This document shows positions 1 to 64,000 of a stretch of DNA of 64,000 nt, piece after piece (position 1 is the stretch's first letter; every line of letters starts with the position of its first letter). Source of the stretch: Litoditis marina. Lineage: Eukaryota; Nematoda; Chromadorea; Rhabditida; Rhabditidae. The stretch spans positions 5,291,241 to 5,355,240 of the forward strand of contig OZ038437.1 in assembly GCA_964036275.1 (NCBI GenBank). The letters run 5' to 3'. The notes beneath the pieces were generated by a model that made no database searches, was not told the origin of the DNA, and saw nothing but the letters and a program-made list of their open reading frames with translations. The position numbers and the translations under genes were made by a program.

Positions 1-60
1 TTGCGCATGCTTGATATGGATCTATATCACGTATTTGCATCATTTATCGCCTTTCTATAT

Positions 61-135
61 AGGTTTTGCACATCGAAAGCCGGTCCAGTAGTATGTTCCT
101 GTGGGACTCGTTTCTGTCTCTCGTGCGCGCACAAA
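61..135 (+). pseudogene. Exon echo of the ari-1 IBR exon
   Basis: Resembles 453-531, including the AGGT splice junction and GTTCCTGTGG core. It has a one-base insertion relative to the exon, and the equivalent Cys codons are out of frame, so it is decayed. Confidence 0.8.
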
Positions 136-457
136 ATTTGTACATTTTTTATGCTTTGAAATGTATAACTGTAGTTAGCTGTATTCCAATCCAGGGGAGG
201 GCAGATATGGTTTGTCCAACCAAAAAAAGTCAAGGAGGGGGGGGGGGGGTCGTTGTCGGTCCAAAGGGGGTCGACAATTGCACGGTTTGAGCAATCAAAA
301 CGAATCTTTTTCCGAAATTTTCCGTTATTTAAATAGGACCTTGTTCCATTTTTCAAAGGGGGGGGGGTCGTCTTGGATTTGACGTAAAACCATTCTCTGC
401 CCGCCCTTGTTCCAATCTAAAAATGGTAATTTTTCACTTTATCATTGTTCCTTTCAG

Positions 458-3400
458 GTGATGCATGCCGAAGCCCGCCCCGTAGTGTGTTCCTGTGGAA
501 CGCGATTCTGCTTTTCGTGCGCCCACGAATGGCACGAGCCGGTCAACTGTCGCCTCCTGAAGCTGTGGCTGAAGAAGTGCAACGACGACAGCGAGACGAG
601 CAACTGGATCAGTGCCAACACGAAGGAGTGCCCCAAGTGTCAGGTGAGTCATATGGGGTTTTTCGGGAGAGAACGGCTTCTTTTTTGCGATTGCGAAATC
701 CGTGAATTTTGGAGGTTTTTGACGTAAATGAGAGCGAAAAGAGCAACTGGATACTGGATCAGTGCCAATACCAAGGAGTGCCCCAAGAAAAATGATGAAA
801 TTTGAAGGTTTCCGATGTAAAATGATGTATTTTAATCTAAGAATAGCAAGGGGAGAATATTCGCATCTCAGTGGTGTATGATGCTGGTTCGACGAATTTG
901 CGGGATGCGGGCCTATTTAAACCGACAATTCATGCTGCTTTGGGCTAGCTCGTTCGAACGAGTTGGTTTGAAACATAACTTCAGTCATGAATATGTAGGT
1001 ATCATTTTTGGGAATGGAAACCCGTTTCTGTCACATTTCCCTTCGTCAAAGAAAACGACGACGACAATAACAACAAGTGTACTTCCGTTGACGAATGAGA
1101 CGAAACGCAATTCATTTATTTCGTTTCTCTTGTGATTTGCCCATCCATACACCGCCAAGGGTATCCCGTTTTTTCCTGAAATCTCGCGATACCCCTCCCC
1201 CCTCGTTTTTCGAGTCGCGACCCCTCCAAAATTGTTCAAAACTACGATTTTCATCAATTTTTGCTTTAATTCCAACTAGTTTTGTATGAAATTCGTGGCT
1301 TTTCAACTCGACACCACTACTTTTCATGAAAATTTGTTGGCGACCCCCCATCTATCTCATGAGAGGCCTTGGCGGCGTATGTAGCCCAACTCAGTCGTTC
1401 TATGTTCAGGTGACGATTGAGAAGGACGGCGGCTGTAACCACATGACGTGTAAGAACACGGCCTGTCGCACCGAGTTCTGCTGGATGTGTCTGGGAGCGT
1501 GGGAACCGCACGGAAGCGCCTGGTACAATTGCAATCGGTTGGTCATGTTTTGATTTTTCAGACATCTACTAAAATAATTGGGTAATTCCGTCTGTATGTG
1601 CGAAGCAAATAGTTTCTCCACTAGATCTCGGCAAAACGTAGAGGCCAGTGCAGAGCACTGCAAACATGTCTCAGAAGTTTTGTCAGTCTGGAATAAGAAC
1701 ATGGGAGGAGGAGGGGGCTTTAGCCGCCGGCGCCTACCTTGTAATTGATAATGGAGGAAATAGGTAGTAGGCTGCGCTGTGCAGATTGATTTATTTATTC
1801 CTTTACATGCAAATATATTGGATACATGTAGAAGAATGAAAATCAACGTAGATCCAATAGGTACGTTCACGGAAGTGCCTTGTTATCAGTGGGTAATTGA
1901 TTTTTTTGAAACAAAACAAAGAAGAAAGAATAGTCGTAGTGCGTGTAGTTATCTAAAGCTGGCTCGTCCATTCTTCTTCTTATTTCAAAAAGCGAAGTTT
2001 GAACAATCGTGGAACGAAAAGCGCACCTTCTAATTCTCTTTCATTTCCAGGTTTGACGATTCGAACGCCAAAAAGGCTCGTGATGCGCAGGAACAGTCGC
2101 GAGCGGCCCTTGAACGCTATCTCCACTACTACAACAGATACATGAACCATCAGCATAGTTTGAATCTGGAGAACAAGGTGAGTATTTTCTCTTTTGTTCT
2201 GTTTTCAGGTATCCTGGAGTGAAAATATTATTAGAATGTTCTGAGTGTAACATGCAAGGCAGCATTAGTTGCGTTAAATGGTTTTAAAATGAGCCATCAG
2301 CAGAGTTTGACGCTTGAGAACAAAACCGGATGGTTCACTGGAGCAACCAACAAAGTCGCCCTACGTTTGGAACTTCAGAACGCTGTTGAATATAAATATA
2401 GGTTTGCGTGTATCATATCAGTTGAGAGTTGAATTTGAATGCGTTTGTTTTTGCAGCTGTACGCGGCGGTGAAGACGAAAATGGACCAGATGCAACAGCA
2501 GTCGATGTCCTGGATTGAGGTGAGCAGTTTGTCCGGTGCGCCTTGGTCTCTGTATCATGGGTGACCACAAGTTTCCCGATATATGGTCAGTACGGCCTCC
2601 CCCCTGAAAAGTTGCTCCTTGCACGGTGCTCAACCTGTGGGCACCCCTGATCACAACGTGCAACCATACCCCAGTAAGGTTGTCCGAATAGTCAGAAAAA
2701 TCTAAACGGACTACATTTTCGCCGAAAAGAAGACAATTGGTCTACTTTTGATGAAAAATCATTAATTTTCACTTGTTTACATACGTAAACGGACTAACTT
2801 TTTGTCGCTTAGTCAGACCTTACAAGTGTTTGCGTGCAACAGAGTCTGAATTTATTTTGCAAAGCTTGTAGTTTGTAGTCACCACTCTGGGGTACCCCAA
2901 CTTTATATTCTTTGACTATCCTACAAAAAAGGACTCCGTTTCTTACTTAAATAGGCCAGTTTTCGTGATTCTGGCGAAAAGGGACCCTTTTACAAGCGGT
3001 TGGTACAATTTTTAGAGGAATATATTTTCAGGTTCAATTTCTGCGAAAGGCAGTGGACGTGCTGTCGGACTGTCGACGAACCCTGATGTACACGTACGCC
3101 TTCGCCTACTACCTGCAGAAGGACAACCAGTCTATGATCTTTGAGGATAACCAAAAGGTAATGTTTCGTGGTGGTTATGGGGTTGGGGTTCCCAATTTCC
3201 ATGTGTTTTTTTTATTAGTTTCAGTTCTTTACATGTTCAATTACATGATCTTTGAGGATGAAGGTAGCGTTTTGTTGTTGTTTTAGTGACCATCATGGAG
3301 GAAGTTGATTTTAGATACGTTAATAAAAATTTGTTTTCCTTAGAAAATTGCCGCATTTTCACTCGATTCACTCGAGTGTTTCAATTTGACAGGGTTGTTA

Positions 3401-4131
3401 GAAAATGCTGTCACTATAATCACAATTCTAATTTACATTACCTACATAACCTTCTGGATGATCCAATTTAATTTGCGAATTATTTACAATATTTACAAAA
3501 CTAATCCAATTGCAGGATCTAGAGATGGCCACCGAGCAGTTGTCCGAGTTTCTCGAGCGAGATCTGGATAACGAGAACCTGGTCACCCTCAAGCAGAAGG
3601 TATAGTTTATTTTGGTAATTTATACGGTATTCTTTGTATATTTTATACATTTTCCAGTAAAGCTGTTCGGAAAATTTTAATAAACGGGCTCCTTTTACCC
3701 CCACCCAAACACTAGTAAGGTCTGACTAAGCGACAAAAATTAGACCGTTTTCATACGTAAAAACGTCAAAATGTACGATTTTTCATCAAAAGTAGACCGA
3801 TTGGTGTCTTTTCGGCAAAAATGTAGTCCGTTTTTCAATTTTTTCTGACTATTCGGACAACTTTACTGGGGTATGCCCCCACTCCAATACAAGTTTGCCT
3901 ATTTTTGATGCATATAGTGAATGAAGATGCGTGGTTGTATGTAGTAGTCGCATCTTACTGGAGTATGGTGGTAATTAGAGAAAGTGAGAATACAAAATAT
4001 GGGTAGAAGAGTAACCGTAGTGTTCGATTTAGGTGCAAGACAAATACCGCTACGTGGATCAACGTCGTCTGGTGCTTCTGAAGCATTGTTCCGAGGGAGC
4101 TGAGCGGGAATCGTGGCAATTCACTCACTAA
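458..4131 (+). CDS. ari-1: Ariadne-1-type RBR E3 ubiquitin ligase, 3' part (5' exons outside window)
   Basis: Seven phase-compatible exons: 458-643, 1410-1537, 2051-2177, 2457-2519, 3032-3157, 3516-3599 and 4033-4131 (TAA), giving 270 aa. The first exon carries the end of the IBR domain ([11 protein letters not shown]) and opens RING2 with ECPKC. The second has the RING2 core: [10 protein letters not shown] contains the cysteine expected to carry the ubiquitin thioester, followed by [19 protein letters not shown]. The remaining exons form the helical Ariadne domain and end like family members (DKYRY near the C-terminus). In this family an E2 passes ubiquitin to the RING2 cysteine, often together with neddylated cullin-RING ligases in the cytoplasm; that is family knowledge. 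RING1 and the N-terminus must lie upstream of base 1. Several introns contain decayed copies of neighbouring exons. Homology is very sure; only the missing 5' end is open. Confidence 0.93.
733..787 (+). pseudogene. Exon echo of the end of the ari-1 IBR exon
   Basis: GAGCAACTGGAT...CAGTGCCAATACCAAGGAGT copies bases near 598-637, about 140 bases downstream, with small insertions. Confidence 0.8.
2289..2324 (+). pseudogene. Exon echo of the ari-1 exon ending at 2177
   Basis: ATGAGCCATCAGCAGAGTTT and the following TTGAGAACAA match the exon end coding [12 protein letters not shown]. Confidence 0.75.
2671..2826. mobile_element. hAT-like MITE, copy 1
   Basis: Inverted-repeat element of about 160 bp with ends like CATACCCCAGTAAGGTTGTC and its complement, plus the internal theme GACTATTCGG and GTCAGACC. 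Lies in an ari-1 intron. Confidence 0.8.
3711..3875. mobile_element. hAT-like MITE, copy 2
   Basis: Same family, opposite orientation, from TAGTAAGGTCTGACTAAGCG to TTTACTGGGGTATG. Last ari-1 intron. Confidence 0.85.
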
Positions 4132-4607
4132 TCGCGTTGGAGTTATGCCCCCCACCACATCCCGTACAACGTACAACATGTAATATAACTTCTACATCTA
4201 TTAGGATACTTGAAATTGTAGTCTGGCCACAAGTATTGTGCACTGGCTTTATACGGTAGTACTTTTGATACTTTTGAAGTAGAAAATTCGACAATGATTC
4301 ATGCGAAATTTGAAAAGTTCGAGAGAAAAGGTGGCAACCGTATTAAGTGAGTGTTTTCGAGGTTGTTTTTGTAGTATAAAGTCAGTCCCCAGCAACCTTT
4401 GTATAATTGTCATATATACGTTTCTGTACACGTTCAACATTACTGGTTCATTGATTGATTTTTGCGACGTGTCGTGCTTTCGACTCTTTTTTTTCCACGA
4501 CACGACGGCTCAAATTGCAAATAGAATTTTGCGATTGACCCCCATTTTAGAGTTCACTTTGGTGCGATAAGCGTATGGATATCATTTTGGTGTATTGCCT
4601 CGTTGTA

Positions 4608-4675
4608 TTTGTAGTTTGATCCTGTTTTTTTCTTCGTTAGAAATTTGTGAATCATGACGGATTAGACTACAAGCT
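4608..4675. mobile_element. Short GTAGTTTGATC inverted element (one of about ten)
   Basis: Small element of 50-70 bp with TTGTAGTTTGATC at one end and GATCAAACTACAA-like sequence at the other. Further copies lie near 19282, 33024, 36608, 39940, 44234, 49080 and 60228, with partial ones near 18298, 26555, 31159 and 61565. Confidence 0.7.
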
Positions 4676-5156
4676 ACATCTAAGGTTTGGTCACTTCTTA
4701 TAGTGATTTTTCAAAAACGCAACGTTTTTCTATGCTGTGTTGTATAATATATAGGCCATCCTCCCTAGAACCTTGGTAAATATAGATTTTATTTTTCTTT
4801 GAATGGGGCTGCAGCTTCTCTTTGTGTTTCTCGTATTAAAGTATCTTTTCTCTATCCCACACTAGCCTTGCTCGCAAAGCACAATGCAATTGATTTCCGC
4901 AGGTTTCCTCTTTTCTCTATCGCACATTTGTATATATTTGTAGAGTTCTTCTTTCGATGTCATGAAATAAAGTGGAATGTGCAATGGTTTTGGTTGTGTG
5001 CTGATGATTATTGTTGATTGCTATAGATATCTGGTGGAATTTTGTGTGGTTACAGTACAGCGCGTGTTTAGATCAAATTTGCCTGTGGTACAGTCACTGA
5101 ACGTATCGTTAGTCATGATCATGAGTACTATTGGAGAGGTGTCTCATCAGCGTGTT

Positions 5157-5405
5157 CACGAAACTTGCGGGATCTCCCTTCGAACCACTTCTTCCCGAAC
5201 CAGTTGGTTCGGTAGGAAACCGACCACTTGTGTACTCAAACCGACAGGAAACCGAACCAAACACTAATAAACGTTACTTAGTCGATCAACTTCAGCATTA
5301 TTAGTTGAATTGGTTCGGTTCCACCTTTGTCAGCCCAAGTTTTTTTGAAACGAACCACCTGGTTCGGGAAAGATCGGTTCGATTTTGGTTTGGGAAGAAG
5401 TTCAC
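5157..5405. mobile_element. GGTTCGG-rich inverted element, copy 1
   Basis: A ~250-bp stretch dense in GAACCAACTGGTTCGG-like palindromes, with a central ACTAATAAACGTTACTTAGT part. The same structure recurs in reverse orientation at 51265-51530. Confidence 0.7.
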
Positions 5406-5536
5406 CCTACTCTCGTACTTCTACTAATACGGTACTGTATCTACTGTTGTGAACCCATACTGTAGGAACTATGTAAGTTCTACGTTTCTATTCTCTCCAG
5501 TTTCTACCTTTTCCCTATCCCTAATCTGCAAAGAAG

Positions 5537-8500
5537 ATGTCGTTAGCCGAAGAATTAATGGCCGATTTTGATGAGGACGATGCAGATGATCTGGAGGAGG
5601 CATTGGAAGATGTGAGTGGAGAGAGACAAACCAGCTCTGAGCTGTAGTTTTATCCCTGAAAACATCAGTGGCCGTATTCACCAAGATCCCGGGAAGGGGA
5701 AAAGCTTCCCGCGCCTCTGGACCCTCCTCACCAGCACACTAATTTCGTGCTCGACCTTCCCGCGGGAAGGTATTTTAGCTTCCCGAGGATTGGTGAATAT
5801 GGCCACAGGAATGAGCGAGGTCTGACTGAAAAACATGGCATTAAACTACATGCACAGCAGGCAGGATCACATGTCCGGTTCTAACAATGTATCTTGAAGA
5901 CAATTCGGGTTACGAAGAAGTAAAGACAACTGTTCCAAATCAGTTAACACTTAACTAGCGTACAACGTATAGAGGTTCTGAGATGCTTTTATCTTTTTTC
6001 AGTCAATTTTCATTAGAATATCGATTTTTGCGTTTTGTTTAGTTCAAGTAGAAAAGGGAGACAATTTTTATGAGGTGTGAGTGAAAACTCATTTCCAGGT
6101 GAAAGAGGAGATTGAGGAGGCCACAGAGAGCATGGTCACGGAGCAAATATACGCCACGGTGCACGAGGTGGCGCGGCTGTCAACTAGTCAGAAGTGAGAC
6201 ACATATTTATTTGAAATATTTTTTGTTATCCTTGGAAAATTCATAAAATATGACGTATAACCTAGGCCACTGTTCATAGCACGGCTGTCAACTAGTGAGA
6301 AGTTATTAAGGGAAAGGAACATACCTCAGCAAAGTTGTCCGAATAGTCAGAAAAAAATTAACACGGACTACTTTTTCGCCGAAAATAAGACAATCGCTCT
6401 ACTTTTGATGAAAAATTATAAATTTTCACTTGTTTACATACGAAAACGGACTAATTTTTGTTGCTCAGTCAGACCTGAACCCTTACTGGGGTTCGGAAAG
6501 GAATATCAACTCATTTGATTCTTATTAATTCCTCTTGCTCGGTGCTAGTTGAATAACGTTCTGATTAAAGGCATTTGTGGGATCCCTGGTTAGTTATGAT
6601 GAAAAAAGAGCTTGAAAAGAGATTCACTACTTTTTGATTGTTGTGATAATTTTTGCTCATTGTTCTGTCTTCAGCTACATTGATTTGGTGGCGGCGTTGC
6701 ACCGCGAGTTGGAGAGGGAGGACGAGGTTCAGGTGACAGCCCCACTGGAGGCGGATCCCCAGTATCAGCTGATCGTCAAATTGTCTCATGTGAGTTACAA
6801 TATTACAAGTATAAAGGGATAGGGGAGTAGATGTTTGACCTCCCAGGTAACCGCCGGATACGGCGAGAAAAAAAGGTGACTAGTTGTATTGCGAAACTAG
6901 GTGATTTTAGTGACAGCCTCGTTGGAGGCAGACCCTCAGTATCAGCTGATCGTCAAAGTAAGTTAGGAATATACTCTATACCTTGGTTAAATATTTCGTA
7001 TACCACAAGGCACACCAGTTAGCAGTTAATAATGGACCGGGTTCCGGTTAACCTGTACAAGTGTTCACCATTTTCTAGTATCCGGTTTCTACAGAATTTT
7101 TAGGAGAAGTATATGTGCATTTATTTCAGTTAGCCGCCGAGATAGACGGTGAAATCCACGTGATCCACAAGTTTGTCCGTGACAAATACGAGAAGCGGTT
7201 CCCTGAGCTGGAGACATTGGTCCCGAATCCATTGGAATATCTGGCAGCCGTCAAACTACTGGGAAACGAGATCAATACCAAGGGACAGAATAAGGTTAGT
7301 GGTATACCGTATACATAACGAAAATTAGCACGTCAGGCTGAGAAACATGAGCATGAGCACTACCAAATGGTGAGTATGTTCAACCTAAAATGCGTGAACT
7401 TTGTAATTTTGTATCGCATATACAACATACGAGTCAACGAGTGTCGCGAATAAGTGGGAAAAGTGAGAGACGCAGATAGAATGAATGCGCCGGTTTGTAC
7501 TAGCATCTAGCATACGTACTCTACTCAGGCGTTCAAGTTTCTGTGCCGTGTATTAACTCAAACATTTCACACAAATAACATTGTCAATGACTGCCGTAGA
7601 GATAGAAGGTGGAGATAGGTGTGGATGAGCTATATTAACAGATCATTGGGTCCGTGAGACAGTTACCGCTGTGAGCGGGAGTGGAGATCGAACCCGGGTC
7701 TGTAGAGCGACAGCCGAACGCTAACCACTTGACCACTCGGGCCCGTTCCTTACTTACATACACCAGTAAGGTCTGACTGAGCGACAAAAAGTAATCCGTT
7801 TTTCGATATAAACACGTGAAAATTTAGGATTTTTCCAAAACAGTTGATCGATTTTCATCTTTTCGGCTAAAATGTAGGCGGTTTTTCGAATTTTTCTGAC
7901 TATTCGGACAACCTTGCTGCTGAATGCTTACTTATCATGTCACTTATCCTGTATATAATCCCCGTTACTTGCAGGAGTTGCTGGGCCAAATCCTCGCAGC
8001 TTCAACATGTATCGTGGTCTCGGTGACAGCCTCAACTACCCAGGGAAAGGCACTGGATGCCAGTGAACTGGCAGCTGTAAATGAGGCCTGCGATCTGGTC
8101 GAGTCGTTGCATACGGTAAGGGGATCACTCTCTCTCTCTCTCTCTCTTTATACATCTCTCTCTTCCCCTCTCTCTCTCTCTCCCTCTTTCCCTTCATTCC
8201 TTTAACTCTCACTTCCTCTCTCTCTCACAATAAGACACATTATCAACCGTAGATGGGGTGCATATAGGTATGGGTGAGCTTTGTTACTACTCATGCGTTC
8301 CGCCAGACAGATACCGCGGTGTGTGGGGATCATAGGTGCGATACCCCGGTGATCTCACCGGGGAACCTTAACTTTTCCTCAATTGGGCTAGGGGCCTGGG
8401 GGAGGGCATAACCGCATATCTTTTTCAACAAGTCTGAGTTTATTAGGTAATCACCTAGGACAGACCTATAACTCTTTGGAGGGGATGTATAGTCTGTTCC

Positions 8501-11500
8501 ACGCACTTATAACCCTCTACAGTAATCTTTGAGAACTTCTAGATCCACGTTTCGTAGTTTGATGTTTTTGGAATTACTTCAATTTTCGCTATTGTGTTTT
8601 CTATCTATGCTACTAAAAACTCTGGAAGTTTGAAACCAAAATACTGATTTATTGATTAGAAAAAGCTTTCTAAACATGTGACGGATCACTGTAGAAGGAC
8701 ATCGATTGGTGAAACGAACTATATAACTCTTCAAACCGACAATGTCCCACCTATGGTGAGGATCGAACCCAGGTCTGTGGAGCGACACGAAACGCCAACC
8801 ACTCCAATTTCTTGACCAAACTACAGGTTAAACCAGACACTCCAATCGTTTGCAGAACCGTCACGACATGCATCGTCTGGTGGAGATGCGAATGTCGCTC
8901 ATCGCCCCGAACCTCGTCAGTCTGCTAGGTGCCGGCACCACCGCTCAACTGGTTGGTTATATATGGGTTTCTATGTTTCATTATAAACTTTTTTTCGTTT
9001 GTTAGGTTCAGATGGCTGGTTTTTTATAATCTGTCACTGTTGGTGATTACTGACTGATCATCAGAAAACGGGATCAGAACTAGGGTTGTTCTCGAATCTC
9101 CAACACGAATGTTCGCTCGTCTTGCTCGAAGTTTAGTCACGATTAAAGTACTTGCAGCCTCAGTATTTGATGACGATAAGTCGATAGGGCTCAGCGCGAA
9201 ACCGGCCTGTTTTGAAAAAGTGGTTATTCTACATATAGGGTTGCGACAGTTTTTCGGAAAAAGTAGGGGTCCCGAGTTGAAACCGAGCGAATTTTCTACA
9301 AAATTAAACGAAAATTGGTCAAATTCGTCGTTATGGAGGGGTCGCAAGAATTTTCAGTTGATGAGGGTCCCTTCGACCCTTGACGGTGTATGTACACTTG
9401 TACAAAGAACTCTGCTCGGTTGATCAAGTTCTTATGTAAATGTGTTTTAGGTTTCACAGGCGGGAGGATTGGCGCCGTTAGCAAGAATGCCTTCGTGCAA
9501 TATTCAGGTATGCTTTTCCTTTTCTCAACTTCACAAACTTTCCAAATTTGAATGTGCAAAATTCGTTAGTTTATTCAAATGTGTTGTTGTGTTGTCGCGG
9601 AAGACTATTTGAACCCAGGCGAGTTACTGTTAGTGTATTAAATTTATGTTACAAACTTTAGAAAAATCTAGTATAAACTTTTCGTCACAGGTGCTTGGTC
9701 GTCAAAAAAGATATAAATGTTGTGCAATTATGGTTGTATAGTTATTATTATTATTATTATTATTATTTCTCAGGTGCTTGGTCGTCAGAAGAAGACGTTG
9801 GCCGGCTTCTCTTCTTCGACGTCGAATCCTCACGTGGGCTTCATATTCCACCACCCCATTGTACAATCGCTGCCACCAGATCTTAAGTTGTAAGTTGAAG
9901 AATGATAATAATAAGTTTATTGCGCAAATATTACATTTATTTACAAATTTATTCATTCACGTCGCTTCGTTACGAGGCGCATCAAACATATCACATAAAA
10001 GAAAGTACCAGTTCAGTTGAGAACCTGCTCCCGACAACATAGAATGAATAGAGAAACTTTCAAACCAAAAATGAGCTCTTTTATGTTAAGTGGGGAAACC
10101 GGGAAACATCAGTAAAGTATGTCTGTTCTTCGAGCAAGCTCTTGTATGCGCATGTTTTTTTTTAGAAAGGCGATGAAGGTGTTGGCCGTTTATGGGAAGT
10201 TTGTAGTTTGATCGGCATGCACATCATATAATACGATTCACGACCAGAACGGATTATCGATTTTTATTCAGAAAACTATTTAATCGGATTATCGATTTTC
10301 TTTCAGGAAGGCAATGAAGGTGTTGGCGGCGAAGACGACGTTGGCAGCCCGCGTGGACTCACTGCACGAGTCGCCGGAGGGCGAGATCGGGAGGGATCTA
10401 CTCGAACAGGTAGAGCATTGTATTCTTTCAAATGCAACAATCAAGTTAATATGTTGAAGGAGTGACCAATTCTCCGTTATAGTCCGATCTTGACACACAC
10501 CATTTTTTGGGGACCTTGACACAGAAGTAGTTTGATTCCATTTATTTCGGTGAAAGCAGTAATGATTCCCTCTCAATGCATGTTTGCTCAGGTTTAATGT
10601 GTTTATGGTGTGAATCTTTGTCAAGCTATAAAGCTATCAAGGTTGGGTGATCTGATATTTCATTGCGCGCAACCTGATGAAGAGGTTGCCTCTTTGAAAA
10701 AATCGTCTGAGGAAACGTTGCCTCAGTTGGCAATAAACACCAGTAAGGTCTGACTAAGCGACAAAAATCAGTCCGTTTTCTTATGTAAACACGTGAAAAT
10801 GTACGATTTTACATAGAAAATAGACCGATTTCTGTCTTTTCGGCCAAAACGTAGTCCGTTTTTCGAAATGACTATTCGGACAACTTTACTGGGGTATGGT
10901 TGGCAAGTTTATTGTGTTGGTGTTTTCAGGTACATAAGAAGTACGAGAAGCTATTGGAGCCACCACCGGTGAAGGCCTCGAAAGCACTGCCGAAACCACT
11001 GGATAAGGCTAGCAAGAAGAGAGGAGGTGAGACTACAAACTACAACAAATGATGATCATTTTGGCCTTATTGCGGAACCTTGGTATTGCGGTCTTTTTGG
11101 GTTTCAGCATGATGGTGTAATTTCGGCTGCATCGCAGATGTTGATGCTACAGTAGGGTTGTTAAACTCAAACTCGAAAATTTTCGAGATGAGTCAAACTC
11201 GAAACTCGAAAAATTTCGAACTCGATTAACAACCCTATGCTACAGCTGAAGTAGAGGGACGTGCATTTTCTAGTTTTTTGCTAGAGGCCACTTTCACCAC
11301 GTATTTCACGATTTTTCATTTTCACTCTATAAAATAGGTTCATTGAGTTATAGATTTATGTTTATTTGATTTTTGATAACCCTTAGACTTTTGGGCGACT
11401 TCTTTATTCAACCCGGTGTTTCGCTAACCCTAGCCCTTAACCATTAGCCGGGTTACCTGGTGAACCACTTGGTAACCCTAAATTTGGCCCAAAAGACGTT

Positions 11501-13842
11501 GTAAAAGAGAAGTGGTTAACAAAATGGTTAACCAGGTAACCCGGTTAAGGTATTTCGTTGACCCTACCAGGTAATCTTAACCGGGTTACCTGGTAGGGTC
11601 AACGAAATACCGGGTTCCTTCTGGAATTGGCCGATTTTCGAACATTAATGGATTTTGCAGGTCGTCGTGTGCGTAAAATGAAGCAGCGTCTGGGCATCAC
11701 GGACCTGCGAAAGAGTGCGAACCGCATGAATTTTGGAGAACTCGGCGAGGACGTGATGCAGGACCATATGGGCTTCGATGTTGGACAGGTGTGTGAAAAA
11801 GTCGATTCTGTTCAAACTGGAAAATTCAATTTTCAACGAACTGGACATTCACAATTTCAGACGAGAACACTAGAAGTTTCGGCTTTAAACTCTGAAACTT
11901 CAATCTCGGTCGGCAACCCTAGTGTTGCCATAGTATATTGCACTCTTACGTGCGATTTGTGAAGTATTCTTTTCACATATTTGGTATCTGGCCAGCAAAA
12001 AGTTGGTCTAAAACGTTTTATATTTACTTTCATTTTTCATAGTTTTGTCGTCTAGATTAAAGTCAGCCACAAGCTTGTGTTTACGATTGAATGAGCGTTC
12101 TACACTTCCTACTCCGTGTCAGATAATCATGAGATTATCCCGCTCACAGGCTAAGCAACTGGCTGGTTCGAGCAAAAAAATTGTTTTAACATTTAAAAAA
12201 AGATTTTCACGGGGGAGGGACCATTTTGTACTCGTGCATAAGTTGTTTAGAGAAAAGTTTGCAACAGTTCATGAAAATCCAGAATAGAGTGTTTTAATTG
12301 AAATTTGCGACGGACCAGAAGACGCACGCCAAGATGTGCTTACGATTTTCATGTAGTTATATAAGTATAATCAGATTGAATGATATAAAGTGAACTAGTA
12401 TGAAGTAATTAAATAAATGAGTCGATAAACTACGAATAATGAATACTATCCATAAAAGTTAATCAATGATTAAGTTTAAAGTTACACCGTTTCGGCCTCT
12501 GCAGTGTAGTTTGATGTGCACAGACTAGAACCCTCTTGGTACAACATATCAAACTACAACCACAGAAGTCAAGCTACAAACTAAATTACGAACTACGAAT
12601 CCATTCTTCAGACGAAGGGTGGCAACGTGGCGGGCGGTAGTATCCGAGCTGGTGTCGTAGATCAAAAAAAAACGCGCGCAGTCAAACTACAAACATATTG
12701 TAGTTGACACATAAATTGATGCCGCAGCACACACAGATCAGACTACAAAAATCGTGATCCCAGGGTTTCAGACGACGTTTTCCTGTGTTATAGTTTGATG
12801 CCATACAAAATGTATGATGTCTTCGTGTTTCAGGCGAAAATGGAGAGCGCGGCGCTTCCTCATAGTATTGTAGTTTGATGCCGCAACACAGATCAATCTA
12901 CAACTGTACAAAGTCAGACAACAAACTATACAAATCCATTTTCCAGACGAAGGGTGGCAACGTGGCCGGCGGCCGAATTCGTGCTGGTGTCGTAGATCAA
13001 AAGACGCGCGCCAAGATGTCACAGAAGCTGCAGCGACAGGTGGAACGACAGAAGCAGCACGGCGGGATGACCAGCATCAAGAACAAGATGGTGAGTGTAG
13101 TATTGTAATAATAATAATAATAATAGTAATAGTATAAAAATTCCTGGCAATCGTGACCACTAGGTTTTCAGTCAGTTAGTACCTGACTTTGACGCCTTGA
13201 CGTTCCTGACTAACTCGACTCTCTCTCTTGGTTGGCTCTTGATAAACTTAAAACGAACGCTCGAAAAAACTCGAAACTTTTCGAGTCGAACTCGAAAACT
13301 CGAAATTTTCCAAAACCTCGAAAAATCGAAATTTTGAACTCGATTAACAACCCTATTAGACATCAATACAATGTAATTAAGTACAATAATAGCGTATACA
13401 ATAATAATTGTTTACAGATTGCCGGAACTGCTTCGTCGGTCTCGTTTACTCCCGTGCAGGGTCTGGAGATTGTCAATCCGATTGTGAACGAGCAGCGGGG
13501 CGCTGCTTCTTCTTCCACGTATTTCTCGTCAGCGGCTACGTTTGCCAAGGTTTGTTACTTATTAAATACACAAATTAACTACAAACCTAATTTAACTTTA
13601 ATAGAACAAAGGTCTGAGGAGGAGGAGGAGGGGAAGGAATACGTTTGTATTGTCTCGTGTCGCGACCTATTTCTCTCTCTCGCTTGTATTTGGTAAAATC
13701 AGATGGCAATGATTGGCTGACCTCACCAAACTACAAATGACACCAGTGAGGAAGTTTTCACAGTTGCAGTTTTGATATATTGTACATCGGGATTAAGATT
13801 TAACCTTTATATATTCAGGTCGGAACCCCAAAGCCGCAATGA
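5537..13842 (+). CDS. prp-31: U4/U6 snRNP pre-mRNA processing factor PRP31, complete
   Basis: Fourteen exons, all phase-compatible: 5537-5611, 6099-6193, 6675-6789, 7130-7294, 7975-8115, 8856-8951, 9451-9507, 9774-9889, 10307-10409, 10930-11026, 11661-11788, 12947-13090, 13418-13549 and 13819-13842 (TGA). They total 495 aa, close to the usual ~500. The protein starts with an acidic segment. The NOSIC/coiled-coil part includes FPELETLVPNPLEYL. The Nop domain includes IVVSVTASTTQGKAL, MSLIAPNLVSLLGAGTTAQL, MPSCNIQVLGRQKKTLAGFS and HESPEGEIG. The C-terminal part has KKRGGRRVRKMKQRLG and GTASSVSFTPVQGLEIVNP. PRP31 binds the 15.5K protein and U4 snRNA in the nucleus and is needed to build the tri-snRNP. 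The start is the first ATG before the conserved acidic N-terminus, shortly after a CTCCAG acceptor-like site. The extreme C-terminus is short (VGTPKPQ). Introns hold several MITEs and exon echoes. Confidence 0.95.
5668..5806. mobile_element. Palindromic MITE, GTGGCCGTATTCACCAA family, copy 1
   Basis: About 139 bp, folding on itself: ends GTGGCCGTATTCACCAA and TTGGTGAATATGGCCAC, with inner TCCCGGGAAG and CTTCCCG blocks. First prp-31 intron. Confidence 0.88.
6326..6493. mobile_element. hAT-like MITE, copy 3
   Basis: Same family, from CATACCTCAGCAAAGTTGTC to CTTACTGGGG, in a prp-31 intron. One end is slightly rearranged. Confidence 0.75.
6905..6962 (+). pseudogene. Exon echo of prp-31 exon 3
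   Basis: Copies the part encoding TAPLEADPQYQLIVK (exon bases 6733-6780), with CAGTATCAGCTGATCGTCAA intact. Confidence 0.85.
7685..7743 (-). repeat. tRNA-like (SINE-head-like) segment 1
   Basis: On the minus strand: TGGTTAGCGTTCGG, later GGGTTCGATCTCC. It has a box-B-like motif and tRNA-like length, but no closed acceptor stem. Confidence 0.6.
7762..7925. mobile_element. hAT-like MITE, copy 4
   Basis: Same family, from CCAGTAAGGTCTGACTGAGC to GACAACCTTGCTG, in a prp-31 intron directly beside a tRNA-like segment. Confidence 0.75.
8128..8228. repeat. CT microsatellite
   Basis: CTCTCT tract just after the prp-31 exon 5 donor, interrupted by short unique bits. Confidence 0.85.
8484..8727. mobile_element. 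~240-bp TA-MITE (TATAGTYTGTTYCACC family), copy 1
   Basis: Ends TATAGTCTGTTCCACGCA and TGGTGAAACGAACTATA, with inner CTACAGTAATC and its complement. prp-31 intron. Confidence 0.78.
8752..8806 (-). repeat. tRNA-like segment 2
   Basis: Minus strand GAGTGGTTGGCGTTTCGTG, then GGGTTCGATCCTC. Close relative of the segment at 7685 and directly next to a TA-MITE. Confidence 0.55.
9739..9768. repeat. (TTA)n microsatellite
   Basis: About ten TTA/ATT units immediately before the acceptor of prp-31 exon 8. Confidence 0.9.
10161..10195 (+). pseudogene. Exon echo of the prp-31 exon 9 start
   Basis: TTTAGAAAGGCGATGAAGGT repeats the acceptor and first codons of exon 9 (10304-10333). Confidence 0.75.
10738..10900. 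mobile_element. hAT-like MITE, copy 5
   Basis: Same family, from CACCAGTAAGGTCTGACT to TTTACTGGGGTATGG, in a prp-31 intron. Confidence 0.85.
11405..11625. mobile_element. GGTTACC-rich inverted element, copy 1
   Basis: Dense GGTAACC/GGTTACC sites (ACCGGGTTACCTGGTAGGGT near the right end), in the prp-31 intron before exon 11. Confidence 0.65.
12607..12686 (+). pseudogene. Exon echo of prp-31 exon 12
   Basis: CAGACGAAGGGTGGCAACGT through AAACGCGCGC copies the acceptor and first 70 bases of exon 12 (12943-13016), with an A-run expansion that breaks the frame. A shorter echo of the same exon lies at 12312-12342. Confidence 0.9.
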
Positions 13843-14786
13843 GCTGGTAACAGTATGATGCCACGTTGAAGTCATTTGACTCTATTTTATCGATTGGTTG
13901 TTTTGAGGCACCAGCTGAGCTGTTTGAAAAGGGCGATTAGGTTTTTGAAATTTGATGTATGAACTGTTGAGGATGCTCATTGCTCATATTTTGAAACGAC
14001 CTGTAAAAGTTTGTTGAAGAATTCAATTATTCTTGGACAATTAAGCCCCAGTGGGCCGTTTGAACAGCTCAGTTAAGTAAACTTTGTATTTAAGATCAAT
14101 AATTGTCTTTTTTCTATCTTCTCTCGATGATTTTGATGTTCAGACTGGTTTTCATTGTAATGTTCATACGGTCTTTATGGTCTCTCCGTTGTTTACCCCA
14201 TGTTGTGTTGTTATTTATTTTTGTATCGGCTGTTTTGTTAAATGTTTGACATACTTGGTGCATTGCTTAAAAAGAGATACTTCCTCGTACTTTGAAGTTT
14301 GGCTAATGCTTATTTTATAGCATTGAGCTCACTTAAGTTAGTGCAACGCTTGATTTTTGAACGCTAATTTCACAGACGGAATAATATTTCTCAGAGCGGT
14401 CTTGGGCAATCGATCAGAAACATGAATTTAAAGGTTACAAATTAGAATATTAACGGTTTGGCAAAACTGTGTTAGCCTTTTCACCAAAATAGTCTGGAAA
14501 CATACATGAGTGCTATGCAAATTGCCTACGCGAAACTGGGGGGGGGGGGCGGATAACTAACGTGTTTACTGTTTGCCAACATAGCCTGAAAACAAAGTCC
14601 GGAAACTGCCATACGTGTAACGTAAACTGGGTATATCCAACGTGTTTAAACCAAGATAGTCTGAAAACGACCGAACGTGGTATGCAAATGTACACGTGCG
14701 CCGATGAGTTGGCATATATATATAAGAGGAGCATTCATTCTTCATTCACTCCACCTGAGTTGGTAGCAAGAAGTCGCCTAGTCGAG
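13843..14786. other. Spacer between prp-31 and the small unrecognised gene
   Basis: T-rich, probably prp-31 3'UTR followed by promoter. A run of ten G lies at 14540-14549. A loose direct repeat of the theme CGTGTTTAC...TGCCAACATAG...CTGAAAAC recurs three times at about 14465-14690. No exon found. Confidence 0.5.
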
Positions 14787-17375
14787 ATGAACTTCAATCC
14801 TGTCCTGGCCAAGCTGCTGCCCAATCATCATAACATTCAGGTGATATAGGGGTATGATGTTTTGGTGATCTCTTATAGACGCCATAACTTAGCTATTCCA
14901 ATTTCTTTGCATTATCATGTTTCAATATTTATTAGTGTAATTTGTTAAGTTTAGTAGTTTTCTTTCCAAAGTGGTCATCTTATCTAATGTTATAGCTTTC
15001 TTTCTGTATTGTATGTATTGATGGTAGTCACCAACCAATTTTCAATTCTGTTCCTTCCAGAATGGAATGGTTTCTCCGAATGACACCCTGGAGCATCTAA
15101 CACGAATGCTGCGCACCGCTCAGCTGGCTGCACAGAACGCAAACGCTCAATCGTCGTTGGAAGTGGGTTTCGCTCGGGTTTTCTTCAGTTTTAGGTGATG
15201 TGAGGATGAGAGTAGTCGAAATTCGCTCGATTGCAGAGTGTGGTGAATTGAGTATTGATTGATCTAACCTGTCAATTCTAGGAGTAACCTGGTTTTTCTG
15301 GAACCCAACCTCTTTCACTTTTCAGGCTACCTGAGGTAACATAGAATTATTGCTGCTCTGTGTCAGATAGAAGGGTGGCCGGTTTTGCCGGCGAATGTAT
15401 GGAAAATACCGGCATCGGAACGGGTGTCAGCTAGCTTTGAGATAATTTGAGAAAAATTAGGAAACGTAAACTGTTAAATATATAGAATGAGGTTAACTAA
15501 AACGAAATCATATGAAAATATAGTTGTTTCATACTATCTATATCAGTTATTTCTGCCCTTTCCAGCACTCCTCCCACGGTCATGGTGCCGGCATGCATCA
15601 CGGCTCGGCGCGCGACGAGTCGCCGCGACGTCGCCCGAAGAAGAAGGGAAACTGGAAGCCGCGTCGCACCGCCAGTCCCGAGACGGAGCCGCTAGCGGCG
15701 GCCGCCGCTGCGGTGGATAAGCCGCGCACGGTTGGTTCTTATATTTTATCGTTTATTGATTGATTGGAATAGGGATTGTTTATTGATAGATTTGGTTGAG
15801 GATTGATAGAATTGGTAGGGTAACGATTGCGCGGTCAATATGAACCGCTGGTCGCTGCTGCCGCCGCTGCGGTGGATAAACCGTGAATGGTTGGTATTGA
15901 TTGATTTATCGGGCAGTTTATTGATTATTGGTTGAATTTGAAGCTGATTCGTATTGACAGCTGTCGCATCGCGTTGAGACGGAGCCGCCAGTGGCTGCCG
16001 CCGCAGCTGTAGATAAGCCGCGCTCGGTTGATATTGTTATTGATTGAATTGTCTGGGTATTGATTATTTAGAACGTATTGATTAGTTTGTTGGGTGGGTT
16101 ACCAATTGGAACCACCAGCGGCTGCCGCCGCAGCTGTAGATAAGCCGCGCACGGTGGGTATTTGTGTTTATTGATTTAGTTGGGCAACAGTTTTCAGCGT
16201 TTTGTATGGATCGATATTCGGCGGTTGATACATGTAAGCAAAATGCAACCCGGTTGCATGTGTAAAGAAAATTGTCTTTACACATGCAACCCGGTTGCTT
16301 GTCTAATTGGCCTCGATATTCATGTGTTGCACCTTTTCATTCCGCCTATTTGTTGAGCTTCCGGTATTTCAGCTCCAAGATAGCCTCATAAAAGTGCATC
16401 AGCTGTCGCGTACCAGCGTTTATTAGCACTTAACTAACCGCGTTGAGGCAAATTGCAGCGCCGATTGTTGAAGCGTTTTAAGAGTCAATTCTACAAGTAA
16501 CCTAACTTCCTAATAATTCTCCAGCCTTTTCGGTTCCCTGAGTAGGTAACCCGTTGGTAACCTGAAATAAAAAGAACCGGTTACCCTCCAATTTGACGTT
16601 GAATTCGGATTTCACCGTTAATTTCAATTGTAGCCGAGTTTTGGTTACAGGTTTTCAAACTTTTTTCGCGATAATGGCCTGAATAATGGGATGTATACCG
16701 TTTTATGATTATCGATTTTTTTGGTTTTTCCAGGTTGTGTCGTCGACGTTGGCGCCCGGTGGCGGTCGAATTGTGTCGAGTCGCGACGAGAAGGGCCACA
16801 TTCACATGCGCGTCGAGTACGACCGAGATCAGGTGGGCGGAGCTTAATTTAATTTCTTGTTCAGCTTCGGCTAGCGAACAGATTCGTTACCGACTTAGTA
16901 CCTCCAAGTTACCTTGGCGTGTTTCACACTCTGGTTTGGTTGTTGATGGTATCCACTATTCCATTTATATACGGTACCTGCAACTTTCTTCTGTGCTAGT
17001 GGTATACGGTATTCCCAACTTACCTTCTGTGGCTCGTGCAGATGCTCCGCTGTGCATAGTTATCACCCTTCGTATAGTGAAACGAGCATTCCGGCCAGCA
17101 CTATTACCAGGTACAGTGCTTGTCTAGTTGATTGTCCCGATTCACGGTATCCCTAACTTTCTTCTGTGCTCGTGGTATACGGTATTCCTAATTTACATGT
17201 CATTAACTTACCTCTATTCCAGATGCTGCGCTGTGCCCACTCTCCCTACTCTGCCCTCCCTCCCGCCGCCATCAAGAACATAGTCGTCTACATGCCGGAA
17301 ATTGTCTCGCAGTTCCCGGTTCGTCACGGAGTACATCAGCCCCGTTACGTGGCACCCGAACAGCATTTTTATTGA
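14787..17375 (+). CDS. Unrecognised small His/Ala/Arg-rich protein, ~190 aa
   Basis: Five phase-0 exons: 14787-14840, 15061-15162, 15566-15730, 16734-16832 and 17223-17375 (TGA). I do not recognise the family. The protein begins MNFNPVLAKLLPNHH. It then has a Leu/Gln/Ala-rich segment (TLEHLTRMLRTAQLAAQNA), a His/Gly stretch (HSSHGHGAGMHHG), a basic block (RRRPKKKGNWKPRR), an alanine run before VDKPRT, and a more globular end (EKGHIHMRVEYDRDQ, AIKNIVVYMPEIVSQFP). No signal peptide or membrane span is visible; the basic block could direct it to the nucleus, which is inference. GC-rich third positions and clean splice sites support real coding. The intron after exon 3 holds three decayed copies of that exon's 3' end with its donor, and the intron before exon 5 holds one of exon 5. 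The last exon might instead splice to a terminal exon near 21.1 kb. Confidence 0.7.
15855..16160 (+). pseudogene. Three tandem echoes of the exon 3 end of the small gene
   Basis: Copies at about 15855-15893, 15962-16030 and 16108-16160 each repeat GCTGCCGCCG...GATAAGCCGCGCACG with a following GT. Spacing is roughly 160, 136 and 129 bases. All keep a possible donor; one copy (15880) has a stop in the exon frame. Confidence 0.85.
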
Positions 17376-17813
17376 TTTATTGATTTTATTGACCTACAAT
17401 AGGTTGTTTTGTACTTGAATGGGTACTGGGGATTGAAATGGGTGTCATAGTACCCAATATGGGGTTTTTGTAATCTAAATTGGGTTCTTGGGTAATCAAA
17501 TGGGTCCTGGGGTGCTCAAATGGGTAGTATGGTTCCCAATATTTTGGGTATTGCATTCGAATTTCGTTACTTTGATGCCAGGATTGTGTTTTATTGACCC
17601 AAAGGCGTCCCCGGTACCTAATTTATTCATCCATGTATCTTTAGTTAACTCACTCAATTGCAGTTTTAAAGTAAGATTAAATGTAAAGTTCAACTCCATT
17701 CAATTAGGCTCTTCACAGAGGAGTTTATCTATTCTGAGTAAATCTAGTCAGGTTTTATCTAGTTTTATCGATTGTGAATATTTTTGGGTGTTTGTACGTG
17801 TATGTAAATGTTT

Positions 17814-17819
17814 AATAAA
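17814..17819 (+). promoter_or_regulatory. Possible poly(A) signal AATAAA
   Basis: Canonical AATAAA about 440 bases after the stop of the small unrecognised gene. It is the nearest such hexamer I noticed downstream, followed by a T-rich stretch. Support is only the motif and its position. Confidence 0.3.
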
Positions 17820-18083
17820 TGTGTTTTTTTCGTTCAAGCTCTGGAGGAACTATACTTACAAAGTTGTTACAGCCTGAGTGAGCACTAGGGTGGAAGATTG
17901 TCATTCTGAACTACATTAAGTGTCCAAATGTCGAATCTCAGTTGTAGTTTTATCGTCACACACATCAGAATTTCTGAATCCTGCCTACAACACAGAAATA
18001 ATAAAGTACATCGTCCATCTTCAGTTGCTCGCTTGTTTTTGAAAGTTGTACAACAGTATCAAGTACAAGTTGTAGCCAGTGAC

Positions 18084-18255
18084 CAAAATACGTATGCCAG
18101 AAAATCCCGACCCTTTCATCCCACCCTGCGTATCTCGCTCTGCCACACTATTTCTTGTCTCTTACATCCCGACGAGATGTGAGAGCAGAGAAATATCGTA
18201 TGTTTGAGGAGACGCAGGGTGGGATGAAGGTGCCAGGATCTTCTAGCATACGCAC
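18084..18255. mobile_element. Palindromic MITE (CGTATGCCAGAAAATC...CCCACCCTGCG)
   Basis: Left CGTATGCCAGAA with TTTCATCCCACCCTGCG pairs with right CGCAGGGTGGGATGAA and TTCTAGCATACG. Confidence 0.8.
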
Positions 18256-18946
18256 AACATAGAAGCCAACATACATACAAGCATACAAGTATCTGTTGTA
18301 GTTTGATGTCGATTCAAGCCGTAATTCACGAGTTTTACAAACACAGCGGAACAGAGCGAATCCGACAAGACGTGAATGTTCACGTTTTTCACGTAGTCAC
18401 GTGAAAGATCGGCTTTGCCCACGTTTTGTCAGATCCATCCAGACGTTCCTCACGTTTTTCGTAAAATCTTCATTGTAGTTTGGTCTTTGAACGCATTATA
18501 ATCACCGCATCCTACCCTCAAGGCGGGATCAAATTACAAAGTCCATCGTCCCGTTTCTCACATTGTCACGTTTTCACGTGAACACAGATTTCTCACGTTC
18601 TCACGTTTTTGTCGGCACCTTCCAAAGTCACAAAGAGTGGTAAGATGGTAATCTGAAAGGGAATATGCCACCTGATGTAACATAATTAGGTGCGGGGGGC
18701 CTGTTGTCTCCGAGGCCACACCCCCTCTGCTATCCTCTAATATTCATACCTTTCTATTCACGAATGGATCTATCGATTGAATGGTGACTCACGTGTTTTT
18801 ACGTGAAACTCTCACGTGTTTTACGTGGGTTGTTCAGGTGAAACTGAAACGCGTGAGTCCTGCTACCCTCTAATAACCATACCACACCTTTCTGTTAACG
18901 ACCAGATATCGTTTTGAACTCTCTCCTGCAAAACGTGAGTATTCTG

Positions 18947-19163
18947 GGCAACCAGAATAAGTCATTCAAAATTAAAAGTCATTAAAGTAAAAGTCATTTA
19001 AAAGTAGAATTCATTAAGTACAGAAACAGTTTAGAATCAGAAATGAAGTTTTCGAAAATTTTCGTATTTTTCAAATCCTGACTAAAAGTGAATTAATGAC
19101 TTTTACTTTTAAATGACTTTTACTTTAATGACTTTTTATTTTGAATGACTTATTCCTGGTACC
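18947..19163. mobile_element. Foldback MITE with 9-bp target duplication (MULE-like)
   Basis: 217 bp with arms GGCAACCAGAATAAGTCATT and GGTACCAGGAATAAGTCATT on opposite strands, continuing through AAAGTCATT repeats. Flanked on both sides by AGTATTCTG (18938-18946 and 19164-19172). A 9-bp duplication is characteristic of Mutator-like elements. Confidence 0.8.
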
Positions 19164-21125
19164 AGTATTCTGCACTTTGACACATGATACATTTCCGTAC
19201 TTTGGTTATGTAGTATCCTTGCTAAGGGATTATCACTCTCGGAAGCAAGCTTATACGGTGTACGTGTATGTTCACATCGTGCTTGTAGTTTGATCTCGTT
19301 CTTTTTCGTTAGAAGTTCGTAAATTATGACTTCTGATAGATCAAACCACTAAGATTTGATCACTTCGTATGATAGGATTGTATGGGCTTTTTGAGTTCCG
19401 AACAGAAGTTAACTCGGACGTCTTCGAGCCACACACATCAGAGGTATCATTTGAGCTGGTTCATCCTAGAGCTCTATCACAAATTTCTATTCACAAATAC
19501 CATTCTACACTTTGTTATCTAGAACTTAACATATTTCTAATCACAATGACTAGTATTTTGACAATGTAATTTCGTTTGAAGTGACTCAACATCATATAGT
19601 TTGTCCAATACTGAATGGCAGTACTGAAATTCTTGAGCAGTTGCTGCGAGTTTTTCAACAGTTAATTTCACGATATAAGACGGTTCCAACTAAATTTTTT
19701 GAAAAACAGCAACATTTTCCCGAAATCTTGTCATTAGGAATACCTTGGCAATATATTGTTTTCCTTGCCAAAACAACCGCTGAATCTCCCCACTTTTGTA
19801 AACGTTGTTTTTGACAAGTGATATTCGTTAATAATCGCTTTGACAAGTGCTATTGTGAGTCAAACTTCATTGGCAAATGATAACATAGTTCATTGATATT
19901 GGCATGTGATAGGATCTCTCATCGAGATTGACAACTGATATTATCACGCAAACTAGATTGACACTTGTCAACAATGGGTACAAAATTAAACTCGTAATAA
20001 AAATGATAAATTACCACACTCGTATAAAATTGAATAAGAGCATGGGGTATTTTCCTTCCTTACCGACCTAGCAATACAATGTAATTAGTTTTAAACTAGA
20101 TTTATCATAATGAATGATTAAGTTTCATGAGATGCTATGATTTCTTGAGTAGGAGCAGTGACAAATAACGAGCTAATATAAATAATGTCATGTACAACAG
20201 TGGATATACAAACAACGTGAAGATAGTGGAAATCCTGTACAACTTTGTATATAATATTATGAGAAATGAATAGAAGAGAAGTCAGCACATTGCTGAAGGC
20301 ATGGGTACATATTACATGTTGAGAGCTACCATCATCGAGTAGAGACGTGCTCACAATCCCATTCACAACGACGCCTTCCAGGTGGGTCGATAGAGCTACG
20401 GACACATCTGAACAGTGAATAGTAACATAATCACAAGCAAAATAGAAACGTTTATATTCAATTATGGGCTCAATAAATTAGCAAAGATAGTTGCATAAAT
20501 GGCAATTGGTAAGTTATCTTACTGAATTTTGCACGATTCGCTTCATTTGATTCAGTTAAAACTATTCATTTTAATTGGGTTGCATACAGGGATACAGGAG
20601 CGAATCATCTGGTTCAGAAAGAATCGGTTGGACTCTGGTTGGAAAATAGCTGGTTTGGAATGAAATTCGCCAAGAAAGTCAGTAATCGTTAATCGTTTAA
20701 AAGGGAGTGCACACAATTCTGAGCAACCACGAAGATGAATCAGGGCAAACATTGCACAGTTTTAAGTAAATCGCTTTTCACACCGTTGATAAGAGGTCAT
20801 GTGTGGAGTAAATCGCTCATCACAACGTAAATAAGAAGTCATGTGTGGATACCAAAATTACCAAGCTTCCTTGAACAAAAAAAAACAGCTGTTCTAACTC
20901 ACATCTTTTTGTATGGTCGTGTGGATCCTAACCGACGACTAACAAGAGTAATCTCTGGACAGAACCTGAAATATAAAAAGGCAATTACACAAATTAGAAT
21001 AATTCAGAAACATTCCATGAAAAACAAAGAAGGACAAGTGGGGTTAAACGTGACTTACATGAACTAATGAAACAAAAAATATGCGAAATAGCACGAAAAC
21101 TAATGATGAAAATTATTTTTTATAG

Positions 21126-21214
21126 GAGCTGGCGGCGGTCCGAAATTCGAAAACGTCAACCGCAGCGCGACCGCGCCGCGTCGCTCGTCAACAGTAGCCA
21201 GCGTAGCTTCATAA
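21126..21214 (+). CDS. Possible orphan terminal exon
   Basis: The acceptor TTTTTTATAG is followed by a GC-rich 89-base segment. Read with one base from a previous exon it gives AGGGPKFENVNRSATAPRRS, then STVASVAS and a stop (TAA). Codon choice (TTC, AAC, GTC, CGC) resembles the coding exons here and not the AT-rich flanks. A T-rich 3'UTR-like stretch follows. It needs a phase-1 donor upstream, and no clear partner was found. The small gene ending at 17375 is the nearest candidate, through weak donors. It lies between the arms of a large inverted repeat, so it could be captured exon material. A second frame is also open for 23 codons, so the reading is uncertain. Confidence 0.35.
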
Positions 21215-21350
21215 TTCAACCGTTCCATTTTGTAAACTTTTGTGTTTTTTGTGTTTTTTTTTTGTTATTTAAATTTCTTTTATTTGTTTCAGTTCTGCTG
21301 TTGTTTTTATGTCAGTATTTTCAGGGTACTGTGGCGTGTGTGCAATTGGT

Positions 21351-21474
21351 TTTTCATCGTGAAGGAGTCCTTTTCTTCAATAAAAGTGAGTTATCCCTAT
21401 AGTTCTTCATGTTTTTCATCGTGAAGGAGTCCTTTTCTTCAATAAAAGTGAGTTATCCCTATAGTTCTTCATGT
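21351..21474. repeat. Perfect 62-bp tandem duplication
   Basis: Two adjacent copies of a 62-base unit (21351-21412 and 21413-21474), each beginning TTTTCATCGTGAAGGAGTCC and ending TTCTTCATG, look identical. It is probably a recent slippage event in the T-rich stretch after the candidate terminal exon. Confidence 0.85.
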
Positions 21475-21752
21475 TTATGTATTTTCATTTTGTTTTTTTC
21501 ATCCCACTCGGAAAAACGTCATGCGAAAGTTGGAAGCCACGTTTTCGTAACCATTTACTGTTAGCCGCTATTACCTGTTATAGATATCACAACTTATTTT
21601 TTAGACTTCTTCTTTGTCACCTTATCACGCTGTTTTTGCCTACAGTATGTTTTGTATTCAAACTTCTATAGAGTCTCGTCTCTGCGTATGTGGCATTATA
21701 CTGTCCAACAGTAATCTGTTTTTGCACTTTGTTAATTGTGTTTTTTTTTCAG

Positions 21753-21793
21753 ATTCGAGCGTCGTCCGTCCTTCTGTTCTCAAGCTCGTCTAG
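21753..21793 (+). CDS. Possible alternative terminal exon
   Basis: A strong acceptor (TTTTTTTTTCAG) is followed by 41 bases that, in the same phase as the candidate exon at 21126, read SSVVRPSVLKLV and stop (TAG). The shared phase makes it a possible alternative last exon of the same transcript. Evidence is only splice site, phase and codon look. Confidence 0.25.
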
Positions 21794-22847
21794 GTGCCAA
21801 ATGCGCACGGCAAGAAAGAGTGGATCTCAGTGGCAGCTTTTTATTCTCAATTTACTTTTTGTCAATTCAAAGGATTAGTTTGGTCGTGTTCCCTCTTGCT
21901 TTCTATGATCGTTTTAACACTTTTGCTTCGCATAATCACATTTTATTCTAGATTTTCACGTTTTCGGCTAATCGTGGAACTATACTTACGATTATCCGGG
22001 TACTAACATATTTTTCATACTCGCGAACCGAGATTCCTGTAACTTATTGACTAATTTTCCTATTTTTGCGTTTTCCAACGTTTTTCACGTATACTCATTG
22101 TTGTTATTGTTGTAATAAGTGCAATACCCCGGGTATAGAACATTCCATGTCTTTTTTACTGTTAGATTATCTCGCCCCCGGTAGAGGAATGGACTACTTT
22201 TTTTTCGTACTACTTCTTGAGTGCTAACAACTACCTATTTTTTAGTGCTAATAACTATATAATCTAATGTCTGACATCATTTTGACTGTGTGTTTTATAT
22301 TCGGTTTTTTTATTGAGAATTCGACTTATCAACTTTTTTGGCATATGCCAGCTGACGTAATTGTTTTATCATTTGTCACCAGCACTCATTCTCATTGACA
22401 CTTGTCATTCGCAATGAACCTTATTGGCACATGTTAATAAGTCTACAGAGGTTTTATCAAATGACAAAAACACGTTGACACAATTGCTCTCTAGCTGCCA
22501 ATCTGATCGTTCATCCAAACTTATTATACCTGGATTCCCAATTGCAGGATTTCGGAAAAATGAGGCTATTTTTCAAAAAGTTTAGTTGGAACCGTCTTAT
22601 ATGTTCATTTGTCTTTTCGAATAGTCCTCTTCTGAAGCCTTTGGGTAAGTGGTTTCCAAACGTTAATTTAGTTTTGTGGCCATTTTGACGTTGAACAATA
22701 ATAGCTAAGAGCTAACTAAATTTCCTGTTCATATAAACTCTAGTTAATCAATCTATCAAAAATGTTCGTTGCAGTTGTTGCATTGATGACAATGTTTCCT
22801 CCTTGCTGTATGAACATAATGATGTTTATGCCAGGCGGCGTAACAAT

Positions 22848-23115
22848 CCCTGGTGAATTCTATATGTAACCGGGTTTTTAGGTAACCTAACCCTTTTTTG
22901 GTAACCTATTTCTCAGGTTACCTCAGTGAGTAACCGGTTGATATCCTAAAATGAAAAACCGTTAACCTGTTTTTCTAACGCAAAATGTGGTTTTCACCGT
23001 TAGTTTTACCGGTAACCGGATTTTAGTTTTAGGTTACCTACTAAGGTAACCTGAAAAAGCTGACCAAAAAAGGGTTAGGTTACCTGAAAACCCGGTTAGT
23101 TGTAGAATTAGCCAA
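22848..23115. mobile_element. GGTTACC-rich inverted element, copy 2
   Basis: Clear inverted ends: GTAACCGGGTTTTTAGGTAA on the left and TTACCTGAAAACCCGGTTAG on the right. Confidence 0.8.
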
Positions 23116-23270
23116 TCCCTCCAAGCTCATGCGAAGTCATATGAGTTTCTCATGAGACACCTCATAAGCTACTCGTGAACGCTCAATGTTGTAGCATAGC
23201 AATCAATAGAATCTCTTGAGAGGCTCGTCCTTATAGCTCATGAGGTATCTCGTGAGGGATCGCTATTCGT

Positions 23271-23507
23271 TCCGGTCATTTCTACTGAGACTTGGTAGCG
23301 TGCCAATGAATATTCAAGGCTGTTTTTCACTACTTTTTCAAAAAACTCAAAAAAAAAACACTTATTGTTAGCGGTTGTCCAATTTCATAAGAACGCGCGA
23401 ACCAAACATTTTGTTTAGAGCACTCACGTTTGCTCTAAGAAATAGTCATCCAAAAATCCCGGCATTATGCCAATGGGTCTCAGTGGGAATGAAACGAACC
23501 ATACAAC
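23271..23507. mobile_element. ~240-bp TA-MITE, subtype with GTCATTTCTACTGAGAC
   Basis: Inverted ends: GGTCATTTCTACTGAGACTT and GTCTCAGTGGGAATGAAACG. Inner GTGCCAATGAATATT on the left arm has a partial counterpart (ATGCCAATGG) on the right. Confidence 0.75.
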
Positions 23508-23825
23508 TCAGAACTAAGATGACCGGGTGTCCCGTTTTGTATTTTTCTCTGATATCCTTCATTTTCAACATGTTTTGCAGCTAGATAATATATATTTATT
23601 GTCAACTCTTTTTCTCCTCAGCCCTTTTTCTTTTTTCTTCGCAACTTTTCTCTCCATTTACCCATTTGAAGTGACACATACTATGTGGAAGTCACGTGTT
23701 AAATCACGAGTAAATCTATTCTATTCTATTTTAACTGTTTTAGTTTATCATTTTCTACTGATCAAAAACCTGTTTTGAGAAAACAATTGCAGATCTGTTC
23801 CCCTGTGAATGATTGGCTAGAAATA

Positions 23826-24064
23826 TATACTCCGTTCCACCAATCGGTGACTTTTTACAGTAATCTTTCGAATATTCAGGGCAATTTATTTAATCAACAA
23901 ACAGACTTTTAGCTTCACTGTTTTCTGTGCCTGTAGTAACCACTGTATAGAACAAAATCACGAAGTTGAAACTATTTATAATACCTACAAGATATGAATA
24001 ATGTACTTGAAAGATTTACAATCTTACTGTAGAGGGCTATTGTTGCGTGAAACAGACTATACAT
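23826..24064. mobile_element. ~240-bp TA-MITE, copy 2
   Basis: Ends TATACTCCGTTCCACCAATC and GCGTGAAACAGACTATAC, with TACAGTAATC on the left and CTTACTGTAGAGGGC on the right. Confidence 0.75.
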
Positions 24065-24836
24065 CGTCCGAGCCGAAAACAAACTCAGATAATGCTGACA
24101 ATTCATTTGTTATTTCGCATCATGGTTGTTGAACACATAATCCTTTTCTTACCCAGTCGCTATTTCTTTTCTCACCATGTTTTCTAGGGCTGAATTCTCA
24201 ACTTCATAAAATCTTCTATTTTTGGCGTCTGTTGCGGTGACTTATCCAAATCCCCAGCTCGGTACAATAAAGTGCGCGATTGATCTCGTGAAATATTTCA
24301 GTAACTCCTCTTATAAAAGATAGAAGAAGAATCTCTGTTCAGAAACACCTGCATCTCAGGCGCTACCATTTGATGTTCTGATCATATGATGTTTTCGTAT
24401 TCACATTATTAAATTTAACTCACACAATATAACTACTACATAATATAACATTTGATCGGGACTTTCGAATCGCTCTGTTTTTCTGTTTTCAACTTTTGAA
24501 TTTATATGTTATTTAGCAAATATTCTACTTTATTTTATAAGGTTCTGTTCCAGTCTAATCTGACCGCCAAATAATATTCTTTCTCATGTAGAGCTTTTAC
24601 TTTGTACTTTATATGATTTTCACTAATTTATTTTTCCAGATTGGGTCTGATTTTCTTTCTGTTCTCTGTTCTTCCGTTTTTTCCTCTCTACTATAGCTCG
24701 AAACGCTCGAAACTTCTCTGATCCCTTCTCAATCCTTCTTGTATAAACCTTCACGCGCACATATACGGTATTACCATTATATTGTGCTATATAATTATAG
24801 TTATAATGTTATAATACTATTATAACATTGTTCCCC

Positions 24837-24885
24837 GAATGCGTCTGATTATCTTTATCCTCTCTTCTTCCCTCTCTACTCGCAT
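24837..24885 (+). pseudogene. Exon echo of the signal-peptide exon
   Basis: AATGCGTCTGATTATCTT and the CTTCCCTC...TCTCGCA part match exon 1 of the secreted-protein gene (24971-25019), 130 bases upstream. Confidence 0.8.
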
Positions 24886-24971
24886 ACACCTATACCTGTA
24901 CAATATGACTGTCATGATATATTATAACATAACTACTATATTATGGTATATCATAACACTACTGATTCAGA

Positions 24972-27900
24972 ATGCGTCTGATTATCTTCCTCTTCTCCCT
25001 CCTTCCCTCGCTTCTCGCAGCCACCTGCACGAGGGTGCAGGCATGTGCCGCCAAGCTCAGCAGCTATCCTCAGATGGAAGAGGTAGGGTACACTTCATTT
25101 CTCCCACAATGACAGCAAAGTGCTTAAAGGGGGGCAGAAAGGAAAGCTAGTTTATACTGTTAGTCAATTGCACAGTCACATGAAACATGCTAAACACAGC
25201 AAAACTCAGAAACGTGCAATTACAAAGTGCACGATGCCTCATTAGAATGCTAACTTTACGTGACTATTCAATTTACTTCTAGTATAGGTACCCCGGGGTA
25301 CCTAAATATAACGTTGTGCGCGCCAAAACAGGCTAACACGTGTCAACCGTATGCAAACTACGTTTGCTAGTTTGAATTAAAAAATTCTGAAAATCTCTTG
25401 ATAAGCTCTTTCATATTAACTTTTCTTTCTGTCACTCTTTAATTGATTGAGAATTTCTAGGCGAGGTGGTCACATACCAAAACATGCTTGTCTAGACACC
25501 TCCGACGATTGTGACTTCAAAACGTTGTTTCATGGTTGTTCGTTGGAAATTCACCACAAAGAATCTAATGAGAGAAATCTAGACACACAGCAAAACCTCG
25601 AAATACAGTATATCACCGTGTTTCTCTGGGTGCAGACTCTATAGTTTCGGTCATTCCTACTGAGACTTGGCAGCGTGCCAATGAATGTTCTAGGCAACTT
25701 TTCATCACTTTGAAGTTTTTCAAAAAATTTCAAATTTCTGTTAGCGGTTGTTCAGTTTCATAAGAACACGTAAACAAAAAATGTCTTCAGAATACTCATG
25801 TTTTCTTTATGGAATAGGCATCATCTGAAAATCTTGGCACGATGCCAATGGGTCTCAGTGGGAATGAAACGGACTATAGTCTGTTTCACCAATCGATGTA
25901 TTCCTACAGTAATCGGTCAATTATTCAAGGGGGTGTTTTCTAATGAAAAAGTCATTACTTTGGTTTCAAATTTTCAGAGTTGGTAGTAGTAAACATGCAG
26001 AAGACACTATGAACATTTCGAGGCGTTCTGAATACGCTAATATAGTAAACTTTGACCTGGAAGTGTTAGCAGATTACTGTAGAGGGTTATAAGTGGGTGG
26101 AACAAACTATACATATATACTTCCAGAATTCTTCCGGCTGGGGCTCGGGCATGGTGCCACTCTACGACGACTACTTCGATCCCGAACTGTTCGACTATTC
26201 ACAAACACCCGAAGTGGAGAGGTGAGCAAGAATTCTTCCCAAAACCTCTTTGGTTACCAAAATATCTTTGGAACCAAGTTTTTTTTATTCACTTTTTGAA
26301 TGCTAATCGATCTTTTTCCACATGTTATAAACGGCGGTTTTGTTTGTTGCCAAACCAAACACAGATAATCCTTGCCCACTCATCTTTGTAGGGGTTACTG
26401 TATTTCCAGTTTCGATCTGTGTGAGTGCGCGGGAAACATCACGTGTGACAGTTCGGACGAGACGACGAATCTTCAATTGGACAAGAACATTCAACTGACT
26501 TTCTGCGATAAAACCGAGAAACAGATCAAAAACTCGTGCAGGGTCAGTTTTTGTAGTTTGATCTACGGGATTATAGTTTGATCTACTGAGTTGTAGTTTG
26601 ATCTACGAAGATGTAGTATGGTCGTGCACAGCAGAACGTTAGAATCATAACTAATCTACAATTGGACAAGAACATTCAACTGACTTTCTGCGATAAAACG
26701 GAAAAACAGATCAGAAACTCGTGCAGGGTCAGTTTTATGGGGTTAACATACTCAGTTTAAGTTTGATCTACCAAATAGTAAGTGGATCAGCTGTGATAGG
26801 TCGATGGGTTGTAGTTTGCTGCAATTGCACATCAGAACTTTCGAATAAAATTGGATGAAATAAAATGAATATTAATAGAAATAGTTTTAGTTGTAGCCTT
26901 AGGTGCACATCTTTGATAGATTCAAACTCCAAAACCCATATTTCCTGAATTTCAGGGAGACCGCGGAAAGATCCGGATAATCGGGCCCGCGGAGAGTAGT
27001 GGTGAGTTACTTTGAATTTGTGAAATTTTTGTTCATTTCCCATTCTTTGTTCCCTTTGCTGTCTCCCTCCCTCCTCTTTCTCTATGGTGTACTTCTCCCT
27101 TCTTTCTCTTAACTTTTTCGCTTTCTCTTGTCTTCTGCCTCCTATCATTTCATACTTACCATTTCTTTGTTTTCTTCTTCTCATTTCTGTGTGTCGGCAC
27201 CTCTCTTTGTCTATCCTTCCTTTTAATTTTTCTTGGTCTCTCTTCTCTTTCACTTTTCTCTCTCTTTCTCTCTCCTCTTCATTCTTTTTCCTTCTATGTT
27301 TTTGTTTCCCTTTCTCCTATCCCCGTCTGCATGGTGTCACATATCCAAACAACAGTTGCCGCTTCTCTTTACTTCTTTGTCGCTTTCTTTTATCGCCTGA
27401 GACGGGGGGATACATCATTAAACACCAATGTGCACATAATTAAGTTTAGAACTGAAACATCAATCAATAAATCAATATTTCGGGCAGAATTACGAATTAT
27501 AAAGAATGTAAGAATTTTTTTCTCTCTTCACTTCTTTGTCGCTTTCTTTTCTCACCTGAGATCATAAAAGTCAAGGACTTGGTGGAAAGTCAATAATATA
27601 AAAATTTAGGAAATGAATAAATATCGATAATTTAATCTTATCAAAGAACTGAGCAATCAGTCATTTATGTACTAATGACTGAAAAACCAGCATCCGGAAC
27701 ATTATTAAAGGATCTCTACTATCACTATACTATGAACTCGGTCTATAGTGAGTGTCAAATTTATGAATTTCTGTCGCTCGTCGGAATCGAACCTGCGAGC
27801 AAAAGATTTGTAACAGGGCGCCAACCACTGCGCTATTAGTGCACATAACTGCTAGGCTTTGGAGTCGAAGACATGTGTGCGTACACAGCGGAAAGTGAGA

Positions 27901-29496
27901 TTTACAGTACCCTCTCGCCTTTCCGTTGTCGAAGACTATATCTTTTCTCTCTCGCTACCTCTTCACTCTCACGCGTTCTCCCTCTCAGTATATCTTTCCC
28001 TCTTTTGGTACATCCTCCGTTTCTATATTCCTCCTTCTCTCTCTCTCTCTCTTCCCCCCCCCCCCGCTTTTCTCTCTCTCTCTCTCTCCCCCCCCTCTCT
28101 CTCTCCCTCTCTCTCTTTCTCTCTCTCTCTCTTTCTCCCTCTCTCTCTCTACCTGTCAAATGTCTTGCAATGTCTGCCAACAGTTGTGCCGCCGTGTGTT
28201 AAATCCATCAATTTTCGTGCCGTCGACCCCCGTAAGATGACTCAACCATTGCCTGAGGGCGAATTGAGAACAATCTAGAAGGGAAAAAAGAGAGAGAGAA
28301 AAAAGAAAAAGAGAGTGATGGAGAAAAAAGAAACAGACAGGCCGACAAAAAGAGGGGATGGGTGAGGAGGGAGCAAAACAGGGAGAGGGAGAGAGGGGGA
28401 GGGAGAGAGAAGGGGAGGGAATGAATGAGAGAGAAAGAGAGAAATGAGAAAGAGGGAGAGAGAGAGAAAAAGAGAGAGAGAACCAATATGAGAAAGAGGA
28501 AGACAGACACATGCACCGTCTTATAGTCGTCGCTTACAGAAAGGCGAGGGTGTACTGTATATCTCACTTTGCGCTGTGTAATAACACATATAAGAGAGAG
28601 AGAACCAATATGAACCAAAGTGGTGGTATCTTTCGTTTGGAGGTGGTTCTTACTAGTCGAAGCTGCGTGACGATTTACTCAACCCTGTACATTCTCTCCA
28701 GTGTTTGATCATGTTCTCACTAGCGTTGTGCAACTTTGTCTCCTTTGATTTGACACTGACTCTTTCAACACGCCTACAGGAATCCAATCTCAAAAACTAT
28801 GAAGTGCTCCATTCAATACATATCATCATGCACTTTCTAAAACCATATTCGTTATTGTTGCGTTAGCGACGATGGGAGTATAATGAATTTGCATTAGGCT
28901 TGTATATTATTGCTTGCGTTGGCGAGAATAATATATATTCAAATATTAATGTTCAACCCTCTTCGATACAACATCGTACAAAAAGTGAACTGTGAACAAT
29001 TTAAATTTCATGGCAATTTTTTCTCTATTCTTCTTCTCTTTCTCTGATGAGCGAGTGCCACATTCTTTGAATGTAGATAAATAAATAAATAAATAAATAA
29101 ATATACTCGATTCGTTCACACTACTGGATTAAGCCCAGTTAATATAGTGGTTAGCGTTCGCGCCTCCCAAACTTTTGAGCCCGGTTCGAGTCTCACATGA
29201 GGCGGCTATTTTATAAATTTGGCCCGCACTATAGCTCTCACTGCTTCTAATCATCTTGGCTCAAACCTGTCCGATTTTCATAAACTTTTCACTCAAAAAC
29301 CCAGTTTTCAGTGAGGAACTCATATAATATATTGAGTAAACATGTTTCTTCAGGTAAAACCATTTCTTCTATCAATTCTACGCTGGTATTCTGTAGCTGT
29401 CCCTTCGGCTACGTGCGACAACCGGCTGTGAATTGGGGAGGATCCCATCTCTCAGTGGACTACAAGTGTATCACAGAATTAGTTAATTTAGACTAA
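24972..29496 (+). CDS. Secreted cysteine-containing protein, 175 aa, family not recognised
   Basis: Five exons fit phase for phase: 24972-25082, 26127-26221, 26410-26542, 26956-27001 and 29354-29496 (TAA). They give 175 aa. Residues 1-16 (MRLIIFLFSLLPSLLA) look like a signal peptide. Next come CTRVQACAAKL, an acidic and aromatic stretch (LYDDYFDPELFDY), CECAGNITC, a region ending KTEKQIKNSC, GDRGKIRIIGPAESS, and a final CSCPFGYVRQ with VDYKC. About ten cysteines suggest a disulfide-bonded extracellular protein. An acceptor-like GATTCAG ends one base before the ATG, as expected for a trans-spliced nematode leader. The last intron is 2.35 kb and filled with pyrimidine-rich and foldback repeats, so an additional exon there cannot be excluded. 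Function is unknown. Confidence 0.65.
25640..25879. mobile_element. ~240-bp TA-MITE, left of a head-to-tail pair
   Basis: Ends TATAGTTTCGGTCATTCCTA and AGTGGGAATGAAACGGACTA. Its right TA is shared with the next element. Confidence 0.8.
25876..26113. mobile_element. ~240-bp TA-MITE, right of the pair
   Basis: Ends TATAGTCTGTTTCACCAATC and GGTGGAACAAACTATA. It abuts the previous element and stops about 14 bases before exon 2 of the secreted-protein gene. Confidence 0.8.
26646..26731 (+). pseudogene. Exon echo of exon 3 of the secreted-protein gene, donor included
   Basis: An almost exact copy of 26462-26547: AATTGGACAAGAACATTCAA through CTCGTGCAGGGTCAG. It differs from the exon by only a few bases. 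Its reading frame stays open, but it has no acceptor of its own. Confidence 0.92.
27060..27320. repeat. Pyrimidine-rich tract
   Basis: About 260 bases of nearly pure C/T on the + strand just inside the last intron of the secreted-protein gene. It gives spurious open frames. Confidence 0.8.
27783..27842 (-). repeat. tRNA-like segment 3
   Basis: Minus strand TAGCGCAGTGG (matches box A) and GGTTCGATTCC (exact box B). No pairing acceptor stem. Confidence 0.65.
27872..28588. mobile_element. ~0.7-kb foldback with pyrimidine and purine halves
   Basis: Ends are about 70-bp inverted repeats: ACAGCGGAAAGTGAGATTTA and TATATCTCACTTTGCGCTGT, each followed inward by TACAGTAC...CTCGCCTTTC and its complement. 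The left half is a long CTCTCT tract (27940-28150) and the right half a GAGAGA tract (28277-28505), so the whole element can fold into one hairpin. Confidence 0.8.
29129..29207 (+). repeat. tRNA-like segment 4
   Basis: Plus strand ATAGTGGTTAGCGTTCGCGC and GGTTCGAGTCTC. In the last intron of the secreted-protein gene. Confidence 0.6.
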
Positions 29497-30975
29497 ACCA
29501 AAATAATGTAGTTTCACAAGTTACTTGTATACTGCTAGTAACTTTTTTTGGTAACTTATGACGTATCTTTCACGTTTTTTTTAGTACCGTTTAGCTATAT
29601 TTGAACCTTTTTCTGAAAACCGTCATAGTTTTTTTAAAGTTTACTATTCGATTATCTTTTAGTTTGTTCTTGTCCAACAATGAGTAGCCGGTATACCACT
29701 CTTTGAGTTGTCTTGTTTCAAATAACTTCGAAAGTGGATAAATTGAGTGAGATACATTTTGTAATCGCACCCCATAATTTTTACCTACAATTGTGTTATA
29801 GTAACGTTTAGTGAAGTGTATTGCTTAGTTTCTGTCAATTGCTCAATTAAAACATCTCAGTGACAGTACAAATAGCCAAATTAGTGGTTTCAAAGTACAA
29901 AAAGTCAATGATTGCCCAATTTCGCTTCCAATCTAGTCGTACGTGAGAAAAACTCTCACAGCTTTATTTTGTCAACATTGGTATTTTCCTTAATTGCGTA
30001 ATTACAATCGTTTACAATTTCGTAATAAAGTTTACAATGGCTAATATTTTTCTCATTTTTACAATTCTATCCAGTATAAATCTTGTATTCAGGACAAATA
30101 AACAATTCACAAACATGTTTACGAGATCCGATTTCACCGACATACTTATTACAATCAATATAACTACAAACCGGATACAAACATACCAAATTAAGACAAA
30201 ATTGAGCATTGTACAGAGTGTAAAAGGGAATCAGCCATACTCCAGTAAAGTTATCGGAACAGTTAAAATAAGTTGACCAATAGACTAGCTTTTCACCGAA
30301 AACGAAAAATTTGTCCATTTTTGATACAAAATCATTAATTTTCACGTGTTTGAATCGGACCTTACTGGTGTATGGAAATGGAAATAGCAAAATCATCCGT
30401 TCAACTAGTGTACCGGACCAATTCCTGATTACTTGTAGATCAAAACATATAAATACCAGTGATAAAAAGTGAAAATAAATCTGAATGCGAAATTTCTAGA
30501 ACATGAAAGTTACTGTAAATCGCAAGCAATTGTTAAAGAGGTAACTTTTGCATACTACAGAAAATATGAACAACTATAGTGCAATATTTGTAAAGTAGAT
30601 CGAAGATAACATAAAAATAGTCCACTAGTAATCAATAAAGTCATTTACTACAATTCCCAATTTACAGGAAGAAAAGCGAATATAAGCAGAACTGAAAACA
30701 ACCAACTATTAGCTCAAAAACTGAAATTCAGAAAGCAGGAATCGATTAGTATTGATTGATTGGGAAATACTATAGAAACCCCATATTATCCGATTTTTCA
30801 ATCCAGTTTGGAATTTCTCGTTTTCGACTCAAAACATAAGTGCATCTAGTTTTTGAGGTCAAAACTTCAAATCTTTGGTTGAACTCAGATGGAACTGCAT
30901 GAAAACCATACTTTCTATAGCTAATTGATGAAATTATAAACAGGAGAGTAAGTGAAATCGAAAAATCAATCAATA
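29497..30975. other. Convergent spacer between the secreted-protein gene and the large minus-strand gene
   Basis: The flanking genes converge here, so it should hold both 3'UTRs. It contains one hAT-like MITE (about 30236-30376). Otherwise AT-rich sequence without coding signal. Confidence 0.55.
30236..30376. mobile_element. hAT-like MITE, copy 6
   Basis: Same family, shortened and diverged, from CATACTCCAGTAAAGTTATC to CCTTACTGGTGTATGG. Confidence 0.75.
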
Positions 30976-33900
30976 CTAATCGATATCTGATTCCGGATCC
31001 TGCTCGAAGCTGTCACTAATCACGTCATCGTCATTGGAGACAACCTCCCCGAAATCACAGCCATCATCGTCATCGCTCTAAAACTAACTGTTAACAACAA
31101 AGAGTAAACAAAAACTAATTTCTGAAATCAAAATGTTTCCCTATCTTCAAATTCTTGTTGTAGTTTGATCTCGATGCACGCCGAAATGTACGAATTTTGC
31201 CAAAAAGCAACGGGTTGAGTGGGTGACGATTAAGCTTGAACACATTGAGCGGATGTCTCCTATTGAGAACTGTATGAGTGATTTTTCTCCAAATTTGTAC
31301 AAACATAGTTTATTGATGTAAACTATCCATTGTGGTACTTTGAACTCTGTGTTGATGTTTGAACTTGAGTTATAGGTTGTAGTTTAATGCATTTGAGCTT
31401 AATCGTCACCCACTCACGGGATGCAACCAAAAACAACCCCATTTCTGTCGAAAGAGAGCCGGTTTAACTGGCTATTTGGATAGAATGAATGTAATGTTTA
31501 TTCGCGATTTAACACGTGTCTTTCCACATTGGTATATGTGGCACTCCAATCACGAGAAAATGGAGATATGGAAGACAAAAATAAGATGTAGAGTATAGTT
31601 TACTCTGTCACACACTTGTGCACTTTCGCAGTTTTGCACAATTGAAACGATGATTGTACCGAGAAGTTTGTAGGATAGGAAAAAAATAAGAAAAAATAAA
31701 TAAAATAGTGATGTCACAAATATAAACATTTGTTTTTGAAGAGATCATTTAGATTAATAGCTGTAATGGAGTATAGATTCACGTGACCCCCCATTAACGA
31801 TTGAAAATGTACCTCGTAATTGTCCTCCTTGTCTACACTGGGAGACCGAGATGAACCAGAGCATTCGTCAACCGTGACCTCGTCTTCAGAATCATCTGTG
31901 ACGTCATCTTCAGAATCTTCGATGAAGTCATTTTGACTGTTCGTGACGTCAGTATGATCCTCAACACTATCCACCTCCGGACCATTCTTGTTCTCGTGTG
32001 AAAGGCCTTCCTTGGGGCAACTGTTTGACCTGTAATTATAAATTAATACTGAACTTCATGACGAAATATTGAGAACGGAACACAAACTTTAAAAATGTAG
32101 AAATTGTAATATGCGAACAGCGATACTCTTAAAGGAGGGGGTACGCACGCTTTTCACTCTTCAAAAACTTAGAAGATTAGGCAGAAGATATGTACTAATT
32201 GAACGGAGTAATAGATTAGTGTAGTTTTCTATTTTATACATAAAAACCACCAGATTTGGATAATGGGGTTACTGCAGGGAAATGAACGATTGGGTGATTT
32301 TGAGTCTGGCTCTCGTCATGAAAACCCCGAGGTTTGATTGTTTCATTCGCTTTGCTCCAACTCCATAATAGCTCTCTCATCCTGTTCTTAAATGTTTTTA
32401 TTTGTTTCCTTGCATTTAAAATCAGTTTTACAATATCCGTTCATTCTGATTTCAAAACAATATCACTCTGGTTGTATCTACATATGGATAATGATTATTA
32501 TAACACGAAAACTGACCGGAGTACTGTCGAATTGTCCTCCGTTTCCTCGGGTGCTTGACAGACAGCCGGAGTCTCAATGACCCTGGAAGGCGCGGGCTTA
32601 CTGACAGCCGGAGTCTCAATGACCCTGGAAGGCGCGGGCTTACTGACAGCCGGAGTCTCAATGACCCTGGAAGGCGCGAGCTTACTGACAGCCGGAGTCT
32701 CAATGACCCTGGAAGGCGCGGGCTTACTGACAGCCGGAGTCTCAATGACCCTGGACGGCGCGGGCTTACTGACAGCCGGAGTCTCAATGACCCTGGAAGG
32801 CGCGGTCTTACTGACAGCCGGAGTCTCAATGACCCTGGAAGGCGCGGTCTTACTGACAGCCGGAGTCTCAATGACCCTGGAAGGCGCGGTCTTACTGACA
32901 GCCAGAGTCTCAATGACCCTGGAAGGCGCGGTCTTACTGACAGCCGGAGTCTCAATGACCCTGGAAGGCGCGGGCTTACTGACAGCTTGCTCTCTGAAAG
33001 TTCATCATGGGGCCAACAAATTTTGTAGTTTAATCGTGATACCCGCCAAAATTTACGAATTTCGAACAAAAACCCCGGGATCCAACTACAAACACATCAT
33101 TACAGCAACTTTGAAGTTGAACCACTTTCACTCAAAAATAGCCCTTTGAACGCATCCAAAACCTAGATTTGTCTAAGTAGTTCCCACGGCGAGCAAGTAA
33201 GGTTACGTGAAAACTCACGTAATCAACCCCACATGAATATTTTCCAATCACTTTTATGAAACTTATTTTCTATTCACCTCGGTAAGACTATATCAGTCTT
33301 CTGGGTTCGGGGTGGCAGTATCGACGTCTCGGAAACATGTAGAGATGAAGCCTTATTGACAGCTGGAGCTGGGGCACTGAAAGCGATGAGATGCTCCCAC
33401 CATTTTTATCACAATTTCGATAGACATTTTCATTTCAATTTATAAACGTATTTGTCTCAATGTTATAGTACCTCATATCAACAATGCTACAACGTAATTG
33501 TAAACACAACACCCTTGTCCCTGTACGAGGATTGTAGCAAAATGTGGCGAAGATTAAACGTGTAAAACCACCCCCCACCTATCCGCATCATAATCTTCGT
33601 CATCCTCCGATAATGGAGTTCCCAATATGGCCCGCCATCGGTCGTCGGTACATTTCGGGGCGGCCTTGGTTGGCGTTCGATGCGGCGCGTGAGGCGTCGC
33701 GGTCAGGGCCTCCATCTCACGCGAGACCGATAAGGAACACGGCTCTGAGCGCACTGTGATACCTGAAAAAATGCTAATTGATCCACAAACATCTAAAATA
33801 GCAATGGAGATCCTTTTATTTATATATTCCTTTATTTTCTTACATTCACGGAGCCGTAGACCGGACAAGTTGCAAGTTATAGTGAGTTACGCCAAGATCT

Positions 33901-36900
33901 AAATAACACAATAAACCATAATGAACAATCCAGTGGCCGTATAAAAACATAATAAACTATCCGAACAAATAGACAAACGTTCTAAAACTCTGCATTGAAA
34001 ATTTGCTCAAATAGCTTACCCGGCTATTTGAGCTTAGTAAATACGGTAACAGAATCATTTCTTTTCCATTTACAATATTTACATGTAATAATGGTGACAA
34101 AACCGAACTAGGCACTCCTCTGAGTGTTGAGTGATTGTGAAGTAGTAATAATACTTCTCAGAGTTTATAGTAGACAGTCGGCTTTTTAAAATGCTAAACA
34201 AAACTACTCAAAACTTCAAACTAGGCTGGACCCCAGTTCAAAACTCGAAAATACCTGAAGCGGTTGGCCCATTAAACTCCTTCGAATGTCTAGGTTTGCG
34301 ACAGCCACCTGTCATACTCAATTCTGCCGCGGTACTGGTCACCTTTCCCTGATCGTCCTGGTGCTGGCTACTCGGACCGGCCACTTGCCTCTCGATGACC
34401 TGTGAAATAGTAATAATCATTACAATGGTGATATATATAGTCGCCATTTTCCCCATAAAGACAGCAAAGGGTTTGATTGATTGAGCAGTGCGGGGCGAGC
34501 AGTCGTTGATTATCTGCCAGCAGTTAAGAGAGTGTGTAGATCAATGCAACGCAGACAAACTGACCGCTCGCCAAACTCCGTCACATACAAAATCGATGGT
34601 ACGGTGTCCACAACGGTTTGACAAATCCAATAGTACAAAGTTCAGCCAGAGGAATGAAATACGAACCTATCTCTATGGAGTGACCAAATTACGATTGTAG
34701 TTTTTTTTTTAAATTGTAGTCGATTTCGATACGTGCTAGTTTTCTAATTTCGACCGAGAAGCAAAACCGAACTGAAAAACACAGCGGGATGGGACAACAT
34801 ACATGCTTGGTTTGAAAAGAGAGAACCCTATATTAACCCCAATCCGAACAAAACGAAACCATTTCGAGCTCACCTCATCGGCCACAAACTCCTCCAGGGG
34901 ACCGAACATCAGATCGGGCTCATTCTCAACTGTGACGTCATCAACAGTTGTGACGTCATCCGAATTCGTGACGTCATCGGCCACCATCTTATTGACAGCC
35001 TCCGCCACAGCAGCAGCTTTTCTCCAAATATTCTCGTTTTCCTTGATGTCCAGCGCGGTCAACTTCGTCTTTTTACCATCTTTTCTACCGGATTTCACAC
35101 GTGTCGCCGTGGATTTACGTGAACGTGACGCCGATTTTTCTTCAGTTTTGGTGGCAGCTTCCGGAACAATATCTTCCGTTTCCGGCTGCTCACAATACGT
35201 CACCTTAACGGCGGCACTTCTGCGTGGTCGACGCTTTCTCTCGATTGGTTCCTGGCATGTTGCGGCCAAATCACCTAAAGAAATCGGCATTTTCAATGTG
35301 AAATCTCAACTTTTCACCATGGATTATACCCACCATGAACCATGGATGGAAAGTCACGTATTCTACTCATTTTGCCTACACTTGACAACATGGGACTAAT
35401 CTTGAACATTCACAAACTTAACCGCTGGGAATGGTCGAATAATTGAAGACAAACTCAAGAAATGTTTAGTAATCAGTTTACTCCATGTGAAAATGAAGCA
35501 AACCTTTGAAATTTCTCGTTCAAAGAAGGACGATTACGTTGGCCCAATCACAACGCTCCAATCCTTTAAACTGCAATACATTTTTCAATTGCAGTTTAAA
35601 GGACCGTTGACACGGGATTGGGCCACATAATCGTCCTGCTTGCGAGAAGTTGCTCCCAAATCAACCGTGACTCACCGCTGTCAAGATCCTGTGCAGGTTC
35701 AGTGAGTTCAGTCGTTTTCTTGTCCGACTTTTTCGCACGGGTGGTCTTTTTCTTAGTGACAGCCGGTGCACACTGGGGCGGCGAGACGGTGACGATCGGG
35801 CTAAAAATAAATCGAAGCATTAACTTATATGTTACACAATGGGAAACGTATATTTTCAAACCAGGTACTCTACCGAAGAATAAGAATATCTATTGAACCG
35901 TGTGAATCGAATTGAATAAAAAATGTTCAGACATCAAGTACCCCCCCCCCCCAATAAACGAAAACTATATGATTAACATTATGTATTTTCAAATATTCAT
36001 ACAAGTATTCATAGATTCATACAGCTTTTGCTAAGGAACTTTGGCTCAATTTGTTTCAGCTTAAATGTCACCCACTTTTCCGCCGAGTTGTCACGTGGTG
36101 CCGCTACAACGTCGTCAGACACGACATCGCGCTTCCTCGATGTTTCGGTTGGTTTTCCCGAAGTTTCGGTTTGTTTTTTCGATGTTTTAGTTACGACAGT
36201 GGGTTCTGGGGCAAAACTCGGCGCTGGTGCCGTTTCCGGACATAACGGAGGCTTGGCGACTACCTGCAATGGAAAATTTCAGAAGAATAGAATAGATGTT
36301 TATTGGAATGGAATAGAATGTTTACTCGCGATCGAACACGTGTCTTTTCACATTGATATAAGTGTAACCCCAATTAAAATGTGATATTGGAAGGAGAAAA
36401 AATAAAATGTAGAGTATAGTTTACTCTGTTACGCGCTCATTGTTGGATATGTACTTTCGCAGTACTGTACAATTGACACATATGAAGTTGACAACTATCT
36501 GGCGAGATTGTGACCAGAGGTCCTTCAACATTCGGAGATAATCAAATTTTTGAGTTTTTACCACCCTATAAATAATCTAGGTTACCTGTACTTTACAAAT
36601 AGCTTTATCGTAGTTTGATCTATACACTCCTTGATATTGACAACTTTCAATCGTAAAGGAACGTGATCAAACTACACACACAAAACGGAATAGGGCCATT
36701 TTCGGTCAATCACAAAAGTAACCGACGACAAAAGTAACTATGAAGTAACTGACGACAAAAGTAACCGACCTCAAAAGTTTTTCACTTTATAAACGGACTT
36801 TGTTTAAGAAAAAATAGTTGAATTGGAGGTTCGACACCTATGGTGACCTCGGTTAGTTTTTTCGTCGGTTACTTCATGGTTACTTTTGTCGTCGGTTACT

Positions 36901-39900
36901 TTTGTGATTGGTCGCAATTCTCAACTCACTTCAATTTCTCGCCCCACTTTCTCGGCCGGTTCGTTTACACCGGATTTGGAGGCTTCGCGGGTAGGTGAGA
37001 CTGATTTGACGACAAAAGTCTGAAATGTTCCTTACTGAAGAAAAGGAGATTGACGGATTGACAGCATTCCTAAAGGTCGTAAATAACAAGAGCTTGGCAT
37101 AGACTGTGTCAGGTAGTAATTCTCACACATCTGCATCAGGAATATGACAAAAAAAGCATTTCAAAAACCAACAACTTATTCTTGAAATGTGTAAATGTTG
37201 ACTAGCTGAATTCTCACAGAGTATCAGTTGCGCAAGCCATTCTCGAACGAGTACGAACGATAAACCCCACCTGTTCGGTAGCTATTCTCGGCGAACTAAT
37301 CATTCTAGGTGAGAATTCTGTGGCCGGAGTTCGAAATGGTGTGTGATCATCGGGCCACTGAATGAAATAATTTTTTTTTTCAATTTACGTATATGATTCA
37401 ATCTTTCAAAGCTTGCCTGTATGATGTATGTCGCCCTATTTCACTGTGTAGCTTGCGCTGGTTGTTTTTGGGTGAAATTTCGTAAACCAGGGCGTGTACC
37501 GAGATAAAACTACATCGTTTAGACTTTGTTACTCCTGTATTATATATCCCCTATTATGTGAGTAGTTAACTGAAATGCAAATGAGTCTGTTACCAACATT
37601 GATACTGTGTTAATGGTAATTGAAACGATTGTTGGTGCTGTGGAAGTCGAACTCGATTTTTCTCAAACTCGAGAATTCTGAACTCGATTAACAACTATAA
37701 TGATGGGTCCAAAACACATTAAAATGTGATATGAACTCATTTATTAATCCAAAATCTCCACCTTTGGCGATAGGAACCGGGGTGAGTTTTCAGCCATTTT
37801 TAAAGAATTTCCCGACTATGTTGTACCAAAACAGTTAGTTGATATAGGCCAAAAATTTATTCATTACACCTTATTTATCTAAAATATTAATAATGCACCT
37901 TAGGCGATAGAAACCGGGGTGAGCGACTGTTAATGTTATATTCACCAATCGATAAACAGATCAAAACAGGCCATAAACTTTCTAATTTAATCAGAAAATC
38001 AATTTACCTGAAATATCCCTATACATTAACAGTAAACAAATCTATTCTAAAATAGTAATAATCCACCTTGGGCGACAGAAACCGGGGTGAGCTGAGAAAC
38101 GTGACGTCACTCCTGGCCGACTCGTCAATGATCAGCCGGCTGGTGCTGCTCACTGTCAGACGGTCTCCCTCGTCCAGCTCCTCCTCATCGGAGGTGATCT
38201 CGCCGGCCTGGAAATATACAAAGTGTGCCTACAATCAAATAAACAAACAAATAACTGAGTGGTAATCGATGACAAAAGTAACCACCAAGTAACCGAGTTC
38301 AAAAATAACTGCAAACGGGTGATCTCACCCGCCTAAAAACATGAATTTATTTATCTATCACAAACGTTTTTATTTACAATTCGAAAATGTGACACTTGCT
38401 CATCTGAGAAAGGATGAAAGACGAAGTGAAAAAATTGAATAAGTCCATCTTGTATATTGGAAGAGTATGGAATGTGATCGCACCCGCGACTTCCGGTCTT
38501 TTGTTTTTTAGTCTCGCGGACAAATGTTCGCACCTCTTTTTCTGTGACGACTTTCGGTGGAAGAATCGGGGTGAAGGGGAAGGTCAGTCGAGAGGACGCC
38601 TGGAATACCAATTACTATTACCATAATAGTACTACAAAACAACACAACTTTACATTTTTTGGTTTTGTATTACCAAAAACGAACAATTAAACGCGTTCTG
38701 ATTGTATTCAAGTTCAACCCCATGCAAGTTCCCCGGTATGGTAGCTTCTAGCCCGAATTACCGTAGAAATATCATCTAAATAATTTGAATGTCGCACTAA
38801 AACGTAGATTTGAAAAAAAAACGAGATTCTGAACTGACATCTTCGAACTCCTTCTCCACCAGCGGAACTTTCATGTCCACTGCGACAACGGGCGCGGCAG
38901 GCGGCTGAATCGAATCATACGTGAGGTGACTTTGTTGGTTGCCCACCCTAATCACCTGTTTTTCATGAAATGCTTGAATTTGAACATCCTGAATTTTGGC
39001 AATAGTGAAAATTGGCCCGACAAAGGCAACTTCGAACCCTATTTTGTACTACTTTTCTGTTTTTCTCTCAGCTGAATCACCTCACTTTTAAAAAATCTTT
39101 GTACACAACAAAGTCGCCCCACCTATGAATCAAATCAAAGATATCAGATACAACTACTTTTCATCCTACGACTACCGGCATTCTTCTGATATTGCCTGGG
39201 AAAATAACCAAACAATTGAGTCACTGATTTCCGAGTTACGATAGATTTAGCTCTAGACCGTGCGTGATGATCCCGTTATATTTCAGTGGAATCCAAAAAC
39301 TGAGTCCTGCATGCAGATCAAACCACAACTCAGATAATGCCACGCCCTATGACGTTTCCACAATTACTTTAAAGGAGACCGGAACACAACTTGAGCACAG
39401 GTTTTGTTTCGAGCTGCTTTTAACTGTATTGAGATCAGAGAGCACAAATAACTCGTGTATTAGTTTGATCAGTCCACGTGAAATTCACATGACAATGCCG
39501 CGCGACACGCAACGCTTCCAATCTAAAGTAGGGTACAGCAGCTTTACGAGAAACCATGTTGCTCTCCGGTCTCCTTTAACTAGTTCTCGAACTTACAGCA
39601 ACAACCGGCGGCTGCCTATTCCGATTGTCTCGTCCAACCAGCTGGGTTGGTGTAGGAGACTGGAAATTATCACAAACTCAATGGGCAAATCAATTTCCTA
39701 AAATGAAAGTTTTCGATGACTTTGAGGGGACATAAAAGGGTAATCATAAAACTGCAAAAGTAGCTAATTAAAGCATACGTGTAAAACTAAACCTTTTCTT
39801 TTACACTGAACCGATTATGTCACCTGTCAAAAACTTACCGGCTGCCGCTCTTTGGAGGCTGGTCGCTGTTTCACTCGAATAGATGGTGACAGCCGGCGTG

Positions 39901-42900
39901 GAGGCTGAAACAAATTGTGTTACTGGACTATCCCGCTGTTCGTAGTTTGATCATCTTATTTTTGGTTGGAAAAGATCAAACTACAAGCTACAACGAGAAT
40001 CTCGTCACCCATTACACCGTCAAACGTGCGACGTCTTTGATAGTCTGGCGCCTTCATTTCAGTGTGAATACATTTATTTGTTTCGCTTCTATTTTCCGCA
40101 TTCTCCAAGTAGTGAAAAAGGTCTATTTAGCTTTACGAGTTGGCAGTTACATTTCGAACCACTATTTTTGTGTTCCAGTTCTATATTATATTTGCAATCT
40201 CACCCCACAACTTACAATTTTGAGATCTCTAGTCGATGGTGCTGCCTTTGTAGAAGAAACGGGGCGACGAGGTGGCTGAAACTGCTTTCTTGAAAATAGT
40301 TTCCTCGTCTTTAAAGTAGGACGATAATGTGGACCAATCCCGTGTCAACGGTCCTTTAAACTGCAATTGAAAAATGTATTGCGGTTTAAAGGACTGAAGC
40401 GTTGCGATTGGACCACATAATCGTCTTTCTTTAAGCGTTTGCTCTTTCACCAGCTCTCTCTCTCTAACTATTTCTCTCTCTCCCCGTTGAACAAATTTAA
40501 TAGGTTAAGTGGAGGCTTACTTTGAAAACTGTTCATGAATTCTGGTAATCAATAGATGAACTGTAGGCTTTGATTTTTTCCCGGGCAAGCCTATACGTTA
40601 TAATGTTGCACCATCCCGTTGTGTTTGTAGGTTTATCCTATTGTTTTTCGATCGAAATTTGTAAATTATGGCGTGTATTAGGGTTGTTAAAGACGAACTC
40701 GACTCGAAAAAAGTCGAGTCGAACTCGAAACTCGACAACTCAATTTTCTCAAAAATCGGAAAATTCGCGAAAACTCGAAATTTTCCAAAACTTGAAAACT
40801 CAAAATTTTGAACTTGATTAACAACCCCAGCGTGTATCAAGTTCAAACTACAACTCAACTTCTGTTTCCCTTTAATTATGACAGATATCGATGAAATACC
40901 AACCTCTGGCGACAGTCGTTGCCGTTTGCAGCCACCCGCATACGAATCGACCATCACGGGAGAGGGACGGCGCTTCACGGGGGTTCTGCGAAGAATATTT
41001 ATTCATTTAAATTGAATTATTCACCAAGGCTTCAACACATGTTTTGCCAACCTCTTTAGAAAACTATCTCTTTGGTCAAGCTTGAGATAACGTTATTTAA
41101 AACAATCGTCAGTCTGTCGTCTGGAGTAACATTGAACACGGTATGAACGCTAATAGGGAACGGCCCAACGCAAAAAATGGAATAACCTAAAACCGCTTCG
41201 TACAACATACGCGTTGCGGTAATTGCTAATAGAGCACGATAACTGTAAAAATTGAAATCAGTGGTATGCAAATCAAGGCTTCTGTACATCGATTCTTGGC
41301 TATCGCGCCGAGACCAGTGATCCATTTGATTTGTGCGAGCCAAACTGGCAGCGCGCCAATAGTGATGGTCAGCCGTAAAACCAGGAAAATGAAATCGTGG
41401 CTCGTTTGGGAAGCGTCCATACCGTGTGAGGAGAGTTCCTCGCCGAGTTCAAAGTTCAAACCATAATCGTGCCAACACGGGTTCCAATGTGAGCCGAAAT
41501 AACAAACAACCAGCTAACCTCTTACACATATTTTACAAAACAGAACCCGTGCCTCTTTTTTTCTCTCAATTTTCTGCCTATTACGATAACTTCACTGAAT
41601 AATGACATACCTTTTTCCAGCAATCACTGGCGATCTCCTTGAGCTTTCTACTTTCGTTCTAGGATCCTGAAATCGATAAAACAGATGCATATAATAATTT
41701 ACCAATTGTGACTATGGTAAAGTAGCATTGTGTCATCCTGTCATCTATACAGGATGACACAGCATTGTGTCGTATTACCCACCAAATTTAGATGAATTCT
41801 CTCTCTAACCGTTTCTCTTGGTAACCGAAAAGTAACCGAAATATGGTTTCCGGATACATGTCAGGTAACCGGAAACAAAAGATTAGGTCACAAACCAACC
41901 CGGTTAGATATAGAAAATACAATTTTTTATTCATAAACCACCAAATATCTGACCTGTCCCGCTTTAGATCGACTTGCGTACGTACTGGCCACCGCGCGGG
42001 CATCTCGTCGCGGAGGGGAAGCCGCTTTTCGCGATCTGGAAGAACTATAGGGGCGAATTCCTTATTTAACCGCGTTTTTTGTTAACCGCGCCAGGTAACC
42101 GTTAACCGGAAAAATGGTTAACACTTTTGTTAACCACTTGATAACCGCGAATTTTGCCCAAAAGACGTTTGAAAAAAAAGGGTTACCAAAGGGTTACCAG
42201 AAAAATGGTTAAATGGATAACTGTGAAAAATGGTGAAATGATTAACGGTTAACTGGCGAAATTCGCGGTTCCTTGTGGAATTCGCCAACTATAGGGTAGG
42301 TCCATAGCTGAGTTGTAGCTTAACGAAGGACGATTATGTGGACCAATCTCGTGTCAACGGTCCTTAAAACTGCAATTGAAGAATGTATTGCAGTTTAAAG
42401 GACTTTAGAGTTGTGATTGGACTACATAATCGTCCTTCTTTAAAAAGACGCAGACTGTCTTACCCTGTCCGCGACCTCATTGAGCCTCATTCTCTCTCGC
42501 ATCTGTAACTTGCTCATCGTATGGAATGTTTGCAAATGTTTCTGAGGAACTATATAGTTCACACCATTCCTAGTGAGACTCCTACAGTAACCTTACAAAC
42601 TTTCCGAAGGCTGTTGTGAAGCTGAAAATGTAGTTGATGGAAAATGCTCTCGTATATTTACTTTACCTGAGAAGGAGAATGAGGTACGAGAATCATCAAC
42701 TTCTCCGATAAAAAGTGAGTGAACGAAACGGCTTCAACGTTTTGAAATCCTACTGTAGGAGTCTCAGTGGGAATGAAAAAGACTATACCCACCCCGTCCT
42801 CCTTGCCGACAGCCGGTCCTCGCAGCTGCCCCGCGATTCGCGGCCTCGTTCTCGGTCATTCGAGTGCGGTTCCCGGCGGGAAGAACGAGAAGGACCGTGA

Positions 42901-45900
42901 TCAGATCTGGAATGCCAAATGTGTTATATATTTGTTGTTATACCAAGTAAGAAGGCGGTATACAGTACAAAGTAATACAGTACATTACAAGCTTCACTTT
43001 TTTTACGTATCACTGGGTGTCGTGTGAATGTATTGTTGGCTCAAAAGGGCGCGATTTAGAATAGAATAGAATAGAATAATTTATTAAAATCGTAAATGAG
43101 TTCAAAAGTGTGAATACAAAATAAATGCAAAATGATGCGAAAGTCCCGTGCAAAATGGTTGTTGCGAAAGAATGCAAAACTCTTGAATCCCTCCCACATT
43201 GATACTGTAACGTTGGTATTCAGCACATTGCCGGCCAAAATAACTGGAATACATTTGAATACGCATATGTATATGAATATTTAGAGCATTACAAGTTACA
43301 AGGTAATTATAAGTAATTAAGTGATTATTTCACTCTAATAGATGGACAAACTTCGTTACCTGGGCGATCGGGACCTATGTGTAGATGTAGACACCTTCGG
43401 CTGTTCCGGATTTCCGTGCTTCTGCGACATCGGTACAGGATGAGCCCTTCCCCTGTGCATTTCGTCTCTTCTCGGTACCACTTGTGGACGAGAGCCAGAT
43501 TCTGCTGCCTTAAAAAGTTTAGATATGGGACGTGACCAAATATTAGGCCAATAGGAAAGGGGACGAGGGTGAAAGGGGACGGGGGGGGGGGTATAGCAAA
43601 GGGGACGAGGGCTGAGGCAAAGGGGACGAGGGATGAGGCAAAAAAAAACACTCTTAGGTATCGTAGAAAAGGAAAAGATGAATCAATAATAAAGATACAG
43701 AAGAAGGTAAGTATTATGGAGTAATCGGAAACTAAATTTGACTTTATTTCTCTCTAATTATCAATCCACCACTCGTCCCCTTTCAATTTTTCACGTATTT
43801 GAAACAACAAATGGGTTCCGTTTTGTGGAATAGTCACACCTTACTTGTGTGTGTGTGTGTTGGAACGAAACCAACCTTTGATGTGGAGGCACGATCGCGA
43901 CTATCCAATCTTGACGTCCTCGCCACTGAGTCCGACTGCGGAGTTTTCTTGTCTGGAACAATAAAAGCACATAATATAGTTTAGTAAAACTCAAATCGCC
44001 TGTTTCCAAAGCAAGCCTATAGGATTTTTCAAACCGTTGTGGACACCGTACCATCGATTTTGTAAGGGGCGGGGTTTGGCGAGCGGCCAGTTCGTCTGCG
44101 TATCATTGATCTACACACTATCTCGCCTGTTGGCAAGTAATCAACGACCGCTCGCCCCGCATCGCTCAATCAATCGAACCCTCTGCTGTCTTTTTGGGGA
44201 AAATGGCGACTATACACGCTGTATCGCTGTGCTTGTAGTTCGATCACATTGCTTTTCGGTCCAAATTCGGAGTTTTAGCGTTCATGGAGATCAAACTACG
44301 TTGCACAGCTCCGCTAACCTAGAGGAAGAGTTCTCGTTAAATAATTGACTTTGGGGCGAAATTAAATTTGACATCGAACCATATTTTTCTACATTAATAC
44401 AACATTTCATTCAACTTTTATTTTCCCCTCACCTTGCTCAACGCGATTCTTTGTCCGTTCCCTCCTATCAACTGTCTCCAAATCTTTCTTGTTCTCTAAT
44501 GATCGACGGTCAGCATCCGTCCCAGTTTCTTTTCTCTTTTCTTCTACACGACTCTTCTCTTCTTTCCTTCTTCCATCCTCTTTCTTCTCTTCTTTTCTTT
44601 GTCCATCTTCTTTATTTTCCTCTTCCTTCCTTTTTTCATCCTCTTTCCTCTCTTCTTTCCTTCTCCCATCCTCTCTCTTTCTTTCCTTGTCCTTCTTTAA
44701 AGTCACGGGTTCCATCGGCGGCGGAACCTCTGCTGACACCAGTATCGGTGCAGCCGGCTCGACATCAGAACGACCAGGTATTGGCAGAGGGATGGATACT
44801 CGGTCCTGAAAGTTTGGTTATAGGTTATGAGATTCGCTCTTCTCGAACCAGGCCTAAACGGTACATGTGCTCTATTCTTCTGTGATCTGTGAAATCACAA
44901 AAACCGTGTCTAACCATAACTGAAGAATGTGGCCAGTCGCTTGTATAATAGATTTCACAGGACGTCCACAAAAACTGTAACAAAATGTCTATGTTCACCA
45001 TTCGCACACTAGAGCTGGGTTGTTGTTGTTGCGTCGGTTCACGTTCTCGAGCCGCGGATTCCCGGGCACTGGGAAACTCGGTGGCGGCGGGTTGCGGCGA
45101 TATACGTTGTCCGCTCTCGACCACTTCGAGATCAGATTTCGGAGTCAACGCCTGACAGCAGACATTTTTGAATGCCGAGATCGGACTACAAACTACAAAT
45201 ACAGCGGCATAGGGTTACCTACACCATGTAGGCCTGCTTAAGAAAGATCACACTATCTAATCAGTCTAATCTGTCTACACAGCAAAATTTTCGGCCAGCG
45301 GCCAGAGATCAAACTACTTTCATGAAGGTCATTCAAAACTATCAAAAGCGATGGGACTTCTCCACCTTATTTGTCTCCTGTGAGACGGAAGGTGGTTGTG
45401 TGGATGGCACCACCGCTTCTTTCCGCTTCGGCTTCTCAGCACACGGTGGGGGAGGTTGGGCAACTCGGGATACTGGCGCAGGGTTCGACAAAGTTTCCTG
45501 GAAAACTTCCGAATACATACTCCAAGACTCCAACTATGAACTATCAAAGAAAGTATTATTTCTTTGCGCTCTAAATCTTGGGCCTTCCTCGTTCAAAAAG
45601 CACATGAAACAAGATATTGAGAGAACACCATGTGATACATTAGTTCATGTATGTACTATGTGTGGAGTGTATGAATGTATTGGATAAATGTTGAATATTG
45701 ATAACATTTCTATTTCATAGAAAACACGCTTTTGCTAAACTATGCACAAACTCACCGTTCTTTCGTTCGTTGGCTTACTTCCGGAAGCGAATTCATCAGT
45801 TGGCTTCGGTTTGGACGGGGGATTTCGTCTATCAGGCAACGGTATTGCACAACTGGGCTTATTTGGCATCTACAACAAACATAGGTTGAAGAATGACGAT

Positions 45901-48900
45901 TATGTGCTCCAATCCCAACGCTTGGGTCCTTTAAACTGCAATACATATTTCAATTGCAGTTTAAAGGACCGTTGACACGGGATCGGTCCACATAATCGTC
46001 CTGCTTTACACTTGTAGTATTCCGAAAAGCTACCACTAGAAACCCAAAACTGTGAGTGATAAGAATAAAATTAGATTTTCCATCTGACCAAAAGTTCATT
46101 TTGTATCAACTCCTCTCGAAATGAAAAGGCTATCTAAACTCACGGCTTTAGGTGTAACGGCCTCCTTGGGATTGGGGACATTACTGGTTCCCAGTGAAAT
46201 TCGAACTCGCTGCCGAGGCGGTGCTAGTCCGGCCTGAAAGTTACAAATATCATTAGAGCATTAGTAAAAAGTGGGGGAACCAACAAATGTGTGAGTTGTG
46301 TTTGGTTTGACCTCGATATCAGCAAAAAGTGAACGATACGAATTGCTGTGATACTGTAGCAGAAGTATTCTGCAAAAATAGAACAATACAAATGTTGCAC
46401 AATGGTTCGCGAAGCCCGCATGATATTTCAGAAATTGCCGAATGGTATTTCATGTGTGCTTTGACGACATGCGTGCGTTGTGAACCATTGTGCAACATTT
46501 GTATTGTTCTATTTTTGCAGAATACTTCTGCTACAGTATCACAGCAATTCGTATCGTTCACTTTTTGCTGATATCGAGGTCAAACCAAACACAACTCACA
46601 CATTTGTTGGTTCCCCCACTTTTTACTAATTGTTCTATTTTTGCTAGTTGTACTCCTACAACTTCCTATGTTGCCTATTCACAGAGTGGATCTTGTGAAC
46701 TCAATATATTATTATGGAAATCTTAGTTTTGTGTGTGCACGAAGCCAAATGCAGACCATAAAATTGCTGGTGCTGTAATATAACGCTATTTTAACGCTAA
46801 GTTACTGGCTCTGTGACTATCAACAACTGAACGAAAACGCTAAACGTTCCGATTGACATGTACACCGCTTTTAACGGCGATAAGCGAACGGGATTGGCGC
46901 CATTGAGCAATCTACAATTAGAGACACCAAATCACTTACAATATAGCCATTATTTCCGATACCACATGAAAAACCTTCATGTTGAAACTTTCTTGTTTTT
47001 CGTTCCAGCGCCAATTGGCACACATGTCTGGCGCCAGAACGAAACGAAATTTTCTAGGTTTTTGAGCTACCAGTACACACTACATGTGTCAATTACTGAA
47101 TGGAGCAATATTCAAACTATTCAATTGTCAGTTCGTGTGTTTTTGTTTTGGCGCCATTTGGCGTCTGTTCCGAGCCAGAAGATAAAATTCGGTTTTGAAT
47201 TTGTGGATCTATATTTCACATTGGAATATTCAATATCTGTTAACTTGAAACAGTTTGATAGACGATAACTGATATTTTTCCAACTTTGGCGCCAATTGGC
47301 GCCAGCGCACAATGCCAACAGAACTTTTTTTGATTTTCAGATTGAGCATCTTACTTGCCATGTGATAGTTATTTAGTGTACCGAATTTCAGACGATTCCA
47401 TTGACGCTGTTGTGAGTTTGGGTTTTGGCGCCATCTGGCGCCTGGTTCGAGCGCCAGAAGAAAAATTTCAGTTTTGGAAGAAGACTTTCACACTTTTCAC
47501 CAAATTATTCAATTTCTATTAGTGTTCAACATTTTTGTTGATGATAAATAGTGTTTTGCCGTTTTTGGCGCCGGGCGCCAATGATGATGTATTCATCTCA
47601 TAGTTGGCGCGACGGGCTAACTTCTGCATTATAACTCATGTTCCAAATTTCAGCTAAATCGGTTCGGTAGTTTTTCCAATAGTGGTTTGGCGCCTATTGG
47701 CGCCCGCGCCCGGCGCCAATGAGGAGCTATACATCTCATATTTGGCGCGACATGCTAAATTTCGCATTGGAACTCATGTTTCAAATTTCAGCTAAATCGG
47801 TTCGATAGTTTTTCCAATAGTCATTTTTGGCGCCTATTGGCGCCCGCGCCCGGCGCCAGAGATTACATATACATTTCATACTTGGCGCGACGAGCTAACT
47901 TTTGGCATAGAATAGATATTCCAAATTTCAGCCAAATTGGTTCAGTAGTTTCAGATTGAGCATCTTACTCATACAACAGTAAAGTTGTCCGAATAGTCAG
48001 AAAAAATCGGGAACCGACTACTTTTTAGCCGAAAAGAAGACAAACGGTCTACTTTTGATGAAAAATTCTTAATTTTCACGTGTTTACATCTGAAAATGGC
48101 CTACTTTTTGTAGCTTAGTCAGACCTTACTGGGGTATGATCTTACTTGCCATGTGATAGTTATTTAGTGTACCGAATTTCAGACGATTCCATTGACGCTG
48201 TTGTGAGTTTGGGTTTTGGCGCCATCTGGCGCCTGGTTCGAGCGCCAGAAGAAAAATTTCAGTTTTGGAAGAAGACTTTCACACTTTTCACCAAATTATT
48301 CAATTTCTATTAGTGTTCAACATTTTTGTTGATGATAAATAGTGTTTTGTCGTTTTTGGCGCCTATTGGCGCCAGCGCCGGGCGCCAATGATGATGTATT
48401 CATCTCATAGTTGGCGCGACGGGCTAACTTCTGCATTATAACTCATGTTCCAAATTTCAGCTAAATCGGTTCGGTAGTTTTTCCAATAGTGGTTTGGCGC
48501 CTATTGGCGCCCGCGCCCGGCGCCAATGAGGAGCTATACATCTCATATTTGGCGCGACATGCTAAATTTCGCATTGGAACTCATGTTTCAAATTTCAGCT
48601 AAATCGGTTCGATAGTTTTTCCAATAGTCATTTTTGGCGCCTATTGGCGCCCGCGCCCGGCGCCAGAGATTACATATACATTTCATACTTGGCGCGACGA
48701 GCTAACTTTTGGCATAGAATAGATATTCCAAATTTCAACCAAATTGGTTCAGTATTTTTTCCACTACGATGCGGACAGAATTCCGTGAGGAGGAGGGAGG
48801 AGGGAGGAGGGACGAGGGAGGAGGGACGAGGGACGAATTACGGCGGAACTTTTCAACAACGACACGAAACCATAACTCAGGCGAAAATAATCCGATTTGG

Positions 48901-51900
48901 CTGAAATTTTCACACAATGTTCAATTCGTGATTCTCTAACGTTCTCTCCTTTTAGTTTTCGAAAAAAGGATATGTTTGAAGATTTTTGGTAATCAAAAGG
49001 AAAAAACGAGTCCGCAATGGCCAAACCAAAGACAACTCACGCAGAGCGCTTCGCGCTCCGCGCGATTATCACAGCTCAAATGTAGTTTGAACTCAATACA
49101 TGCCATAATTTACAAGGTTTAAACGAAAAACTGCGAGATCAAACTACCTAAAACACAATTTTGCGTATTTGAACGGGAAAATGGGTTCCTTTTCATAGAA
49201 TAGTCACAGCTTACTAGTGTGTGTAAACGAGTGACATAAATTGTTTATACAACTACGGTTACCCACCTCTTTAACCAGTTCCGGCAACAGACTTCCGGTA
49301 TTATTCAGGTCCAGTCGTTCCGGCTGCTGCCGCACCAACGTGGGTAGTCCGTCTGAATTCGTATCCAACGCATTGAGATGAAGCCATTCGGACAATTTGT
49401 CTAGGTCGTGGAACTCCAACTCGATTGTTAGCTTGCCGCGGTACACCTGAAATCATATATCAGGAAAAAAAGGGGATGATCATAGTTGAGATGTAGTTTG
49501 AGCTAGATACACAACACCTGAGTTGTAGTTTGAACCTGATACACAACATTTACGAGTTTCGGCATGTAACTCTCTAACTCAATTGTGAGCTTGCAGCGGT
49601 ACCCCTGAACTATGTTGGGTGAAGAGTTAAAAGGTTTTCGAGTCGCTAGAGTATTATAGAGTGATAACAAGAGCCTTCTAGCTGCGCAATTTGGGGAAAT
49701 TCCGTAGCTGCTGTCGGAAAATCTTCGAATTTTAAACACGGTGTGGTTCCAGATAGAGATATAATACTCGGCTAAACTGACTGGAGGGAGATTCCTTTAC
49801 TTTGGCTTCAGCTGGGCTGCGGAGACACACAACTTTTTCCGAATACCGGCACTAATTGTATAATTACATAAGACTTGGTTTTATTATGTGAAGGGGATGT
49901 TTAACAGATCAAACAAAAACTATGTCAATAACTGACCCAGTATTTTGAAAAACAGTTATACCATACTGTAACTGTCTGGGTTCTATTCGTATCGCCAGTC
50001 AACTTACACTTCACAATCAACGCGAATTTCAGAGACTACAACAAAAAAAACCATTCGAAACCAACCTTCATGTACTTGGGAAGTTGCTTATGGAGTCTAT
50101 CTTTGAATCGGAAACAACACGCAGGACACTCGACTATTCCACTGGCTTCCAACCTAAAAATTGAATTGCATCAAGTGAAGATGGATTAATTTCCCTGTGA
50201 CATTGTGAAAGAACATGTATAGCAAACACCGTTTGTACGAAAACATGAAATAGAGGTCAAGAAACTATTTAAAACCAGATCGACGAAACCAGAATCCGAA
50301 TCCTGATTTTCTGGTCAACTGTCGCTTTTTTTCGATATTAGAAATGAAGGAAGTTCCTTCAGAACATAGGGATTTGCCAAACCGAAAACAAACAAGCAAC
50401 GGTGGCCTAAATGAATTTGAGAAATCTCGAATAAACCATACCTTTGCTTCAGATTATCGATTTCCAGTTGTAGGTCATTTATCTGTTTCCGAGCAGTGAT
50501 GATGAGCTTGCGCATATTGTCAGCGTATGTTACCCGTTCGTCGTTGGTCAGTACGGAAGAAGATTGAGGCACCGCCTGTTTCGACTGAAAACCATGAACC
50601 AACGTAAAGTTGCCAGAATAGCCCGCAATTTTTAAAACAAATCTGCTATTTTTGATTTTAAAAAAACAGGCACCCAATATTTAGACTGCAAATATATCAA
50701 CACATGGGCAAAACTAGTGGGGTGTGACTATTCTAGAGCAAGTAGTCCGTTTTTGAATCTGAATACGTGGAATTTCATGATTTAGGATAAAAAATGAGCT
50801 CTTTCGTCGTTGCTCAATCCAAAATGAAGGGGTTGCGGCTGAGCAGTCGCCAACTGCTTGGGAGCATGCAGAAAAATACTATATAAGGACACCAACTGGA
50901 ATTTTCATTTACTATTTGGAGTGTTCCGTAAGAATTTAGCTGTTCTATACGAACTTCTATTGGTTAGCTATCCTCTAAAGAAAATTGCGCATTGAGGAAC
51001 CTGTACCGTACCTAACTTTCACCTCGGAGGAAATGTGAACAAACAAAACATAAAAAAGTGCTCACCTGCTGAAGTATATGCCTTGGTGGCAGGGGTACAT
51101 TCGCTGTTCTATCTGCATTGACCGCCGCTCGTTTTCTGGGAGAGGCTGAGGGTTTCTGGACTTTTGCCAGCGGACTCTTCAACGGACTCTTCACATAGTT
51201 ATTGAGCAAGGTACGAGGAGATCTCTTCACCGGAGACGCTGGAAATCGAGAGGCAAATGAGGTGAATTTCTTCCCGAACCGACTCATCCCGAACCAGTTG
51301 GTTCGTTCCAGAACCGAACCAAATTTAGGCCAACAAAGTTGGAACCGAACCAATTCATGTAATTAATGCTGACATTGGTCGACTCTCGACTGCGTAACGT
51401 TTATTAGGGTTTGGTTCGGTTTCTTGTCGGTCTGAGTACGCAAACGGTTCGGTTCCCTACCGAACCAACTGGTTCGGGAAGAATCGGTTCGGTTTTGGTT
51501 CGGGAAGAGTCGGTTCGGGGAGAAATTTGCCGGCAAATGAGCAAAATGACAAAAATTCGGCTAGCAGCTGGCAGCAAGTTCCTATGAAAAGAGCTAGAAC
51601 GTGGTCGAGGTGTCGAGGATAGGATATGGTTCGGTGCATAACTTTACACTGACGTTTTAGACCCGTTTTCAATGAGAACAAACATTAGTATCGATTTACA
51701 TGGGCGTCAAACGAGAAGCCGTCGTCAAACGTATGATATGAAGCTGGCCTGGCGTGATCAAAACGTCTAAGTTGTGCGCAAAACTTTAATCATTTTCTGG
51801 ATTTTTGGCCGTGTTGTAAGGTAAATAATTTTTCTAATAAGCAATACCTACCAAGATCTTCCATGATCCAGCCCCATTCGTCATCGTTTTGCATAGCAGT

Positions 51901-52032
51901 AGCAGGCGAACTGGCGGCAGCGCCTTGAGAAGTAGACATGCTCAGTTTCGCCGATGAATTCTTCAGCGGGCTTTTTGCATAGTTTCTGACAGGTTTCAAG
52001 AGGATTATTTCACGAGAGAGTGACGCTGGAAC
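30976..52032 (-). CDS. Large multi-exon unrecognised nuclear-type protein (~1,560 aa)
   Basis: At least 32 exons read right to left, among them 51852-52032, 51066-51238, 50442-50584, 50066-50153, 49267-49446, 46144-46233, 45779-45857, 45366-45505, 44999-45151, 44433-44805, 43876-43952, 43360-43508, 42793-42906, 41954-42035, 41611-41666, 40904-40985, 40216-40275, 39839-39904, 39597-39659, 38839-38904, 38484-38599, 38067-38207, 36930-37019, 36076-36263, 35676-35800, 34874-35274, 34255-34399, 33579-33762, 33278-33376, 32517-32993, 31813-32029 and 30976-31077 (TAG). Phases match throughout except at 38484 to 38207, where an exon or donor is misread. The order is: repeated NYxKSPLK blocks; a coiled coil (RKQINDLQLEIDNLKQR); a CPACCFRF...H segment like a degenerate zinc finger; one globular-looking exon (YRGKLTIELEFHDLDKLSEW); K/E-rich and R/S/P-rich disorder; ten 14-residue repeats; an acidic tail. 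The start codon was not located. It is probably chromatin- or RNA-linked, by composition only. Confidence 0.7.
31480..31650. repeat. Dispersed repeat (CGATTTAACACGTGTCTTTC...GTAGAGTATAGTTTACTCTG), copy 1
   Basis: About 170 bp in an intron of the large gene. It shares order and motifs with 36285-36480, including AACACGTGTCTTT and AGAGTATAGTTTACTCTGT. Confidence 0.75.
32557..32985 (-). repeat. In-frame 42-bp minisatellite, 10 copies
   Basis: Ten head-to-tail 42-base units with only a few substitutions lie inside one coding exon (32517-32993) of the large minus-strand gene. Each encodes PSRVIETPAVSKPA. The unit length is a multiple of three, so copy number can change without a frameshift. The next upstream exon (33278-33376) carries a diverged relative (APAPAVNKASSLHVSETS), which suggests where the array came from. 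Confidence 0.95.
34433..34642 (-). repeat. ~200-bp conserved repeat with GC hairpin, copy 1
   Basis: On the minus strand it runs from GTCAAACCGTTGTGGACACC to GGGGAAAATGGCGACTATA. It contains GGCGAGCGG and CCGCTCGCC-like halves that could pair. It is a near copy, in inverse orientation, of 44026-44215. No terminal inverted repeat. Confidence 0.75.
35524..35641. mobile_element. ~118-bp hairpin MITE (GAAGGACGATTATGTGG family), copy 1
   Basis: Ends GAAGGACGATTACGTTGG and CCACATAATCGTCCTGCTT; centre CTTTAAACTGCAATACATTT pairs with TTCAATTGCAGTTTAAAGG. Confidence 0.88.
36285..36480. repeat. Dispersed repeat, copy 2
   Basis: Second copy of the element at 31480, same orientation. Confidence 0.75.
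36706..36912. mobile_element. Palindromic MITE (AATCACAAAAGTAACCGACG)
   Basis: Arms AATCACAAAAGTAACCGACG and CGTCGGTTACTTTTGTGATT around a 100-bp centre with more GTAACCGAC repeats. A diverged fragment lies near 38270-38310. Confidence 0.85.
37756..37922 (-). pseudogene. Two echoes of the end of exon 38067-38207
   Basis: CACCTTTGGCGATAGGAACC (37757) and CACCTTAGGCGATAGAAACC (37897) match the real exon edge CACCTTGGGCGACAGAAACC at 38064, each followed by GGGGTGAG. On the minus strand they repeat the exon end plus its GTGG donor. Confidence 0.88.
38303..38333 (-). pseudogene. Echo of the start of exon 38067-38207
   Basis: GGTGATCTCACCCGCCTA mirrors the exon start GGTGATCTCGCCGGCCTG, about 125 bases upstream in the sense of the gene. 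Confidence 0.7.
40311..40434. mobile_element. ~120-bp hairpin MITE, copy 2
   Basis: Same family, opposite orientation, in the large-gene intron next to the exon at 40216-40275. Confidence 0.88.
40678..40832. mobile_element. GGGTTGTTA...TAACAACCC element rich in TCGAA
   Basis: Ends TTAGGGTTGTTAAA and GATTAACAACCCC, filled with CTCGAAA/TTTCGAG runs. Relatives lie at about 11153-11240, 13250-13355 and 37640-37705. Confidence 0.75.
41812..42292. mobile_element. GGTTACC/GGTTAAC-rich elements flanking an exon, copy 3
   Basis: Two GGTAACC-type blocks lie on either side of the exon at 41954-42035: 41812-41905, and 42047-42292 with ends GGCGAATTCC and GGAATTCGCC. Confidence 0.65.
42323..42443. mobile_element. 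~120-bp hairpin MITE, copy 3
   Basis: Same family, with GGACGATTATGTGGACCAAT and ATTGGACTACATAATCGTCC as ends. Confidence 0.9.
42546..42786. mobile_element. ~240-bp TA-MITE, copy in the large gene
   Basis: Ends TATATAGTTCACACCATTCC and GGGAATGAAAAAGACTATA; inner GAGACTCCTACAGTAA pairs with CTACTGTAGGAGTCTC. It ends about 6 bases from the exon at 42793-42906, so its edge overlaps the splice-donor region. Confidence 0.82.
44026..44215 (+). repeat. ~200-bp conserved repeat with GC hairpin, copy 2
   Basis: Plus-strand copy. GGCGAGCGG near the left and CCGCTCGCC near the right can base-pair. Roughly 85-90% like copy 1 by eye. Confidence 0.75.
45887..46009. mobile_element. ~120-bp hairpin MITE, copy 4
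   Basis: Same family, between the exons at 45779-45857 and 46144-46233. Confidence 0.88.
46260..46630. repeat. Perfect 149-bp inverted repeat with 73-nt loop
   Basis: The left arm 46260-46408 and right arm 46482-46630 are exact reverse complements over all 149 bases checked by eye. The loop 46409-46481 is unrelated. The identity makes both strands show the same false open reading frame. Confidence 0.97.
46880..48745. repeat. GGCGCC-rich satellite with 614-bp tandem duplication
   Basis: Palindromic TTGGCGCCTATTGGCGCC blocks recur about every 140 bp, joined by AATTTCAGCTAAATCGGTTC. A segment of about 614 bp (47338-47951) is repeated right after itself (47952 on). The second copy carries the hAT-like MITE and keeps a GGCGCC block that the first copy has lost. 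No coding content. Confidence 0.9.
47970..48138. mobile_element. hAT-like MITE, copy 7, with empty-site proof
   Basis: 169-bp element flanked by the 8-bp duplication ATCTTACT (47962-47969 and 48139-48146). The tandemly repeated host segment has an uninterrupted GCATCTTACTTGCC at about 47347, so the insertion site and target duplication can be read directly. An 8-bp duplication is typical of hAT transposons. Confidence 0.93.
49558..49613 (-). pseudogene. Echo of the start of exon 49267-49446
   Basis: AACTCAATTGTGAGCTTGCA and GCGGTACCCCTGAA copy the exon start at 49408-49450, acceptor included, 160 bases away. Confidence 0.85.
51265..51530. mobile_element. GGTTCGG-rich inverted element, copy 2
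   Basis: Second copy in an intron of the large minus-strand gene. It shares CGTAACGTTTATTAG and GAACCAACTGGTTCGGG with copy 1. Confidence 0.7.
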
Positions 52033-52780
52033 CTGAATAAAGAAAGGATTTGAAGGTCGAAAGATTCAAAATACACGTCTGAAGGTTTCAGCCCTGTGCC
52101 AATAGGATAAACAAAGCACTACAGGATTAACTTGAAAGAAAAACACAGTTGAATTACATATAAATAGAGAAAACATGATATTAGAAGAAAAATACGAGAG
52201 AAAATTTAAATTTTTTGAATGTGCGCCAAATTATTTTCTGATGGATTACGGTACAAAATTAGAAATTTACCTCATTTTCAGGGAGACGTCGGTGTTTTTG
52301 AAACGTTCACAACTTTTTTAATTTTAAAGTTATAGTTAAGTTTGAGCGTAGAGAGTATTCGATTAATTTTCGTAGTTCTTATTCTCATGGTTGTTTAAAG
52401 TTGCGTTGTTTTAACAACTGTCTTACCCTATTCTCTGTTTGAACGAACAATTTGCGGTTTGCGTACGGTTTCAACAAAAATGGTCCAAATAGACTGAAAT
52501 CTCACTGATGTGAGGTTGTACACAGGAGAATATTTTTCGGGGAATTTTCGGGGTTCGCTCCCCGTTCGTGAATCGTTCCCCGAATTAATGGGGGGAAAAG
52601 CCTGAAAAATGGCTGAAGGAACGGGGAAAAACCCCTGAAAATTCCCCGAACGAATTACGAATAGGACCTCTCAAAAACTTGATGATCTACCGTTTTACGA
52701 ATATATACATTTGAATTATTATGTGTTATCTATTTGAATCAGTACCATCAATATACTCTGAAATTTTCACTTGATTTGGT

Positions 52781-52850
52781 TCTCCCGGGAATCGAACCCT
52801 TGGGGGTCGGCGTTCCAGGCGGCAACGCTGCCACTGCGCCATGGGCGCTT
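52781..52850 (-). repeat. tRNA-like segment 5
   Basis: Minus strand TGGCGCAGTGG and GGTTCGATTCC, exact Pol III box A and B forms. The 5' end GCGCCCA has no pairing 3' partner. Confidence 0.65.
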
Positions 52851-53397
52851 GTGACAGGGCAGGTGAACTAAAAGCTTACATACTGGCTGTTACCTCGCGC
52901 GTTGGGTTTCGGGGTTTATTTCTCACTTTCTCCCCGAACATCCCCCGATCACTCCCCGAAACGTGAATTCCCCGCAAATTCAGGGTTTTTTCAGGCCGTT
53001 TCCCCACCTTTTCCCCGAAAATCCTCAAGCTTTCGGGGTTCGTTCCTCACGTCTTACCCGTTTCCCCGTTCGCTCCCCGAAAAGTGATTTCCCCGAAAAT
53101 TCAGGGGGTTTTCCGGGAAGCACGATTTCCGATGTCGTGTTGCTTGTAGTGGTATAGTTAAATAATCTATGGATCTGTCCTTGTATATTTCGTGTAAATT
53201 TGAATATAATAATATGACGTCGATTTTAAATGTTACCGTTATATGCAGTGGTGCAGCAGGCTGGTTGGATGTGATAAAGGTCTGTTATCTGTTATGCAAT
53301 AGTGGGAAAGTGTTAAATTCTGTTCGTGTGTTGGTCCATGTTCGTGTATTGATGACGTTGTTTATCGGTTATCTGCTTGATAATTTCGATATTCTCT

Positions 53398-53505
53398 CTG
53401 TATCTCTCTCTTTTCTCGCTGTCTTGCTCTCTCTCACACTCTCTATCTATCTATCTCTCACTCTCTCTCTCTCTGTTCCCCTCTCTCTCTCATATGTCTT
53501 GCTAC
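53398..53505. repeat. CT microsatellite before LTN1
   Basis: TCTCTCTC-rich tract within 160 bases of the LTN1 start; could influence its promoter or trans-splicing. Confidence 0.8.
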
Positions 53506-53559
53506 ATTGTTAGTAGTTTAGCTAATTTGTTTTTTGTTACAGAACCTCTTTCAGCTCGA

Positions 53560-56500
53560 ATGAGCAAACCACAAAGACGAAAGGGTAATGCTAAGGTGAG
53601 TTTTTTGTTTCTTTTTCCTGTGGAACTAAGTTTTTTTGGGTAGATTCTCCAAACGTTTGCGCATTTGTAAGTTATTCAACTAACGTGAACGTGACTGTAC
53701 TCTGCAGATTCAAGGAAGGTCGAAGCATTTCCGCTCCGAAAAAACGCATGTTTTTTTCTTTTTGTATAACAAATTATAGTTTACCTTTTAACTTTGTATG
53801 GTTTTAGGCTGCCAGTAGTGCGCATGCTGCCCATCTTCTAGCATCCAGCGGCCAGGCAGTTCCGTTCATAGGATTCGATGGAGGTACGTAGTCTTCTTAG
53901 CATCCCAGATCCCAGTTTATAAATTAAATCTCCAAACATTCACCAGTAATGTTGTGCGGGTAGCCACAAAATTTCGAAGTAAGGGCTCGCTTTCTGCCAA
54001 TAGAGGGGAAATTAGCCTATTTCCGATGTAAAATGATGAAGTTTTACGTTTCGAATAGAAAAAGTGTTTCCTTGTATAGAATAGTCGGGTGTGTGCTTCA
54101 GTCATCCAACTGATCACGACAGTTTAATTTATAATTTCACTGCTACTTAAAGGCGTCGATTGTATGTACGATATATTAGTGGAGAAACATTGATCCTGTA
54201 ATATTGTTACAGGTTTCAACAACGTGTTTGAAGCGGTCGAAACGGAGTGTTCAAATGAGATTGAGAACGAAATTGTACTCATTCTGAAGAAGCTCTCAAA
54301 AAAGGATCCACAAACCAGAGAAAAGGTGAGGACTTATCAAGTAATCAAGTGTTGTATGTGAAGGTGCTAAGAACTTTGTTCTATGGGGTGTTTATAGTAC
54401 CAGGTACTAGGTCCAAGAACTATACGCTCTAAAAACTATTTTTTTAGCAGGCAACTGCAGTAAACAAATATTGAGTGTTTTGGTTTTAGTACTGAATATT
54501 GTTCGTCAAGTTTAGGTTATGGGGTACACATATTTGGCATGTCTATTATTCCCACCAATTTCTTTTATCGTTAAAGTCTTACCTCCCTTCATTCATTGTG
54601 TCTTCCAGGCTCTAAGAGATCTGCTTAGTGTGCTGGCGACGAAAGATGACGGAATGCTCGAGTTGTGCTATGCCTATTATGCGTCGATTTACGATAGACT
54701 TTCGATGGTGAGTTTTCTGGTAGTTCATTTCTCAAATGGAACGCGGCTTTGTTTGTTGGTTGAACTTTTTAAAATTACAGGAATTTGGCTCGTTTTTGAA
54801 CAAAAGCGGTTGCGCCCGTAAACGTGTGGTGATGGTGGAAAAGCAATTTCTGATAACGTTTTCTGTGTCGCGTCCACTTTATTTTCAGTTCAATTCTATG
54901 TCGCATTGTTTCTCGACTGAACTGAACATCCTTATTATCCTATAAAAAAATTTCATTTCAAAATCTTGTTCATTCTGTGTTTCCAGGATGGGAGTCCTAC
55001 CGTTCGTGTTCTATCCACGAAAGTTTGTTCGTTTCTCATCGCCAAGCTCAAGAAGGCTGCAGAAAAACATCTGAAGAAGGTGGGTTTAAAGCGTATTCCT
55101 CTATCATTGAACAAGCCATACCTTTTTCTAAGTTCATCTTAATAGGTTCGCATATTTATTGGCGAAGATGACGGTTTTCCGATTAGAATAGACACGTCCT
55201 ATAATTTCGAATCCATCTCATTTTGGGTGTCCTTGTTTTTTTTCGGTCGTGACTATTTACCTTTTCCTCGCGTGTTATTTCGGCAGTGTTGCCGAAGTAT
55301 GCGTCCATGTAATCCATGCTATTGTTAATCCATGCTATTGTTAAAGTTGTGATTTGTGAATTATCTTGAAAAGTAAGAATTAACGGAACCTCTTGTTAAG
55401 AAGTAACCGAACCGCTTGTTAAGATTGACTTGTTAGAAAGTAACCGAATCTCTTGTTAAGACGTAACCGAACATCTTGTGAAGAAGTAAGCGAACACCGA
55501 ACTTCTCCTTTCAAGTTACCAATTATCTTCAGATAAGTAACCGAACTTCTTCAAATAAGTACCCGAATATTCCCAGATAAGTAACTGATTATCTTTAGAT
55601 AAGTAACCAAACCTCTCCAAATAAGTAACCGAATTCCGATTCTCTGCAGATGAGTAACCGAACCTCTCCAAATAAGTTACCGAATATCTCCAGATTGTTC
55701 CCTACGTTCTCTTCGCCACCTCCGATGTCAGTGGGGCAGTGGTTTCGCAGGCGGATTCACTTCTCAATGGGTGTTTCCCGGATGGGAAGAGTAAGAAGGT
55801 TGGTCAATTATTGATTTTGGAGGTCAATTCTTTCTCATTTTGAACGTCAAAAACGCGAAAATATGACTTTAGTGGCTTTGATACGGAAAGGAGCCCGTTT
55901 GTCGATTCGAATACGTCAAATGTCATTATTTCGCATAAAAAAATCGCTGAATGTTCCCGAAGTCCTTCAGTTGGTCAATAGGTCAATTCTTCCTGCCTGA
56001 AAATGTTTTTCTTGTCTTGTTCGAGAAAACAAGTGCCTATTCTCTGTATCGATCGATTAATTTAAAAAAAACGTATATTATATTCACTTTCAGGTGATCT
56101 CTCTGTTCTCTGGTCCAACTGCTACACTGGCGGTGGAGATTCTTTCTCAGAAACACTCTCTCGTGGAACCTCAAAAGTGAGTTGGAAGGGAATACCTGTT
56201 GTTTTTCTGTAACTTCTAGAAAGGAGAAAGAAGTGGTGAGTAGTGAAATTGTTCAATTGTTCTGGGTACCACTAACCCCATAAAGTTATTCGTAATGTTT
56301 TGTTGGTGGGATAGTTTCAAGAATTTGAAAATTGAATGAAAAGTTGAAGTCAAAATCTGACAGGGATTTGTTGTAGAACGGGTAATTCAACAAGGGGTGG
56401 TAAAGTCATGAATTTTCAGATATGACGCCGAAGAGACGAATACGCAACGAGAACTGCGATTGAGTATACAGTGTCTGCAGGTTGGTGGAGCGCGTACTCA

Positions 56501-59500
56501 GACCATAGCCTGTTAATTACAAATTCGCGTTTGGTCGAAACTGTATTGCAACAAATCTAGAGATATAGTGTGCCCAGAAGAGACGTCAGACGACGAGGGG
56601 GAAAGTCAATATATATATGACAGCCACGCTGTATAAACCGTAATTTACTGTTTTGCAACGACGCGTGTTCTGAGTAACTTACTGTGTTTTCACATTATTG
56701 ATTTTGGGACTGAATACGATACGTTCTGTGGCCGTATTCACCAAGATCCCGGGAAGGTGAAAAAGCTTCCCGCGCCTCTGGACCCTCCTCACCAGTACAC
56801 TGTTTTTGTGCTCTACCTTCCCGCGGGGAGGTATTTTAGCTTCCCGAAGATTGTTGAATACGGCCACTGTACTAATGTGCATGTGTGTCTGTGGTGAGAG
56901 TTTCAACCCATTGCAAATCACTCTTGATCTAAATTGGAATCACGCTATATATAAGAGGCGTCCATTTAAATAGTTTTTCAAAATTCAAATATTATGCCAA
57001 TCTGGTCATTTTTTCGTGGAGCATGTTTCCATCAAATTTCGCACAATTCTGACCACATCTTCGGTTTCTAGTCAGAAAACTTACTGACAACTGTCAGAAG
57101 TGAAAACTGGCTTTTTGACGCCGGTCAATTGATATTCTGGTTTTTTTGGCATTCGTCAATGAATTGCCTCGTTCATTCTGTGTAATTTTGACCACTGTCA
57201 GAATGTTTGCGGGATCGAACCTGCGGGCGCCAGGGCAAAAGGCAGACACACTGCCACTGCGCTATCGGGCCAGTAGTTAGGGCATCGACTGTCGCGGATA
57301 TAACATGCGCCAGCCAAATCGTACTGATCGCTCATATAACGAGACAGATTTGAATAATGAAAACTAATGAGATCGATGAATTAAATAAGTAACCGGGTTT
57401 ATTTGGTACCCTTACCAGTTTTTAGTAAACTAATCTTTAGGTTACCGCAGTAGGTAACCGCGTGGTAACCTGAAATGAGAAATCGGTTACCTGTTAGTTT
57501 TTCATTTTGGTTTTACCGTTTATTTGTACAGTAACCAAAATAAAGTTTCGGGTTACCAACCGGTTACCTATGTGGCAACCTGAAATATTACCAAAAACCG
57601 GTAAAGTTATCAAGAAACCCGGTTGCTTATGAAATTGACCAATAAAAACGAAATGAACTTTTTTAAATTAATTTTCTCGACATTAAAAAGAAGTCCGCGG
57701 GGGTCTAGGGGTCACCCCCAGCTAACGTGGCCCGCGGCTTAACGCGCTCCCGGCATGACTTACAGAAACTCGCGCACCTACTCAGTAGCCGCTGTAGCGT
57801 ATTGGTTAGCGCCTGCGCTTTTGAACTGACGGGGTCAGGTTCGATTCCCGGCTGAGACAGGTGGTTTGCAAATACAGTTTTGACAGTGGTCAGTTTCAGT
57901 ATGCGAGTAACTGACGATTGTCAAAAGTAATGTGTAAAATAATGACCGTTGTCAGACTTCAAGAAAATAATTGACCCTCGTCATTTATTTGGACAATAAA
58001 GTCTGCGAAACGGAACCAGAAAGTGACCATATTCTAAGTTTCTCGGCAATAAATAAAAAATTGACCAGATTTGCATAATATTTGATTTTTGAAAAACTAT
58101 TTAAATGGATGCCTCTTATATGGTGTGCCGAGTTAATAGCAAACGAATTCAACACGAAATTAGCGGCAGATCACGTTTCACTTCACGTATCAACTGAACA
58201 TTAAAGTTCCTTCAAGGTTCTGTCGAAGTTGGCTTCGATTGGAGACGAGACATCTGATATCTCTTCTGTACTTCAAGACCTATTCAAGGACAGTGTGACT
58301 GTCAAAAAACTCCTGAAATCAACACCCTCGGTGAGTATCATATGGAATCTGGTTTGACATCGAGTTTATTATAGAAATATAGTTAGTGACAGTTTTTAAC
58401 ACCGTAGAAATAGTGATGTTAGGATTTGGCGGTTCTGTTCTGACCCTAGAATGGTGGTTACGTAAGTTGTCTCTCAATTTTTACACTCTGAGGTGTACAC
58501 CATTAAAAACAAATTCAAAATCTTCAGGTGGAATCATAGGTAAATTAAATACCCGTCAAATTGGCGGTGACCTAGGCATATTGTTGACTATTTTCTGAAA
58601 CTCCCGCTCATTTTCAGAATCGAGACTGTCTGAAATGCAATCAATTTTAGTTGCACTGGCGTTGAACTATTTTACCTAGGCGTGGAATTCGCAGCCTTTT
58701 CAAGTTTTGAGATATACGGTAACGGAGCGAAATCTGCGAAATGAATGAATACATATGAAACAAGATATATTGCTTGTTTAGGTACAATCTGCTCTGTTGT
58801 CCGTGGCTCTTCATCTGACAGACTCGGTACAGGTTCGTTTGGTCAATTTTTCTCGAACTATGTGACGATACATACACCAGCTGACTTTTGTGAGCGGCCC
58901 TCCCTCCATGATACCCGATTTTTCTACAATCGGGTCCCCTCTTACCTACTTGGTCGGAAAACGGTGTATTTGGTTGAAACCCCAATTTTGAGTCCCGATT
59001 ATTCAAATTTCCAAATTTTGTGACCCAATTTAAAAAGAAACCTTTCACACACCGCGAAGGGCTTCCAACTGAGAGAGGATTGCGAACGATCTTTATGGAA
59101 AGGTGCGAGTCACCACAACCCCAACATTTCATACTTAAATACCGGTAATTTCACGAAAAACATAATTCTGAGATGGAGTAGAGCACTGGGCAACTAATAA
59201 CAAACTAGTATAAGTATTACGTCAGTATGTTACAGACGATCGTGGACTCCCCACTGGCGTTGTTCATTGTGAACAGCATGGACTCGCTAGATGCGGCCAT
59301 TGGAAAAGCAGCATTTACCGCTTTCGTGCAGCTGGCACATGAGGATAGGTGGGTGGCAGGAATGAAATAGGGGGGGGGTGAAAGTAAAAAGTTTGGTGTA
59401 ACAAGTTTACTAGTTTACCCAAATTTCGCAGAGTCAAAACCATTTAGTGAGATTTCGCATCGCTGGAAAAGATTGCGTTCATATAAGGATTGGTGGGTGG

Positions 59501-62500
59501 CAGGAATGAAAAAAGGGGAGGCGTTTCGATTGAAATACGCGAAATTCCATAATTTTGGTAAAAAAATTACAAGTTTTGTGAATTTTCGCCTCGATAGGAA
59601 AGGCAGCATTTACTGCATTCGTGCAGCTGGCACATGATGAGAGGTGGGTGGCACCGAAATAATATATAAACTTCAATGTATGTGTAAAGTAAAATCTGAA
59701 AGTGGAATGTTTTGCGAATATTCATATCGATTTCAGATTCTATGCCAAGATCGATTTGAAGAAAGCCATCATTCCCAAGGTGCTAAATGTTGTCCGAAAG
59801 AAGTTGGGGTAAGTACCTTGTAAGGTTTGAGTGGTGAATGCCAATTCGTTTCAACGTTAACGCAACCACATTTACTACAACGAATATTAAATAAGAAAGC
59901 AAATTCCGATTAGTACAGGTCAAATTTATTGATTCTCCATAAAACGCAAGATGAATAGTTTTCTGAAAATTCCTTTTTTTTTTACCCGAATTGCCAAAGT
60001 TGGGGATGGGGTTGCTTGGAGCTATTTCACCCTGCTCATCGTATTTTCAGCCACTGGAACCACTGCTCGACCTTCCTTCTTCCCACCATGGCTGTGATTC
60101 TGGATCGACTAGACAGCGACGCTGACAAACTGGGATTCGTCACGGCGTTCCTGGAGTCCTTCTTGGATCAGATGCCATTTGAGGTGGGACACGTGTCTCA
60201 ATATTGGAGACGTGACTAAATCTTTGTCGTAGTTGGATCTTGATACCCGTCACAATGTACAAGTTTCGACCGCAAAGCAGAGGGATCAAACTACAAACTC
60301 AATAGCCTTAAAAGAATTACCGTAGCAATTTGGGTCATGAGAGGGCGGAAGTGTGTTTTAGGTCTCTTATTGTGGTGTACTTGCTTGTCTCATTGATCAG
60401 AGACGGCCACAAAACAAGTTGACAACACCAGCTAGGCGAAATAAACGTATGAAGGATTAAGCATTGACTAAGAATGTGATGGACGTCTGAATTCAGATGA
60501 CGTCCCTGATTCCACTCTGGTCGACGTCGTTGGCCGAGTGTGTCAAGTGTGCCCTGACCAAGCTGCCCGGAGAGAAAACGGCCGAGAAGTGTTCCGCTTT
60601 GGTCAGTTATTGATATTAAACGTAAGGCGACTTTGTTTGACACAAAAATTGATAGGAATTTAGGTGTTCTTCTGAACAATCCAACTACGAAACTGGGTGG
60701 ATGGCTGGTATGGTTTTCACCAGTTGAAGAAGACTAGTTTTGAAATTAGGGTAGTTCAAAATCCTGATTCAGATGAAAAACTGGTGATTCTATGGACCAT
60801 CCAACAAAGTGACCCTATGTTTGATTGATATATAATTTGTTTGGTACGTACACTACCTTATTGGTAGATGTGGAATTTCAGTTTACTCGTCATTTACATG
60901 TAATCACAGGCCGGGACAAACATAGGAGCTTAATTTGCATGTAATATCTCGAGGTAAAGTATTTTGAAGGAACTGGTTACTGGTATTAGTCACGTGTTAG
61001 GTTCAGTCACGTGTTTTACAAAGTATCTGGCAATAACCTTCATCTTTTCCCAGTTGATTTCCGCTATTGACACTGCTGAAGGTTAGAGGAGTCAAAGGAT
61101 TATAACCTGACCTCATTATAAACTATTACATTGACTTATTACGTATTTTTACCCAATTCCAATTGTTTTCTGCTATTTATGGATTTATCTCTTCACATGG
61201 TTAGGTAAAACTTGTATTTCCAGTTGATTTCCGCAATTTACACCTCCGTAGGGGAATCAGAGGACGTTAACATTTGCCGCTAACCTTAAATTAGTCTTAG
61301 CTTGACAAAAGTGACCTTAAACCTTAAATTCACCTTAACTTAAGATACCCTGATCTCTAAACTTATTTCCAGTTGATTTCCGCTATTGACACCGCTGAAG
61401 GGGAGTCTGGAGAAGTCCAATCTAACCTTGTGGACCTGGTTCATTGGATCTGTGCCAAGGCGGCATTCCAGCCACACCAGCTGGCACATTTCATCGACCT
61501 TCTGCAGTTGAATTTGATCAACAAGGTGGGCAAATGTGGTTATAAAGAGTTACACCATTATTATTGTAGTTAGATGTCAGTATGCGGTGACAGAAAACTA
61601 CAAACACAGAGGTTTACAGCTAGATGTACATAGAATTTTGTTCAATAAGGTGGAGGGGGGGGGGGGGGGGGTAGGTTAAGACTTGTCATTTGTGAACATT
61701 GTGAAAAAATTTCTCTGTAGAGCAAACTGTGATTTCCTCTCCTGAGAACTTGGGGTGTTTAGAAAATCAAACCAGAAATGAAGTTCTCGACAAGTGAACA
61801 TTCAGAAGAAAAATCAAGGGACTATAAGATTCTGAAAGGGGGGATTCTGGGTGATCGAGTAAACGTGGGCTCAAAAGGGCCGCGAATCTGACATGTCTGA
61901 CAATTGTGACATCAGTTTTAATAATAAAGTTTTCTACTTTTCTCTTATAATATCAGTTATCACTTATATTATCATGAACAGTTTGAAACACTGTCTCTTG
62001 TAATGTTTAACTTATATTGTTCTTCTATATTCTATTTATTGATTCCTTCAGCGTCCCTCGACGGACCGGCTGCTCTCGCTCCTCTTCGCTCCCTCCTGCT
62101 GGGAGCTGCGTCATCTCCACGTGGGAGTACTGCGAGTTCCTCCCATCATCTCCTCGTTCCTCAATCCCCTCACTAGTTGTAGTGACGAGTACTTCCGATA
62201 TGTGGCCAAGGTTCGTTTGTTGTTTTGTAGTTTGACCTCGAAACTGTATTTTGATCTTGAGACCTGTAGTGAGAATACTACCGATAGCTGAGGTAAATGT
62301 TCTGTATATTGATCTAGGAACTATAGTTTGGTCTCGACACCTCATCAATTTTAGTGCGGAGTACTATAGATATGTGGTCAAGGACTCAACGTTGGTGCAT
62401 TGTATAATTATTGTAGGTTTGTATTCAGGGGTGACCACAAGTTGCACGCGTGCCACATTTTTAGGTGGGGGGGGGGGGGGTCTTACAGTCCGAAAATTAA

Positions 62501-64000
62501 AAAAAAGGTGGTTTTTGCCGATTTTCGTGAAAATCCCGCAATTTTGAAGTATGATTTCGTTTTTTTCGACGAAGTTCTATTTTGTAAGAGGGAGGGGTCG
62601 TACCGCTGGTAGGGTCGGTCAACTTTTTGATCACCCCTGTTTGTATTGTCTGTTGTGAGGGTTGGGGTTTGCGATAGCCATTTTGTTGGACTCGCAACCG
62701 TTTCTGGATTCATAAAAAAAGTTTATTCAGTCCCTCATCAGTTGTAGTGACGAGTACTACCGATAGGTGGCCAAGGTGAGGGAATCCTCTGTGAGCTCAT
62801 ACACCCGTTAGGTGCGATCATTTCACAAAAAAGGTACTGTTTCCTAAGCTAAATACATTAAACTTGGAACTTTATTATTTCATAAACTTCTACATGTTGT
62901 ACATACATAATAATACTGATACATATAATGTGTATTTTCAGGAGCTGGACCTGGTGCGTGCCATCTGCAGCCATCACCCGGCTCTGCGCGGAGGAGAGGA
63001 GTGCGGTGTGGCGGCGGCGGTGGTGGTTAGGGCATTGGAGGATGGGTACAGGGATCAGAATGTTCTGAGGGTGGGTTAACTATGTATTATAAGAGAGAGA
63101 GAGAGAAGTGGGGGAGAGAGACAACGAGAGGAGGAAGAGATAGAGAGAGGAGTGCGGTGTGGCGGCGGTGATGGTGGTTAGGGCATTGGAGGATGGGTAC
63201 AGGGATCAGAATGTTCTGAGGGTGGGTTAACTATGTATTATAAGAGAGAGAGAGAGAAGTGGGGGAGAGAGACAACGAGAGGAGGAAGAGATAGAGAGAG
63301 AGGAGTGCGGTGTGGCGGTGGTGGTTAGGGCATTGGAGGATGGGTACAGGGATCAGAATGTTCTAAGGGTGGGTTAACTATGTATTATAAGAGAGAGAGA
63401 GAAGTGGGGAAAGAGACAACGAGAGGAGGAAGAGATAGAGAGAGAGAGGGACGAGTGTGGCGGCGGTGGTTAGGATGGCTACAGGGATCAGACTGTTCTC
63501 AGGGTGAGTGGCCGTATCCACCAATAAGTTTTACCTCTCTCGGGAGCGTTTTTAGGCTCCCGGGAACAGAATATCAACCAAATTTGCTCTCCCGGGAGCG
63601 GTTTTACGCTGAGAGGAAACATTGTTGGTGGATACGGCCACTGTACGGTACGGGTATTCTACAAAATATTGTTTTTGGCGAGACGCCGGCGAGTCAAGTT
63701 TTGCTGCCCCCCCCCCCCTTGGCGATGACGTCGCCGGCGACACGTCGCTGAAGAACATATAGCATATGATTTCCACACACCACTGAGGTGGGAGTGGTCG
63801 TTGAAATAATGCAGTTTTCGATTTTAACGCTAATTTCGTTGTTCTGAATCAAAAAGGTGTAAACTTGCCTGGGTTCCGCGAAAATCAGCTTTTTTGGAAT
63901 TTTGTATCTTTCAAGGTGGTTAATATTTGATTAGTTTTCAAGACGGCCGACGCGAACCTGAAGCATTGTCTGTTGGCGGCGGCGTCGCGAGCCAGCGACA
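53560..64000 (+). CDS. LTN1: Listerin (RQC E3 ubiquitin ligase), N-terminal part; continues beyond window
   Basis: Eighteen phase-compatible exons: 53560-53595, 53808-53883, 54213-54325, 54609-54707, 54987-55079, 55694-55798, 56094-56176, 56420-56480, 58217-58330, 58782-58832, 59236-59348, 59737-59808, 60051-60183, 60497-60601, 61373-61525, 62052-62210, 62942-63070 and 63943-64000 (cut by the window end). The conserved listerin N-terminus is visible: a basic MSKPQRRKGNAK, AHLLASSG, FIGFDG, then ILKKLSKKDPQTREKAL, followed by HEAT-like helical repeats. The C-terminal RWD and RING domains must lie outside. Listerin ubiquitinates nascent chains stuck on 60S ribosomal subunits, with NEMF/Rqc2. 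The start lies nine codon-free bases after CTCTTTCAG, a good trans-splice acceptor. The exon at 62942 is followed by tandem copies of its own end and donor. Several introns carry exon echoes. Confidence 0.87.
56728..56867. mobile_element. Palindromic MITE, GTGGCCGTATTCACCAA family, copy 2
   Basis: Close copy of the element at 5668 (same CGCGCCTCTGGACCCTCCTC centre), in an LTN1 intron. Confidence 0.88.
57207..57271 (-). repeat. tRNA-like segment 6
   Basis: Minus strand TAGCGCAGTGG and GGTTCGATCCC. Left member of the mirrored pair in the 1.2-kb element. Confidence 0.65.
57390..57645. mobile_element. GGTTACC-rich inverted element, copy 4, nested
   Basis: Ends AAGTAACCGGGTTTATTTGG and CAAGAAACCCGGTTGCTTAT. 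It sits in the middle of the larger element at 56947-58122. Confidence 0.75.
57783..57860 (+). repeat. tRNA-like segment 7
   Basis: Plus strand TAGCGTATTGGTTAGCGCC and GGTTCGATTCC. Right member of the mirrored pair. Confidence 0.65.
59466..59655 (+). pseudogene. Two echoes of the end of an LTN1 exon
   Basis: The segment at 59595-59655 copies GGAAAAGCAGCATTTACCGC and the rest of the exon through its GTGGGTGGC donor. A shorter one near 59480-59515 copies AGGTGGGTGGCAGGAATGAA. Confidence 0.9.
61052..61262 (+). pseudogene. Two echoes of the start of LTN1 exon 61373-61525
   Basis: CCAGTTGATTTCCGCTATTG at about 61052 and CCAGTTGATTTCCGCAATTT at about 61222 repeat the acceptor and first ~30 coding bases. 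The first hits a stop after GAAGGT. Confidence 0.9.
62258..62776 (+). pseudogene. Three echoes of the end of LTN1 exon 62052-62210
   Basis: Near 62262-62295, 62350-62385 and 62729-62776. The last is clearest: AGTTGTAGTGACGAGTACTA, then CCGATAGGTGGCCAAGGTGA, against the exon's SCSDEYFRYVAK coding end. Confidence 0.88.
63071..63505 (+). repeat. Tandem array repeating the end and donor of LTN1 exon 62942-63070
   Basis: Units begin at the exon's GTGCGGTGTGGCGGCGG part, run through GGGATCAGAATGTTCTGAGG with the GTGGGT donor, and end in a GAGAGAGA tract. The marker GATGGGTAC sits at 63041, 63192 and 63339, with a decayed unit near 63474 (periods 151, 147, 135). Each later unit retains a donor. Confidence 0.93.
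63508..63641. mobile_element. Palindromic MITE, GTGGCCGTATCCACCAA subfamily
   Basis: Same terminal design with a different interior (TCTCCCGGGAGCG). It lies in the LTN1 intron right after the tandem exon copies. Confidence 0.82.

What the first reader, a model, noticed from the sequence alone, without database searches (positions are those of the whole stretch)
1..64000. Exon echoes: partial exon copies in neighbouring introns of every gene
About thirty decayed copies of exon fragments sit 70-550 bases from their source exon, in the same orientation, in all six genes. Most span a splice junction (for example 12607-12686, 26646-26731, 37756-37922, 49558-49613, 59595-59655, 61052-61262). They range from near identical (26646) to barely recognisable (3241-3264), so the process looks continuous and not a single event. 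A local tandem duplication bias whose breakpoints fall in introns would explain introns growing from exon material and would supply raw cryptic exons. I know of no named system for this pattern.
Basis: partly seen in the sequence, partly recalled or inferred. Interest (0 to 1): 0.82.

Follow-up and report, generated by a model that had tools for sequence, protein, structure and literature searches.

The report
Decayed exon-edge copies in nematode introns
Many introns of this worm hold a short, decayed copy of the end of the neighbouring exon, and the pattern of differences suggests that these are scars of failed DNA repair between two very different gene versions, not working gene parts.

Summary
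PRPF31 places the genome near clade V nematodes. In window plus 200 kb, exon-intron pairs are 38 direct to 1 inverted. Copies of exon 3' ends lie downstream and of 5' starts upstream, with one exception in 42. Exon edges exceed masked intron tiles: 20/152 and 9/151 against 14/689.

The intronic copy looks dead: 12 frameshifts to 4 in-frame indels, stops at the neutral rate. Spacers are homologous in 15 of 38, so old tandem duplication is likely. The surprise: synonymous differences (0.33) do not rise with nonsynonymous ones (halves 0.022 and 0.113), as if each copy came from an allele about 20% diverged at silent sites. I favour aborted repair synthesis plus end joining in a highly polymorphic worm, where only exons keep homology. 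The diversity itself is untested. Known process, new variant.

The parts
458..643 (+). exon of an ARIH1 (ariadne)-type gene; source of two echoes
   Evidence: gene model; Pfam IBR, UBA_ARI1, Ariadne
77..135 (+). upstream echo of the 5' part of exon 458-643 (80%, with a 1-base frameshift)
730..787 (+). downstream echo of the 3' part of exon 458-643
2289..2323 (+). downstream echo of the 3' end of exon 2051-2177
3241..3264 (+). weak downstream echo of the 3' end of exon 3032-3157
6263..6303 (+). downstream echo of the 3' end of PRPF31 exon 6099-6193
6910..6957 (+). downstream echo of the 3' part of PRPF31 exon 6675-6789 (5 synonymous, 1 nonsynonymous difference)
9691..9711 (+). upstream echo of the 5' start of PRPF31 exon 9774-9889
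10155..10186 (+). upstream echo of the 5' start of exon 10307-10409, including its acceptor
12594..12667 (+). upstream echo of the 5' start of exon 12947-13090
15854..15895 (+). downstream echo of the 3' end of exon 15566-15730 (one of three; carries a stop)
15976..16030 (+). second downstream echo of exon 15566-15730 (the gene finder called 15961-16026 an exon)
16108..16159 (+). third downstream echo of exon 15566-15730
24837..24864 (+). upstream echo of the start of exon 24972-25082
26650..26736 (+). downstream echo of the 3' 78 bases plus donor of exon 26410-26542 (94%)
37878..37924 (-). downstream echo (minus-strand gene) of the 3' end of exon 38067-38207
37757..37786 (-). second downstream echo of exon 38067-38207
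49558..49613 (-). upstream echo of the 5' start of minus-strand exon 49267-49446 (core 49572-49602)
59594..59653 (+). downstream echo of the 3' end of LTN1 exon 59236-59348
61047..61082 (+). upstream echo of the 5' start of LTN1 exon 61373-61525
61215..61258 (+). second upstream echo of exon 61373-61525
62732..62777 (+). downstream echo of the 3' end of LTN1 exon 62052-62210 (carries a stop)
62340..62383 (+). more diverged downstream echo of the same exon edge (77%)

Best explanation
Each echo is the remnant of a short local tandem duplication (offset 94-565 bases, most often about 125-200) with one breakpoint inside an exon, 20-80 bases from its edge, and the other in the adjoining intron. 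Shown: direct orientation, same-side placement, truncated exon piece, homologous spacers in part of the pairs, neutral decay of the intronic copy. Inferred: the duplication arose when a broken end was extended by repair synthesis (SDSA) on a template and then joined by polymerase-theta-type end joining instead of annealing. Inferred with moderate support: exon edge and echo are two different alleles about 20% diverged at silent sites, either because the template was the divergent homologous chromosome or because population recombination later swapped the exon for another allele. In such a polymorphic genome only exons stay similar, which would explain both why exon edges dominate and why similarity stops near the splice site. 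Speculative: pieces longer than about 80 bases are rare because a longer stretch would let the second end anneal properly.
For: 38 direct against 1 inverted exon-intron pair; 49 against 2 for all exon-involving pairs. Of 42 pairs, 30 downstream and 12 upstream, each on the side of the copied exon edge except one copy-of-a-copy. Wrong-side searches give 1/143, 1/143 and 1/92 at score >=20. Spacer after the exon resembles the sequence after the echo at p<0.05 in 15 of 38 pairs, about 2 expected. Copy neutral: 12 frameshifting against 4 in-frame indels in 35 pairs, 3 stop changes against 3.8 expected. Allelic offset: 36 pairs, pS 0.326 and pN 0.068; pS 0.331 and 0.322 in the low- and high-pN halves (pN 0.022 and 0.113), offset pS-2pN 0.19, bootstrap 95% 0.12-0.25. 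The offset model beats a neutral clock by 29.5 and a constrained copy by 5.6 log units; a lead of 5.6 over the constrained model was reached in 0 of 150 simulations under constraint, 0 of 150 under the clock and about 19% under the offset model. Literature: C. elegans helq-1 tandem duplications of about 100 bp-10 kb come from TMEJ of failed SDSA (PMC8654963, one section and passages); crossovers in hypervariable S. commune favour exons (PMC4209137, abstract).
Against: High diversity of this species is not shown: only one assembly is held. No second allelic copy appeared for the PRPF31 region, but only 40 of 4704 first-look candidates were scored there; none for three further exons, where all candidates were scored. 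Either is uninformative if haplotigs were purged. A silent offset near 0.2 would exceed the C. brenneri figure quoted in PMC11230420 (about one site in ten; passages). In the list 16 of 61 isolated non-exon pairs are at least 95% identical (rounded), so some local duplications here are born identical. Spacer homology was not detectable in 23 of 38 pairs, and the spacer identity estimate failed its control (77% in 14 chosen alignments against 75% for random pairs). Breakpoint microhomology cannot be read at this divergence. The codon analysis rests on 36 pairs, some sharing an exon, and on frames from my own gene models. The lead over the neutral clock alone does not separate offset from constraint (reached in 17% of simulations under constraint). 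With arrays unmasked the exon excess is smaller. Search for PF20470, a domain that I recall from HELQ and POLQ, found nothing, but six-frame exon-by-exon search is weak for this.
Confidence: 0.5

Rival explanations
1. Ordinary cis tandem duplication anywhere in the gene, followed by clock-like decay. Exon edges stand out only because the source exon is conserved, so exon-derived copies stay recognisable about twice as long as intron-derived ones.
For: Local direct duplicates also occur in introns and intergenic DNA (69 and 183 direct pairs against 4 and 12 inverted, many of them arrays), and isolated non-exon pairs show a similar offset mode at 125-150 (12 of 61, against 13 of 45 exon-involving). 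With arrays unmasked, intron segments score nearly half as often as exon 3' ends.
Against: Predicts pS about 2 x pN; observed 0.326 against 0.068, with no rise of pS as pN rises; fit worse by 29.5 log units, not reached in 150 simulations under the clock. The masked exon-to-intron ratio is about 3-12 fold, more than decay asymmetry should give. Exon echoes at 95% identity or more are scarce (2 of 42, one of them a minisatellite).
Confidence: 0.27
2. The echoes are functional alternative exon ends kept by selection on the protein sequence.
For: Mismatches are concentrated at third codon positions (47/558, 31/561, 129/558 over 42 pairs); downstream copies keep a donor-like site in 17 of 30 cases (4.8 expected).
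Against: 12 frameshift against 4 in-frame indels; stop changes at the neutral rate; no acceptor excess at the left edge of downstream copies (5/30 against 3.5 expected); worse fit by 5.6 log units, not reached in 150 simulations under constraint.
Confidence: 0.08
3. Assembly artefact: pieces of a second haplotype stitched in tandem by the assembler.
For: Allele-like divergence between exon edge and echo is what a stitched second haplotype would show.
Against: The 264 kb holds only three N runs (200, 23, 5200) and contigs reach 55 Mb, pointing to a long-read assembly (inference), where a 150-base error would need no supporting read. Up to three echoes at one exon edge would need several haplotypes. 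Stops and frameshifts should be rare in a live allele.
Confidence: 0.07
4. Templated insertion: a short exon piece is copied and dropped nearby without its neighbouring intron.
For: In 23 of 38 pairs no homology beyond the piece could be shown.
Against: 15 of 38 pairs do show spacer homology. Templated insertion should give inverted copies and copies on the wrong side, which are nearly absent.
Confidence: 0.08

Closest known systems
Tandem duplications from TMEJ of failed SDSA in helq-1 C. elegans (PMC8654963; one section and passages read)
   Same: Nematode; head-to-tail direct duplicates; size from about 100 bp; copied stretch is the one synthesised during repair.
   Different: There a mutant background with sister template, median about 1 kb, no exon preference mentioned in what I read. 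Here in a natural genome, exon-edge bias and allele-like divergence.
Repair-mediated duplications by capture of proximal DNA in vertebrates (PMC2671141; passages read)
   Same: Short local duplicates (median 147 bp, within 5 kb), attributed to SDSA, continuous in time, sometimes including exons and splice sites; two duplicated full exons showed no constraint.
   Different: There few donors hold exon (of 824: 4 partial exon/intron, 2 full exon, 2 intron/full exon/intron, besides UTRs) and one exon copy is inverted. Here exon edges dominate, on the adjacent side and almost never inverted.
Doublets / short paired duplications (Thomas et al., seen only as cited in PMC2671141)
   Same: Abundant short local paired duplicates.
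   Different: No exon-edge or allele-offset feature known to me (recalled).
Exon-preferring crossing-over in hypervariable Schizophyllum commune (PMC4209137; abstract read)
   Same: Recombination favours exons when homologues are very different.
   Different: Crossovers, not duplications; a fungus.
Tandem exon duplication with mutually exclusive splicing (recalled)
   Same: Exon material duplicated beside its source in the same gene.
   Different: Whole exons with both splice sites and open frame; here at most 59% of an exon and mostly broken frames where indels occur.
Direct repeats at intron borders (PMC11782384, abstract; PMC9169325, passages)
   Same: Direct repeats near splice sites linked to break repair.
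   Different: Repeats of 4-30 or 3-8 bases at both intron borders; here 20-80 base exon copies lie inside the intron beside one border.

Membership tests
Tandem duplication from aborted SDSA plus end joining | Direct, head-to-tail copies | tested here: met
   38 direct against 1 inverted exon-intron pair; same-side placement in 41 of 42
Tandem duplication from aborted SDSA plus end joining | Whole unit duplicated (spacer homologous to sequence after the copy) | tested here: inconclusive
   15 of 38 pairs at p<0.05, about 2 expected; 23 not detectable
Tandem duplication from aborted SDSA plus end joining | Microhomology or templated insertion at the junction | not testable with these tools
   copies too diverged; no polymorphic case held
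Tandem duplication from aborted SDSA plus end joining | Dependence on POLQ, raised by HELQ loss | not testable with these tools
   PF20470 search returned 0 matches, too weak by exon; PF00476 and NF002654 searches did not complete
Repair-mediated proximal duplication (Pace et al.) | Donor within 5 kb, insert of at least 50 bp | tested here: inconclusive
   offsets 94-565 fit; recognisable exonic piece 20-80 bp, full unit presumably larger but decayed
Tandem exon duplication | Complete exon copied with both splice sites | tested here: not met
   exonic fraction 0.14-0.59 in 35 pairs; no acceptor excess on downstream copies
Tandem exon duplication | Reading frame kept | tested here: not met
   12 frameshift against 4 in-frame indels; stops at the neutral rate
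Minisatellite array | Three or more head-to-tail copies found by TRF | tested here: not met
   excess persists after masking 104 TRF arrays outside exons; window exceptions include 62994-63468 and the coding array 32553-32986
Introner-type or inserted intron with flanking direct repeats | Direct repeats at both intron borders | tested here: not met
   the copy lies within the intron next to one border; exon edge against the intron on the other side of the same exon gives 1/143 and 1/143

The most novel reading that the evidence does not exclude
In a hyperpolymorphic animal, double-strand break repair on the homologous chromosome can only find homology in exons. When the shared exon stretch beside the break is too short (under about 80 bases) for the second end to anneal, the extended end is joined instead, leaving the old exon edge stranded in the intron. 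Introns would then be an archive of failed interhomologue repair, growing from exon material, and each echo would preserve an allele that the gene no longer carries.
Probability: 0.27. Interest if true: 0.82.

Novelty: new variant of a known kind. Interest (0 to 1): 0.58.

Why it matters
If right, it gives a readable record of repair events and of past alleles from a single genome, links genetic diversity to intron growth, and makes a clear prediction: exon-edge echoes should rise with silent-site diversity across nematodes. It also warns gene finders, since echoes can be called as exons (two were here: 10166-10198 and 15961-16026).

Tried and rejected
Chance similarity: rejected by mismatched-pair nulls. 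Copies as cassette exons: no acceptor excess on downstream copies. A dispersed motif in some spacers (TTGTAGTTTGATC; one 12-mer 51 times in 264 kb): also elsewhere, not pursued as cause. Spacer identity by permissive local alignment: control failed, not used. The first self-comparison used a complexity filter that dropped long hits such as 26465-26551; replaced. Other chromosomes: four 10-kb samples held few genes; 1 of 6 introns tested had an echo at score 17, too little to generalise, so nearly everything rests on 264 kb of one chromosome. Allelic copies elsewhere in the assembly: none seen, with the limits named above; one search did return the two ARIH1 echoes as the only other matches. 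Rows dropped: 7 of 49 exon pairs because the copy overlapped another predicted exon (onward); of the 42 left, 4 more, 6, 7 (arrays, copies of copies, overlapping pairs); two of the 35 rows resolve to one alignment. One search aligned 14 of the 38 spacer pairs. Searches use the 36 rows printed. HELQ status: undecided. Literature: searched the open-access library only; I saw titles and abstract starts of the listed papers (lists were capped, empty) and found none describing exon-edge echoes of this kind.


Full report
What was checked. The window is part of a 21-Mb contig of a 262-Mb genome. Its PRPF31 protein is closest among named species to clade V nematodes (Ancylostoma caninum 78% identity, Auanema 81%; the best hit, 87%, is unnamed; the clade label is recalled). 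I added 60 kb left and 140 kb right, and trained a small two-strand gene finder on two hand-annotated genes, ARIH1-like and PRPF31. It gives 22 genes and 243 exons in 264 kb; in the window 9.4 kb exon and 40.3 kb intron. Pfam supports ARIH1, a Nop-domain PRPF31 and LTN1; the start of the minus-strand gene (230 aa given) has no Pfam match.

The echoes are real. Ungapped self-comparison of the window finds same-strand pairs piling up at 100-400 bases and thinning beyond: 27 at 100-200 and 17 at 200-400 against 5 at 1000-1500, 2 at 1500-2000 and 9 at 2000-3000 (score >=18). In the window 17 of 139 exon edges have a best echo of score 15 or more. Over 264 kb, after masking dispersed repeats, exon-intron pairs are 38 direct and 1 inverted, all exon-involving pairs 49 and 2. 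An independent genome-wide search with three exons returned, besides the exons themselves, only the two ARIH1 echoes.

They obey strict geometry. Of 42 usable exon pairs (49 found, 7 dropped because the copy overlaps another predicted exon), 30 copies lie downstream and 12 upstream. Downstream copies take the 3' part of the exon, upstream ones the 5' part, with one exception that is a copy of a copy. Searches on the wrong side give 1 of 143, 1 of 143 and 1 of 92 at score >=20. With gapped alignment of 35 pairs the exonic piece is 20-80 bases, 14-59% of the exon, and the stretch between exon edge and copy is 49-521 bases. No whole exon was seen among them.

Exon edges are favoured. With arrays and dispersed repeats masked outside exons, exon last-60 against downstream intron gives 20/152, exon first-60 against upstream intron 9/151, and intron 60-bp tiles against downstream intron 14/689 at score >=20 (reverse-complemented tiles 5/689, mismatched pairings 0.6 and 1.2); at >=30 the direct counts are 8, 5 and 3. 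Before arrays were masked the contrast was smaller: 23/155 and 11/155 against 7/104, 3/104 and 3/60 at >=20. Visibility (a conserved source) should account for about a factor of two (inference), not for all of the masked contrast.

The copies look dead. Indels inside the copied exon piece are 12 frameshifting to 4 in-frame, not far from the 2:1 of neutrality. Stop-creating changes are 3 against 3.8 expected. Downstream copies retain a donor-like site (score above 3) in 17 of 30 cases, 4.8 expected, but show no acceptor excess (5/30, 3.5 expected).

They are most likely old tandem duplications. The intron after the exon resembles the sequence after the echo at p<0.05 in 15 of 38 pairs, about 2 expected. 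In 23 pairs nothing is left to see. An attempt to measure spacer identity failed its own control and is not used.

The unexpected result. Mismatches between exon edge and echo fall at third codon positions: 47/558, 31/561 and 129/558 (42 pairs). In 36 pairs, silent divergence is 110/337 (0.326) and nonsynonymous 75/1097 (0.068). If the copy has decayed neutrally since birth, silent divergence should be about twice the nonsynonymous. It is not, and it does not track it: halves with pN 0.022 and 0.113 have pS 0.331 and 0.322, rank correlation -0.22 (p 0.19). A model with a constant silent offset of about 0.2 fits best; a neutral clock is worse by 29.5 and a constrained copy by 5.6 log units. A lead of 5.6 over the constrained model came up in 0 of 150 simulations under constraint, 0 of 150 under the clock, and about 19% under the offset model; a lead of 29.5 over the clock came up in 17% of simulations under constraint, so that comparison alone does not separate the two. 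Together with frameshifts and stops, this says that the two copies probably already differed at silent sites when the intronic copy began to decay freely.

How it most likely works. The simplest source of such an offset is allelic divergence in a very polymorphic species. C. brenneri shows that nematodes can be highly polymorphic (PMC11230420, passages). In C. elegans, tandem duplications arise when an end extended by SDSA is joined by polymerase theta instead of annealing (PMC8654963, one section and passages read). In hypervariable S. commune, crossovers favour exons (PMC4209137, abstract). Put together: a break in an exon near its edge; the end is extended on the homologue past the splice site into its intron; annealing fails because only a short exon stretch is shared; end joining leaves new exon edge, new intron start, then the old exon edge. 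This gives direct orientation, same-side placement, short exon pieces, exon preference, allele-like differences and decayed spacers. The steps of strand invasion and joining are inferred, and the high diversity is not demonstrated. Plain cis duplication followed by allele replacement through recombination would leave nearly the same trace.

What weakens it. In the list 16 of 61 isolated non-exon pairs are 95% identical or more (rounded), against 2 of 42 exon pairs, so part of the local duplication here is in cis. No allelic copies were seen elsewhere in the assembly (where only 40 of 4704 candidates were scored, where all were). The sample is one 264-kb stretch; four 10-kb samples from other chromosomes contained only 6 testable introns, one with an echo. 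Repair-gene status could not be settled (and the unanswered calls).

Comparison with the known. Repair-mediated proximal duplications in vertebrates (PMC2671141, passages) and nematode tandem duplications after failed SDSA (PMC8654963) are the same kind of event. The exon-edge bias, same-side rule and silent offset are new to me and did not appear in the listings. I therefore rate it a new variant of a known kind.

Noticed in passing
264-kb region, e.g. window 4611, 10203, 26553, 26593, 36610, 39942: GTAGTTTGATC occurs 53 times on both strands where 0.18 is expected; the 12-mer ATCAAACTACAA is the most repeated non-simple 12-mer (51 copies). Short dispersed motif of unknown origin.
   Followed up: partly
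window about 6320-6476 and 7757-7926; a third repeat about 5659-5810: MITE-like dispersed repeats of about 150-170 bases, the first two being one family in opposite orientation; dozens of copies on several chromosomes among the 107 matches listed (only the 40 best candidates scored).
   Followed up: no
window 32553-32986: 42-bp array, about 10 copies at 97%, inside a predicted coding exon of the minus-strand gene.
   Followed up: no
window 47568-47951 and 48355-48763: A 384-base block of 138-base units repeated 807 bases away at 99% identity within an intron.
   Followed up: no
window 10166-10198 and 15961-16026: The gene finder called echoes as exons, a likely trap for automatic annotation of this genome.
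   Followed up: partly
left flank, window coordinates -59177 to -54999: Ty3/gypsy-like retroelement polyprotein (label recalled) with an in-frame stop.
   Followed up: no
C522:3494-4831; C16:27842971; C4:17290825: COX1 match on contig C522 with 12 TGA read through (mitochondrial-type) and two short nuclear COX1-like matches, one below the family cut-off, perhaps numts.
   Followed up: no
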